Assembly: GCA_946902875.1 (NCBI GenBank)
Contig: OX336340.1
Span: forward strand, 19,545,566-19,609,565
Length of the DNA: 64,000 nucleotides
DNA from: Nematopogon swammerdamellus
Taxonomy: Eukaryota; Arthropoda; Insecta; Lepidoptera; Adelidae
Direction: 5' to 3'
Positions 1 to 64,000 of this stretch are shown here, piece after piece. The notes below the pieces were generated by a model. The model did no database searches, had not been told where the DNA came from, and saw only the letters and a program-made list of their open reading frames with translations. Made by a program: the position numbers and the translations under genes. How positions within the stretch are numbered: the stretch's first letter is position 1; the number at the start of each line of letters is the position of its first letter.

Positions 1-1140
1 AAAACGTATAAAATAAAGATGCGGTAAGTAACGTTATTAAAATCAGATTTAAATTATTATTGTATATGTCTAATAGCCCTCGGCTCCGTAGCGTTATTTT
101 ATTTGTCAGAATCCGCGGGCGCGCTGCTGTAATCCTGGTACTTTTCAATTTTGTTACATTTACTTATTAAATTACAACACCAAAAAATTATCACATTATT
201 ATTATCTTGTAAACTGCCAGTGTAGATAGAATTTCGTTCACTGTACATTTTACAATAAACAATGCATTAGTATTGGCCGGGGTGGCAAACGGACCTGATC
301 CGGAGCTAAGGCCGGGGTGGCAATGGGGAACAGGCCGGAAAACGTAGATGTAGGTTAATTTTATAAGATGTATGCTTTTAAATCTCAAAATAAAAAAACT
401 GAAAATGAAACTAAGCTGAACTGAAACTGAGTTCAGTGTAGACGACCAAAAGGAAGCACTGACATGGCGCCTAATTCACTATGCAGTGATAGTTTGAAAT
501 CACGGATTTAGTAGGTGAGGTAGCCAATTATGAGGTTCCTACAAAAATATATAGCATTTAGATAGTTCTACAAATAATAGGGTCCCGTACAACGGATACG
601 GAACCCTAAAAATGTCCCCTGATAGAATCTTGTACCTACGAGTGATGTATGGTTCAAAAATCTCATCCAACTCTCTCGACAAAACTCCGCGAACACCTAC
701 GGGTAAAAGCTCTAATAAAATAAATCAACTTACTTACAGATTACTCGGAGTGTATAAAGGCTAAAAACATTAAAATGCCTATTTATGTTTTAAAACATAA
801 ACCAACAATCCGGTTGTGTGTGATTCTAGAGACAGGTCATCCCGAGGCATCGAATGGGAGACACCGGAGGAATTTAAAATAGAGGAAGCGTCAAAAAGTG
901 AAAAGTCATTACAAAATGTGTGTGAACCAAGTGTGCACAGACAGAGACAAAAGACAGACACAACAGAGACAAGTATAATAATTTATTGAAGTTTTGTCTC
1001 TGTCCAATAAAATATACCTACCTATGTTTATCTTTGTCACACCTTATGAACATAAATATTTTAACAACAAATGCAGTTACTTAGTATCCCTACATTTAAT
1101 GATTTATGTGCGAGATTATGTGTGATATACTGATATACAT
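1..1140. other. Gene-free AT-rich stretch at the left edge
   Basis: Contains a doubled ggccggggtggcaa motif at 275-322 and a family D end at 574-612. I see no gene. Confidence 0.4.
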
Positions 1141-1146
1141 ATAAAC

Positions 1147-1405
1147 GTCTGTGGCCCAGTACTTGAAAATAATAGGCCCACTGCATTTCTCCCCGTGCAT
1201 GTCGTAAAATGTGACGCCGGGCGACAGAACTTGGCACGGTCCTTCGCCACAGTCATGCAGTATAATTTATGCATTCGTGCCTAATTTGCTGCTCCTAATA
1301 TTTTGCTAAACGTGGTCGTCGGTGTTGTGACGTAATTTGAACAAGTTCTTGCAGCACAACACCGTTTACTCTGCGTAATCCGATTGTCGGGATAGAGCGT
1401 GATGG
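1147..1405 (+). mobile_element. SINE, family C, diverged
   Basis: Aligned by eye to 17773-18042 over most of its length, including gctaaacgtggtcgtcggtg. Confidence 0.55.
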
Positions 1406-1476
1406 CATATATTGTATGTAGGTAGGTATGTATGTTAAAGATTATGTTGCTAATAGTTTTTTTATAGAAACTTTGT

Positions 1477-1847
1477 ACCGTGTGGGGCCGGTATGTACCG
1501 TGTGGGGCCGGTATTGTACCGTGTGGGGCCGGTACTTTAAAAGAATAGCCCCACTGCATCTCTCCCCGTGTATGTCGTAAAAGGCGACTAAGGGATATGA
1601 CTCCCTTCTTATATTACTAGGTGGTAGGGTTAAACCCGCCCGGGTTGGTACCACCGCACTGAATGAAAGGTCGGTCGAAACGGCTATGTAAATAGTTTGT
1701 GTTTTCCGTCCAGTTCAGTGTAGCCGGCACGACCGAAGGGAAGCAAGCACTGACGTGGCACCAGTTCACCCGGTGTTATGGGCTGACATCACGGATGTTG
1801 TAGGTGATGTAGCCAACCGTGTCAGTTTCCATAAAAAAAAAAAAAAA
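1477..1847 (+). mobile_element. SINE, family A variant, with triplicated head motif
   Basis: taccgtgtggggccggta occurs three times in a row at about 1477-1533, followed by the family A body and a 15-A tail at 1833-1847. Confidence 0.8.
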
Positions 1848-2282
1848 TTATAGAAAGCGCGACATGTGGCGCTTACCACCCATAAAGTGTCTAACGACGC
1901 CCATGGACATTCGGTCGTACGCGAGCATGTGACAACCTTAGTTGGGGAACGAAATAACTCCTACTACGCCGTGTATGGTTCTATACTTTTTAATTCATTG
2001 GAAGATACCACAAAATTGAAAGTAGATAAGTAAGTGGGCCACGGAAACTAGAATATTGACCTTGAGATAGCAGGTCATTATCAAGGTGATGATGTTCCGC
2101 GCTCGGGGTTCCGCCTGGCCTGTCCCATTACAGATAATATTATGTCCTCGGAAGACATATCTCAACCGCTACGTGCCGCTACCGCTAGCCACCACCGCCA
2201 CCGAGGAAAATTGTGCTATTAGAAGCTGCGAGAATAAAATGTACCTATGGCCGACTTTAGCATTTACTTTTGGGATTAAATT

Positions 2283-2890
2283 TTTTTTTGACGTGATGAT
2301 GTCACGTCTTATAAATTGATGAACACCGGCTGCACGCACGAAGAAGTATAACGTTCCATCTAAACCTGTGTGTGCAAGCGAGAGCGCGATAGAGACCTGT
2401 GTGTGCAAGCGAGAGCGCGATAGAGAGGCATATGCAATAGTAGGAAATACAAAATATATTTCTCTGTCTTTTGCGAGCCTCGAACCCGCGGTCCCTGCCA
2501 CCATCACTGACCAGGCGTGTTATACACGCACGCGGGCTATCGACCGTCTACTTATCGCTGCAAATTTTCTCAACAGTATGTGAATTTCATGGAGCGACAT
2601 CTAGAGTCCACATCTAGCGTCAATATTAAATTAAATACTTCAGCCAGCGGTATACTTGATTTAGCAGTTAGGTAATTGTTGCAACGTTGAACATGTAGAT
2701 GGATGGCGTTATGTAGGTTTTTTAAATTTAATTATTAGTCGTTATTTTCTCATATTTTTTATTAGTTATTATCACATGTTTATCATGTACTTAAGTTAAT
2801 TTTACATGGTAAATATCCGCCGGAACTGATTTACTTTATGACATCATCACGTAAAACTATCGTCCGTAAACCAACTTTACAGAAAACAAT
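2283..2890. mobile_element. MITE-like repeat copy 1, with internal insertion
   Basis: Left end ttataaattgatgaacaccg and right end taaaactatcgtccgtaaac match the copy at 10760-11095. The interior is longer here and includes a tRNA-like stretch at about 2470-2560. Confidence 0.5.
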
Positions 2891-2891
2891 T

Positions 2892-3141
2892 TTTTTTAAT
2901 TTTTATGGAAACTGACACGGTTGGCTACATCACCTCCAACATCCGTGATGTCAGCCCATAACACCGGGTGAACTTGGTGCCACGTCAGGTCTTCCCTTCG
3001 GTCGTGCCGGCTACACTGAACTGGACGGAAAACACAAACTATTTACATAGCCGTTTCGACCGACCTTTCATTCAGTGCGGTGGTACCAACCCGGGCGGGT
3101 TAAACCCTACCACCTAGTAAGAAGGGAGTCATATCCCTTAC
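2892..3141 (-). mobile_element. SINE, family A
   Basis: Body and A-tail of family A on the minus strand; the head is truncated at about 3141. Confidence 0.75.
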
Positions 3142-3166
3142 CTATATTATGTATGTAGATTTTTTT

Positions 3167-3386
3167 AATGTAATCCGGTATGGGTCACTGAGTCGGAGGG
3201 GCCAAAGCACGTGCTCCGACCAGCCAATATCACCTCCGAGAAGGTAGGTGCCATACCGAGATCGCTGGCTATACTGGACTAGAGAACACAACCGAGGCTG
3301 CCATGCGCCCATCCGCCCATCTTACGTCCAGCACGGTGGTACCAACCCAGTCGGCTACAATTTGAGCCTACCACCTAGTAAGGTAG
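3167..3386 (-). mobile_element. SINE, family B, 3' part
   Basis: Contains the gccaatatcacctccgagaa and tcggctacaatttgagccta blocks of family B; the head is absent. Confidence 0.65.
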
Positions 3387-4728
3387 GAAGGTAGGTACTT
3401 TTTAACCGACTTCCAAAAAAGGAGGAGGTTCTCAATTCGTCTGTATGTTTTTTTTTTTTTTTATTTTTTTTTTTATTTTTTTTATTTTTATTTTTTTGTA
3501 TGTTTGTAACACGATTTCTCCGTCAATTGAGGGCCGATTTAGAAAATTCTTTTTTTGTTAGTTAGGTCATACTTCCGAGGTGGTCCCATTTCAATTTTAT
3601 CGAAATTGGTTCAGTGGTTTTCGAAAAATCAGCATAATACTATGGTGTGTGGTTACCTTCAGCAAAACTTGTGATGTGGTCGTTTTCGGCAATTTTCAGT
3701 TTGATAAATTAGTATGGTGTGTGGTTACCTTCAGCAAAACATTTGTGATGTGGACTTATTCAGCAATTTGCAGTCTGACACATATGGCGAATAATTCTGT
3801 ACCACTTCAATCGATTTCGATTATTCGATTTCGATTATTCTTTTTTATGTAATATTACTAAAAAGAATGAAATAAAAACTGTTTTAAAAAATATTAAACC
3901 GATTTCCAAAAAACAAAAAAAAAAAAACTAAAAAGTATTAAATACCTAATATTTTGAAATTTTCTCTGTCCTGTTGAAATACATGAATCGATATACTAGT
4001 GATACATATTCGGACCCTTGTTTCATGAATATTCTAAATTTGAAATTTTTTTATCTTTTCCGACCGGCGTTTAATTTATTATGGTACCTGGCCAGTACCT
4101 ACTGTACCGAGTACCATCGAGCTGGTTTGATGATGGAGACAGAAGGTGGCCATAGGAACTCCTAAACTACACATGATAAACCCATCGTGTTTGGGCTCGT
4201 TGCATTTGTCTTCACGAGAAATTTACTTTAGACCTAAAAGATTCTCAATTCGACGGTATGTTTTCTTTTTTTGGATGTTTGTTACGCGATTACTCCGTCA
4301 ATTGTGGGCCGATTTTGAAAATTCTTTTTTTTTTATTTGAAAGGGGATAACCCTGAGGTTTTTGAAGTGAAAACTTCTTTAGCGGCTCTTGGCACTTTTT
4401 TAGGTGGGTAAAAATGTATAACTCGCGACATCGCGTCAGCGTCATTTTTAAAATGAAACCTTAAGTCATTGCGTTAAGGGTTAAGTTAGAGTGGCACGGG
4501 ATCTGCCGGCACTCCCGGAGTGCAACTGTTAAGTAGGGTTCCGTAACACGTTTATGTCTGTCCATTCTACTAAGTTCTGCAAAATGAATGTAGGGTTCCG
4601 TAACATATGCATGTCTATCCGTTCTACTAAATTTTACAATTTTCAACCAAGGTCCTCCGACGGTTATTTTATAATAAAAGTAGGCTTCCGTAACACATTT
4701 ATGTCTGTCCATTCTACTAAGTTCTGCA

Positions 4729-5074
4729 ACATCACCTACAACGTCTGTGATGTCAGCCCATAACACCAGTGCCATGTCAGTGCTTCCCCCTTTGATCGTG
4801 CTGACTACACTGAACTGGTCGGAAAACACAAACTATTTACATAGCCGTTTCGACCGACGTTTAATTCAGTGCGGTGGTACCAACCCGGGAAGGTTAAACC
4901 CTACCACCAAGTAAAATTACGAGGGAAGGGACTTACAGTTTTACGAGGAATCCGAACCTTGGTCAGCCTCCAACGGTCAGCGGTCACCCATCTAAGTACT
5001 GACCGCACCCAGCGTTGCTTAAAATTCAATAGCGACAGTTGACTGTCTGCACCACTGAGCTATCGAAGCTGACG
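4729..5074 (-). mobile_element. SINE, family A, with tRNA-like head
   Basis: Minus-strand body with the tRNA-like head near 4940-5074; the A tail is lost and replaced by gttccgtaac-type repeats at 4535-4720. Confidence 0.7.
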
Positions 5075-5197
5075 TGGTCCTATTTTAATTGGGTCAAGAT
5101 CGGATTGGAAAGCGAGGCGGAATCGCGAGGCCGAAGGCCGAGCGATTCCGCCGAGTACATTAATAGCAAAAAATTACTAAAAAAAACTGTGAAATAA

Positions 5198-5568
5198 AAA
5201 AAAAGTTTTAAAAAACATAAAACCGACTTCCTAAAAAAAGTAAAACTAAAAAACTATTTAAAATAAAAATATAAAAACCGCCTTCAAAAATATATGAAAT
5301 AAAAACCTAAAAAAAAAAACGAACCCTAGAGTTGAAGGCGGTGCTAAAGCAAGCAAAAATGATGCATGAAAGAAAACATGAGCGGATGATAATATCCTTT
5401 GTGATTTGTGTAGCCTTTTTAGCACCGCCTTCAACTCTAGGGTTCGTTTTTTTTTTTAGGTTTTTATTTCATATATTTTTGAAGGCGGTTTTTATATTTT
5501 TATTTTAAATAGTTTTTTAGTTTTACTTTTTTTAGGAAGTCGGTTTTATGTTTTTTAAAACTTTTTTT
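5198..5568. repeat. Perfect 150-bp inverted repeat with 69-bp loop
   Basis: Left arm 5198-5348 and right arm 5418-5568 are exact reverse complements as far as I can read, including aaccgccttcaaaaatat and ctagagttgaaggcggtgc. A half copy of one arm is at 6005-6110. Confidence 0.9.
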
Positions 5569-6326
5569 TCTTTCGTTAGTCTCCTATCATCCATTCTTCA
5601 AATATGACCGAACCACCGAAACACTACTTTCTCAATCATTGTTAATATATCATGTTTCAGTATTATATTTATTACTGTATAATATTACTAGCTTTTGCCC
5701 GCGGCTGTGCTCGCGTGAAATTCGTATTTAAAAAGAAGAAATTAAGTATGTCCGTTACTGTACCTTTATTTCAGCGCGCGAAACAATTCGGATTGTATGA
5801 AAGCCACATCTTAGCATATCTCGAAGTAAATTTTATTTAGCCTATCCTGTGTTCCGTATAGATAAATGTGCTTGTACTAAGTTTCATCGAATTCGGATGA
5901 TCATCGGATGAAGGAAATACATACATACAGAAAATATTTCTAAATATCGTCAATTTAGTTTTAGTATCATACATAGTGTCCACAAACGCAATATCTCATA
6001 AAAAAAAACACACTGTGAAATAAAAAACTATTTAAAAAATATAAAAACCGCCTTCAAAAATGTACGAAATAAAAAAAAATCGAACCCTAGAGTTGAAGGC
6101 GGTCGGTTATTTTTGTTTGCTTTTAATAGGCAGCGATTGGATCAATATGGTTTGAAGTTTGTTAACGAGAGGTTAATTATTTTTATGGTTCGTTTGTTTT
6201 GTTTTAGTTTTGGTAATTTTAATTTGATAGATACCTAGTTTTAATATAATATATTTTAATTTGTAATAATCAGCTTTAATTTGATAGGTAATATTTAATG
6301 TAATTGTGTGTATTCATTTTCGTTTA

Positions 6327-6500
6327 GGCTTACGCGGTATAACTGCGACATGTGGCGCCGAGTCACCCATCATAAGGTGTCTAACAACGCCCATGGACAT
6401 TCGGTCGTACGCGGGTTTTAAGGCTATTATGTCCATGGGCGTGGTTAGACACCTTATGGGTGGCTCGGCGCCACAGGTCGCAGTTATACCACGTAAGCGA
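6327..6500. repeat. Foldback of a LINE 3' end, about 70-bp arms
   Basis: Arms 6327-6400 and 6429-6500 are inverted copies with a few mismatches; each contains accttatgggtggc-type sequence found at the LINE ends at 7590-7640. Confidence 0.8.
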
Positions 6501-6600
6501 AAACATTGGTATAATGTTTGTACCTTTTACTTTAATATGTAACTTATTTACATTACCTACATATATCTAATATAAAAAAATATATATAAAAAAAAAAATA

Positions 6601-6890
6601 AGCAAGCTGAAGTGGCAGTGGGCTGGGCACATCTGTCGTAGACCCGACAACCGATGGGGTAGACGGGTGCTCGAATGGAGGCCACGTACAAGCAAACGTA
6701 GCGTGGGACGCCCCCCGGCTAGATGGACAGATGACCTAAAAAAGGTAGCCGGGAGCAGCGACTTGTTGGATGAGAAGAGCGGAAGACCGCGTGTGGTGGC
6801 GTGCCTTGGGAGAGGCCTATGTCCAGCAGTGGACCGATACAGGCTGATGATGATGATGATGACATATATCTGGGCCACCGTCCATTTTGA
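6601..6890 (+). mobile_element. RTE-type LINE 3' end fragment
   Basis: Translates in part to KLKWQWAGHIC, RRVLEWRPRT and KRSVGRPPARWTDDLKK, the conserved tail of RTE-like ORF2 proteins, and ends in a (GAT)n repeat at 6845-6861 that is typical of RTE tails. Confidence 0.75.
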
Positions 6891-7063
6891 TACATAAATA
6901 TATCAATGAAACGAACATCATTCATGCGTGAATCATGAGGAACTTTATTGTGTTGGTTGAAAAAATTCGATACCACGATTTTATAAGCGTATCCTGCCTG
7001 CCTGATTGCAATGTTCCCTGCGTATTTTGTGCTATATTTACTATTATGGCTAATTAGGCCATT

Positions 7064-7300
7064 TTTTTTATGTTACCCGGTATGGGTGGCTGAGTCGGAG
7101 GGGCCATCCATAGCACATGCTCCGACAAGCCAATATCACCTCCGAGAAGGTAGGTGCCATACTGGAGACTTCCCTGGATTGCTGGCTATACTGGACTAGA
7201 GGAGAACACAACCGAGGCTGCATTGCGGCCATCTTACAACCAGTTTTGTGGTACCAACCCAGTCGGCTACAATTTGAGCCTACCACCTAGAAGGGGCAAG
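7064..7300 (-). mobile_element. SINE, family B, 3' part
   Basis: Same blocks as the copy at 3167, with the tail tttttttatgttacccgg on the plus strand. Confidence 0.65.
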
Positions 7301-7439
7301 GGATTTATGATGTTACGTGATGCAAATGTGTCATATTTTAACGTTTTATTTATTAGTTTACGGGTTTTGTTTGATGTCGAACTATTTATATTGCATGGAT
7401 TAAAGAAAGTTTCAATTTCATGCTGAATTAAATTTAAAT

Positions 7440-7645
7440 CTTCCCTCCACAGAACTGGGTAAACTCTGGAACGCTCTCCCTGCCCACACATTTCCCCCCA
7501 AGTATAGTCTCGGGTCCTTCAAGAGAGACGTGAATAGGCACCTGTCAGGCCGGCATGGCATTCGTAACCCCCGCGTACGACCGAATGGGGCGTCGTTAGA
7601 CACCTTATGGGTGGCGCGGTGCCACACGTCGCTCATTCTATAAAA
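7440..7645 (+). mobile_element. LINE 3' end fragment
   Basis: Begins with gaactgggtaaactctgg, matching the RT C-terminal fragment at 37910-37990, then a 3' part with ggcattcgtaacccccg and accttatgggtggcg and a short A run. Related 3' parts are at 24640-24850 and 6325-6500. Confidence 0.6.
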
Positions 7646-8159
7646 AAATATCAAATTTATTTATTTTCTCCTACAACATATTTTTTTAAACAAACTGATG
7701 TACGCTTGATTGAACTAAGAATTCAACTCAGCATAAACATACAAGATAATCTTAAATTAAACAATATTGACCACCGCAACGCAACCTGATAGGTCATTGA
7801 TCCAATAAGAAACCTAAGAAATTTGTCACTTCAACCGCAGTTAATTTAATCCGCCAACCTTCTTCTTCACAATAAATTGATAGTACCTACCTAACTAGGT
7901 ATAGAATATGCCTAGCTGGTTAAATCTGGACACAAAAAAAATCCACAGAGAATCACCCAACAAAAAAACTTTCGATGAGTCATCGAATTCGTCGGCATTA
8001 TGTACCTACCTGTGGCATTACTTAGGAATTCCAGTTCGCTTCGTCAAACATTCTGAAGTAAAAAAATGTTGGGTCCAATACTATGAGGTAAAAATATTCC
8101 TTCCTCGACGCATTCTTTTTCTTTATCAGTTTTTAGATCATGTGTTCATTGCGTCATTG

Positions 8160-8326
8160 TCAGCCTCGGTTAATCAGTGGTGCGGTGGGTCGACTGTTGG
8201 TCGGATCATAAGCACACCTGGGCGCGGTCAGTGGATGGATGGGTGAACGCTCAACCTAAGCTCAACCGTTCGAGGCTGACCGTGGTTTGGATTCCACGTA
8301 AAACTGTAGGTCCCTTTCCTTCTTAA
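8160..8326 (+). mobile_element. SINE, family A, tRNA-like head only
   Basis: tcagcctcggttaatcagtg through tgtaggtccctttcc matches the head half of the full-length copy at 34964-35345. Confidence 0.65.
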
Positions 8327-8335
8327 CGTTTCTTA

Positions 8336-8472
8336 GGCCCAATTGCGCCAACACGAATTTAGAGTTAAGTAGCGAGTTATGGATTTAAACGCAGTTCCCA
8401 CGGTCAACGGGTACTAGCTTAACGAGTTAAACTGATTTATATCGTTAAATTCGTGTTGGCGCAATTGGCCCT
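8336..8472. mobile_element. Short TIR element (MITE)
   Basis: aattgcgccaacacgaattta at the left and its complement near 8444-8466 at the right; 137 bp, no coding capacity. Confidence 0.7.
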
Positions 8473-9502
8473 TAACGTTTTAGATTTATTTGTGTAATGT
8501 CTGTTGTTTTTATAATATTTTGTGTTATACCTATTTTCGCTTTTTTTCTTTTCTTTAAATCTGAATCTAAATGTGTAAACATGTAATTGGTGTCCTGTAA
8601 GTTATAATAATTGCATGTTTATGATGTGTTTATATGATAATAAGCATTGACATCAATGATAATAAGTAATTAATTAAATCGTACATAAATGCCAATTTTT
8701 AGTTATTTAGTTAAGCATTCTGCTTAACATCTTTTGCATAGCAAGTAAGTTCCAATTTAGTTTCAAGAGTTATCTATTAATTTTTTGGGTGAATAAAGTT
8801 TACTTAAAAAATATAGACTGAACTTTTAATTACTTATACACCCACAAGTAGTGATTAAAGTCTACGAATAGTATAGTTAATGCACCTAGGCGGTTCCCCA
8901 GGTGAAGCAAGTGAGGCGCCGCCGCCGCTTCACTTGCGCCTCTTGAAGGTAAAGAAAAAAAAATCAACATGGATGTTTATTTATTGCTAGACTTTGGGCA
9001 TGTCCTGTCCTCGAAATGAAAACTGCAATACAACATTAATAAAATGCTATTATGTAGGTAATCCGCCTAGGTGCTTCACTAAAATTCATTGGTCAAAGCC
9101 GCCACTGGCACCTAGGTGAATTAACCCAGGTGAATTAAGTAAACTCCACGAAGTTTGCCGCAATAAATAAAATATTTTTTTTTTCTTTCTTGTTGCTTTA
9201 TCAACTTACCTACCCAACCGTCAGACGCCAGGTCGATTTTGTAACTGATTTTGTAATGTCACTGCATTGTCTTTTGCTTTCATCACATCACATAACATGC
9301 TTAGGGAAATGTTTTTTTTTTCACCTAAGTAAACTCGTATTGTCCATATTTTGAGGACTTGGCAAACAAATGCGAAAAAACTGTTTGGGCACAGAGCAAG
9401 TAGGTATGGGTGAGAACAGTGGTGTAGGTAGGGAAACCATCATAAATCTGGTATGTATAATAGGTAAGTATTCATTCTCGAAGTTTATACAAATAAAAAC
9501 GC

Positions 9503-9703
9503 CCGGATTCGTACCACCGCACTGAATGAAATGTCGGTCGAAACGGCCATGTAAATAGTTCGTGTTTTCCGTCCAGTTCATTGTAGCCGAGATGAAATGA
9601 AGGGAAGCACTGACATGGCACCTAGTTCGCCCGGTGATATGGGCTGACATCACGGATGTTGTAGGTTATGTAGCCAACCGTGTCAGTTTCCATAAAAAAA
9701 AAA
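9503..9703 (+). mobile_element. SINE, family A, 3' half
   Basis: Family A body ending in an A run at 9693-9701. Confidence 0.75.
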
Positions 9704-10759
9704 TAAAGACAAAAATAGATAGGTACCTACTTAGTTGCACATTTTGTCTAAGTCTTGAAGAGCTAAATTATTAGCAAACATTATTAAAAGGTAAGATTTC
9801 GAATATTGATGTTAAACAAAGTTGTTTGTTTAAACATTTTTGTTTAAAATATTTAATGGGTTCGACGAAACTTCCGGAATTGTTAATGTGTTTACATTTT
9901 ACATAGTGCATATATGTATACCTATATATTTGTCAGTTTCGGGTTTTATCGCCAGTGTGGTTGCTTGCGTGCGGTTGGTTAGGTAGGTAGGGTAGGTAGG
10001 AGCACAGACAGTCGTTTTCAACGATCTCACCATGAGATCGTTGTGTTCCTCCATTTGTTTAAAAATATGTCAAACAATATATTATGTGTATACTATATAT
10101 GTATGCAATTTATGCATAAATATAATATGTACGTACCTTATAGTACTTATTTTATGTATGTATCTATGTACCTATCTATATGTTTGTGTCCATTTATTTA
10201 ATAGTTTTATTTTTCACGCTTCTCTTTTGCACTGCATTGTCCGCCCTATCAGCTTCTCCACATCCCAAAGCTTTTTCTAAAGAATGCTACTATGCATTAA
10301 ACTCGCCTGTTGCATCCTTTTTATGGTGTACCTACAATAATAAAGCGAATTTTGATTTGAAACACCTACTTAGGAAAAATGGATATAGTAAATTTTTACA
10401 TAATATAAGGTAGGTACTTTTTTCATTAACCCCCGACGCAAAAAGAGGGGTGTTATATGTTTAACGTGTATGTATGTATGTATGGGTGTGTCTGCTGTGG
10501 CATCGTAGCTCCCAAACGGATGGACCGGATCAAGTAATAAAGTAATTAATTAAGCAAACAAAAAATTTATTATCTTAAAAAGTGGACCGATTTGCATGCG
10601 ATTTTTTTTAAAAAGCTTGAAATAAAAGTTAAATTACAAATTTTAAATAGCTCCGACCCTTAAAAATTCTAAAATTAGTTTACTTACTTAAAGGAGTCGG
10701 GGGACCGCTAATAAAAAGAGCTGCGCGCGTATTTACTACCTTTTAGTAGGTAAACGGAT

Positions 10760-11095
10760 ATATTTTTTGACGTCTTATAAATTGATGAACACCGGCTGCA
10801 CGCACGAAAAAGTGTCACGTTCCATCTGAGCCTGTGTGTGCAAGCGAGAGCGCGTAACAAGCGATAGAGAGGCACAATCGGCCCAAGCGGCAGTGTTGCC
10901 AAACGTACGGTAATTGCCGTATCGTACGGTAATCGAGGCTAGAAATCGACAAATGTACGCCGTACGGCAACGGCAGCGGTAGGGGTGCCGTACGAAAAAA
11001 TACGGTAATTCTTATAGCTGTGTTTCTTTATGACGTTATCTATCACGTAAAACTATCGTCCGTAAACCGACTTTACAGACAACCAATTTTTTTTT
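10760..11095. mobile_element. MITE-like repeat copy 2
   Basis: Shares both ends with 2283-2890. The middle (10890-11010) holds several versions of tacggtaat and its complement, a locally palindromic stretch. Confidence 0.5.
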
Positions 11096-11650
11096 ACTTT
11101 TTAAGGGTCGGGGGATTTTTACATTTGTAATTTAACTTTTTTTATTGTAGAAAACGTCTAATAAATTGCAATATTATATTACAATTTATGATAGATTTTG
11201 ACTGCGGATTCGTCTGCGTTTAATACAAAAATATATATTTCATTATACTTACAGTACCTAGTACCTACGTACGCATAAATAATGTAATGATGTCACGTTG
11301 GACTTGGGTGTGAGCTCTAAAACTTTTGATTTGAGAGATCACAATAGATCTTCATATGTCGCAGTGACAGGGCTCAGGGGCCCTAACTCTCACACTTTAA
11401 ATCATAATCCTGATGTCAACGTTTGCCTCCCCTATAAAATATGTCTGAGTATCAATACCTAGATATGTATAGCGCGTACATGCCTAGTTACTGATATAGC
11501 CTTTTCAAATAAATCGAAAATAACATATTAAGATAAAAATAATGTAAAGTTATAAATTCAATCGTTTTGGCATAACAATAATCTAACGATTCTCAAGATA
11601 AAAACGCAGAGGGAAGAGAATATATTATGTATGATGGATATATATTATAT

Positions 11651-13339
11651 ACTAGCTGTTGCCCGCGGCTTCGCTCGCGTGAAATTCGTATTCCAAAGAA
11701 GAATGTAAGTAACTAAGGGCGAGGGCAAGCTGCGTTCAGGTAATCGATAAACCTTCTCAAAGAAAGTAACTAACTAAGGGCGAGGCCGAAGGCCGAGCTG
11801 CTTTCAGGTAAACGATAAACCTTTCTCAAATAAAAGAAGTAAGTAAGGGCGAGGCCGAAGGCCGAGCTGCGTTCACGAAGATTCAGGTAAACCAAAAACC
11901 CTCTTCCGCCTTCGGGCCTCGCCCTTAAAGACTTCCTTTCTTCGATAGAATATAATATCGTTTACTCAATCTATTTATTTCATAAAAATAAAAAAGTAAT
12001 ATTAATAACTAAAGAATTAAAACCTACCTAACAAACATTAAAATAACTATCAAAACTGGCATTTTCAAATCTTCTTAGAGCACTTGCGGCATTACCCCGC
12101 TGGATGGCAAGGCTTACACTTTGAATGAAGTACATAAGCCCTTGATGGCGGGACACCAGTTGCGTCAACCAGCAGAATCCCAAGCATCTTTTGGCTTCAC
12201 TGCTCCACGGACCGAGGGTTTCAACCGCAAACGCAACAAATTTGAAATCTTGAATTATATTTCTATATTTGTTGCGTTTGAGGCTCTCCGCCCCAGCCTC
12301 GGCCGCGCCAGCCGCTCTTGAAGATGTCCTAACGTGACTTGGAGCCAATGTGAGAACACAAGTGGCGTCCCACATCAAAGAATACCCTACCCTTAGTCCA
12401 TGGCACTAAGTAAGGTGATAGCATCGGGCCTCTTGCCATCCAGCCGGGAATAACCGCGAGGTTCTAGGATGCACGGTATATTTGCCGTCAGAAGCGTGGA
12501 CTTTATAATAAAATGTAAATTAAATTAACTCAATCTTAATGTTAATTAACTTTATTCGAGATGGTTTAACTTCTTTCTGAACGCAGCTCGGCCTTCGGCC
12601 TCGCCCTTACTTACGTGCTTTATTCGAGATGGTTTATCATTTGTCAGAACGTAGCTCGGCCTTCGGCCTCGCCTTAGTTACTTACTTTCTTCAAAAATGT
12701 TTACCTTCTCCCTGAACGCAGCTCGGCCTACGGCCTCGCTCTTAGTTACTTGCTTTCTTCGAGATGGTGTATAGTCTTCCCAAATAGAGCACGGCCTTCG
12801 GCCTCGCCCTTAGTTACTTACTTTCTTCAAGATGGTTTAGCTTCTTCCTGAACGCAGCTCGGCCTTCGGCCTCGCCTTAGTTACTTACTTTCTTCAAGAT
12901 GGTTTAGCTTCTTTCTGAACGCAGCTCGGCCTTCGGCTTCGCCCTTAGTTACTTGCTTTCTTCGAGATGGTTTTTCAATTATTCGAACGTAGCTCGGCCT
13001 TCGGCCTCGCCTTAGTTACTTACTTTCTTCAAGATGGTTTAGCTTCTTCCTGAACGCTCGGCCTGCGGCCTCGCCCATAGTTACTTGCTTTCTTAGAGAA
13101 GGTTTACGGTCTTCCAGAATAGAGCTCGGCCTTCGGCCTCGCCCTTAGTTACTTACTTTCTTCAAGAATGTTTTTCTTCTTCCTGAACTCAGCTCCGCCT
13201 TCCGCCTCGCCCTTAGTTACTTTCATCGAGAAAGAATATCGTTTACGTGAGCGCAGATCCGCCTTCGGGCCCGCCTTTAGTTATTTACTTTCTTTTTTTG
13301 AAATACGAATTTCACGCGAGCGAACCCGCGGGCAACAGA
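11651..13339. mobile_element. Large inverted-repeat element with internal tandem arrays
   Basis: The ends actagctgttgcccgcggc ... and ... cgcgggcaacaga are inverted copies, continuing inward through cgcgtgaaattcgtatt. The left side has about 3 units and the right side about 10 units of a 66-68-bp repeat (core ctcggccttcggcctcgccc), in opposite orientations around a unique centre at about 11930-12540. No transposase ORF is seen. Confidence 0.75.
12560..13300. repeat. Tandem array of 66-68-bp GC-rich units
   Basis: About ten units built on gaacgcagctcggccttcgg followed by cttagttacttactttc. Each carries the small palindrome ggccttcggcc. It forms the right arm of the element at 11651-13339. Confidence 0.85.
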
Positions 13340-13534
13340 TATATAAATTTTATTGCACCAATGACAGCGACATAACTTCGACTTTCAATTATTTTTTTAT
13401 TTATCAAACAATTTGTCACCGGCCAGCTCACGTCGAGATGACAGTTCTCCGTTGTCAACATGACATTTAAAATTGTTTTTTACCATTACTTTGGATTTTA
13501 CCATTACTTTGGATTACGTGATTTTTATTATATT

Positions 13535-14095
13535 TTTTAATTATGTCACTATAAAAAGTTTCGTCAAATTCCGTTCAGTGGTTTTTGCGAGATGCGCGTA
13601 CAAATAGATATTTTTGCATTTACGATTTTATTATATGTATAGAAAGAACAGATATATGTATAACCTATTGTGTTCAAGTTATAAAAAAGAAGAACTTGTC
13701 ATTTTCGTTGTATCTACTTATTTTTAATTCGAATGAATATTTTATTCAAATTGTATTTGCTGCCAGTTCTCAAGATATAATTATGTACTTTGGACTACGT
13801 GATTTTAAACGCGCAATAATGTTTATAATTGTTTAATTTTTTTTTATTTTTGTTATTTTTTTTACGTATTATGTTAACCCGGCATATAAACTGCCACTAT
13901 ACAAAGTTTCGTCTAATTCCGTTCAGTGGTTTTTGCGTGATGCGCGTACAGACAAACAAACAAACAAACAAACAAAAATTTTCAAAACTGTTCTAAAATG
14001 TTCAGTATCTCATTTTAAGCCACCCTGGTTAGTTATTTTCCGAATACATTCAATGTACAGACTTTCTTACCTTTACGATTTTATTATATGTATAG
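13535..14095 (+). repeat. Two diverged copies of a 'tccgttcagtggtttttgcg' repeat
   Basis: The blocks ttccgttcagtggtttttgc, gatgcgcgtaca and ttacgattttattatatgta occur at 13569-13640 and again at 13916-14095, the second with a (CAAA)n insert. Confidence 0.6.
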
Positions 14096-14452
14096 ATGAT
14101 GCTAATTCATATGAGTAGGTAAGTAGGTCTACAAGGTAGTTTGTTATAAACGCGTGACTTAACTCACGTACTTCAGTAAATGTTTCCATTATTTCCTAGT
14201 ATGATTCAAACATTTTGATGACAGTTGAAAAATTCCGGAAACGCCGGTATTTTGTTGTGTAAAACAGTATAAACTAAATAAGTAAATGATAAACAACAAT
14301 GCATTATTTATCTGTTCCAGATAATATAATGTGCTAGTAAGTATGGGCAGTGCCTACTGCCTGCGAATAGGTGGGTAGGTATGCAAGTAATTAGTGTAGC
14401 CAAGAATCCTAAGCAAATTCAATATTGAAAGGATACAATATAGGTGATATAA

Positions 14453-14637
14453 AATGAAAGGTCGGTCCAAACGGCTATGTAAATAGTTTGTGTTTTCCGT
14501 CCAGTTCAGTGTAGCCGGCACGACCGAAGGGAAGCACTGACGTGGCACCAAGTTCATCCGGTGTTATGGGCTGACATCACGGATGTTGTAGGTGATGTAG
14601 CCAACCGTGTCAGTTTTCATAAAAAAAAAAAAAAAAA
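14453..14637 (+). mobile_element. SINE, family A, 3' half
   Basis: Family A body ending in a 17-A tail. Confidence 0.75.
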
Positions 14638-15479
14638 TTGGTAAGTCATATTTTGTTTAAATGTCCATAGAACGCAAGTAACTGATTACAACATACAAAG
14701 AAGCATTTCCTAATTTCTTCATTCGAAGTTTATCCTTCTTATGTATGTAGGTACTCGTAGGTACCTACTAGTTACAAAGTTGAAAGGGAAAATCTGGACT
14801 TTTTAATCCGTTGGACTTGCTACAAAACCAATCAAATGCAAAAACTGAAACATCAGTTCACTAAAACTAGTAAAGTTAAATGGAACCATGTCACATTCAA
14901 TATGTGAAACTAAACAAAATCCGAAGGTTGACTGGAACGAATCTCTTTCTCTCTGTCAAAATATTGAAGTCTTAATTAAATGGTGAAAAAGGAAAATATA
15001 GGTATAGTACCTAGATAGATAGTTAAAAACACATGAGAAATGTTGTCTTCAGACCAGGACGCCTGAAAGTGTAAGTTTGTAAGCACTTCAATGCTATATA
15101 TAAGTATTGTCATACATAGCATAACATAAGCGCTTTGATATTATACATAAAATATGGTAGATTGAATATAATTATGAATGCCTTTTTTTGTAAGTACGTT
15201 TAGATGGCAATGCTAAGTAGGAAGATTATTAAACTGGCTGCATTGTGAACACTTCAAATAAAAGCTTAAAATAAGAAAAACTTGTCATGCTCGAAAACCA
15301 AAAAGAAATTGCAACTGTGCCAAGAGATTGATGGTGGCGCCAAAATATAATTTGATACGGGTCGCCAAAGCATTGGTCGCCGCAGTTTTATACATAAATT
15401 TCAGCATCCAATAATTTAAATCAAAAGTTCGTAAATCTGTTTGTTGTCATTATCAATGTTATGAAAATGTCAAAAGTAA

Positions 15480-15960
15480 ATTTTCTGTTCAGATTATGTG
15501 CAACTTACTTTGGCGGCGGTCCCCCGCTCCGAAATCCAGTAATCGATCACTTCACTGTTTGAAACACAAGCGGAAAAAACTGTCCGAACACGAACTAGCG
15601 TCCAAGCGACGTCGACAGATTTCTAAATAGGAAAATGGCAGCAGCTGGGTGTATTTTTGGAAGTGGCGGGTAACGTGATACTGTAAGATCGGGCGAGACG
15701 TGAGTTCGTTTTGGCGTTCGTGTTGTCTCGTTGAGTAGCGATACTCGAATGTGAGGCAGCGTGCGCGCGCGCGCTCGCTGGCCGCCAGAAATAACTCGTC
15801 CTCGCCGCGTCGGCCGACCGTCGACTACGCTCTCTTGTCACGCCGCACACGTCGCCATATCAACAGTTCTGTACGTACGTAGTTACTACGACCTCGCCAG
15901 ACAAGTCACCATCGCGCTCTACACTACACTCGAACTTCATGCGGACTACGATCTGCCTCC
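15480..15960. promoter_or_regulatory. CpG-rich unique segment without recognisable coding
   Basis: Locally high GC and CpG (including a gcgcgcgcgcgctcg run at 15761-15775) in an otherwise AT-rich stretch. Small ORFs on both strands are Arg/Ser-rich and unconserved by eye. It could be a promoter or 5' exon of an unannotated gene; no splice structure is convincing. Confidence 0.25.
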
Positions 15961-16118
15961 CTTACAGATTGACTGACTGAAACCTTATGCATTTATGAAC
16001 GAACGTAGTTAACGGTCCTTGTGGAGGTCAGGAATGAGGGTCGTGATGGTTCCCCTTCCAAATAACTATACATCCAGGGAACAAAAACTAAAGGGAAGCA
16101 CTGAGCTAACACCTAGTT

Positions 16119-16662
16119 CAGCGGTTCTCAATCTATGGACCGCGTACCACCAGTGGTACTCAGAATGCTTCGAGGTGGTCCGCGAAAAAAATTAAACATT
16201 ATGGTCTACAAGATTTTATAAAAAAAATTATTGCGGTATTAAAAAGTGCCATAATCATAATAATTTTTTTTTGATGAACATAAATAGAACTTGAATTCTG
16301 ATGATAAATAAATAAATAAAAAAAAATAAATAAATAAAAAAATTAATTCTACTATATAAAAACCCACTGTCAAATGCTCATAGAGAATGCTGAGGAATAT
16401 TAACAAAAATTTTCAGAACTAAATTAGATAAAACATAATTTTTTTTTATTAAATACACTTTCATTCGAGGAAAGAGAATAATTAATTGAGCCTTCGTATG
16501 ATGCTAACCTCCAAAGAGAATTTAAGAATGTAGATATAGAAGATAAGTATTATTATTAGCTTCTTGTAGGTAAAGGTGGTACGCCAGTACTCTTTTCTAT
16601 TCTGTGACGCCACCAAACATACTGGTTTAAGTGGTACCTGAAAAAAAAATTGAGAACCCCTG
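16119..16662. mobile_element. Non-autonomous hAT-like element with 8-bp target duplication
   Basis: Terminal repeats CAGCGGTTCTCAA and TTGAGAACCCCTG are inverted and flanked by the direct repeat acctagtt (16111-16118 and 16663-16670). The 544-bp interior has no ORF. It sits inside a family A SINE remnant. Confidence 0.85.
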
Positions 16663-16709
16663 ACCTAGTTCACAATATAGGAACAAGGGGTAATGGGCGG
16701 CCATCACTC

Positions 16710-17770
16710 ACTCACTAGTAGTCACACTAGTGTACTAAAATTATTGTATTTTTTCTAGAACATTCTAGCACAGCTCAGGCTCAGACTGTTTTATTAGACT
16801 GTTTTATTGTTCTGTGGCACCGATATTATTTAGAATGATACAACAATTACCAACAATTTAAGGTTTTCTGGACCTCAAATGAACAATTTTGACCGTTCGA
16901 ATTTTTCAAAATTTCAAAAGCATTTGATAATCCTCTTTTATTGTGGCGGTACATTCGAAAAATGTAGGGGGTCATGATTTGTATTTTAGATTTTGAAATA
17001 AATTACAAGGGCCAATGCTGTTTGAGCTCCAAAAGCCCCTTAAAATTTTGATAGACATATACCTACATCCCCATTACTCATTACTTCGTGAAGTAAGTTT
17101 GTTCGCCAGAACGTACATCAACTTAAATCCTCGTGATTTATGTATTCACAAACGAAATCAAGGTAGACATACCCCAGTGGTATAGGTACATAAATTGATA
17201 CGAATTACTGCGAGTAAAATGAATAAAATTATTGCATCATAAACATTCTAGAATAAAATAATTTTAAACGACCTGAAGTTGTAATTATAGTCACATGGCT
17301 GATCCTGATAACACATTAATTACATCTTACATGTGTTATAATTAGTTCAATGGGTATTAATGGAGACAAGAAAGATATTGGTAGTATTTGGCTCACTGGC
17401 AGAACTAGAACGATAACATTTGGGAAGTGCTAAGCGTGATGCAAACGTTAAAGAAAAAAAATTTTTTTTCTTCTAGTTTCCATTTCAAATCGATAATACG
17501 ATATATGAAATAGATAATACATTTTTTTAAGTTACAGGGTTAGACAAGGAAAACTGTGGGCAACATTGTTACCTAAAAAAAAACATACAGTCGAATTGAG
17601 AATCTCCTCCTTTTGGGAAGTCGGTTAAAAAGGGTATTATTTTTTATGGAAAGTTCGACATGTGGCATCGTTTAACCTACAAGTACCTGCATAGGTGTCT
17701 AACGACGCCCATTAACTGTATTGTAGTCTTTGTCTATGATTGTGGCCTTAATGGTAAAATTGATAATACT
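16710..17770. other. AT-rich stretch without recognised genes
   Basis: Nothing coding is convincing. A 'cgaattgagaatctcctcc ... aagtcggttaaaaa' repeat end is at 17590-17632, the inverse of the 3404-3440 segment. Confidence 0.4.
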
Positions 17771-17772
17771 TT

Positions 17773-18042
17773 GTACCGTGTGGGGTCGGTACTTGAAAAG
17801 AATAACCCCACTGGATCTCTCCCCGTGCATGTCGTAAAATGCGACTAAGGGGATAAGGACAAAATGCCGTGCATAAGGGCGACAGGCTAGCCAGCTCGCA
17901 CCTTAGCACGGTCATTCCACCGAATCTTGTCCTAATATTTTGCTAAACGTGGTGGTCGGTGTTGTGCTGTAATTTACAAGAGTACTTGCAGCACAACACC
18001 GACTATACTCTGCTTACCCCGATTGTGGGGATACAGCGTGTG
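17773..18042 (+). mobile_element. SINE, family C
   Basis: Starts taccgtgtggggtcggtac, has ctctccccgtgcatgtcgta and ends in a region with ttgcagcacaacaccga and tgtggggatacagcgtg. Matches 1147-1405. Confidence 0.6.
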
Positions 18043-18385
18043 GTACGTAATTAAGTTAATAAATCTAAAAAAAAAATGTGTAACTTAATTGTAATGGTTG
18101 GATGAACAATTTGATATGACACTTGTAATCGCAGATAGCAGATATTTCGGAAATAGTTCTCCCACGCGAGTACAAACATAGCACATAGCGTATAAGCAGT
18201 TAGTAGATAATAAAATGAGAGAAGCGTGTCGAGTGGACAGCTGTCCGCAGTTACCATCCACGCTGACGTATCTATATCTGCTTAAAAATGTATTTCTTTC
18301 GTAAGATTTCACGTTTCGTAAAATTTATATTAAATGGGTGTATAAAGAGAGAAAAATGGTTTAAAATACGCGATTTCAACCTAGC

Positions 18386-18414
18386 GGGGGGTGGGGGGGG
18401 GGGGGGGGGGGGGG
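18386..18414 (+). repeat. Poly-G tract
   Basis: Six G, one T, then 22 uninterrupted G. Long G runs are rare and are prone to sequencing error. Confidence 0.9.
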
Positions 18415-18734
18415 AGGTGACGCACACGCCTGCGAACAAACATCCAATCTACAAGCACTCCGAATGCTTGTCTCCGTAGTTGCCTCAATCATCAATCTAT
18501 CACTCATTCGAAATCTGTAGAAATTAAATCTATGGTAAAATTCTAAATTTCAATTTAGAATTTCCAGTAGGTACAATTTCTTACTTTCAATATTTTATTA
18601 TTATGTAGGCCATTTAGGTTTATTGTCTAATTAAATTATTCTCGCGATTATGATAAATGAAAGACAAAAATTACACCGAGACCATTTTATAAGAACAAAA
18701 ACAAACATGAAGCCACGTTGCGACCTGTTTAACC

Positions 18735-18740
18735 TTTATT
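18735..18740 (-). terminator. Candidate poly(A) signal for SEC63
   Basis: AATAAA on the minus strand about 140 bp past the SEC63 stop at 18878. No better signal is closer. Confidence 0.5.
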
Positions 18741-18877
18741 CAGATCTTATAAAAAGTCCCACATTATTTAAAAATCATATTGTATAATTTCACATAATTT
18801 TATACAAATAGGTGACCATAAAAAGAAGAAATTCATTATAGACCCATTCATGCAGCTATAAAAATAAATTATCCTCG

Positions 18878-21800
18878 CTATTCCTCATCTTCAACTTCGT
18901 CGTCTGTCGTGAACTCGCTCTCGTTGCCGGCCTGCAACAAACAAAACACTATCACACCTGCTGAGCTCCGCTTCCTACACCTGCCTTATGTATTCATGCC
19001 TCCCACTTTGGATCAGTGCATATGCAACGTGACATGGATGGGGCGGAAATAGAATAAATTTTTTGGCAATATGGGCGGCAACAAGCTATTTATTAGGCAA
19101 TACCTACATTTTTGTTTTTTTTTTATGAAAACTGACACGGTTGGCTACAACACCTACAACATCCGTGATGTCAGCCCATAACACCGGGTGAACTAGGTGC
19201 CATGTCAGTGCTTCCCTTCGGTCGAGGACATTATATTATAGCGGCCGGGATGGAATGAAGGCAGGTTTACTTACTAAAGAACTTATGAAATATTAGTTAC
19301 AAATCGATGGACAAACCTAAGCCAAATCTGTAACTCAACTGTATTGTTTGGAAATTCTGTTAAAAAAAAAAAATCTATTTAATTTTTAGGTTTCCGTATC
19401 CCATACGGAAGCCAAGTGTTAAGCAAAGTGTCAAAAGTTACTCACTATACCAGGATATATTTTTCAAATCCAGGAATTCCCGAAATTCCTGGGAATTTTT
19501 CAGAATTCCCGAAGGAGGTGGTTTTAACCACTCCATGTTGTCTTTTCGCCAACATTAGGTATTTATACTCTACCTATTCAGATCGACAAATGACGTGTCA
19601 AAAATTTGACAAAGGCTCTTTACACCTGATCCACTTAATTAAGTCCTTGCAGTCAGAACTTCAAAAACAAAACAAAAATCTGTTTTTGATCTTGTTCTCA
19701 AGCTGTATTTTCAATCGACTGTAGGCGGTGTTATTATGTGGATAGTCACTAAATGCTTGTAAAAATGATTATGAAAAAAAAGCCCTGCGAAGTTTCTTAC
19801 CGGTTCTTCTTCGTGGGTGTAATCGAATCGGATAGAACAAATTGTAACAAATTCGAGTACAGTCATGCTGTCTAATGAATACTTAATAAACAATATACAA
19901 TATACGATCCCTGTTGATAACACAATAAGTAAGTAGTACCTGGTCCTGTTTGTCGCTCTCCGAGTCGCTGATGTCCCACTGCGGGTGGTCGGTGGGCACG
20001 GCTGCCGCCTCCTTCACATCCAGCTTCATATCCAGCAGCTGGTCCATGCCGATGTACGAGTCTGCACACAATACGCACACCATCACATAATATTTCTGTA
20101 AATACCGCAAGTTAGCCCATATCAGTCACCTGTTATTACTGTCACGGAAACCATTAAACTAAAAATAATTAAAGAATGCCTTATTGTTAGTGTAATTAAA
20201 ACGATAGCCGCAAAAATAATTTATATAAAAGTGATACATAATGTGGACGTATCAAAATTAATTTTTTTTAGTAATTATGGGAATCACCGCACAGAATGAA
20301 ACGTCGGTCGAAACGGCTATGTAAATAGTTTGTGTTTTCCGTCCAGTTCAGTGTAGCCGGCACGACCGAAGGGATACACAGACGTGGCACCAAGTTCACC
20401 CGGTGTTATGGGCTGACATCACTGATGTTGTAGGTGATGTAGCCAACCATGTCAGGTTCCATAAAAAAAAAAGTTGCACTACTCGTAAATGTTTTTTTAT
20501 ATTCTGTGGTATATAACGATTTATCAATGACATCTATAGATGATGATTGGGAGGCCATTCCGCAACCACACGAGGGCGCTGAAGTGCGCCGGCGTAGTCA
20601 GCGCCGTGTGACAAGGTTCTATCTAGACGTACCCGAGCGCAGGCAGCAGGTGAGGGTGTAGAGACCAGGCCAGCGCGGCGCGGTGAAGCGCAGCTGCACC
20701 TCCTGCACGTCCACGAGGGCGGTGAGGTGCGCCGGCGCAGTCAGCGGCGTGTGAAAAGGTTCTATCTACACGTACCCGAGCGCAGGCAGCAGGTGAGGGT
20801 GTAGAGACCAGGCCAGCGCGGCGCGGTGAAGCGCAGCTGCACCTCCTGCACGTCCACGAGGGCGGTGAGGTGCGCCGGCGCAGTCAGCGGCGTGTGACAA
20901 GGTTCTATCTACACGTACCCGAGCGCAGGCAGCAGGTGAGGGTGTAGAGACCAGGCCAGCGCGGCGCGGTGAAGCGCAGCTGCACCTCCTGCACGTCCAC
21001 GAGGGCGGTGAGGTGCGCCGGCGCAGTCAGCGGCGTGTGACAAGGTTCTATCTACACGTACCCGAGCGCAGGCAGCAGGTGAGGGTGTAGAGACCAGGCC
21101 AGCGCGGTGCGGTGAAGCGCAGCTGCACCTCCTGCACGTCCACGAAGGCGGTGAGGTGCGCCGGCGCAGTCAGCGGCGTGTGACAAGGTTCTATCTATAC
21201 GTACCCGAGCGCAGGCAGCAGGTGAGGGTGTAGAGACCAGGCCAGCGCGGCGCGGTGAAGCGCAGCTGCACCTCCTGCACGTCCACGAGGGCGGGAGGTG
21301 CGCCGGCGCAGTCAGCGGCGTGTGACAAGGTTTTATCTAGACGTACCCGAGCGGAGGCAGCAGGTGAGGGTGTAGAGACCAGGCCAGCGCGGCGCGGTGA
21401 AGCGCAGCTGCACCTCCTGCACGTCCACGAGGGCGGTGAGGTGCGCCGGCGCAGTCAGCGGCGTGTGACAAGATTCTATCTAGACGTACCCGAGCGCAGG
21501 CAGCAGGTGAGGGTGTAGGGACCAGGCCAGCGCGGCGCGGTGAAGCGCAGCTGCACCTCCTGCACGCCCACGAGGGCGGGAGGTGCGCCGGCGCAGTCAG
21601 CGGCGTGTGACAAGGTTCTATCTACACGTACCCGAGCGCAGGCAGCAGGTGAGGGTGTAGAGACCAGGCCAGCGCGGCGCGGTGAAGCGCAGCTGCACCT
21701 CCTGCACGTCCACGAGGGCGGTGACGTGCACCGGCGCAGTCAGCAGAGTGTGTGACTTGCGGTCGCAAATGTAGCACCACCAGTACTCTTGCTTCTCCTA

Positions 21801-24800
21801 AGGGATGCATACATGTTACTGAACGGTTTAAAACTAAGCATTGTTGTGTTTGTGTATAGATTCGAAAGAATACAACATTTCTGAAGTGAATTTGGGTTTT
21901 TAGCTATCCGTATCCCGTACGGAAGCCTATTACTAAGCCTACGCCGTTTGTCTGTCTGTCTGTCCGTTCGTCCGTCTGTCCGACGGCTGTATCTCTTGAA
22001 CGGTAATAGGTAGCCCGTTGAAATTTTCACAGAATATGTGTTATTATGGCAGATATAACAAATAATAAAAAATAGAAAAAGTAAAAAATTAAGGGGGGTT
22101 CCCATACAAGAAACGTGTTTTTTATGTTTTTTTTTTGATTCGCGAGTGTGTGGAATCGAAAAAAAAAACACCTAACCACACTATATTTGTGAAGTGCAAT
22201 GTTCAAACACACAATGTGGAATCAAAACAATGTTTCCCCAGGAGAATATACATACATCTATAAGGTTTTCGTTATAATATAGGCAAACCAACTCACTTCA
22301 GGGAAGTACGGACAGTGCACTGGATGTGACGCTTTTGATCTTCCCTCTAATCGTTCGCGCTTCTGTAGCCTTTGTTGGAACCTGCAAATTCATACAGCAT
22401 TACTATAAAGATTCTATGCATGTAATTGAACTTTTAAAACTACAGGTAGGGATGCAAATGAAAAATCTGTATGATTTCTTATAATTCAAGAACGGCATTA
22501 ACTGATATTCAGGGTTGTCACCTGTGCAAACTGGCATATCTCTGGATGGATGCCAGCTAAATGCCATCACTCATCGTAATGTAAGAAGCCGATCAGTTAG
22601 GTGATCAAACGCAGGGTCAGGAAAATCGGAGTCCACTGTAGTCGAGCTTGAAAGCAAGCGAATGGCAAACTGAGAAAACTGAGCACCCTTTTGTTGTTGA
22701 CATTGGGCTTTTGAGACCCCATCGGTACTCAAAATAATTCCTTGTGACACCGCTAGGGTGTGGAATTATATTGTCTTCCGGCGAGTGTGTTTCCCGAATC
22801 CTTTAACCTCGGTGTCTTCAAACGTCGTATCAATGGGCTAGACAGCGTAGCAACAGTCCGCAAATCTGCTGGCATGGTGCCTCACTGAGAGTGGTTTCGC
22901 GAGGAGAGGGGTTTTTGGCTCGGTTGACTGTACCATTGGTCCCTCGACACAGCCACGCATGTTGGTTTACATAAAAAAAAACTATGACGCACTTCTCCCA
23001 TTCAGTATCGTCGTCCTCTACGGATGAGGACTTCTTGTCGTTGTCCTCCGTCTCCGACTCGTTGCCGGAGCTGTCCGACCCGCGCTGCTCCGCGTCCGAC
23101 CCGCCAGACACCTCCCAGTCATCTGCCAAACAAATGTACAACAATATAGAAAACTTTATAAGAAATGTTGACTCTGGTCGAAGCCACGGCACAGATTATT
23201 TAATAGTTCGTAACAGATAAATCATTTCTTAGAAAAAGTTCCATACCTTCGGCTTTAATAGCCTACTGTTTCACGTCGCCAATCGCTGCGTGCTAAAATT
23301 TACCTAAACGATTGAGTGTAAAGTGATTATTGCTTTACGCAGTTGCGTGGGCAAGCGCGTAGGTATGCTTCGCGCGGCTGACGAATTTTCACTGAATTAG
23401 ACCGCCGGCGTCCCGCCGGCCGGTAGGTAGTTAGCGCGCGCAAGTACATAGAGTGCGTGAGGCCTGGCCACGGGCAAAAGCTAGTGTAAAATTTAAGGAT
23501 TACATAAAAAAGTTATTGATAAATGAATTTCAGTGTATGACAGTAGTATCATTTTAGAATAGAGTAGTGGGTTCACACAATTTATGTAAACACCAACAAA
23601 GTCCCATTACAAGTGGTGAGTGATCATGGTATGACAGCCTCGGAAATTCGGTGGCGCTATAGATCGATGTCGGTGAGTGACATGACATCTAGTTCATTAT
23701 TATTATTTTGGGTTCAATAAAAATAAAAAAACTAAATAAATACCTTGATCATCGGCGTTTGGTTTCTTGCTCTCTTTGGTTTTCTTCACAACGCCGTTCG
23801 GTTGCGGAGACTTCTCTTCCTTGACTGGAGCCTGCGGCGTAGCGGGTGCTTCTTTGGGCTTTGCCACTTGTTTTGTCGCTTGGGGCTTCTTGGTTTTCTT
23901 TCCGCTGGCTTTCTTGGCTTGTTTCATCCACACGGGCCGCTTGGGGGCACTTTCTTTCTCCTTTTTATCATCGGCTTTTTCTGCACCTTCGCCGGTGTCT
24001 TCCTCCGCTTCTCTGTAAATTCAATCGCTTGTTATACCTTTATTTCAAAGAAACAGAGATTTGTCCGGCTTTTGCTGTTGCCACATAGGTCTCTGTTATT
24101 ATAATCTAGATGTTCCCGCGACTTCGCTTCAAGGTAAATTATCCTATAACCATTCTTACATGGGTAGTACTGGGCAGGGGATGCACCCCAATTTAACCAG
24201 GGTCAACCAAATTAGACCAGGGTCTTTCAACCTTTTTTATTAACAGGTACACTTTTTCGTCTACGAAAATTTCACGGCACACATTTACATATGTTCATAC
24301 AGAAAGCATGTGAAATTAAGAATACTAAAAACTATTGGCGACTTCGTACGTAATGTACGCTGTATATGTAATTTATCAGTGAAAACTCTCATTTTATCGG
24401 AGGATGTCAAAATGTTCTTATTACTTCCCTGCGAACTCGCATTAATTTGTTCAGATGTTAAACAAATCAATCAGAAAATGTCATTGTGGATAATCTATCT
24501 ATATAGACAGACGAAAAATTATGCTTTCTCTCTTCTTCCGCTGTCTTCATGCACATTTTGAATGAGTTACTTAGAATTCGCAGCACACCTGGATCTCCGG
24601 TTGAGAACCCCTGCATTAGACCTACCACGGACCAACCCGTTCTGTAGATCTTTTATTCACAGAACCGGGAAAATGTGAAACACACTGCCCATCTATTTCC
24701 TCCCAAATACAGCCTGGGGTTTTTCAAAAGGGGTGTGAAAAGGCTCCCGTCAAGCCGGCATGGCATTCACAATCCCCGTGCATCACAGAATGTCCATGGG

Positions 24801-27800
24801 CATCGTTAGACACCTAATTGTAGGTGAAACAATGCCACATGTCGCGTTATTGATAAAACATTGAATGGACGACGGTGCGTGCGTCGATACATCGGCGAGC
24901 GTCTCAGATTTTTCGCTTTATTTATTAGGATTGTATATTTGTGCCCAGTAATAGGTTACTTCGATATGTAAATTTAATTTTTTAGGTTTTGTGAGTTAAT
25001 CAATACATAGATGAAATTAATAAAATACAAGATACAATACAAGATATGTGTTTTTTAAAAGTTTTTTTTTTTATTTAAAAAACATGTCATACTTGAGTGA
25101 TTTTTCCTTGACTGTGGTGTCACCGAAAAGTTCCTTCATAGAGGATCTCCTGAGGGACACTGTCACCGTCACGATGGCTCCCGCAGTCACCTCTGTGGAG
25201 TTCTCGTCGTCGATCACTGTAACAATACATTTACATTGCGTGCAAACTGGATTAGACAAGTCAGATTGTCCATAGACTTATTCGAAAATAACTTTTATTC
25301 AACCGATTGTGGACAATGGCGCATACAGAACGACAAAACTTATAAATCTAAACTTAAGTAGAATTTCATACAATTTAATACATACATACAAACGATTTAT
25401 GCTCTACAAGCATTTATTAAAAAAAAAACTACATGAATGAAGTTACATGAGGTGAAAAGGCAGGCTTGAAGAGCTTTCTTCCAGCCAACCTTTAGGTTTA
25501 GTGTAGCTAAATGAGTATGTAGTGAAATATGTAGGTAGAACAGGTAGATTTGACGTATCAAATAGATTAAATTGATACAGGCAAACCGGCGACAAAAGAT
25601 AGTACACACATAAAAAACCAGCCAAGTGCGAGTCAGACTCGCGCACCGAGTATTTATTATTAGATGTTTTACTTTAGAGTTTGCACTAATAGTCATACCA
25701 TGTTTGACACTTGTAAGTATTACAGTTTTTATGATAGAGCCAAAACAAACAAAAAATATGTTTTATGTGATATAACTACAAATTAACGATTTTCGAATAT
25801 TTTCCTTTACTTGTGCTGCGAGATCTTGCTTCTTGCCAAATTTCATGATTGTAGGTCAACGGGATGTACCTACTCTATAGGTTTTGATGAGAGAGTATGC
25901 GAATATCAAAATATGTGACATAAATGGATTGCGTTGACTTAGAAGCTTGAATTTTGTACACCTCCAAGGGATTGTAGACCTTAATACTTGATATTAATTT
26001 CAACTTGATACTTCTAACCATTCCTGAGAAAAAGGGTCTTGACAGACGGATAGACAGACGGATGGACAACAAAGTGATTCCATAAGGGTTGCGTTTTTTC
26101 CTTTTGACGTACGGAACCCTAAAAAGTAAAACAAAAACAACACTAGGTACAATTTTATTTCACCGCATACACACACACACCCACACCCTTACAAACTCTC
26201 TAGCACCTATATACCTTTAGTTCAGTTAGATGTATTTATAACAATTAATTAGTAGGAAGAGTCGTAATAGTTCTTACTAGACAAAATGTATATTTTAAAG
26301 TAAGAATGATGTGTAAATAACTGTCAAATTGTATATTAACCTCTTGGCTTCCAAAGGGGCCGGCCGACCCCCAAATCCATACGCATTAGATGGCCTCACA
26401 ATTTCGTCTGTTGCTCTTTCAATAATTGTTTTCTTTAGGATTGACGAATAGTTAATAAAATTACCTCTGCACAGAGACCAAGTATGCCTATGGAAGGAAC
26501 CGACAGACGTTCTAACTCATTCATTTTTTTTTATGTAATCTGGTATAGGTGGCAGACCAAAGCACATGCTCCGACCAGCCAATATCACCTCCAAGAAGGT
26601 AGGTGATGATACCGGTGACTTCCCTGGATTGCTGGCTAACTGGACTAGAGGAGAACACAACCGAGGCTGCTATGCGGCCATCTTACATCCAGTACAGTCG
26701 GTTACAATTTGAGCCTACCGGGAGCCTAGGGGTAAGGGAAGAGACCTACAGTTTTACAGTGGTTCCGAACGGTGAAGAGTGAAGCAGCAGGTGTTAGGTA
26801 TGCACGTAAATTTTTTTGTCAGAAAAAACTCTTTGGTACACTCCGACCGGATTCGAACCTCGGACGTCTGGCATGAGAAGCCGATGCTCAAACCACTCGG
26901 CCCCTCGCAGTTTACGAAATATCTGGGTTTATGTCAATGTCGGCGCTCAAAGTCCCGACCGGCGAAAATGGCGTGGAAACCAAATGTAATAAGCAGTGTG
27001 CAAAAAGTGGTAATCATAATAAATAGGTGGGAAATCTGCAGTACTGTGTGGGGTCGGTACTTAAAAAGAATAGCCCCACTGCATCTCTCCCCGTCGCATG
27101 TCGTAAAAGTCGACTAAGGGATAGGGGTTTTGCACGAAGGTCCCCAACCAAGCGGGATTAGTTTGCAGGCCTAGAGCCAACCCCAAATCAACAACAACAA
27201 CAACAAATAGGTGGGAAATCAAGAAGTTAATAAAGAAATGTTAAATTTTAATTATGACAACGCACCTTCGGTATTAACATGGAAATCGATGTATGGCATA
27301 TTGCCGAGCGCCTTGATGAGATCGTCGTACTGCTTGTCGTTGAGCCCCCGCAGGATCTGCCGCCGCTCGTCTCCGGGCAGCTGGGCAAACTGTAGCAGCG
27401 ACTTGACGTGCTTCTTCCTGTTGCTGAAGTACTTGAGGTTGTCGTCGCTGATGTGCGGCAGCTGCAGGAGAGGAGACTTGTACTCCCACAGCGCTTGAAC
27501 GATCATCGGCGAGAGCTTCATGCAATTCTCGATTGTCTCGATCGACGGCAGGCGGGAAACTGGAAGAGAATGGTGTAAATACATTTTGAGAAACGTTCGG
27601 CTGACAATTTATCATATCTTTTTTTTATGAAGTCCGGTATCACACATTACTTAATAGTTACTTCGTAACAGATAAATCACTCCATAGAAAATGTTCCTAC
27701 CTTCGGGCTTTAATAGCCTACTGTTTCATGTCGCCAATCGCTCCTATCGTGTTTTACATCATTTTGAGGGTAATTTAATTTAATTGGCTATAAGTATGAA

Positions 27801-30800
27801 TAGAGTTTATTGATCTGACTTTCAAGCGTGTCCTGGTTGAGTTGGATCGTATAACTACCACAATACTCACTCCGTCTAGCGTACACGAGCGCCATCAGCT
27901 GATTTACACAGCTCACCATCTCGCCGATGAGATTGGAGCACTTCTTCACGATGTACTGTCGGTCGCACTCGAGCATGTACTGGTTGAGTTGGATCATATA
28001 ATTACAAAAATACTCACTCCGCCTAGTGTACGCAAGCGCTATCAGCTGATTGACACAGCTCACCATCTCGCCGATGAGATTGGAGCACTTCTTCACGATG
28101 TACTGTCGGTCGCACTCGAGCATGTACTGGTTGAGTTGGATCATATAATTACAAAAATACTCACTCCGCCTAGCGTACGCAAGCGCTATCAGCTGATTGA
28201 CACCGTTCACCATCTCAACGATGAGATTAGGGCACTTCTTCACGATGTACTGTCGGTCGTGCTCGAGCATGTCCGGGTTGAGTTGGATTTTATAACTACA
28301 ACAATACTCACTTCGTCTAGCGTACTCGAGCACTATCAGCTGATTGACGCAGTTCACCATCTCGACAATGAGATTGGGGCACTTCTTCACGATGTACTGT
28401 CGGTCGCACTCGAGTGTGTCCTGGTTGAGTTGGATCGTATAACTACAACAATACTCACTCCGTCTAGCGTACGCGAGCGCTATCAGCTGATTGACGCAGT
28501 TCACCATCTCGACGATGAGATTGGGGCACTTCTTCACGATGTACTGTCGGTCGCGCTCGAGTGTGTCCGGGTTGAGGCGGATGCGAGTGAGGTGCGCATG
28601 GAGAAGCACCCGAGCCTTGATGCTGTACGCGCGGCAGAGCGGCTGCTCTTTATTCTTCTCGCCGAGGTTGGGGAGGTCCCGGAAAAGCTGTGGAGAATGA
28701 TTTATAGTCACTTTTTTTTAGCTCCTTTGCTATAACAATCTGTCTCTACGTGAAGGACATTCAGTAATAATGTATGGCTTCTTTCTTTGGTTGGCTTGCT
28801 AGGTATGCGTCCATCATAATCAATTAATGTGTTTCTTGGCACCTTACACTGTTCTTTCAATAAGACAGATACAAGCGCAGAAGAGTACAAAAACTTATTT
28901 TGAACACAATATATTTGATATAATAGCTTATTTCAATTTATCCCATCGTCATATTATTGTCCTAACATTATGTAAGTGAAAGTTGGTTTTCAAAAATTCA
29001 CACTTCATTTCATACGATCCTACTTTTATTGTGAGCAGAGCAGAATTTAAAGTAGTCAGTCAGCGTGTACGCGTACACTGCTGGACATACCCTCCCCTAT
29101 TTTCCTCCAGTCTTCCCGACCTTCAGCAGTACGGAAATTAAAATTAGGCTATATGTTAATTCAGATTTCACATCTGATACACATTTCGCTCCCGCGAAAA
29201 AGTCGCAATATTTTAGGGAGGCAGTGCGCGCGCGGCGCCGACATTCGAAAGGTTAAGCCCAATCTATTGAGCATTATTGAAGTAATTAACATTAATCATC
29301 AAACAGACTCACCAGAGGCACCTCCTCATTATCTGTAATCCTTTCGACAACCTCCGAGTTGAGTCGGCGGTCGAACTCGCAGCTGGCCGCTAGGATCATG
29401 AGCGCCCGCTTCAGCGGCATCGACGGCGTCTTGTGGAAGAAGAAGAAGTACATCTGCGTCGTGTCTAGCAGCACCTGATCTCCGGAGAACCGGATCGAGC
29501 GGTACCACCATGTACCCACCTGTTACAATCATAACTCATCAAACCATATCCGCCCCATTATCCGAACCCCCATTATCCGAGCTCAGAATAAATGAGGTCG
29601 TGTTTAACCGAGCTTAAGGCGGAAATAAGACTCAAAAGGTCAAATTTAAACGACATTATTTAGCTATTGGTAAAGATAAAAAATCTGTAAAAAATATATG
29701 TTACGTATTGATCTTTAATTAACAAACATAGTGAAAAAAATTATATTTTACTACTTTGAAAAGGTAAAGTAAATCTCCAAAAAATAACAAAAAGTACGAA
29801 AATTTTACTTTCAAGTTAAATTATCTTGAGAAGCATAAATTATTTCAATACAAGATCCTCATTGAAATATAGATAATCTTTTTCCCTACAATCGTAGCGA
29901 AATAAATATTGTTCCAATACAAATAAATACATTTCCAACACGTGAAATTTAATAAATAGAGTGATTTCGCGCAAACGTTCATCGTCGGCGCGACGTATCA
30001 GCCACCGCATGACTAGAATGAATCTCGCACCTATTTACATCTTCATACAATTCGTGTTTCAATCATCAGTGCTCGGGTAACACGGTTTGAGTCTTATTCC
30101 CGCCTTAACCAAGATGTAAAATTTGAGATTTTAATAAAAGCGACCATCGGCGTCATTGCAGACTAGCCGGTGAGGGCTTGATGCGAGCCGAAACATGTAG
30201 CACTCTGCAAGAGAGCAAGAGAGGCCACTTGTTATTGATTTATTTTGATAAAATCGACAGCATTACCTACATAAATACTTAACTAACATTCACTCTACAA
30301 GTTTGTATGTTCTCATACATAAATGCATTGAGATTTCATTGAAATACTTACAACAGTAGGCAGAGCGACCATAAACACAAGACCATAGAGACCGAGCACC
30401 CACACACTGTTCTCCTTCTCTACGATCCAGCTCGGCAGGGCGATGCCGAAGCTCATCGCTCCCGGTCCGTCGGGGTTGCCGTACTTCTCCCAGTTGCGCC
30501 GCGCCTCATCGTCCGTTAGCGCCTGAGAAATATTAATTAATTATTTATTTATTTTTACTAGAAAACATACAGCCATTCACAATGTAGATACACTTTTTTT
30601 ATGCCTAAAAGTATGGCCAATTACATGTTGCCTGATTAGTTTTTTTTTATTTACGAGTATATTGATTTTATGTGCACATTTATATATTAAACAACTAAAC
30701 ATAACTAGCGGCAATGCGAAGAGTATGTCGGGTGATCGGATACGACCGATAACATCACTTGTCGCGAAATCCACGCTCAGCTTGATCCCATGCCATACAT

Positions 30801-32739
30801 TGGGATGACAATAAAATCTAATGGAAGACAAAAATTTTATATGTAAACATTATTTCTTGGATGGCTACAATTTTTTATAAAGTAATTTTGAACATATTTA
30901 CTGATTGTGAAATGGTTTTGAAAAATTAAAGTTCTTTTAAACAAAACTAATTTCTCATATAGTTCGTTAACACCCCAAACTTTAACTGTATAACCTGGAT
31001 TAAAGAAAGGGATTGAAAATGGCGGTGTTCGGCATGGAAATTTTATTTTTGCATAGTATTATTTTTTATTTGCAAATTTTTGTCTTGGAACAATTGCTTT
31101 ATTTTCTTTAGACGGATATACTGTGTGAGCAAGAGGCAAATAGGAGCGCGCCATTTTCAATCTCTTTCTAATAACCAGGTAGTACTAACATGTACTTGCA
31201 TGTATTATTAATAAGTATTCTAATGATGAATTATTATATCTTCCATTTTCACACTCACTCTTTTGCTATACCTACTTCCATTTCACTATATTATTAACTT
31301 GTTGGCACCCACAGGTTATAATTAGTGCTTAACCCCCCCTGAGTCCCGGGCCACTTTCACCGTGCGGAGATTTGGCCCCGCGCGGCAATATAGCGCACAT
31401 AAACTCAAATATTTCGTAAAATAAAGAAGTTAGATCAATAAAATCTTTTTGCGCTTATAGAGAATTAAATTATCTACAAAATTATGTAAAACAGGTGATG
31501 AATGATGATTCACTTATTTAGAAGCACAGACAATTTTTTTTAACTCCAGGAAGAACAAAAACTGCCTGATATTTTTTCTGAATATTTTCTAACCTAAAAT
31601 TGACAATTTCCCTTTAATGGTACTGTTAAATGTTTCTTGAAGCAATGCAGTCTTTTCTATCTATATATTTACCTACCCAACTCTGAATATAAGCAAGAAA
31701 GCTTACCTGATACGCTTTTGTTAACTTCATAAACGCCTTCTCATCACCGGTCTCCTTGTCCGGATGAAGTATCAACGACTGTTTCCTGTATGATCTCTTT
31801 ATTTCCGACTGCGTGGCCCCCGGCGGTAGACCCAAAATTTCGTACGGGTCGAAATTTGACATCTCGTAATCGAACTGCGACACCTTGTACGCCAACAGAG
31901 CTAGCAGCAACCATCCCGAGACGATGGCGAGTTTCGTCAAGAAGTTCTTGAAACTTTTGTACGGTTGAGATTGTTCTAGAATGAGTTGCTTCTGAATACA
32001 GTTTGGGCACTGACATAGTAGGGCTTTTTTTGCTGGATCTGAAAGTAAAGTAACAGTACCTATTGTAAGCATTTCATTATATATTTTGTATTCATATTAT
32101 GGAAGACGCAGTGAATTGGCAATCAGTGCTTCCGTTCCGCTAAAAGCCAGGAGGACTGGAGAAAGATTGGAGAGGTGTATGTCCAGTCCACTGACTGACT
32201 GACTGATTCAAATTAAGTATGTGGATAGTCACTATAAATTGTAATAAAATAGGTAGGTACTAGTAAAAAAAAATTCAACTCTTGCTGTTTCTTCTTTGAG
32301 GGTATAATAGAGGGGATAAAAGACGAATTGTGACAAGTTCGACAGAAGTTAAACTACCGTTAGGAATGCAATAACAATGTACAATAAGTCCATTATGAAA
32401 AAAAAAACTATACATTCTTCAAGATGCTTTACTCCACAAGGGTTATGTGTAGGAATCCCGTTATTCTGACACACGACTACGTTGCTAACGACGTTAGCCA
32501 AATCTAAAGATGGGCATGGCACCGAGAATTAAATACGTACGTTCGAGTGCCACCTGAAGGCTTTTGCGTCGCAGGAAACTGGCCAAGAGGATAGTAATTG
32601 GTGTGAGCAACTTACCTTCCTTTCGTCGGCGCGGCCAGTAGTAGAATGTCGCCGGTACTAAAACTAGCGCGAGGAATGACAGAACGAAGTAGAAGAACGT
32701 AGAGCCGGACTCATCGTACTCGAATTTCTGTCCGCCCAT
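18878..32739 (-). CDS. SEC63: SEC63 homolog, ER translocon J-domain protein (13 exons)
   Basis: Coding exons read on the minus strand: 32739-32616, 32038-31707, 30522-30352, 29519-29313, 28687-28459, 27559-27266, 25216-25093, 24012-23744, 23122-22993, 22381-22297, 21797-21632, 20061-19940, 18931-18878. Every junction is GT-AG and phases agree, giving 768 aa, close to the human protein (about 760). Seen: luminal N-terminus and a membrane segment at about residues 14-35, a second at 75-94, a J domain from about 104 with HPD at 133-135, a third membrane segment near 191-211, then the Sec63/Brl region, a Lys-rich stretch (exon 8), an acidic stretch (exon 9) and an acidic C-terminus. The family works with Sec61/Sec62 in the ER membrane and recruits BiP through the J domain. 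Exons 5 and 11 are each followed by tandem copies of exon end plus donor; the model uses the first donor in both, which is an inference. Introns hold several SINEs and MITEs. Confidence 0.93.
19115..19233 (-). mobile_element. SINE, family A fragment in SEC63 intron 12
   Basis: Minus-strand 3' third of family A with the tail at 19115-19124. Confidence 0.7.
19727..19912 (+). mobile_element. LINE 3'UTR fragment in SEC63 intron 12
   Basis: About 80% alike by eye to 57110-57290, with ccggttcttcttcgtgggtg and an aataaacaatatacaatata tail. Confidence 0.55.
20278..20472 (+). mobile_element. SINE, family A, in SEC63 intron 11
   Basis: Family A body with A tail at 20463-20471, about 95 bp from the distal end of the exon 11 tandem array. 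Confidence 0.75.
20568..21755 (-). repeat. 142-143-bp tandem array of SEC63 exon 11 tail plus splice donor (8 copies)
   Basis: Eight near-identical GC-rich units; the anchor gaagcgcagctg occurs at 20685, 20828, 20971, 21114, 21257, 21399, 21542 and 21684. On the minus strand each unit is the last 122-124 nt of SEC63 exon 11 (the part encoding VQEVQLRFTAPRWPGLY), the donor GTACGT and 21 nt of intron. A partial unit of about 60 bp ends the array near 20568. The first (rightmost) copy is fused to the unique 5' part of the exon, which starts at 21797. The unit is not a multiple of three, and reading past the first donor hits an in-frame TAG, so only the first donor gives normal protein. Confidence 0.9.
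21895..22165 (-). mobile_element. Interspersed repeat, family D, partial, SEC63 intron 10
   Basis: Right-end blocks of family D (gtacggaagcctattac, ctgtctgtctgtccg) on the minus strand. Confidence 0.5.
22745..22970 (+). mobile_element. Diverged LINE 3' end fragment in SEC63 intron 9
   Basis: Reads in pieces like the RT C-terminal region (the cttcaaacgtcgtatcaatg block) followed by a 3'UTR and an A run at 22972-22981. Confidence 0.35.
23195..23490. mobile_element. Repeat in SEC63 intron 8, copy 1
   Basis: ttcgtaacagataaatca, ggctttaatagcctactgtt and gtcgccaatcgct are shared with 27640-27780; copy 1 extends to a GC-rich end at 23480. Confidence 0.5.
24218..24613. mobile_element. hAT-like MITE in SEC63 intron 7
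   Basis: Ends CAGGGTCTTTCAACC and GGTTGAGAACCCCTG; flanks aattagac and cattagac are an 8-bp duplication with one change. The interior matches the copy at 36698-37070. Confidence 0.8.
24640..24855 (+). mobile_element. LINE 3' end fragment in SEC63 intron 7
   Basis: Shares tcacagaaccggg, the tttcctcccaaatacagcct block and cggcatggcattcac with 7440-7645; more diverged. Confidence 0.5.
25609..26125 (+). mobile_element. Interspersed repeat, family D long form, in SEC63 intron 6
   Basis: Starts aaaccagccaagtgcgagtc and ends cgtacggaaccctaaaaag; the middle differs from the short form and has gtaggtcaacgggatgtacc. Confidence 0.55.
26527..26912 (-). mobile_element. SINE, family B, in SEC63 intron 6
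   Basis: Matches the copy at 47331-47735, including the tRNA-like head (ggattcgaacctcggacg on the plus strand). Confidence 0.75.
27038..27207 (+). mobile_element. SINE, family C variant with (CAA)n tail, SEC63 intron 6
   Basis: Shares the actgtgtggggtcggtac head and the ctctccccgtcgcatgtcgt block, then has a different 3' end closing in (CAA)n at 27190-27206. Confidence 0.6.
27640..27780. mobile_element. Repeat in SEC63 intron 5, copy 2 (partial)
   Basis: Matches the first about 110 bp of the copy at 23195, same orientation, about 4.4 kb away. Confidence 0.5.
27821..28585 (-). repeat. In-frame 147-bp tandem array of SEC63 exon 5 tail plus splice donor (5 copies)
   Basis: Five copies of a 147-bp unit, then a partial sixth of about 30 bp. 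Each unit is about 126 nt of the 3' part of SEC63 exon 5 followed by GTGAGT and about 21 nt of intron start. Donor boundaries lie at 28459, 28312, 28165, 28018 and 27871, exactly 147 apart. Because 147 is 49 codons and no copy has a stop, the exon frame is open from 28687 to below 27871. Any donor would splice to exon 6 (27559) in the same phase, giving 0 to 4 extra 49-aa repeats. Copies differ by substitutions, for example CPNLIVEMVN versus CSNLIGEMVS, so they are not simple assembly duplicates. Confidence 0.9.
29050..29128 (-). mobile_element. Short RTE 3' tail fragment in SEC63 intron 4
   Basis: The sequence cactgctggacatacc and flanking bases match the tail of the RTE copy at 56460 in the same orientation. 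Confidence 0.5.
32101..32215 (+). mobile_element. Short RTE 3' tail fragment in SEC63 intron 1
   Basis: Resembles the end of the RTE copies elsewhere (ggagaggtgtatgtccag) and closes with a (CTGA)n repeat at 32197-32215. Confidence 0.5.
32219..32385 (+). mobile_element. Diverged LINE 3'UTR fragment in SEC63 intron 1
   Basis: Shares gtggatagtcact and attgtgacaagttcga with the copies at 19727 and 57110. Confidence 0.4.
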
Positions 32740-33473
32740 GGTCGCTCACCACCACATTCAATTCCTTCTTGATAAACTTTTTGCTTTTTCCTGAAAGGAC
32801 TGGCTGACATACCAATACAGACACGACACCATCACGAATTCACGTCACGTTATACCCGACCGCGCGAGACGTGTCAGTCAGTCACTTCTTTTTTATTAAA
32901 GGCTTTACTTACGGCTCTGGATGCGATGTCTTTTTGAGCCAATCATTTTGTTTATTTTTGTCTATTCGCAAACTCGAGAAGTGCAAAAATATTTTTTTAT
33001 GCCACGTCTAATTATTTACAATTGAACCATTTTCACGTGCTTGCGAAAGTCTATAATATTTTCTTATGAAACTACTACTTGGCCAAAACAAAACACTTTT
33101 GGAAAAAAACGACCAGGCAACACTGAATTAAAGAATCCAAGCTAAAAAAAGTTATTGAACTGTCACGATGTCAATGTCAATCTTTATGCTAGCGCCCCAC
33201 TTGCACACAAATATTTGGCAAAAATTTCCGTTTCGTCTCCCTTTAATGGCTTGTTTAGAGCGGGATAAATCTAAAATGTTTGCAACAATCACGAATAAGC
33301 TAAGCCAAGTGGAGTGTCGGCTATATGTATGTGTGCTGTCACTGTCACGTCACAACACAACTCACCACTCGCACCCGCCCCTTTGACCCGCCCGCCGCCA
33401 ACCCAACCCGAAACTCCTAAAAGTCAACCAAAATATACATAACTTCACTCTTCGCTCACGAAGCGGAAGGAAG
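32740..33473. promoter_or_regulatory. Divergent promoter region between SEC63 and ISCA1
   Basis: The SEC63 start codon (minus) and the inferred noncoding first exon of ISCA1 (plus) are about 0.7 kb apart and point away from each other. A candidate ISCA1 donor, gaaggaag|gtgagaaa, ends at 33473, and an acceptor tttcag at 34001-34004 precedes the ATG at 34021. I see no clear TATA box. Short AT-rich stretches and Cys/His-free spurious ORFs fill the gap. A shared bidirectional promoter is an inference from the arrangement. Confidence 0.45.
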
Positions 33474-33868
33474 GTGAGAAAATCGAAAACGAAGGGATAT
33501 ACTTACATTACTGAATTTATCGTATTTTTTCTATACTAAACGTAAGTACTATCATGATACGCGGGAAACGAAATCTAGGTGCATTCACGATCTATTGATT
33601 GCCTAACGCGTAATTTTACGAGGACAACTATTTATTGCGTTGCGATTTAGGTATAACGACCTGCTCGCTCGTGCGCAAAGGCTTTAGTCCAAGGTTGATA
33701 TATGTAACCTTGGTTTTATATAAAAAAAAACCCCTGATACTTACCATGTTTATTGCGAGCTGCTTGCTTCATACATAAGTTTGTAGTCGTTTGTAAACAT
33801 GTTTACTAAAATACTGATTACCTAATAATGACGATGCAATACAAAAGCGCATCCGCAATCTTTAGTAC

Positions 33869-33935
33869 CAAAGAGTTTGTATTACGTTGCTGCGCTCCTT
33901 GCGTTGGAGCGCAGCGACGTAATACAAACTCTTTG
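33869..33935. repeat. Short hairpin with 30-bp arms in the ISCA1 5'UTR intron
   Basis: caaagagtttgtattacg plus ttgctgcgctcc pairs with its complement 33906-33935 with one mismatch and a 7-nt loop. Confidence 0.8.
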
Positions 33936-34020
33936 ATATTATGTACTTATAAATTTATCTGCACATCCAACATCAAAATTAATTCACCAGTCATTTAATT
34001 TCAGGCGTAAGCTGTCCCGA

Positions 34021-37000
34021 ATGGCCACGAAGGTGGTAGCTAGCGCGACCGTTCGCGCCGTCACAAAACGCACGTTGTCGTCCAGGGCGGCGTTAGTGTT
34101 GACTCAGTCGGCGGTGAACAAAATCAAAGAGATCATGAGCAACGATGCGGGAAAGAAATGCATCGGACTGAAAGTTGGTGTAAAGCAACGCGGTTGCAAC
34201 GGTCTGTCGTACACGCTGGACTACGCCACGACGAAGGACAAGCTCGATGAAGAAGTCAAGCAAGATGGTGTTACCGTCATCATAGACAAGAAGGCGCAAC
34301 TCTCATTATTAGGTAAACATACATACTATAGATCAGTAATTGTGCCGTGTGGGGCCGGTACTTTAAAAGAATAACCCCACTGCATCTCTCCCCGTGTATG
34401 TCGTAAAAGGCGACTTAAGGGATATGACTCCCTTCTTATATTACTAGGTGGTAGGGTTTAACCCGCCCGGGTTGGCACCACCACACTGAATGAAAGGTCG
34501 GTCGAAACGACTATGTAAATAGTTTGTGTTTTCCGTCCAGTTCAGTGTAGCCGGCACGACCGAAGGGAAGCACTGACGTGGCTCCAAGTTCACCCGGTGT
34601 TTTGGGCTGACGTCACGGATGTTGTAGGTGATGTAACAAACCGGGTCAGTTTCCATAAAAAAAAATTAAAAAATCTAAGAAACTTATTCAGTAAGTATGT
34701 AGTACAGTATGCCCCAGTAAATAATGTATATTGAGCTTTAGAAAGGGACCAATCCGGTTGTACAAGGATGTGCGAGTTCGTGCGACAGGGACGAACCTCT
34801 ACAATGGGATGGTCTTTTTTTTTTTTTTTTTTTATGGAAATCTAAGGTCTCTTCCTAAAGTTCCATGTGCATGCCGGGTACTGTACCAAGCTATGCTGTA
34901 AGGCAGGGGTTCCCAATAATTTTTATATTACTACTCCCTTAAACATGTTAATATGCATGCTCGTTTTTTTTATGGAATCTTACACGGTTGGCTACATCAC
35001 CTAAAACATCCGTGATGTCGGCCCATAACACCGGGTGAACTAGATGCCACTCAACTTTCTTTCTTATTCCCTTTATTTCATGTCGGTTACACTGAACTGG
35101 ACGGAAAACAAGAACTATTTACACAACCGTTTCGACCCACGTTTCATTCAGTGCAGTGGTAGCAGTCCGGGTGGGATGAACCCTACCACCTAGTAAGGTA
35201 AGAAGGGAAGGAACCTACGGTTTTACGTGGAATCCGAATCACGGTCAGCCTCCAACGGTCGAGCGGTCAGCCATCCATGTACTGGCCGCGCTCAGGGTTG
35301 CTTGCCAACAGTGGACCGACCGCACCACTGAGCTACCGAGGCTGACTTATGGAGAGAATTTGAAAACGCCACTGCAGACCCTACAGATTATGGATAGATA
35401 GAGAGAGAGGGAGGTCGAGAGCGGGACTGATGGTTCTCCGCGTCCTAGTCATAGCAGACTAGCTGAAGAGGGCTTGCCGAGGGCCGAAATGTTAATGAGC
35501 TACGTGTCCATCCGCTAGTCCCTTCCTCGATAGACTCCTTCCCCTACTGGCAGTGGGCCCGGATATGTTTAGTGAAGCCGCTGCTAGCTACGCTCATATC
35601 TTCCCCTTTCTCTAATAACACCTTTATGTATTTAAGTATTTAAGGGTATATAAAAAGTCATCAATAAACTGGAATTTGAAAAGTTTCCAAAAATCATCGA
35701 ATGAACTACTTATCGCAAACAATATGACAATAGACTCGCCATAGTGCACGCAGATTTAAAATTTCACAGCAAGCTATGTGCAATTGTGTGGTGGTGTGAC
35801 GCCTCAGGGTGTTGCGACGTACAGGTTAGGTGCTATTTTGATTTGAAGTATGAAAAAATAATAATTTAAAGTCTTGTATAATTTTTCATGTTGCATTTCT
35901 TTTTAAGTTTGGTAGTGAACAATATTAAAGTAATAAGCATTAGTAAATATTTTTTTTATTATTTTTGTAATTATCTCTTTATTTCAGCCAACTAGGGCCA
36001 TATTAAAAAAAAAACGGCCAAGTGCGAGTCGAACTCGCGCACCGAGGGTTCCGTATCGCCACATCATGGCCAGCTCCATCTATGGCGTGTTATGAAATGC
36101 TTCATGTTAGTTAAATGTCATGATTAGTTAAAATGCTTCATACTACTTATTTTCGGTAGATAGCACGCTTACACTTATACACTTTTTAGTTTCTTCAATG
36201 GGAACCGCCGTGAATTTTTTACTTTTTTTTATTTTTTTATTATTTGTTATATTGGCCATAATAACAGATATTCTGTGAAAATTTCAACGGGCTACGTATT
36301 ACGGTTCAAGAGATAAAACCCTCGACAGACGGACGGACATACAGACAGACAGACGGCGTAGGCTTAGTAATAGGGTCGCGCACCCGATACGGAACCCTAA
36401 AAATACATATTAAATGTCTTAACCTAAGCACAAAAAATTACTTTTTCTCCACTTGTGCTTGTATGGGTCCCAATGGAGACTCGTATGCGTCATATTGGTC
36501 TGCTGACACGGTATATCAGGTGCGCGTGGTGTGGACGCAGATTGTGTCGGCACATTATGAGTGCAAAAGTCGCCAGAGATGGATCAGACCATGGCATCAG
36601 AGCGTTGTCAATGCTAACATTAGGAAACGTGCTTTGTTGTTCTCATGAACCGAAAATAGTAGGTACTATAATGTGTAACAGCGGTAAAAGCCTAAACCAG
36701 GGGTTTTCAACCTTTTTATTAACTGGCACACTTTCATCTGCGAAAATTTCAGGGCACACCACATTTATGTTCATAAAAAAATCATGAAATTTTGAAAACT
36801 AAAAACTATTGGCGTCTTCTTACGTAATGAGAGTACCCTGTGTCCGAGTATGTCAAAATATTCTCATTATTTCCCTGCGAACTCGCATTTAATTTGTTGA
36901 GGTGTTCAATCAGATCAGTTAGAAAATGTCATTGTGGATAATTTATCTGTATAGATAGATAGACGAAAAATTATGCTTGCTCTTTTCTTCAGCTGTTTTC

Positions 37001-37232
37001 ATGCATATTTTGAATGAGTTAGAATTCGCGACACACCTGGATGTCACTCACGGCACACCGAAAACCCCTGGCCTAAACGAATATTACTTTGTGGTGTGAT
37101 GTTAATAAAGAAAATGTGTTTGTTGCAGGGACGGAAATGGATTATGTAGAAAATAAATTGTCAGCCGAGTTTGTGTTCAACAACCCCAACATAAAAGGAA
37201 CGTGCGGCTGTGGAGAATCCTTCAGTATATAA
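34021..37232 (+). CDS. ISCA1: ISCA1 homolog, mitochondrial A-type Fe-S cluster assembly protein (2 coding exons)
   Basis: Exon 34021-34312 joins 37129-37232 through a G|GG junction, giving 131 aa ending in TAA. The protein has a short basic, Ser/Thr-rich N-terminus that fits a mitochondrial presequence, then a HesB/IscA fold with the three family cysteines: C59 in RGCNGLSY and C123/C125 in GTCGCGESF. Length matches the animal family (about 129 aa). ISCA1 acts with ISCA2 and IBA57 in making 4Fe-4S clusters for mitochondrial enzymes. The ATG is preceded by an acceptor at 34004, so a 5'UTR intron starting near 33474 is likely. The 2.8-kb coding intron contains two SINEs, a TIR element, a 'CGGCCAAGTGCGAG' repeat and a hAT MITE; the first SINE starts only about 26 bp after the donor. 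Confidence 0.95.
34339..34668 (+). mobile_element. SINE, family A variant, just after the ISCA1 donor
   Basis: Begins tgccgtgtggggccggtac, contains the family A body and ends in an A run at 34658-34668. It starts about 26 bp after the exon 1 donor. Confidence 0.8.
34702..34886. mobile_element. TIR element, family E, in the ISCA1 intron
   Basis: gtacagta ... tactgtac ends and internal aaagggaccaatccggttgt; ends are inverted copies. Related to 39186-39384 and 62969-63462. A poly-T run interrupts it near 34818. Confidence 0.55.
34964..35345 (-). mobile_element. Full-length SINE, family A, in the ISCA1 intron
   Basis: The most complete copy. On the minus strand it starts with a tRNA-like head (A-box-like tagctcagtggtgcggt at 35334-35318; B-box-like region near 35255), runs through the body (cccgggttggtaccaccgc in other copies) and ends at an A run at 34968. 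Length is about 380 bp. Confidence 0.8.
35395..35600. mobile_element. Inverted fragment of the same LINE family in the ISCA1 intron
   Basis: Contains gagagagagggaggtcgaga and cagtgggcccggatatg, matching the 62129-62345 region in opposite orientation with substitutions. Confidence 0.55.
36010..36402 (+). mobile_element. Interspersed repeat, family D ('ggccaagtgcgagtcgaac')
   Basis: Starts ggccaagtgcgagtcgaact, contains gaaaatttcaacgggctac and (CAGA)n, and ends gatacggaaccctaaaaat. The start and end share short complementary gggttccgta/tacggaaccc ends. It lies in the ISCA1 intron. Probably a non-autonomous element; class not certain. Confidence 0.65.
36698..37070. mobile_element. hAT-like MITE in the ISCA1 intron
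   Basis: 373 bp, ends CAGGGGTTTTCAACC and CGAAAACCCCTG, perfect 8-bp flanking repeat gcctaaac (36690-36697, 37071-37078). It ends 58 bp before the ISCA1 exon 2 acceptor region. Confidence 0.9.
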
Positions 37233-37363
37233 AGAGGCTTTACTGTAGCGCGGATTAGGCAAGAATTATGGCAAAAAATATATATATAACCAAATAGTAT
37301 GGTAGAAATACAACCATGTGAATTACATATTTCGCTCGCCCTTTCGATCTTTACAAGTCAAAT

Positions 37364-38022
37364 ATGTTTTTTTTACACGCACTAGCTTTGATGCATCTTA
37401 TATCTGCTAAATTGACAGCGACCATCTCGGGATCCTCGGAGTCGGAACTGTCGCACAACCTAAACTTTAGTCACCATATCGAGGGCAAGGTCAAGCTGGC
37501 TTCTAAAAAATTGGGTGTACTCAATAAGATGTGGTACTTCACGTCAAGCCAAAAGCTGCTTTTCTATAAATAACAGATCGGGTCCTGCTTGGGGTACTGC
37601 TTGCAGCTGTGGGATGGCTCCGCCAAATATCAGCTTGCGCCTTTGGACTCCATCCAGCTTCGAGCTGTGCGACTAGTGGGTGACCCCGAAGTGTTCCGCG
37701 ATCTAGAACCAATCAATCTCCATAGGGATGTCGGCTCCCTAAGTGTGTTTTACCGCTTATTTCATGGGAGGCTCGGAGGAGCTGTTTAACGCGATCCCGC
37801 CGTCACCTTTCCGCTTCCGCACCACACACACTGGGCCGGAACTGCATCTGTACACGCTGGACTTACCGCGCATGCGTACCAACCAGATCTGCAGATGTTT
37901 TCTCTACAGAACCGGTAAACTCTGGAATGCTCTCCCTGCCCATTTATTTCCCCCCAAGTACAGTCTCGGGTCTTTCATACGGCGCAAAATGTCGCGCTTT
38001 CAAATAAAAAATAAATAAATAA
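37364..38022 (+). pseudogene. LINE reverse transcriptase C-terminal fragment downstream of ISCA1
   Basis: Consecutive frames encode pieces of a non-LTR RT C-terminus: HIEGKVKLASKKLGVLNK, LGYCLQLWDGSAKYQLAPLD and GPELHLYTLDLPRMRTNQ. They are separated by a stop near 37571 and a frameshift near 37780. The copy ends in an A-rich (AAATA)n tail at about 38005-38025. It starts roughly 130 bp after the ISCA1 stop. Confidence 0.75.
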
Positions 38023-38219
38023 ATAACAAGCTTAGTTTGATGGGCTCTCAAACATGTGTGTAGAAATGGTCAAAAACATCTTTAGCACTTTGTAAAGCTG
38101 TTCCACAATACCTTCGAAGCATTTCCTAGTTCATTATTTAAATGGTTTGTGTTGTTTTCACCTATAGGTAGACAAGCTACACTCCCGAAATCTCAAATAT
38201 AATTAATTTAAAAAAATTA

Positions 38220-38407
38220 TCAAACAGCTTTACTCACGGTTTCACTCCGAACTATGTGGCTCGACGTTTCGTGCCAAGTTCAGTTCTCCGTTCAGTTCTC
38301 TGCCAACCGTCGCACAAGGCAGAGTGCTCCATGAAGATGGGCCATACGCTTGGCCCGAAACGTCGAGCCACATAGGTCGGAGTGAAACCGTGAGTAGAGC
38401 TGTTTGA
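38220..38407. mobile_element. Foldback element with about 58-bp arms
   Basis: ctcacggtttcactccga ... tgtggctcgacgtttcg on the left and the complement at 38349-38407. No ORF. Confidence 0.75.
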
Positions 38408-38466
38408 TTTAAAATAATGTCTAACAACCACGGTTATTTAAAAACCCATATATAGACTCTTATCGT

Positions 38467-38820
38467 TTTTTTTATGTAATCCGGTATGTGTGGCTGAGTC
38501 AGAGGTGCCAAAGCACATGCTCCGACGAGCCAATATCCCCTCCGAGAAGGTACATGCCATTCCGGAGATTTCCCTTTGGGTTGCTGGCCTAGAGGACTGG
38601 ACTAGAGAGCACAGCCGAGACTGCTATGCGGCCCTCTTACATCCAGTAGGGAAGGGACCTACAGTTTTACATCAGTTCCGAACAGTAAAGCGAGCTGTGG
38701 TGTAGGTTTGCACGTAATTTTTTTTTTTATTAGAAAAAACTCATTGGCAATCGCCGACCGTATTTGAACCTCAGATCTCTCGTAAGAGAAGCTGACCCTC
38801 AGATCACTTGGCCACCCGCC
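38467..38820 (-). mobile_element. SINE, family B
   Basis: Body and diverged tRNA-like head of family B, with an internal deletion near 38645. Confidence 0.7.
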
Positions 38821-38874
38821 GCTTACTAACACAATAACGGTTGACAACTGCTTTTGTGCTCTGGAATAATTGGC

Positions 38875-39187
38875 TTTTTTTTTTATGGAAACTGACACGG
38901 TTGGCTACATCACCGATGATGTCAGCCCATAACACCGGGTGAACTTGGTGCCACATCAGTGCTTCCCTTCGGTCGTGCCGGCTACACTGAACTTGATGGA
39001 AAACACAAACTATTTACATAGCCGTTTCGAGTGACCTTTCATTCAGTGCGGTGGTACCAACCTGGGCGGGTTAAACCCTACCACCTAGTAATATAACAAG
39101 GGAGTCATATCCCTTAGTCGCCTTTTACGAAATACACGGGGAGAGATGCAGTGGGGCTATTCTTTTAAAGTACCGGCCCCACACGGT
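38875..39187 (-). mobile_element. SINE, family A variant
   Basis: Minus strand, from the accgtgtggggccggtac head near 39187 to an A run at 38875-38884. Confidence 0.75.
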
Positions 39188-39384
39188 ACCTGTGCTGGGG
39201 AAAGAATGTGCAGTCTCCGGCAGCAAATAATATTCGTGTCGAGCTTTAGAAAGAGACAATCCGGTTGTAGAGCGTCGTCCCTGTCGCACGGAGACGTGCG
39301 AGTTGATAGGATGGACAACGGATCTACAAACGGATGGTCTCTTTCTAAAGTTCGACATGCCTTATTTGCTGCCGGGAACTGTAC
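39186..39384. mobile_element. TIR element, family E
   Basis: Inverted arms near 39218-39264 and 39337-39376 (cggcagcaaataatattcgt versus gccttatttgctgccggg) around gcgtcgtccctgtcgcac. Confidence 0.6.
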
Positions 39385-40455
39385 CGAGTTTGTCTAAATA
39401 ACACAGATTGAGTGATAAAGGGTGTTGTCATCATATATGTATGTACCATGTAATATCTTGTGTATATCTTTTTTAGTTCGCAAATTGCACTTAATATTTG
39501 TAGACTGTGATAATAATTGTAGTTAAATTAAATGTGTAGGTATGTAATTTAATTTTTATTATTTGCTCAGAATTTGGACATGACATGAAAAAAAAACTAA
39601 AACATTAATTCAGAGACAAGGTTAGAGTTAAAGGAGAAAGGCTATTTTGGACTCACCCCTCGAATCTCTCCAATAACAATGAACTATATGCCATTGTAAA
39701 GTTCACTTTAAATAGAACATTTGTTAATACTACGACATATTTTAATTGTGTGCTGTTTCAGAGTTATGTCCTTTTAAATATGGCGAATGGCGAATTGCAT
39801 TATAGCCCTATGCCCCCGTATACCTATGCCTAAAAAGTGTGTGTGTACGTACGTGCGTTAGAAGTTATACATCTCTCTAAGTTATAAGTTATAGGTTTTT
39901 TTTATGTTTTTGAGTATTGTAAGAGTTTCAAGATATAAAGATTTTTTAGTTTTTCGAGTTTTTTGAATGTTTTTTTTTTTTTTTTGTTATTTACCTTATA
40001 TTACAAGCGCACGCCGTTCGCCGCAAATTCTAAAAAATATTTTAAATAAGTAAATAATTAACAACATAAGGGCATTGGGCTATCAAGTAACTCACAATTT
40101 TTAAAAGGACATAACTCCGAAACGGCAAACAATTGAAATATTCTACTCAAAGAGATGTTTCCAATGGTATATACGGTATATAATTCATTGTTATTGATTT
40201 GAGAATGGGCCCAGCTGCCATAAATTTTGGCCTTGCATGCTCCTTTGAGCTAATTAATCTCAGGAGAACGCAATTTCTTGGAATTAGTTTTAACAGAAAA
40301 TTATCGTTTACTATGTGCGTAAGCTTAAATTTTTTTGCTTCGAATTATCATCTTATCCTGATGCGGATGTATAGAGATGTACCGTGAACCATTCATCATG
40401 GCATTCTCCAGATCATTTGGAGTACAAAATGTATGTAGCATTTTTCTCTCAGATT

Positions 40456-40885
40456 ATTTTTAGGGTTCCGTACGGGACCTTATTACTGTCTGTGCCTACA
40501 CTGTCTGTCCGCCTGTTCTGCCTTTAAAGGAGTGTATCTTTTGAGGCGTAATAGGTAGCCGGTAGAAATTTTCATAAAATGTTATGGCTTAATAAAAAAA
40601 AAAACAAAATGTAAAAATTAAAGGTTCCCCAACAGAAAAAACTGTTTTTTTTTTTAAAAATTTTTGTTCTTGCTTTATCGTAAAAAAGGTAATACGTAGG
40701 TACAATCGGCAACCTTGGTGTTATTATAGTGCAAACTATAAAGTAAAATAACAACTAATAAAAATTGCCCATATATAGTGAGAGAGAATGATCCAGAACT
40801 AAATGAAAGAAAACACTTTTTTTTTGGTTAATAGGTACATATGATGGAACCCTGTGCAAGTCCAACTCGTACTTGGCCGGTATCA
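40456..40885 (-). mobile_element. Interspersed repeat, family D, inverted
   Basis: Reads tttagggttccgtacgggac at the left and cgtacttggccggt at the right, so it is a minus-strand copy. Confidence 0.6.
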
Positions 40886-41694
40886 GAAAATAAATTTTCA
40901 TACAAAATAAAAAATCTAAGCAATATGTCAAGTAGGTACTTATATAGTTCATAAAAAAAAATCTTTACGTCTCAAAATAAGCTGGAGAAAGGTCTGTGGT
41001 ATGTTATACACCCTATATCAAACAGAATAGATTTTTGTCATTATTCTTGCCACATAAAATCACATCGCATAAGTAATATTTTTGTTACATAGTTTAGTAG
41101 TGTTGTTTTTATTAGTTAATGAAAGTAGGTAACTATGGAAACTATAGAATTTAACCTATTTTATCCTGACTACGGCGAACCCAAAGGAGGGTTATGTTTA
41201 TGTATGATTAAAATAAAAGATTAATTTTTGATAAAGTAAATTGAGTTACCGTAATTTTTTCAAACTATCGCTATCAGTATAGTTCTGTGTAAAATATTGT
41301 AATTTTAAACATGGTTCAATCAAAACATATAGTCGCGACTACATTTGTTTGTGTGAAGTAGATAACTTATTTTATTACACTGTATTATAGTGTGTAAATA
41401 AACCCAACTTGTATTAAGAAATTTATCTGTTTCACAAAGACCATTTCCTATACATGTTATTTCTCTTCAATAAAGGCAATATTGAATTCGAAATGTTTCA
41501 TTTTTACCTTTCAATAAAAAATTTTAAGTAAGTGAGCACACCTATTGCATGTGTATACAAGTTAAGTATACCGATTTTTGTCAATACTTAGAACACAGAA
41601 AAGGCTAATTCAAAGCATTTCAAGCATTTGATAGAACCATCCTTTCGTTATCGAAATTAAAACTAATTAGTAGGTACTTATTTCAGGTTTGAGA

Positions 41695-42040
41695 AAAAAA
41701 CCGGCCAAGTGCGAGTCGAACTCGCGCACCGAGGGTTCCGTATCGCCATGTCATGATCAGCGCCACTCACGCCATCTATGTATTAGTTAAAATGCTTCAT
41801 AATCTTTTCGGTAAGTAGATGGCGCGCATACACTTTTTGGTTTCTTCTATGGGGACCCCCGTGTTTTTTTTCTTTTTCTTATTTGTTCTTATATCGGCCA
41901 TAATAACACATATTCTGTGAAAATTTCAACGGGCTATCTATTACGGTTCAAGAGATACAACCCTCGGACAGACGGCGGCGCGGCGGCGGCCGGCGTAGGC
42001 TTAGTATTATGGTCCCGTACGAAGGATACGGAACCCTACA
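41695..42040 (+). mobile_element. Interspersed repeat, family D
   Basis: Same start, middle and end blocks as 36010-36402, with a (GGC)n-rich stretch near 41975 in place of CAGA repeats. Confidence 0.65.
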
Positions 42041-44220
42041 AAAACATGATAAACCTGGATAAACCATCCGGGCCATTCAACATTAGTCTGTGAAGTAGGC
42101 GAGCGAGAGGCTTTCGTTCTGATAAACCGCTGAAAAACTACACAACAAAATGATGACCTCAAATTACCGCGCATTTGTTTACTGCTGTGCAGTGTTGCCA
42201 AATAATGCATTTTGCTGGTAAACTATTTTTATTTCATGAGGGAAACAACAGAACGGTTGGGTGAGGGGGGTAGACGGACGCTGATCGCTGTTCTGTGGCG
42301 AAAACCACGCGCACACAGACTACCTGGCGTACTATTAAAATCTGGCGTGTCGTGTTGTGTTGTGCTGTGGCAGTGGCATGGCAAAGAAAGAGTATTGGGC
42401 AGTGGTGGCAGCACGGGTGGCAGTATACATACTGCATCTGCAATCAATGTCTGCAATATGCAATAAATAAAGTGCATAAATTTAGTACTAAGTATTGCTA
42501 GAATTAAAGCAAACTGAGCAAACTGTGGCTTGATTATATTTCGTGTTGTTGTGGGGCGTTGTTTTTTTTTTACGACTTCCAGTGCCACTTCTCAACACCA
42601 CACCACACGTCACGCAGCGAAGCGGCACATGAAAGAACAAAATTGACTCGCTATAATCAGCTGATTGTAAACGAGAAGTGGTAGAAACGAAACGTAACAA
42701 AAACGACATGCACCGCCTCAACATTAGGTTAAGGTATATAGAAGTTGCGTCGCGTAGCGACGCATCTTCTTTATATTAGCCCTGGTTATTTCTTTTTTAA
42801 CCTCCAAAACATCACAGCTGATATATAGCGCAAGAGTCAATTTTGTTTTCTCATGTGCCAGACCCGTCAGGCAGCAGGACACGCCAAAAGTAGGTACCTA
42901 ACCTATTTCTGGCTATTTATTTACAAATGGAAAAAGGTCACCCATCTATCACACAATTTTGAAATAAAATATTCTGTTCTAATGTCGTTTATATAGTGGA
43001 TTTGTCATACTATTTAGTTAGTAGGAAGTTTCAGATCGATTTGGCAACCCTGGAGTGGTGTCAGTGTGGGTCAGCGTTGCCACATATACGGATTTGTTCG
43101 TATTTGTACGGATTTTTTCAGCTCAATACGGAAATACGGAATTGAGTCTGGGTTTATACGAAATTACTCGTAGCCCTTCCGTAAAAGAAATCATAATAGC
43201 ACCTTTTTGAAATGCTGCACTGGCAACATTGAAATTCTTACTTAGGAGGAATATCCCCCGTGAGAAAATCTTCGAATTTAAATACAAATGACAGCTTTCC
43301 GGACAACAGATTAGGTAGATTAGGTTAAGTATATTTTAGAACACAGATATATCAGTTTGCTGTCATTTGATTTAATTTTCATTGAATCCGTTCCCCGTCT
43401 CGTTCTCTCGTTCTCGTTCCCCCATGCATATTTAGAGTAGGATGTAGGTACAAGTGAGATAAAGCTCTAATGTCGGGTTTTATCTTCAAATAGGTGGACT
43501 GGACGGGCGGGACGAAACAATCACGGCACCATCTGTGGCACGGTGGCGAGGAAGACGCCGCCAAATATTGGGTGCGTGTACCCAGTCCTCTCGAAGTTCT
43601 GCTTAAATTGATTATGCCTGCCTACTCCACCCCACTCCAGTGCTTGTGTAGAGCGAATCTTTTCAGCCATAAACTTGATGAAAAATAACACAAGAAATAT
43701 GTTGGGAACTTGGGAACGCATACACTAAGTGGCCTACTCTACGCGAAATAACTGTTGAGAGGGAAAGAATGCTACAACCTTAAAGTGGACGACACGTTAC
43801 TCAGTAAAATGACCAAAAATATGTACAAAAAATAAAACATACGTATAGTTAGGTGTAGGAAAAATGCAGACTTACTTATGGTATAGTGTTGTTACATTAA
43901 CTAGGGTATATATAATTAAATTCATTCAATTGTTTAATTATGTTGGTTACATTACATTTTGTATGATGAACATTTATTGTATAAAGTATCTACAGTACAG
44001 TACAGACGATCGATTATACGACTTATTAATAATTACCATACACCTGAATTAATTGTGCTGGTGGAACAGTTAGTTTTATCGTTTACGTAGTACCTATACC
44101 AACCCTATTCCCCGTGCCAACATCCTCTGCCTAAAAAACATAACATACGGGTTTTATACGGATTTCGATAGTAGAAATACAAAATTCGTCTCCTCAAAGG
44201 TTGGCAACACTGGTGTAGGT

Positions 44221-44457
44221 ACTCAGTTCAGGCGTTCGACACCTGAAAGACATTTCGGCTCCTTCCTGGCTCCTTTGGCTCCTTTCGCGAACACTGGTAA
44301 TTTTTTTTTTAAACCACCAAAACATCACTCATTCATCCATCATACTCATCACATCAAGCATACATAACACACTTTCCTTCGAGCCGAAGTCTGCCGGAAG
44401 GAGCTAAAGGAGCCAAGAAGGAGCCAGGAAGTCTTTCAGGAGGCGCACCGCTCAGTT
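44221..44457. repeat. Imperfect inverted repeat upstream of PAIP1
   Basis: Arms of about 75 bp (44221-44296, 44382-44457), with several copies of ggctcctt and aaggagcc, around an AT-rich centre; the right arm ends about 390 bp before the PAIP1 ATG. Confidence 0.65.
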
Positions 44458-44847
44458 TAGTCGTCCCGTGTCCGTCAGCAAAGATTCCGTCAGAAAGTCA
44501 AGCCAAAGAGGATATAACCACTGCAGTCAAGCAAACAAGCAAAAAAAATCAAGCTTGAATCAAGCAAAAGCAAATGGTGTGGTGATTGTATGGATTGGAT
44601 GGTGGGACGGACACTAAATTTATTAACTATCTCTATAGCATCCGTCCGTCCGTATCCATATGCCTATGGCCTGAGGTGCACAGTGACGACTTGACTAGCT
44701 TATATATTGGTAATCTGTGACTATATAGCTTGTTTACGTGTCTTGTTCGAGTTTGCGGTTTAGATCGTTGGATGGAACTTTCTGTCGGATTGTGGAGCAG
44801 GCTAGTGAGTGTCTTGCGGTAGCGAGCCGCAACGCAATAGCGTGGAT

Positions 44848-47800
44848 ATGAACAACGGATTCGATGGCGGCGGGTCACGCGGCCGGGGTCGCGGCGTGTG
44901 GCAGGAACAGGCGGAGAGAGCTCCGCGCGAGTTGCGTCGGCCGCATGCAGCCGCGCAGGAGATGGACACTGAACAGCCACGAAGTAACTTACTTTTCTCA
45001 TAGATCCCTATTGCGCCGTATCACAAATCTTCGCGTCTCGTAGAGATACATTGATATTGCCCGAATCTCTTTGTTTGTTTTTCAAATGTAGGTACTAACA
45101 TTACGAATGCTTTGTGTTGGATGTAAATTCTGTCACGTCTGATTGGAGCGCGACACTTTCTCAGCGAGAAAGTTGACACGAGTCATATCGAGAACCGAAG
45201 AGATGAAAATAGATAGCTCCAACATTGATACCTACCTGTGTAATTAGCATGTTTATAATATTATTTATGTTGATCCTTTAGGATCTTATTAGAACTAGTA
45301 TTAGACTGTAGATTGACAATCTACAATTGGACAGTAAGAGTTCGAGCAGACAACCAATTCTTATAAATCCAACTAAACTGTTGAGACGTATTATAAAACT
45401 TGCAAAATTTAAGCAGCATGACATGACGCTAACTCATCTGTTTTGTTGGTACCAACTCTCGGCGACTCAAGTAAAAAGTTGGTACAACTAAAGTCGTACA
45501 ACTCCTACAGCGGCCAACTTTTTAGTTGGCCACCGACTTAAAAGTTGGGCTCCTACCTACGCTGCCCTATGCAGAGCGAACGACTGAAGGAACAAACAAC
45601 CTCAACGTTTTTTTTGTTGGGTTGGAGAAAAATCGGCAGTCATGCCTAACTCAGCAAAACTGCTCAATAAAAACCCGAATTGAATAATGTTTGGAATGTA
45701 TTGAAATGAATTGTGCTTGCGACTGAGTGTGTTATCATCAGTTAAGAAAAAAAGTGTGAGTCGAACTCGCGCACGGAGGGTTCCGTATCGCCATGTCATG
45801 GTTAGCGCCACTCACGCCATCTATGGCGTGTTATGAAATGCTTCATATTAGTTAAAATGCTTCATACTCTATTCGGTAGATGGCGCGCGCTCATACACTT
45901 TTTGGTTTCTTCTATGGGAACCCCCATGAATTTTTTACTTTTTCTTATAGTTATTATTTGTTGTTATATCGGCCATATTAACACATATTCTGTTAAAATT
46001 TAAACGGGCCAATGTTAGGTCTAATAGGCCAACAACCTATTACGGTTCAAGAGGTATAACCCTCGGACAGACAGACAGACGGCGTAGGCTTAGTAATAGG
46101 GTCCTTTGCCGCATACAGAACCCTAAAAAATGGGCTTTGCTCTGGTTCTTATTTCTTAGAATATTTTTTTTTAGATATTACTCGTACTCTCATAAAAATG
46201 TTTAACGCAAACAAACATTTTCAAAAAGCCCCTGTGTCACTTTCGCAGGTGAAACACCGAAGTACACCCTGTCTGCGGAAGCTAAGGAGTGGTTCCCCCC
46301 GAACTACGTGCCCCCAACTCAGCACGGCATGGGCGGGCTGACGGCGTACCCCGCGGAGCCCGCCTTCAACTATCGCTCGGGCCGGTACTCCGTCCAGGAC
46401 AGACTGCGCATCCACCAGGCTCCGGACCCTTATAACTTCGATGACATGGCCAACAGCCTCGACTCCGCTGAGAACATTGATCTGAGGGTGAGTGCCTTAC
46501 TCTATAATGACATGGCCAACAGCCTCGACTCCGCTGAGAACATTGATCTGAGGGTGAGTGCCTTACTCTTTGGTGACATGGCCAACAGCCTCGACTCCGC
46601 TGAGAACATCGATCTGAGGGTTAGTGCCCTTCTCTTTGTTGACATGGCCAACAGCCTCGACTCCGCTGAGAACATCGATCTGAGGGTGAGTGCCTTACTC
46701 TATAATGACATGGCCAACAGCTTCGACTCCGCTGAGAACATTGATCTGAGGGTGAGTGCCTTACTCTTTGGTGACATGGCCAACAGCCTCGACTCCGCTG
46801 AGAACATCGATCTGAGGGTTAGTGCCCGTCTCTTTGTTGACATGGCCAACAGCCTCGACTCCGCTGAGAACATCGATCTGAGGGTAAGTGCGTTACTTTG
46901 TGTTTCATCTAAACTAAATCAAATTTTCACTTTCTCTCCATGTAATATAAAATATACCCTGCACTGTGCTGCTATGCAACTTTTTTTAATGTAATAAGGT
47001 ATGGGCTGAGTCAGAGGGGCGAGAGCACATGTTTTGATCAGCCAATATCATCTCTGAGAAGGTGCCATATTAGCGGTCAACTGCGGATCCAATAACCGCT
47101 TCCTTTGAGCCAAAAATTGGATGATACTTTTCAATTAGTTCATAAGGACAAAGTAATGTAGGACCTAAAGATATATCTACGTAAATGTTAGTTTTTCTTA
47201 TAGAAACTGACGCTACATCACCTACAACATCTGCGATGTCAGCCCATAACATCTTGGTGAACTAGGTGCCAATTGGGTGCCTCGGGTGTCGATCTGGGGC
47301 ACCACCGTGCTACCGAGGCTTGCACGTGAAGTTTTTTTTTATGTAATCCGGTATGGTTGGCTGAGTCGAGGGGCCAAAGCACATGCTCCGACCAGCCAAT
47401 ATCACCTCCGAGAAGTTGGCGTCATACCGGAGACTTCCCTGGATTGCTGGCTATACTGGACTAGAGGAGCACAACCGAGGCTGCTATGCGGCCATCTTAC
47501 ATGCAGTACGGCGGTATCAGCCCAGTCGGCTACAATTTGAGCCTACCACCTAATAAGGGGCAAGGGAAGGGACCTACAGTTTTACACCGGTTCCAAACGG
47601 TGAAGCAGCAGATGTAGGTATGCACGTAAATTTTTTCGTCAGAAAAAACTCATTGGTACATGCCGACCAGATTCGAATCTCGGACCTCTCGCATGAGAAG
47701 CCGATGCCCAAACCACTCGGCCACGTTCCTCGCTGAGATCTACATCTAGCTGGACACTCAGTATTCACAATAGAAAGAAAGAAAGAAAGAAGAAGAAAGA

Positions 47801-50800
47801 AAGAAAATATATTTATTCACCATAAGATGCAGAACACACAATAATTTTATACAATTATACAAGAGGATGGTGAAACGGAAACCGCTCAGCTGAGACGCAG
47901 TTGGACTGCGCGCTGATTTTCAGCGGCTCCCGTTTTAAAATAAATAAATACCTAATATCGGAATTAGAACATAAAATAGAAAATAAAAACTATACAAAAC
48001 AAAACAGATAAATAAACGCTGTTGTTGTTTGCAGGAGAGCATCTCGAACCTAATAAACGTGATGTGCGAGGTGACGTTCTGCCCGGGCAAGTTCGACGTG
48101 CTGTGCGGTCCGCTCGTGGACACGTTCGCCTCTACTCTGCACGACGAGGCCTACACCCGGCTCCTCGTCGACGCCATTGTCAACCAGGTCGGTGCCGAGA
48201 CTGCCTCACATTGTCGCGTTTCCTTGCTCCGTGCTGTTGTATTACGTTTGAATGATATAGTTTAGTGGTCGCTAACGAAATAGTATAATATGGAAATTAA
48301 GGAAATTGTGAGATTATCAAGCTTGGACAGTATTCTAGATGTTTCCTTCTTTACATGCGACTACAGTTGGGAAAGGCATAAGACTTGCTGTCGTGCTTGA
48401 AAAAAAAAGATTGCATGTACGTACGCACGTTAGAATTTATGCTTCTCTCTACGTTATAATATAAGTTATAGTTTTGTTATTTAAGTTTTTGAGTTTTTTC
48501 AAGTTTTTCTTTGAGGACGCGGATCCCTCCAGGGCCTTCTGGGCCCCTAAGGGTCCTTCAGGTGCCGGGTTGACCTGTCGACTTGTCTACCTTTCAAATA
48601 CGTACATACAAATAAATTGTATGTTTAATGCGTAACTTACGGTATTCTTTACCAACCAACGCTCCCACGAATATCTCCCGATATTTTAGGGATTCAGAGG
48701 CGTGCGACACTCAACACCTGAGTGGTTAACACAGGTAAGAAAGAGGCATAGGTAGCCAACTAAAGAAAATGATATTACACATCACCGTAGATCCGTTACC
48801 AGGTCCACAAGGTGATGTACTGCACTGACATCACAAGTTGAGGACCCATGACTTAGCCAGACATGAACGAATGAACTATTTTGAACACACTTTAACCAAA
48901 TCAATGTTTGTTTCCGTCAACGCGGATTGCAGTCGATAGGCGAGCCCAACTTCCGCTACAACGGCGCGCGGCTCTGCTCGATGTACGACTCGATCGCTCC
49001 GCCGGAGGAGTCGACGTTCCGCTCGTGCCTGCTCGAGCGCTGCACCGCCGAGGAGAACAAGATCATCAGCGGCGGCGAGGCGTGCGAGGAGAACATGCGC
49101 GGCTTCGCCATGTTCCTCGCAGAGATCTACATCCAGCTGGACACTCAGGTCGGGCCTCGTGGACTATTTTGTTTTTTTTTTACGTGAATACATCTTTAAA
49201 TTTGCTTCCATAGTGGGCAGCCAATCCAGAAAACTGATGATAACAAAGTTGGGGGATACAGTTTGGTGTTGTAGCTTCATATCTATCATCTACATCCAAA
49301 ATTTAATTACACCACTCGATAGGCAAAGGATCAAAGAATACGTACGTACGTATTCACGTAAAACACACGGCCGTGTCCACGACACAGCCACACCCCGATT
49401 TTGTTTATAGAAAGAGCGACATATGGCGCCGAACCACATATAAGGTGTCTAACTATGATCATGGATATTCGGCCGCGTGCGGGGGTTGCGAATTCCATGT
49501 CCAATTTTTCTTGTCAATATTTTGTTGTGTTTATATATGTGTTTTATATGAACTATTTCATTTCTATTCACGCCCTTCTTGAAGGGCACGAGACTGTAAT
49601 TGGGGGAAAAATGAGGGCGGGGAGAGGGTTCCAGGGTTACCAGTTGTGTGTATAAACAGCTATCGGTAGGGGTAAAATTTGAGCTACCGTCATCGCTTAA
49701 ATTTTGTAGGTAGATGCGACTAGTAAGTGTGTGTGTGTGTGTGTGTGTAGAACTAACACATTTAAACACCAATCTCCGTGAGTAGCACTCACATATATTT
49801 TTTTTACATACAAACTGGCAAATGGAATGACAGCTTTTATGTTGAATTAAGGCCGTGATAAATGCCAAATATGCAAAAACATGCAAAAAGTGCCGCAAAG
49901 AAAGTCCAAAACTGACCAATTGGCACAAATTGCGAAAATATTAAAAAATACCAACATAAAATTTGGTTCCTTACCAACAATGTGGTTTGTTGGTTTTTTT
50001 AAATAATGAGTAAAATTACTATAAAAAAAAAAAGTATGAACTTTAAAAAATACGAGAATGTGTGTATTAATTATTACAATTTTACAATACCACTGATCAA
50101 AGGTCACAAAGAACTGAGAAAACTGGCTTGTTGAAATTTTATTATTGTAACCACGACAGGAGATAAAAATAAAAAACAAAAAACGCCTACACGAAATTAT
50201 CGACGTAATTAACCATACGTACCTAAATGCACCTATCTACCTATCTTTGCTTACATAAGTACCTATTTTTATTTTAGTTTTCATTGATAGTGTATTTAGA
50301 GGTTTATAAAAAGTGGTACATAAACCAAAATAATTTGGAATTTTAAATTCGGCGGCAGAGGTGTGTCAGGATCGTGGCACGTGGAGATCCGTTGTCTCTG
50401 CCTACCCCACCGGGAAACAGGCGTGACGCTATGTATGTATGTAAATTGCCGAATGCTCAAGGTCTTTGGCGTTTGTCAGGGCCTTAAGGCAGGTTTTTTT
50501 GTAAATAACTGACAACCGGCTGCACCCAAAAGCCCATCGGACAATCGAGACACAGTTAATGACATCACTCCACGCGAAACCACGCTCAGTGAGGTGACAT
50601 GCCGGTTCAAAATCTTTAAATTTCCAACAAGCGCACTTCTTTCTTATAGATTGCATTGATGAATGGGACAAATAAAATAAAATAAAATTATGAATCATGT
50701 TTACTGAATATGCATTTGTGTCAATGTAGTATTGTGTCTTCTTTAGGAGAAAATGATCTGAGGTCTGATATTAATATAAATTCCTTCTTTACTTAAGTTT

Positions 50801-53800
50801 TTTAGTTTATGATCCATAATTTTGAACATTTTGCTTTATATTGCAGTTCACACATTTTTTTAATTTTGAGTGTGAACGCTACAAGCTTATGTAATTTGTT
50901 TTCTTACGACCTGCCACTGCGTCGTTCGCGATAAGATAATAGTGTTATTGAACTCCTTGTTTACACTGAATATTATTAATATTCCAATAAGCTACACTCT
51001 CTTATGCATGCATGCAAGCTGTTCAATCTACGATGCGAACAATATTAGTCAATACTATCTGACCATGTATTTATCAAATTTGATAACAATGCAAGGTGTG
51101 GATCTAAGCTTACGATGGCTTCACCGAACATATCCGGGCCCATCGGCAGTAGAGGAGGGTATTAATCGAGGCCGGGACTAGCGAGTGGCCACTCTAAATT
51201 TCCCGCGCCTGAATCGACATTTAACACATGAATTTACATTTACCTGAATCGTAATAATTTGTAAACCTTGTTTTGGTCATTTGTAATGTTGAAGAGATTA
51301 GACTCCATATGCGTCTATGTAAAAATAGAGAGTGGTGTTAAATTTTCGTTACTGAAATATTAATTTAATTTATTTATTGAGTATTTTTTTATTAAGCCGA
51401 CACCATGTACCATAAACATAATAATACCTATATTGAGTGTATTTGTTTTTAATTTTATTTCTTTGCTAAGTGCTTTTTATTAGGGACTAGCTTTTGCCCG
51501 CGACTCCGCTTGCATTATTTTATTTTATTTTTTAGAATTTTTTTCAAATGTTCATCTTTTTACAAATTTATGTTCTCTTAATTTAAGTTTGGGGCTTTAG
51601 CCATATTCGGTTATGTCAGCCCCGTGGTGACTAAGTTGAGAGATTTAAAAAAAAATTACTTAAACATCCCTGTGAATGTGAGAGAAGTTTTAAAGAATTT
51701 TATAACGTCTTGACAGTTCATTGAGGGTGGATTACATAGGATTGTTTTGGAATGCTGGTTGCATGGCATTGCATGACCAAACCCTTGTTGCAGAGAAATA
51801 GAGTGTAGTAGTTTTTATGTGTGGAGGCAGTGATTATCAAGTTAAAGACGAATTCAGTGTCGTCAATGAATTTAAGAAAGCGGTAGATGTACTAAAACAT
51901 ACAAATCTTATTATTTGTACCGTACCTCACAGAGTTAACACTGAAAGAGAAAGCATAGCATATAATAATTTTGTGTATAAATTGAATTTCGAAATTGTTA
52001 AAACGTTTACTGGTGTTAATGGATTGTACGTATTGGATATTAACAGGAATCTAATGTTTACCGATTACGGAATGAATGGGTTATCTCTTAAACTTTCGGG
52101 AAAATACAAATTAGCTATTGGTTTAAACTCTACCATAAGAGAAATTAACGAGAGATTTTATAATTCTGACAATTCTTTTCCCCTTCATCATCACCAAGGA
52201 AATATCAGATGATTAACAGACCTGAGAGAAGGGTAAACAAAAATAAGTTGTCGATACTACTTTTAAATATAAGAAGTCTTAGAAATAAATTGTTAGAATT
52301 AGAAGAATTTTTGGATGCATTACTAGTTGATTTTAACTTTAAACCAGATGTAATTTGTCTTTGTGAAACGTGGCTAGAGCCTCATGAACATCAATTCACT
52401 CGTATAAATGGTTATAATGAAGTTGGCCATCAAAGCAGACAAACCTACAAAGGAGGTGGAACTATTATATACATGAAAGATGAACTTAAAAAGAAATATG
52501 TAAATGAAATCGATTTAAATTCTTTTACAATAGAAAAACATGTGGAAATATCAGGTGTAAAATTGAAAACAAGTGACTCGTACATTACAATCATTTGTGT
52601 TTATAGAAGCCCGAATGGAGATTTTAATTTATTCATTGATAAAATGTCCAAATTACTGCATGATTTAGTATTCTCAAAAATTATATTGTTGGGTGATTTT
52701 AATATAGACTTCTCAGATAAGAAAACTACAAAGTATAAAAAAATCATAAAATTGTGTAAGGAATTCAACCTTAATTTATTTGTTCATGAAGCTACACGAA
52801 CAACCTCTACATCGCAGAAATGTTTAGATAATGTAATATCCAATATAAATAAATCAATGGCAAATGCAAAAGTGGTCAATGTAGACATATCCGATCATGA
52901 TGCAATACTGTTTAATGTAAAAGATGAAAATGTATTAATTGACACTGAAGAGCCATTTTACTCAAGAAAAATTTATTCCAAGTACAACTTAGCACAATTC
53001 AATGATCATATTAGACAAATCGATTGGTCAGTAATGGATAATGAAAATAACTCACAAAATAAATTTACAATATTTCACAATATTTTAAAGGACACAATCA
53101 GCAAATGTTTTAATGTTAAAAGAACCAAAAGAAAAAGAATAACCGAAAAAAGTTGGATCACAAGGGGAATTAAAATATCTAGTAAAATAAAGAGAAATAT
53201 ATACCTAACGTTAAAAAAGACTAATTGTAACATTCTAAAAGGCGAATATAAAAAATACACAAAAATATTAAAAAGAGTACGCAAACAGGCTAAAAAAAAC
53301 GCTAACAGAGATGAAATAAAAACCTCAAATAATAAAATAAAGACAACATGGAAAATAGTAAAACGGAAAACAAATATTAAGAATAAAAATAAAATAGAAA
53401 AAAATTCATTAAAACAAAACAACGAATTGATTAATAATCCACAGAAGGTAGCAAATATTTTTAACGATTTTTTCTCGAAAATAGGACATACATCCGCTAA
53501 TAAAGCCAGTAATGAAAACGAATATATAACAAAGTTAAAACGATTAAAGATAAACAATACAAATTCATTTGTACTGAAACCTACCAATGAAAGTGAAGTT
53601 AAAAAAGTAATAATAAAATTAAAAAAAAGTAATGCTACTGGCGAAGACGACATAAATACAATGATTTTAAAAGAAAATGCTATTGAACTTGCTGGTCCGT
53701 TGACCGAAATAATAAATAGCAACTTCAGTGCAGGAAGATTTCCAGATCAACTCAAAATAGCAAAAGTAGTAGCACTTTTTAAGAAAGGAGATAAATCCGA

Positions 53801-56800
53801 TGTTAATAATTATCGACCAATTTCTCTATTGTCACCAATATCAAAAATTTTTGAAAACATTTTGTTTAATAGACTTTTAACATACATGGAATCTAACAAT
53901 TACCTTACAAATTGCCAATATGGATATAGAAAGAAGAAATCAACGGCAGATGCAATCTCCAAATTAAATAAGGATATTCTGCAAAACTTAAATAATAGAA
54001 TACACTGTGCAGGTGTTTTTTGCGATTTAAGCAAAGCATTTGACTGTGTTAATCATAATAAACTTATAAATAAACTTGAATATTATGGTGTAAGAGGGCT
54101 ACAACTTGAACTTTTTAAGGACTACCTGAAGAACAGAAAGCAGTATGTAGAAGTTTCATATATAAACGAAAAAAATGAAATCACTACGGCAAAGTCTGAA
54201 GTAGCTAATGTAACAATCGGTGTGCCGCAGGGTTCAGTTTTAGGGCCTTTACTATTTTTAATTTTTATCAACGATTTGCCAAATAATGTATCAAATAATG
54301 TGTACCTTTTTGCAGATGATACGAGTGGAATTATTGCGTCAAATAATAAACACGACCTTAACGAAAAAATAAAATTATGTATAAAAGAATTAGAACATTG
54401 GTTCATGTGTAATAATTTAATGTTAAATAAGAAGAAGTCCAACTACATGATATTTAAAAAATCTAAATTATATATAGATCCAGACACAAGTGATTTAGAA
54501 TTAGTAAAATGTGATACAGTAGTTTTTTTAGGTATAACGTTCGATTGTTTGATGTCTTTCAACGCACATGTAGAAAAAATTGAAACCAAAATAGCGAGAG
54601 CATGTTTTGCAATTAGATCGATAAAAGGTGAAGTGGATCAAAGTACGTTAAGAACAGTTTATTTTAGCTATATCGAATCTATTCTTAGGTATGGACTAGA
54701 AGCATGGGGTAACAATGCCAATGTGAAGAACAGTCTTTTATTGTTGCAAAAAAAAGCTATTAGAATAATATGTAATGCTAAATACGACGACACATGCCGA
54801 CCTTTATTCGTAAAATTAAACATAATGACTGTAATATCATTATATATATATATATAAATTGTATTGAAGTCTACAAAGGAAAAAACCAAATGGATACGGT
54901 TGGACAATTTGGCTATAATTTACGAAATAAGGATGATATTCGACCACCAGGTCCCAAAAGTATAATTTTCAAAAATTCATCAAATTACTTGGCAGTAAAA
55001 TTGTACAATCATTTAAATGACTCGATTAAAGGGAGTGAAACTTTAGAAATATTAAAAAAACAACTAAAAAGCTATCTAGTCAATCGGCCATATTATGATA
55101 TAGAAGAGTATTTTAAGAATTTTAAGTGCAATTTTAATTAATTTGATTAATAATATGTAAATTAAGTAAATTTTTCAGGGTTCTAGTCTTTATTGTAAGT
55201 TTTTATTAGATTAAGATTTTATATTACTTAACTATTATTGTAATTATTTTTTTGTTTATTAATAATATGTAAATTAAGTAATTTTTTCAGGATTCTAGTC
55301 TATAATGTAAGTTTTTATTAGATTAAGATTTTATACTACTTAACTATTATTATAATTATTATTTTTGTTTTTTTTTTAACAGCTATGTACAGCTCCTCGG
55401 AGTTTTTTATTGCATAATAAACAATACAATACAATACAATACAATAGAATGAATGTATAATTGCAGGGCGGACGAGTGAAAAGTTTAGGCGAGAGTCTGT
55501 GCAAGATTCTGCTCTTCCTACTCGACACTAAAGAACAACTCAACATCAAAACCGTCTGTCAACTTCTTAAGGTAAGGCCAAGTACACATATCATAATATC
55601 TGCCAATAACCATGAAAAGAGTAGAAACACTTCCCAAGTGTGACTCAGACTCGCGCTCCGAGGGTTCCGTACCACCACGTTATTGGCGGGTTTTTATTAG
55701 TTTGCACTATAATTACACCAAGATTGACACTTGTATGTATTACCTTTTTTACGAAAGAGAAACAACAAAAAAACTTTGAAAAAATAATGTTTCTTGTATG
55801 TAACCCCCTTAATTTACTTTTTATTTTTATTCGTTAGGATCTCTGCCATAATAAACACACATTCTGTGAAAATTTCAACTGGGTTCCTAATACAGTTCAA
55901 AAGATACACCCCTCTGACAGACAGACTGTGTGGGTTTAGTAATAGGCTACTGTACGGATATGAAAATGTCAAAAGCAAATCAATCAATAATTGTTCAATT
56001 TTGGCTTTTAGACACACTATTACTTTTTAATGTTCTGAACTGGCCGGACAATACTATCTTCATAGGCATTTCGACTTTATCGGGTTAGAGTAAGGAAGGA
56101 AAGGAATGTACAATTTTATGTGGAATCAGAACCACGGAGCCTCGACGAATGCCAACGACTCATACTTTTTTTAAAACCTTTATTTTGTTTAAGGCTTTAG
56201 CCATTCCTGGCTATGCCAGCCCCATAGTAACTAGGTATATTGATATTTTAATGTACTTCAGCAAGATTCAATGCCTGAGACTTTACAAAAAAAAATTTTA
56301 TGAATTTAAACTCCTCCCCCTGAGCTCGCCCCAAGGCTTCATGTACTTAAAAAAACAGGTTGAGTCTGTCAGTTCTTAAGTGTCTCAATAGCTTCTGCCT
56401 CAGTTCTCGGTTCCGGGCACATTCCAACAGTATATGGAGTAGGTCCTCTTCTATCCCACATGTCAGTCAGTCAGTCAGCGTGTAAGCGTCCACTGCTGGA
56501 CATACGCCTCTCCAATTTTCCTCCAGTCCTCCCAGCCTTCAGCGATACGGAACCACTGATTTCCGCCGGCGTACTTGATGCCGTCGTCCCACCTGGCAGG
56601 TGGTCTTCCCACACTCCGTTTTCCTGTCCACGGCCGCCAGTATAGGACACGGTTACTCCAGCGGTCATCGTATCTTCGGCTAACGTGCCCAGCCCACTGC
56701 CACTTGAGCTTAGCCACCCGGTGTCCAATATCAACTACTACTTTGGTGCGTCGGCGGATTGCCTCGTTACGCACCATATCACGTACCACCATATCCCACA

Positions 56801-58457
56801 CGTCCTGCACTCATACTTAAGGAGTGGGAACAGTTGTCAGGTATCCCGCTGGACGCGGACTGCCCGGGCGGGATGCGCGCGGCGTTCGAGCGGCTTCAGC
56901 AGCCGCAGCTGCAGGCGGTGTCGATGGTGCGGCACGTGCTGTCGCTGCGGGCCAACCGCTGGGGCGTGCAGGACTCGGGGCTCCTCCGCCAGCACTCCGA
57001 TACCCGTCAGTACATTCATAATTTTTTCTCAATGAGAAACCTACAAAATCATCAGCTGTCACTATGTTTTAGATGTTGTATTATCTGTGTTTTCGATAGA
57101 CTATGGGCTGTGTTATTATGTGGCTAGTCAATAAATACTTGTAAAAATATGTTTAAAAAAATACCCTGCGAAGTATCTTGTCGGTTCTTCTTTGTGGGTG
57201 TAATCGAACCGGATAGAACAAATTGTGACAAGTACGAGCGCAGTCTAACTGCCATATGAATGATCAATAAACAATACAATACAATATGATTGCGCGATCT
57301 CTTCAAAGTGAACGCTGAGTCACCTCCGAGAGCACAACTTAAAAATTAATTTAAGAAAGCACTTCATATGAAAAATAATAATCGGCAAATGGAATAAACT
57401 GTCATCCATGCACCCATCACAACCTCATTCAAGAACAGAACAAACAAGAGCAGGTTAAATAAATATTTAAAAGCACTGTACGAGAAAAAATTAATCAAAC
57501 ATCAGTTAATACAATAAACAATCAGCATAATAGGACAAATTGTGAGAAGTTCGAGTGCAGTTTTACTGACTTATGAATGATCACCAAACAAAATACTAAC
57601 AAGTGAATATGTACACACCAGCTTCCTTTGCTCCGTTCAAGAAAATAATTAATACATAATACTAATGCTCTTGTTGGTTTCTACTCAAGACAGCACCAGG
57701 TCTTGGGGAAATCTCTACTGAGACTTCTTCTCTTCACTCACTTTGGTGATTGTTGAAGCTGTTCTGGAGTTACGAGGGAACATACATACACACATATTAT
57801 TACATCAATGAATTACAAAGGGAAGCACTGACATGGCAGCTAGTTCACCAAGGTGTTATGCGCTGACATCACAGATGTAGTAGGTGATGTAGCAAATCGT
57901 GTCAGTTTCCATACAAAAAAAAATGTAGAGTCTAAAGGCTTTAAAATCTTTGTTCTGTGTAGTGTCCAACGGTGAGCCGACGACTCCGACGACGCCGAAC
58001 GCACTGGGAAACCCCAACGACTCAATCTACATGCCGGACGGGCACGCCCTCACGGCCGAGGAGAAGGACTTCCTGCAGAGCCACCTCACCGACGCCAAGT
58101 CTGGCATGGACGACGAAGACATCCTGTGAGTCAACATAATTTTTGTTTACTGTTTTCCTAATTCACTCACTGCCTTCATTGGCATCTGTCAGATAATTTA
58201 GAACAGGAATTATTTGGCATCTCCTAAAAGTGGATATGGTCAGATGACTGCTGTAAGTCCAGAACTCTCAAAATTAGAAAATATCTTAATACCTAGGAAT
58301 CTGAGCAGGAAGCAAAAAAAAAAATAAAAAAATTATGACCTCCGTAATTGGTTACAGGGCTGAGATGGAGACGGACAACTGGGAGACGGGCATGGACGCC
58401 GAGATGCAAGTGGGCTTCTTGGAGTTCCTCAAGATGTCCAATCAGATCAAGCGATAA
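44848..58457 (+). CDS. PAIP1: PAIP1 homolog, polyadenylate-binding protein-interacting protein 1 (8 exons)
   Basis: Exons: 44848-44983, 46249-46487, 48035-48187, 48933-49148, 55467-55571, 56834-57005, 57963-58125, 58358-58457. All junctions are GT-AG with matching phases; the product is 427 aa (human about 479). Exon 1 encodes a Gly/Arg-rich N-terminus. Exon 2 carries a PAM2-like motif, YTLSAEAKEWFP, the kind that binds the MLLE domain of PABP. Exons 2-6 form an MIF4G-like helical region (RYNGARLCSMYDS, GFAMFLAEIY, LGESLCKILLFLL). The C-terminus is acidic (AEMETDNWETGMD), as in the family. The family links PABP to eIF4A/eIF3 and stimulates cytoplasmic translation. The start at 44848 is the first ATG in frame. 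Exon 2 continues into a tandem array of its own end; the model uses the first donor. An alternative acceptor 6 nt into exon 6 would drop two residues. Confidence 0.9.
45748..46126 (+). mobile_element. Interspersed repeat, family D, in PAIP1 intron 1
   Basis: Close match to 36010-36402; ends about 120 bp before the exon 2 acceptor. Confidence 0.65.
46443..46904 (+). repeat. In-frame 66-bp tandem array of PAIP1 exon 2 tail plus splice donor (7 copies)
   Basis: Seven copies, each 45 nt of exon 2 end (encoding DMANSLDSAENIDLR) plus 21 nt of intron starting at the donor. Exon ends fall at 46487, 46553, 46619, 46685, 46751, 46817 and 46883. Donors are GTGAGT in copies 1, 2, 4 and 5, GTTAGT in copies 3 and 6, and GTAAGT in copy 7. 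The spacer encodes YN, FG, FV, YN, FG, FV in order, showing a 198-bp higher-order repeat of three units. The frame stays open from exon 2 through all copies to 46994, so use of a later donor would add 22 aa per copy without a frameshift. Confidence 0.93.
46981..47072 (-). mobile_element. SINE, family B fragment just after the PAIP1 exon 2 array
   Basis: Tail and first 70 bp of the family B 3' end (agccaatatcatctctgaga). Confidence 0.55.
47196..47275 (-). mobile_element. SINE, family A fragment in PAIP1 intron 2
   Basis: About 80 bp of the family A 3' end with loss of several bases. Confidence 0.55.
47331..47735 (-). mobile_element. Full-length SINE, family B, with tRNA-Ser/Leu-like head
   Basis: On the minus strand the head reads gtggccgagtggtttgggca with a B-box-like gattcgaatct near 47670, followed by a body and an A run at 47331-47339. 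The head resembles class II tRNAs (Ser/Leu) but lacks a foldable intact tRNA. Length is about 400 bp. Confidence 0.75.
49727..49748 (+). repeat. (GT)n microsatellite in PAIP1 intron 4
   Basis: Eleven uninterrupted GT units. Confidence 0.9.
51096..51215. mobile_element. 3' fragment of the same LINE family as 62129-62665
   Basis: Near-identical to 62129-62248 over about 115 bp (tggatctaagcttacgatgg onward), in the same orientation, in PAIP1 intron 4. Confidence 0.7.
51817..52212 (+). CDS. LINE ORF1 3' part, SGNH/esterase-like C-terminus
   Basis: 131 codons resembling the C-terminal half of the SGNH-hydrolase-like ORF1 seen in some LINEs: GGSDY where these proteins have a GTND-type motif, then TNLIICTVPHRVN, LDINRN and DYGMNGLSLKLSGKYKLA, which looks like a degenerate catalytic D-x-x-H block. 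The 5' part of ORF1 is missing. Its TGA overlaps the ORF2 ATG (ATGA at 52209-52212), an arrangement that fits termination-reinitiation. Confidence 0.6.
   Translation: MCGGSDYQVKDEFSVVNEFKKAVDVLKHTNLIICTVPHRVNTERESIAYNNFVYKLNFEIVKTFTGVNGLYVLDINRNLMFTDYGMNGLSLKLSGKYKLAIGLNSTIREINERFYNSDNSFPLHHHQGNIR
52209..54857 (+). CDS. LINE ORF2: APE endonuclease and reverse transcriptase
   Basis: 882 codons. The N-terminal endonuclease/exonuclease/phosphatase domain (about residues 10-240) has LLNIRSLRNK, CLCETWL, LLGDFNIDF and SDHDAI. A Lys/Asn-rich linker follows. The reverse transcriptase (about 490-760) shows NNYRPISLLSPISKIFE, DLSKAFDCVNH, GVPQGSVLGPLLF and the catalytic FADD. The frame ends early inside a TA dinucleotide run at 54840-54857; the C-terminal region continues in another frame. 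It encodes target-primed retrotransposition activity, probably lost through this break. Confidence 0.9.
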   Translation: MINRPERRVNKNKLSILLLNIRSLRNKLLELEEFLDALLVDFNFKPDVICLCETWLEPHEHQFTRINGYNEVGHQSRQTYKGGGTIIYMKDELKKKYVNEIDLNSFTIEKHVEISGVKLKTSDSYITIICVYRSPNGDFNLFIDKMSKLLHDLVFSKIILLGDFNIDFSDKKTTKYKKIIKLCKEFNLNLFVHEATRTTSTSQKCLDNVISNINKSMANAKVVNVDISDHDAILFNVKDENVLIDTEEPFYSRKIYSKYNLAQFNDHIRQIDWSVMDNENNSQNKFTIFHNILKDTISKCFNVKRTKRKRITEKSWITRGIKISSKIKRNIYLTLKKTNCNILKGEYKKYTKILKRVRKQAKKNANRDEIKTSNNKIKTTWKIVKRKTNIKNKNKIEKNSLKQNNELINNPQKVANIFNDFFSKIGHTSANKASNENEYITKLKRLKINNTNSFVLKPTNESEVKKVIIKLKKSNATGEDDINTMILKENAIELAGPLTEIINSNFSAGRFPDQLKIAKVVALFKKGDKSDVNNYRPISLLSPISKIFENILFNRLLTYMESNNYLTNCQYGYRKKKSTADAISKLNKDILQNLNNRIHCAGVFCDLSKAFDCVNHNKLINKLEYYGVRGLQLELFKDYLKNRKQYVEVSYINEKNEITTAKSEVANVTIGVPQGSVLGPLLFLIFINDLPNNVSNNVYLFADDTSGIIASNNKHDLNEKIKLCIKELEHWFMCNNLMLNKKKSNYMIFKKSKLYIDPDTSDLELVKCDTVVFLGITFDCLMSFNAHVEKIETKIARACFAIRSIKGEVDQSTLRTVYFSYIESILRYGLEAWGNNANVKNSLLLLQKKAIRIICNAKYDDTCRPLFVKLNIMTVISLYIYI
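54858..55141 (+). pseudogene. Frameshifted C-terminal end of LINE ORF2
   Basis: Downstream of the TA run the ORF2 C-terminus continues in a different frame to a stop at 55141, with YNLRNKDDIRPP and LKSYLVNRPYYDIEEY typical of LINE ORF2 ends. The break is best explained by a change in microsatellite length. Confidence 0.8.
55620..55950 (+). mobile_element. Interspersed repeat, family D, in PAIP1 intron 5
   Basis: Starts near gactcgcgctccgagggttc, about 50 bp after exon 5; contains attctgtgaaaatttcaact. Diverged. Confidence 0.5.
56460..56815 (-). mobile_element. RTE-type LINE 3' end fragment next to PAIP1 exon 6
   Basis: The minus strand encodes VAKLKWQWAGHVSRR, GKRSVGRPPARW and GEAYVQQWTLT, followed by a (TGAC)n tail at 56460-56480. 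It lies in PAIP1 intron 5 on the opposite strand and ends about 20 bp before the exon 6 acceptor. Confidence 0.8.
57110..57290 (+). mobile_element. LINE 3'UTR fragment with AATAC tail in PAIP1 intron 6
   Basis: Contains cggttcttctttgtgggtgt and ends aataaacaatacaatacaat. Close relatives are at 19727-19912 and more diverged at 32219-32385. Confidence 0.6.
57819..57929 (+). mobile_element. SINE, family A fragment next to PAIP1 exon 7
   Basis: 3' third of family A with an A tail ending about 34 bp before the exon 7 acceptor at 57962. Confidence 0.7.
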
Positions 58458-58870
58458 CTCAGCTTAGGAGCATATTTTGGCCGTAGAGTAATGGGCTAGA
58501 GCGTTAAGAAAAATAAAAAAAAAATAAGAATACGGGCTTCGTGTACGACGACATCTCGTATGGAGCGATGAAAACTTTCCCGAGTGCTCGTGAGAGAGAA
58601 TTTCTTTACTTTCCGAACTCGTTAAACGTTCATAGTGTAGTTCCCATCCATTTGAAATGTGTGCATCGAATAATCTGTCACCCGTAATGCCGAGTATTGT
58701 TTTGGTTGTGGTGATTTAAAATTCTCATATGATTTGAAATGAAATTATAAGATATTTGGCTCTCTTGGCTTAGTAAAAATATGACTAAAAATCATGATTT
58801 ATTATAGAACAAAATCAACTTTTTTTTATAAATCAATTACTATTGTGGAACAAAATCAGTTCTTATATAT

Positions 58871-59127
58871 AAGGTGTTTCGTTATTCATGTCGTTTCTTT
58901 CAGGGGGGTTGTTCTGTATCCTAAACTGAGTAACTTTTGTTCTATAGCTTTTGGAAATTGGAAAAAAAAATCGCTTTCCCCATACATTTGGAGGTTAGGT
59001 CTGCCCTTAAATGAATGGAGAAAGTGAATTTTTTTTTCCAATTTCCAAAAGCTGTAGAACAAAAGTTACTCAGTTTAGGATACAGAACAACCCCCTGAAA
59101 GAAACGACATGAATAACGAAACACCTT
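58871..59127. mobile_element. Hairpin MITE downstream of PAIP1
   Basis: Inverted arms of about 100 bp beginning aaggtgtttcgttattcatg; the flanks are palindromic TATATA, which fits a TA target duplication. The loop is about 55 bp. Confidence 0.8.
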
Positions 59128-59141
59128 ATATAACATGGTTC

Positions 59142-59147
59142 AATAAA
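59142..59147 (+). terminator. Candidate poly(A) signal for PAIP1
   Basis: AATAAA about 690 bp after the PAIP1 stop codon, just beyond a 256-bp hairpin element. Another AATAAA at 61461-61466 could end a longer transcript; the choice cannot be made from sequence. Confidence 0.4.
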
Positions 59148-59149
59148 GA

Positions 59150-60860
59150 AACAATATGAGACTAACATCTGCTCGTGTGCAAGCGCTCAGTCGCAGAATA
59201 TCACTACAACGTTCACTCGCATATGCGAGCTTCGTGTCTTCGTCATATCTTTTCTTTACTGCCTATTTGACATATGGGGAAGCGACGAATGCCTCTAGTC
59301 TGCTCCGTGTCGCACTGGGCCGACAGCGCGGTCAGGCTGTGGCGTAGTGGGTAGCATATTTCAATCGCACCGGTTCTCTTATTCTTAAAGCGGCAGTTTT
59401 ACCTTGGTTTAAAAAATGTGTAATGTGTAATGTGTATTGCTGTAACAGAGTAATGAAGCACATTTTTATTGAAGATCTCAAATCTAATTGATAGCAATGT
59501 TCATAATTTACCTTATGGAATTATTGTGAAACAAGACACTGGATTTTCAGAAATCAAATGAAATCAAAATGGTACGAAACTGAAAAAAAAAAAAACTATT
59601 TAACCGACGCATTTAACCACATATTTTGATTTTACATTATTTTTCAAGTTTGGCATTCTTAATTTATTACTTATTCTTTTAATTCTTTTATCTTTGTAAT
59701 CACAGCGAGGCTGTTCAATAAATTTTATTGTTAGTTCAGTCCCAATCGAGAACCCGGTGTAGCTTTAAGAAAAGCAAAGCTCAAGTAACCCAATCTAACT
59801 TCAAACTAGACAGAATAGGAAATGATCAACTCCAAATATAACTACATTATCCATCTAATAATCCCAAACTCTAACCGTGCCGTGAGCTTGAGATTCTTGC
59901 TGCAATTGGCTTGATCGTCGAAAAAAAAAATTTATTGATAGAATACTTAAGAGCATGTTCAACGATGCAATAGGCCGTATGGCTCATAAAAAAAATCAGA
60001 TAAACATTATAGAAACAAAAAAAAAATGTATTAATTACAATCATTATTTGACTCGTATAGTTCCAGAACCTGCCAACTCCGTTTAAGACGATTTTACAGT
60101 AAGACGAAAAAACTATACCTGGATAAATAGTCGCCCATTCAAACTACGTGGGAGCTGGAACGAATGTTAATTTTTCTTTGCGATTCACTCTGAATTGGAC
60201 TGTGTTAGGAACATAATTTCTTAACAGATAAGTGACAAATTCAATACTTTATTCGAAACTGTAACTTTTTTAGAGAAATAGAAATATTTGGCGGGTTCTC
60301 GAACTATACGACTCATTTCATTTGTATGTACTTGCATAGCGTGTAAATCGAAGCTTGCTTGAAATATTGTACCAGCTGGCGATCCCAGCAAATGCATTCA
60401 TTCAAGTCGGGACTTATTTTAAGTAAGTGCACAATGCGTTGGTTATGTTATGAATTTGTACATCGTGAGATTGTGCTGAGGTGAAAATATGTTTAATTTT
60501 TTTTTAAATTAAGTAATAATCATCTTCTCGGTAAAACAATGAATTTGTATTTGCTATTAATTTGTACATTTTAAAATAGCAAATTAAATACTTTGAGTTA
60601 GGTAAATCATTTGTTCTGTCGAATGTAATTTGTAATTGTAATACAAGATAATTATGAATTCAGACAATTATGCCAATCATTTTGTAAACAATTATTATTG
60701 AAATTAATGCAAAGTAAAAATAAAGTGAAAAATAAGGGAAGCATTTCTGCAATGGTCAAAATTTAGAATAAAAAAAATCTCTATAATTATTAAGTCTTGT
60801 CTCTCTCACACATTTGTTTTATTGAAACACATGTTGAAGATAAAACTATAATTTCTCTAT
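59150..60860. other. AT-rich region between PAIP1 and the 107-aa ORF
   Basis: No repeat family found elsewhere in the window and no convincing ORF. Could be 3'UTR or intergenic. Confidence 0.35.
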
Positions 60861-60864
60861 TTGG

Positions 60865-61188
60865 ATGCGTTCAAATTACAAGCCACGTTTCAGCGTATTG
60901 ACCACAAAAACGCAGCTTAGTGTTCCACCTTCGACATCACATATGAATAAAATATCTATGGTTCAGCTAGAAAATTATATTAGTCAAAGTGAAAACAGTT
61001 TTGCATCCAGTTTTATGGAATACTACTTGTACTGTGAAAGTAATGTAATGGAATCATACGACAATGTTAGAACTCCACAGACTAACACAGAGTGGCAGTC
61101 TGGAATTATTACCCGTTGGCTTAGTCCTGTAAGCCGCACGGGCAATGACGAAACAAATCTTCCAAGTAACCATGTTTCTGTGGAGTAG
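60865..61188 (+). CDS. Hypothetical 107-aa ORF
   Basis: An open frame from ATG to TAG with mixed, non-repetitive composition, rich in Ser, Asn and Thr, with one Trp-containing segment (GIITRWLSPVSR). It does not resemble any repeat elsewhere in the window. No signal peptide or membrane segment is visible and I do not recognise a family. It could be a small gene, a last exon (an acceptor-like ag lies close to its start), or chance ORF in a long 3'UTR. A poly(A) signal sits 270 bp downstream. Confidence 0.25.
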   Translation: MRSNYKPRFSVLTTKTQLSVPPSTSHMNKISMVQLENYISQSENSFASSFMEYYLYCESNVMESYDNVRTPQTNTEWQSGIITRWLSPVSRTGNDETNLPSNHVSVE

Positions 61189-61460
61189 TATTCATTGATT
61201 TAAATATAAGACTTATTTATGCATAGTTTTATTTTTGAGAATGTTGAAGGCATAATAATTATTTTATAATCGGTTACATTACATATCTTGTTTGCTAACA
61301 GAATACTGCACTGTTGCCGCATCAAGTACGCATGAATATGAGCAAACATTCAAAATACAGTTTATTGCAGCGAGCATATAATCCGTTTGATTATTCCAAG
61401 ATATTTTGTTGCAGCAATATTGTGAATGTTAAAACGGATAGATGATTATTATTATATTTT

Positions 61461-61466
61461 AATAAA
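61461..61466 (+). terminator. Plus-strand AATAAA facing the D2HGDH 3' end
   Basis: AATAAA followed by an AT-rich stretch, about 85 bp from the D2HGDH minus-strand signal. It could end a long PAIP1 3'UTR or a transcript carrying the 107-aa ORF at 60865. Confidence 0.3.
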
Positions 61467-61545
61467 AGTCATTTAAAACTATTATATGCGTTTCCTTTTT
61501 TAGTTCCCACCACAAATAAAAATTTCACAAGTGTATAAAATAAAA

Positions 61546-61551
61546 TTTATT
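61546..61551 (-). terminator. Poly(A) signal for D2HGDH
   Basis: TTTATT on the plus strand reads AATAAA on the minus strand, about 160 bp downstream of the D2HGDH stop codon. Position and spacing fit a 3' end signal. Confidence 0.6.
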
Positions 61552-61707
61552 TCAATAAAAAGTTATAACAAAATATTTTTAAATTATTATAGCACATTTC
61601 TGACTTAGTATTAAATTTTAATTCCTGTAAGTGTCGCCTTTGTAACAAAACATTCACCCCGGATAACGCATCACTGACTGCAGTGTCAAATTCGTGTATT
61701 TGTATTA

Positions 61708-63665
61708 TCACTCGGGCGGCAGAACCTTGTATGGATTAAGTATTCCCTTTGGGTCCATCATAGACTTGAGTTGTCTCATCAGGTTGATGGTGGACTGCGG
61801 TTTGGAGTAGTGCATGAACTGCGGCTTGCGGAAGCCCACACCGTGCTCCGCGCTCACAGATCCATTCAGTTTGGCCACCTCCTCGAACACGTACGGCTCT
61901 ATTTGTTTCAGTATCTCCGGGCTGTAGGTTTTCACGGAAACGTTGATGTGGATGTTGCTGTCCCCTGAAAACGTTTACATTTTATTTATCCTTACCTTCT
62001 CCAATGTTCATTTCATTTGATATTGTAAATTGTAGGAGAATACATTTCCGTAAATGGGATCTTTTTATGAATATTCGTTTTTCAAATTCTAAATAACATT
62101 TGATTTTGAGTTATTATAGGAAGGAAGGTGTGGATCTAAGCTTGCGATGGCTTCACCGAACATATCCGGGCCCATCGGCAGTAGAGGAGGGTATTAATCG
62201 AGGGTGGGACTAGCGAGTGGCCACTCTAAATTTCCCGCGCATGCTTCACGTTTCGGCTCGCATCAAGCCCTCGTCAGCTAGTCTGCGTTGACTAGGACGC
62301 GGGGAAACCACCAGTCCCGCTCTCGACCTCCCTCTCTCTATCTATCCATATTCTGTAGGATGCTTCCAGTGACGTTTTCGAAGCTCTCTCCATATATGAG
62401 CTTAGCGTCGATCTTGGCAGCCCTAGATTCTTGAAGAGACTGTAGAGCGACTTCGCTGGTAGTCCTCTTGCTCCGACTTCCACAGCGAAGAGATCAGTCT
62501 TGAATCCGTTTCTCACAATCCGGTCTACTAAGTTGCAGTACTTGTTAAGTTTGATGTTGTGGTCTTTCGGTATGTTACTTTCCCATGGAACTGTAAGTTC
62601 AACAAGTACTACATGCTTTGTCGCTTTGTGCATATAATACATACGTACAATACGTACATACATGTAGCAGATACACAGGCTATATTTTTATGGGCAAACA
62701 AAATGAACACTCCACTTAAGCAAAAGTGTTTCATATCGCCAGTATGTACACCAATAAAACATCTATATGCTCTGCAATAAGATTCAGTTCACATACAACT
62801 GGCCACTTGATTATCTTGTTCTGTTGTTGTAGTATTTTTGGCCGAAGGTCACAACATGTTGTCAACATGGAATGATGAAGTCAATAGTGATTGTGGATCT
62901 CTATTTAATGTAATAATAACATTGCAGTATTCAGTGCTTTTAAAATAAAAATAAATAAATATGAATAGGTACAGCACTTGCCTGTAAATAATGAACATCA
63001 AGCTATAGAGTGAGACAATCTGGTTGTAGAGCGTCGTCCCTGTCGCCAGTGGCGGCGTTAGGCGTCGGTGACGTCGGCGACGGCCGACGGCCTCGCGCCT
63101 GAGGGGCCCTTGCAAAAATTCCTTTACCCTAGCTGACTATGCCTTTGGGATCGCGCGATCCCAAAAATTCTCATCAAAGTATGGTCGCACACTTTGGGCT
63201 ATTGCTTGTTGGGTTATTTATTTTAATTTGTGATTGCTCATGTAATTTTTGTCAATTTGATTAGCAATAAAATTCATATACTCATACATCAGTCTCATTC
63301 TATTTATCGTTTTCTTTCTGACTGGGAAATGAAAGAGGCCTCGCAGAGCTGATGTGGCTGACGCACTAACTTGCACGTCTCTGTGAGACAGGGACGACGC
63401 TCTACAACCGGATTGTATCCTTCTAAAGCTCAATGTTCATTATTTACTGACGGGTACTGTACATACAATTATCGAAGGAAAAATAATGAAAACACTGACC
63501 TATATGCCCATAGCCACAGACCCTGATGGCCTGATCCCCGAGTCTCTCCCGCAGCAGAGGCACGAGGCTGTAGTAGTCCGGGAGCGGGAGTGACACGTCA
63601 TATTTGAACACGTAGCCGTCCAGTAGTACCGCGTTCGAGATGTCCTCTCGCAGTCTCCACACGTT
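61708..63665 (-). CDS. D2HGDH: D-2-hydroxyglutarate dehydrogenase, C-terminal exons (partial)
   Basis: Two exons on the minus strand, 63665-63500 and 61964-61708, join in frame (ATA G|GG GAC). Together they encode about 140 residues ending in LNPYKVLPPE and a stop. Key motifs are GYGHIGDSNIHIN, whose two histidines are metal ligands in the family, and SAEHGVGF, with the Glu-His pair of the active site; LMRQLKSMMDPKGILNPYK is the classic C-terminus of the FAD-linked oxidase family. The enzyme oxidises D-2-hydroxyglutarate to 2-oxoglutarate in mitochondria and passes electrons to ETF. Upstream exons lie beyond 64000. The intron between the two exons holds a LINE fragment and a TIR element. A minus-strand AATAAA at 61551-61546 lies about 160 bp past the stop. 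Confidence 0.93.
62129..62665 (-). mobile_element. LINE ORF C-terminal fragment and 3'UTR in the D2HGDH intron
   Basis: The minus-strand frame 62663-62292 reads KHVVLVELTVPWESNIPKDH and TDLFAVEVGARGLPAKSLY, a conserved C-terminal block of a class of reverse-transcriptase polyproteins. Downstream (62292-62129) lies the 3' part, including gaacatatccgggcccatcg on the plus strand. Pieces of the same 3' part occur at 51096-51215 and 35395-35600. Confidence 0.7.
62969..63462. mobile_element. TIR element, family E, with inserted DNA, in the D2HGDH intron
   Basis: About 75-bp inverted ends (gtaaataatgaacatcaagc and caatgttcattatttact; ggttgtagagcgtcgtccct and gggacgacgctctacaacc). About 300 bp of unrelated sequence at 63040-63350 separates the two arms. 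Confidence 0.65.
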
Positions 63666-63747
63666 CTGGTGGGAGACGTGTGGTTTTTGTGCAAATGTAA
63701 ACAAATATAGGATCTTTAAAAGACTTTCGTATTCTTAATCCCTTGTT

Positions 63748-64000
63748 TTTTTTTATGGAAACTGACACGGTTGGCTACATCACCTACAACATCCGTGATG
63801 TCAGCCCATAACACCGGGTGAACTAGGTGCCATGTCAGTGCTTCCCTTCATTTCATGTCGGCTACACTGACTGGACGGAAAACACGAACTATTTACATAG
63901 CGGTTTCGACCGACGTTTCATTCAGTGCGGTGGTATTAACCCGGGCGGGATAAACCCTACCATCTAATAAGGTAAGAAGGGAAGGGACCTACAGTTTTAC
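63748..64000 (-). mobile_element. SINE, family A, running off the window
   Basis: Minus-strand copy with the tail at 63748-63755; its head lies beyond the right edge. Confidence 0.75.

What the first reader, a model, noticed from the sequence alone, without database searches (positions are those of the whole stretch)
20568..46904. Three exon-end plus splice-donor minisatellites in two neighbouring genes share one architecture
Seen: SEC63 exon 5, SEC63 exon 11 and PAIP1 exon 2 are each followed by tandem repeats whose unit is the exon's 3' end, the donor and about 21 nt of intron (junctions uncertain by 1-2 nt). Copy numbers are 5, 8 and 7; units are 147, 142-143 and 66 bp. The genes lie on opposite strands and the intron parts are unrelated in sequence. 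Inference: a common mechanism may duplicate DNA across 5' splice sites in this genome, perhaps using a break or nick a fixed distance past the donor, or such arrays may be kept as donor clusters. I know of no described class with this structure.
Basis: partly seen in the sequence, partly recalled or inferred. Interest (0 to 1): 0.92.

Follow-up and report, generated by a model that had tools for sequence, protein, structure and literature searches.

The report
Splice-donor-spanning tandem repeats in insect genes
In two neighbouring housekeeping genes of a moth-like insect, the end of an exon together with its splice signal is repeated in tandem five to eight times, a pattern already known from lancelets as 'mirages', and splicing probably hides most of the extra copies.

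Summary
SEC63 exon 5 (5 copies of 147 bp), SEC63 exon 11 (8 of 142-143 bp) and PAIP1 exon 2 (7 of 66 bp) each carry a tandem array whose unit holds the exon's 3' end, a GT donor and about 20-23 nt of intron. Protein similarity makes the window lepidopteran. Three of six window arrays with unit >=60 bp span a modelled donor (random placement P=2.7e-4). The class is not new: lancelet 'mirages' have this architecture. A fixed 21 nt is not shown: n=3, one junction reads 20 or 30 nt, and both SEC63 arrays run 49 and 64 nt past their last donor. Best reading: ordinary tandem duplication, tolerated because splicing at the first donor leaves later copies in the intron. SEC63 fits (exon 5 copies decay away from the exon; exon 11 read-through meets a stop). 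PAIP1 fits badly: seven in-frame, stop-free copies whose exon part is far more conserved than the intron part, so it may be translated. Predicted proteins of four other moths show exon or exon-end duplications in these genes. No RNA, reads or genome-wide scan were available.

The parts
21632..21797 (-). SEC63 exon 11 up to its first donor; its last ~113-123 nt are copy 1 of the array
   Evidence: spliced model (start set at TTAG|GAG by orthologue match)
20569..21754 (-). SEC63 exon 11 array: 8 donors (first intron bases 21631, 21489, 21346, 21204, 21061, 20918, 20775, 20632), spacing 142/143, then a partial copy to about +64 after the last donor
   Evidence: TRF; dissection
28459..28687 (-). 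SEC63 exon 5 up to its first donor; its last 118-124 nt are copy 1 of the array
   Evidence: spliced model
27822..28582 (-). SEC63 exon 5 array: 5 donors (first intron bases 28458, 28311, 28164, 28017, 27870), spacing 147, then a partial copy to about +49
   Evidence: TRF
46249..46487 (+). PAIP1 exon 2 up to its first donor; its last ~46 nt are copy 1 of the array
46442..46904 (+). PAIP1 exon 2 array: 7 donors (first intron bases 46488, 46554, 46620, 46686, 46752, 46818, 46884), spacing 66, higher-order repeat of 3 units (198 bp); frame open through all copies
   Evidence: TRF (66 and 198 bp rows)

Best explanation
The arrays are minisatellites of the kind called 'mirages' in lancelets: tandem duplications covering an exon's 3' end, its 5' splice site and a short piece of intron, later expanded and reshuffled by unequal exchange or slippage. 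They are tolerated because every copy brings a donor: splicing at the first donor leaves the mRNA unchanged and turns later copies into intron. Shown here: the architecture, the excess over random placement, the decay of later SEC63 exon 5 copies, and the stop codon and frame-shifting unit lengths in the SEC63 exon 11 array. Inferred: use of the first donor, the duplication mechanism, and that a selection filter rather than donor-directed breakage puts surviving arrays on donors. PAIP1 is a possible exception whose copies may be translated.
For: Arrays and donors. First-donor splicing of 12 exons gives a SEC63 of 750 aa (751 with exon 11 starting at GAG; C-terminal exon not modelled) that many insect orthologues match over 98-100% of its length. 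Residues not seen at that position in 28 matched orthologues (of 29 tried) rise along the SEC63 exon 5 copies: 0, 1, 3, 6, 7. In that array exon and intron parts vary alike (22 of 118 against 5 of 23 columns, p=0.77; 29 against 6 parsimony changes, p=0.52). SEC63 exon 11 read-through meets a stop four residues past the exon end and 142-nt units break the frame. Higher-order TRF periods of 198 and 285 bp are usual for minisatellites. Lancelet precedents.
Against: No RNA or long-read data, so donor use and array length are untested. In PAIP1 the exon part is far more conserved among copies than the intron part (3 changes in 46 sites against 12 in 20, p=1e-4; with intron +7..+16 only, 3 against 5, p=0.006), which plain neutral intronic copies do not predict. 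SEC63 exon 5 is also open through all copies, and its changes lean, not significantly, toward synonymous (14 nonsynonymous, 9 synonymous, neutral ratio 256:77, p=0.08). SEC63 exon 11 shows no decay gradient: unseen residues 1, 4, 1, 2, 2, 1, 1, 1. Three of three donor-only has only P=0.031.
Confidence: 0.7

Rival explanations
1. The PAIP1 array (and perhaps SEC63 exon 5) is coding: splicing uses the last or several donors, so the protein gains up to six extra repeats of 22 residues just before its MIF4G-like region.
For: All 7 PAIP1 copies are in frame without a stop. Exon part 2 of 46 variable columns against 9 of 20 in the intron part, p=1.7e-4; 3 against 12 parsimony changes, p=1e-4. On a small matrix of 14 window donors the last donor (GTAAGT, 6.1) scores just above the GTGAGT ones (5.7), and two inner donors read GTTAGT (1.3).
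Against: The unit is 66 bp with effectively four unit types, so selection is hard to tell from gene conversion. One of the exon changes is Leu to Phe. No protein among the 310 scanned shows such a repeat at this exon. SEC63 exon 5 copies show no such contrast.
Confidence: 0.35
2. A donor-directed mutational process exists in this lineage: breakage or template switching tied to transcription or splicing recurrently duplicates DNA across 5' splice sites with about 20 nt of intron.
For: Three arrays in two genes, intron parts 19-23 nt on the preferred junctions; excess on donors P=2.75e-4.
Against: A selection filter gives the same pattern without targeting. One junction reads 20 or 30; two arrays end at +49 and +64; the Plutella prediction implies about 12 nt. 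Of 18 donors tested by local alignment, the 15 without arrays scored 14-24 against 141-210 at the three array donors.
Confidence: 0.12
3. Assembly artefact: mis-joined reads or collapsed haplotypes created or resized the arrays.
For: No reads seen; some SEC63 exon 11 copies are 100% identical.
Against: SEC63 exon 5 copies are 87-93% identical and PAIP1 copies 88-98% with an ordered 3-unit pattern, which a simple artefact would not produce.
Confidence: 0.05

Closest known systems
Lancelet (Branchiostoma) 'mirages': Adh, troponin C, globins BflGb6/BflGb9, PGBD5
   Same: Minisatellite-like tandem repeats that span an exon-intron boundary and repeat the splice signal, units of 10-160 bp; BflGb9 has the 3' boundary of exon 2 duplicated, and PGBD5 repeats abut 5' splice sites. 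For Adh3 and globins regular splicing is reported despite them (PMC3087553 and PMC3902484, passages seen).
   Different: Here in a lepidopteran; all three cases are on donors, whereas lancelets also have acceptor-side arrays; one case may be translated.
[quoted passage not shown]
   Same: By its title, one minisatellite supplying several splice donors.
   Different: Seen only as a reference title in two papers; the paper is not held. That the gene is human 6-16/IFI6 and that its units are much shorter is recalled.
[quoted passage not shown] potato RdRp case)
   Same: Tandem duplication that carries splice signals into a new copy (PMC3443670 and PMC4974935, passages seen).
   Different: There a new intron is made from an AGGT-bearing or intron-exon segment; here the first-donor model only lengthens an existing intron.

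Membership tests
Mirages | Minisatellite-like tandem repeat spanning an exon-intron boundary | tested here: met
   Three arrays
Mirages | Repeat units carry the splice signal | tested here: met
   20 of 20 full units keep GT at regular spacing; +1..+6 invariant in 13 of 13 SEC63 donors, PAIP1 varies only at +3
Mirages | Normal mRNA is still made | not testable with these tools
   No RNA data; only a first-donor model that matches orthologues
Mirages | Length differs between haplotypes or tissues | not testable with these tools
   Single assembly only
Mirages | Homogenised inner copies, more distinct copies at the cluster edge | tested here: inconclusive
   SEC63 exon 11 copy 1 is lowest (93-96% to the others), PAIP1 copy 7 is 89-91% but inner PAIP1 types differ as much; SEC63 exon 5 shows no such pattern
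Intron gain by tandem duplication | A new intron with donor and acceptor from the duplicated segment | tested here: inconclusive
   The first-donor model needs no new intron; spliced RNA not seen

The most novel reading that the evidence does not exclude
Lepidopteran genes recurrently grow donor-centred minisatellites, and in some of them, as in PAIP1 here, the array is in frame and translated to a variable extent, so that a run of competing near-identical donors sets the number of peptide repeats in a housekeeping protein.
Probability: 0.2. Interest if true: 0.75.

Novelty: new member of a known kind. Interest (0 to 1): 0.45.

Why it matters
The mirage papers seen here treat them as a lancelet phenomenon. 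Three in one 64-kb stretch of a lepidopteran genome, with leads in four other moths, would suggest a wider, under-annotated class. Runs of near-identical donors in essential genes are natural experiments on donor choice, gene predictors can misread them as coding repeats or extra exons, and they are raw material for exon or intron gain.

Tried and rejected
A fixed 21-nt break was examined by reading both edges of each array; it is not demonstrated. Selection on donors: invariance in SEC63 is not clearly beyond that of the rest of the well-preserved units.

Diverged copies at other splice sites were sought by local alignment of 80 nt exon + 25 nt intron against up to 3 kb of the neighbouring intron, with 60 shuffles of two-base blocks each: SEC63 11 donors and 11 acceptors, PAIP1 7 donors and 7 acceptors. 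The array donors scored 182 (SEC63 exon 5), 210 (SEC63 exon 11) and 141 (PAIP1 exon 2); no other site exceeded 25. Lowest shuffle counts among the rest: SEC63 exon 1 donor 23 (0 of 60 as high), SEC63 exon 12 acceptor 25 (1 of 60), PAIP1 exon 4 donor 22 (2 of 60); with 36 tests a few such are expected. The ends of PAIP1 exons 6 and 7 were set approximately there and in the donor list of the placement test. SEC63 exon 12 donor was not tested. Donors of other genes in the window were not modelled, so the placement P is a lower estimate.

Survey of internal repeats: the 310 proteins listed by three searches (120 of 1321 hits; 85 of 85; 105 of 105), all SEC63 or PAIP1 relatives, no other gene. Four have internal duplications: P0028 Operophtera SEC63 exon 12, P0121 Leguminivora PAIP1 exon 4, P0184 Plutella PAIP1 exon 6, P0206 Phthorimaea SEC63 exon 10. 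All four are lepidopteran: 4 of about 86 against 0 of about 224, Fisher p=0.006; on the first two searches alone 3 of 85 against 0 of 120, p=0.07. Unnamed rows were counted as lepidopteran by rank, an assumption made after seeing the result, and isoforms or two records of one species are not independent. Only P0184 reads like an exon end plus donor read-through (VRVS); P0206 is a clean 31-residue exon duplication. These are gene predictions; no genomic sequence was seen.

Not used: the SEC63 exon 5 read-through line is in a wrong frame (the right frame is); the exon 11 edge comparison used period 142 and is out of register (the edge was read); PAIP1 exon 7 donor was misplaced and fell out of the donor matrix.

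Full report
What is there. Tandem Repeats Finder reports the three arrays at the stated places. Gene models built from reading frames, splice signals and orthologues give SEC63 on the minus strand, 12 exons modelled and the C-terminal exon not, and PAIP1 on the plus strand with exon 2 at 46249-46487. Splicing at the first donor of each array gives proteins in register with insect orthologues. The closest named SEC63 proteins are lepidopteran (83% over 70% of the query for Choristoneura and Pectinophora; 75-77% over the full length for several butterflies; the best row of all, 80%, is unnamed). The species was not identified. Pfam finds DnaJ and Sec63 domains in SEC63; the (partly mis-joined) PAIP1 composite had no Pfam match, so the name PAIP1 rests on orthologues.

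Anatomy. SEC63 exon 11: 8 donors, spacing 142 or 143. SEC63 exon 5: 5 donors, spacing 147. PAIP1 exon 2: 7 donors, spacing 66. Anchored on the exon side, the unit holds 20 (or 30), 23 and 19-20 nt of intron. The intron parts are unrelated in sequence. After the last donor, similarity goes on to about +64, +49 and +20, so the two SEC63 arrays end in a partial copy and their original right breakpoint cannot be read. TRF also sees periods of 285 and 198 bp; PAIP1 copies 1/4, 2/5 and 3/6 are pairs at 98%.

Chance. Six TRF arrays have a unit of >=60 bp (shorter-period rows left out). Three span one of 19 modelled donors; random placement gives this with P=2.75e-4. Donors of other genes in the window were not modelled, so the true value is higher, and the window was picked because a reader noticed these arrays. 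If a unit overlaps an exon at all, donor-only is expected in 0.39, 0.39 and 0.20 of placements, so three of three has P=0.031. None of 18 acceptors tested has a comparable copy.

Which copies are used. In SEC63 exon 5, residues not seen at that position in 28 matched orthologues number 0, 1, 3, 6 and 7 from copy 1 to copy 5; exon and intron parts vary alike; the 14 nonsynonymous and 9 synonymous changes lean toward synonymous but not significantly (p=0.08). Copy 1 thus looks like the exon and the rest like drifting copies. SEC63 exon 11 shows no such gradient (1, 4, 1, 2, 2, 1, 1, 1), but read-through hits a stop four residues past the exon end and two of the seven spacings are 142, not 143, so its later copies cannot be coding in series. 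In PAIP1 the picture is reversed: all seven copies are open, exon parts differ in 2 of 46 columns and intron parts in 9 of 20 (p=1.7e-4), or 3 against 12 parsimony changes (p=1e-4; p=0.006 if only intron +7..+16 is used). This fits translation of the array, or gene conversion anchored on a constrained first copy; the data do not separate them.

Mechanism. Every step can be ordinary: a tandem duplication across the exon end, expansion by unequal exchange, survival because the duplicate brings a donor and the first donor still gives the normal mRNA. Arrays wholly inside exons would lengthen or break the protein and tend to be lost. This filter explains a donor bias without donor-directed breakage. 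It is inference; no RNA was seen.

What is known. Two open papers describe the same architecture in lancelets under the name mirages: one on globins, citing Adh, and one on PGBD5, citing Adh and troponin C (PMC3087553 and PMC3902484, passages seen). In PGBD5 the repeats (2 or 7 x 60 bp, 3 or 6 x 108 bp depending on the assembly) abut 5' splice sites. The original Adh paper was not found under the DOI I recalled. A 1995 paper titled as describing a minisatellite with multiple splice donors in an interferon-induced transcript was seen only as a reference. A paper on earthworm metallothionein genes notes exon 4 duplications absent from the transcript (PMC12783039, passages seen), perhaps related. 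Searches joining Lepidoptera or insect with repeat and splice terms found no moth case (none; only the lancelet PGBD5 paper). The library holds open-licence papers only, so this does not prove absence from print.

Other moths. Among 310 listed SEC63 and PAIP1 relatives, four have internal duplications of exons or exon ends, all four lepidopteran. Plutella PAIP1 reads exon end, VRVS, exon end again, as expected for a donor read-through with a 99-nt unit and about 12 nt of intron. The others are whole or partial exon duplications. They are predictions without genomic sequence, so they are leads only.

Verdict. It is a new, lepidopteran instance of a known kind, with one case (PAIP1) that deserves an RNA test.

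Noticed in passing
window 11653-13341: Foldback-like element: 48-nt inverted repeats at the ends (92% complementary) with 68-69 bp tandem subrepeats in opposite orientation inside.
   Followed up: partly
window 52170-54857: Non-LTR retrotransposon reading frame (endonuclease and reverse transcriptase domains) inside the PAIP1 intron between exons 4 and 5.
   Followed up: partly
window 33937-34374: Reading frame with an iron-sulphur assembly domain (PF01521) between SEC63 and PAIP1; ISCA1-like by recall.
   Followed up: no
P0121 (Leguminivora PAIP1 isoform X2): A 34-residue part of exon 4 appears twice, joined by ICLFEWCST, perhaps a duplicated exon end recruited as an extra exon.
   Followed up: partly
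window 55146-55370: Two tandem copies of a 112-bp AT-rich unit (93% matches) between the retrotransposon frame and PAIP1 exon 5.
   Followed up: no
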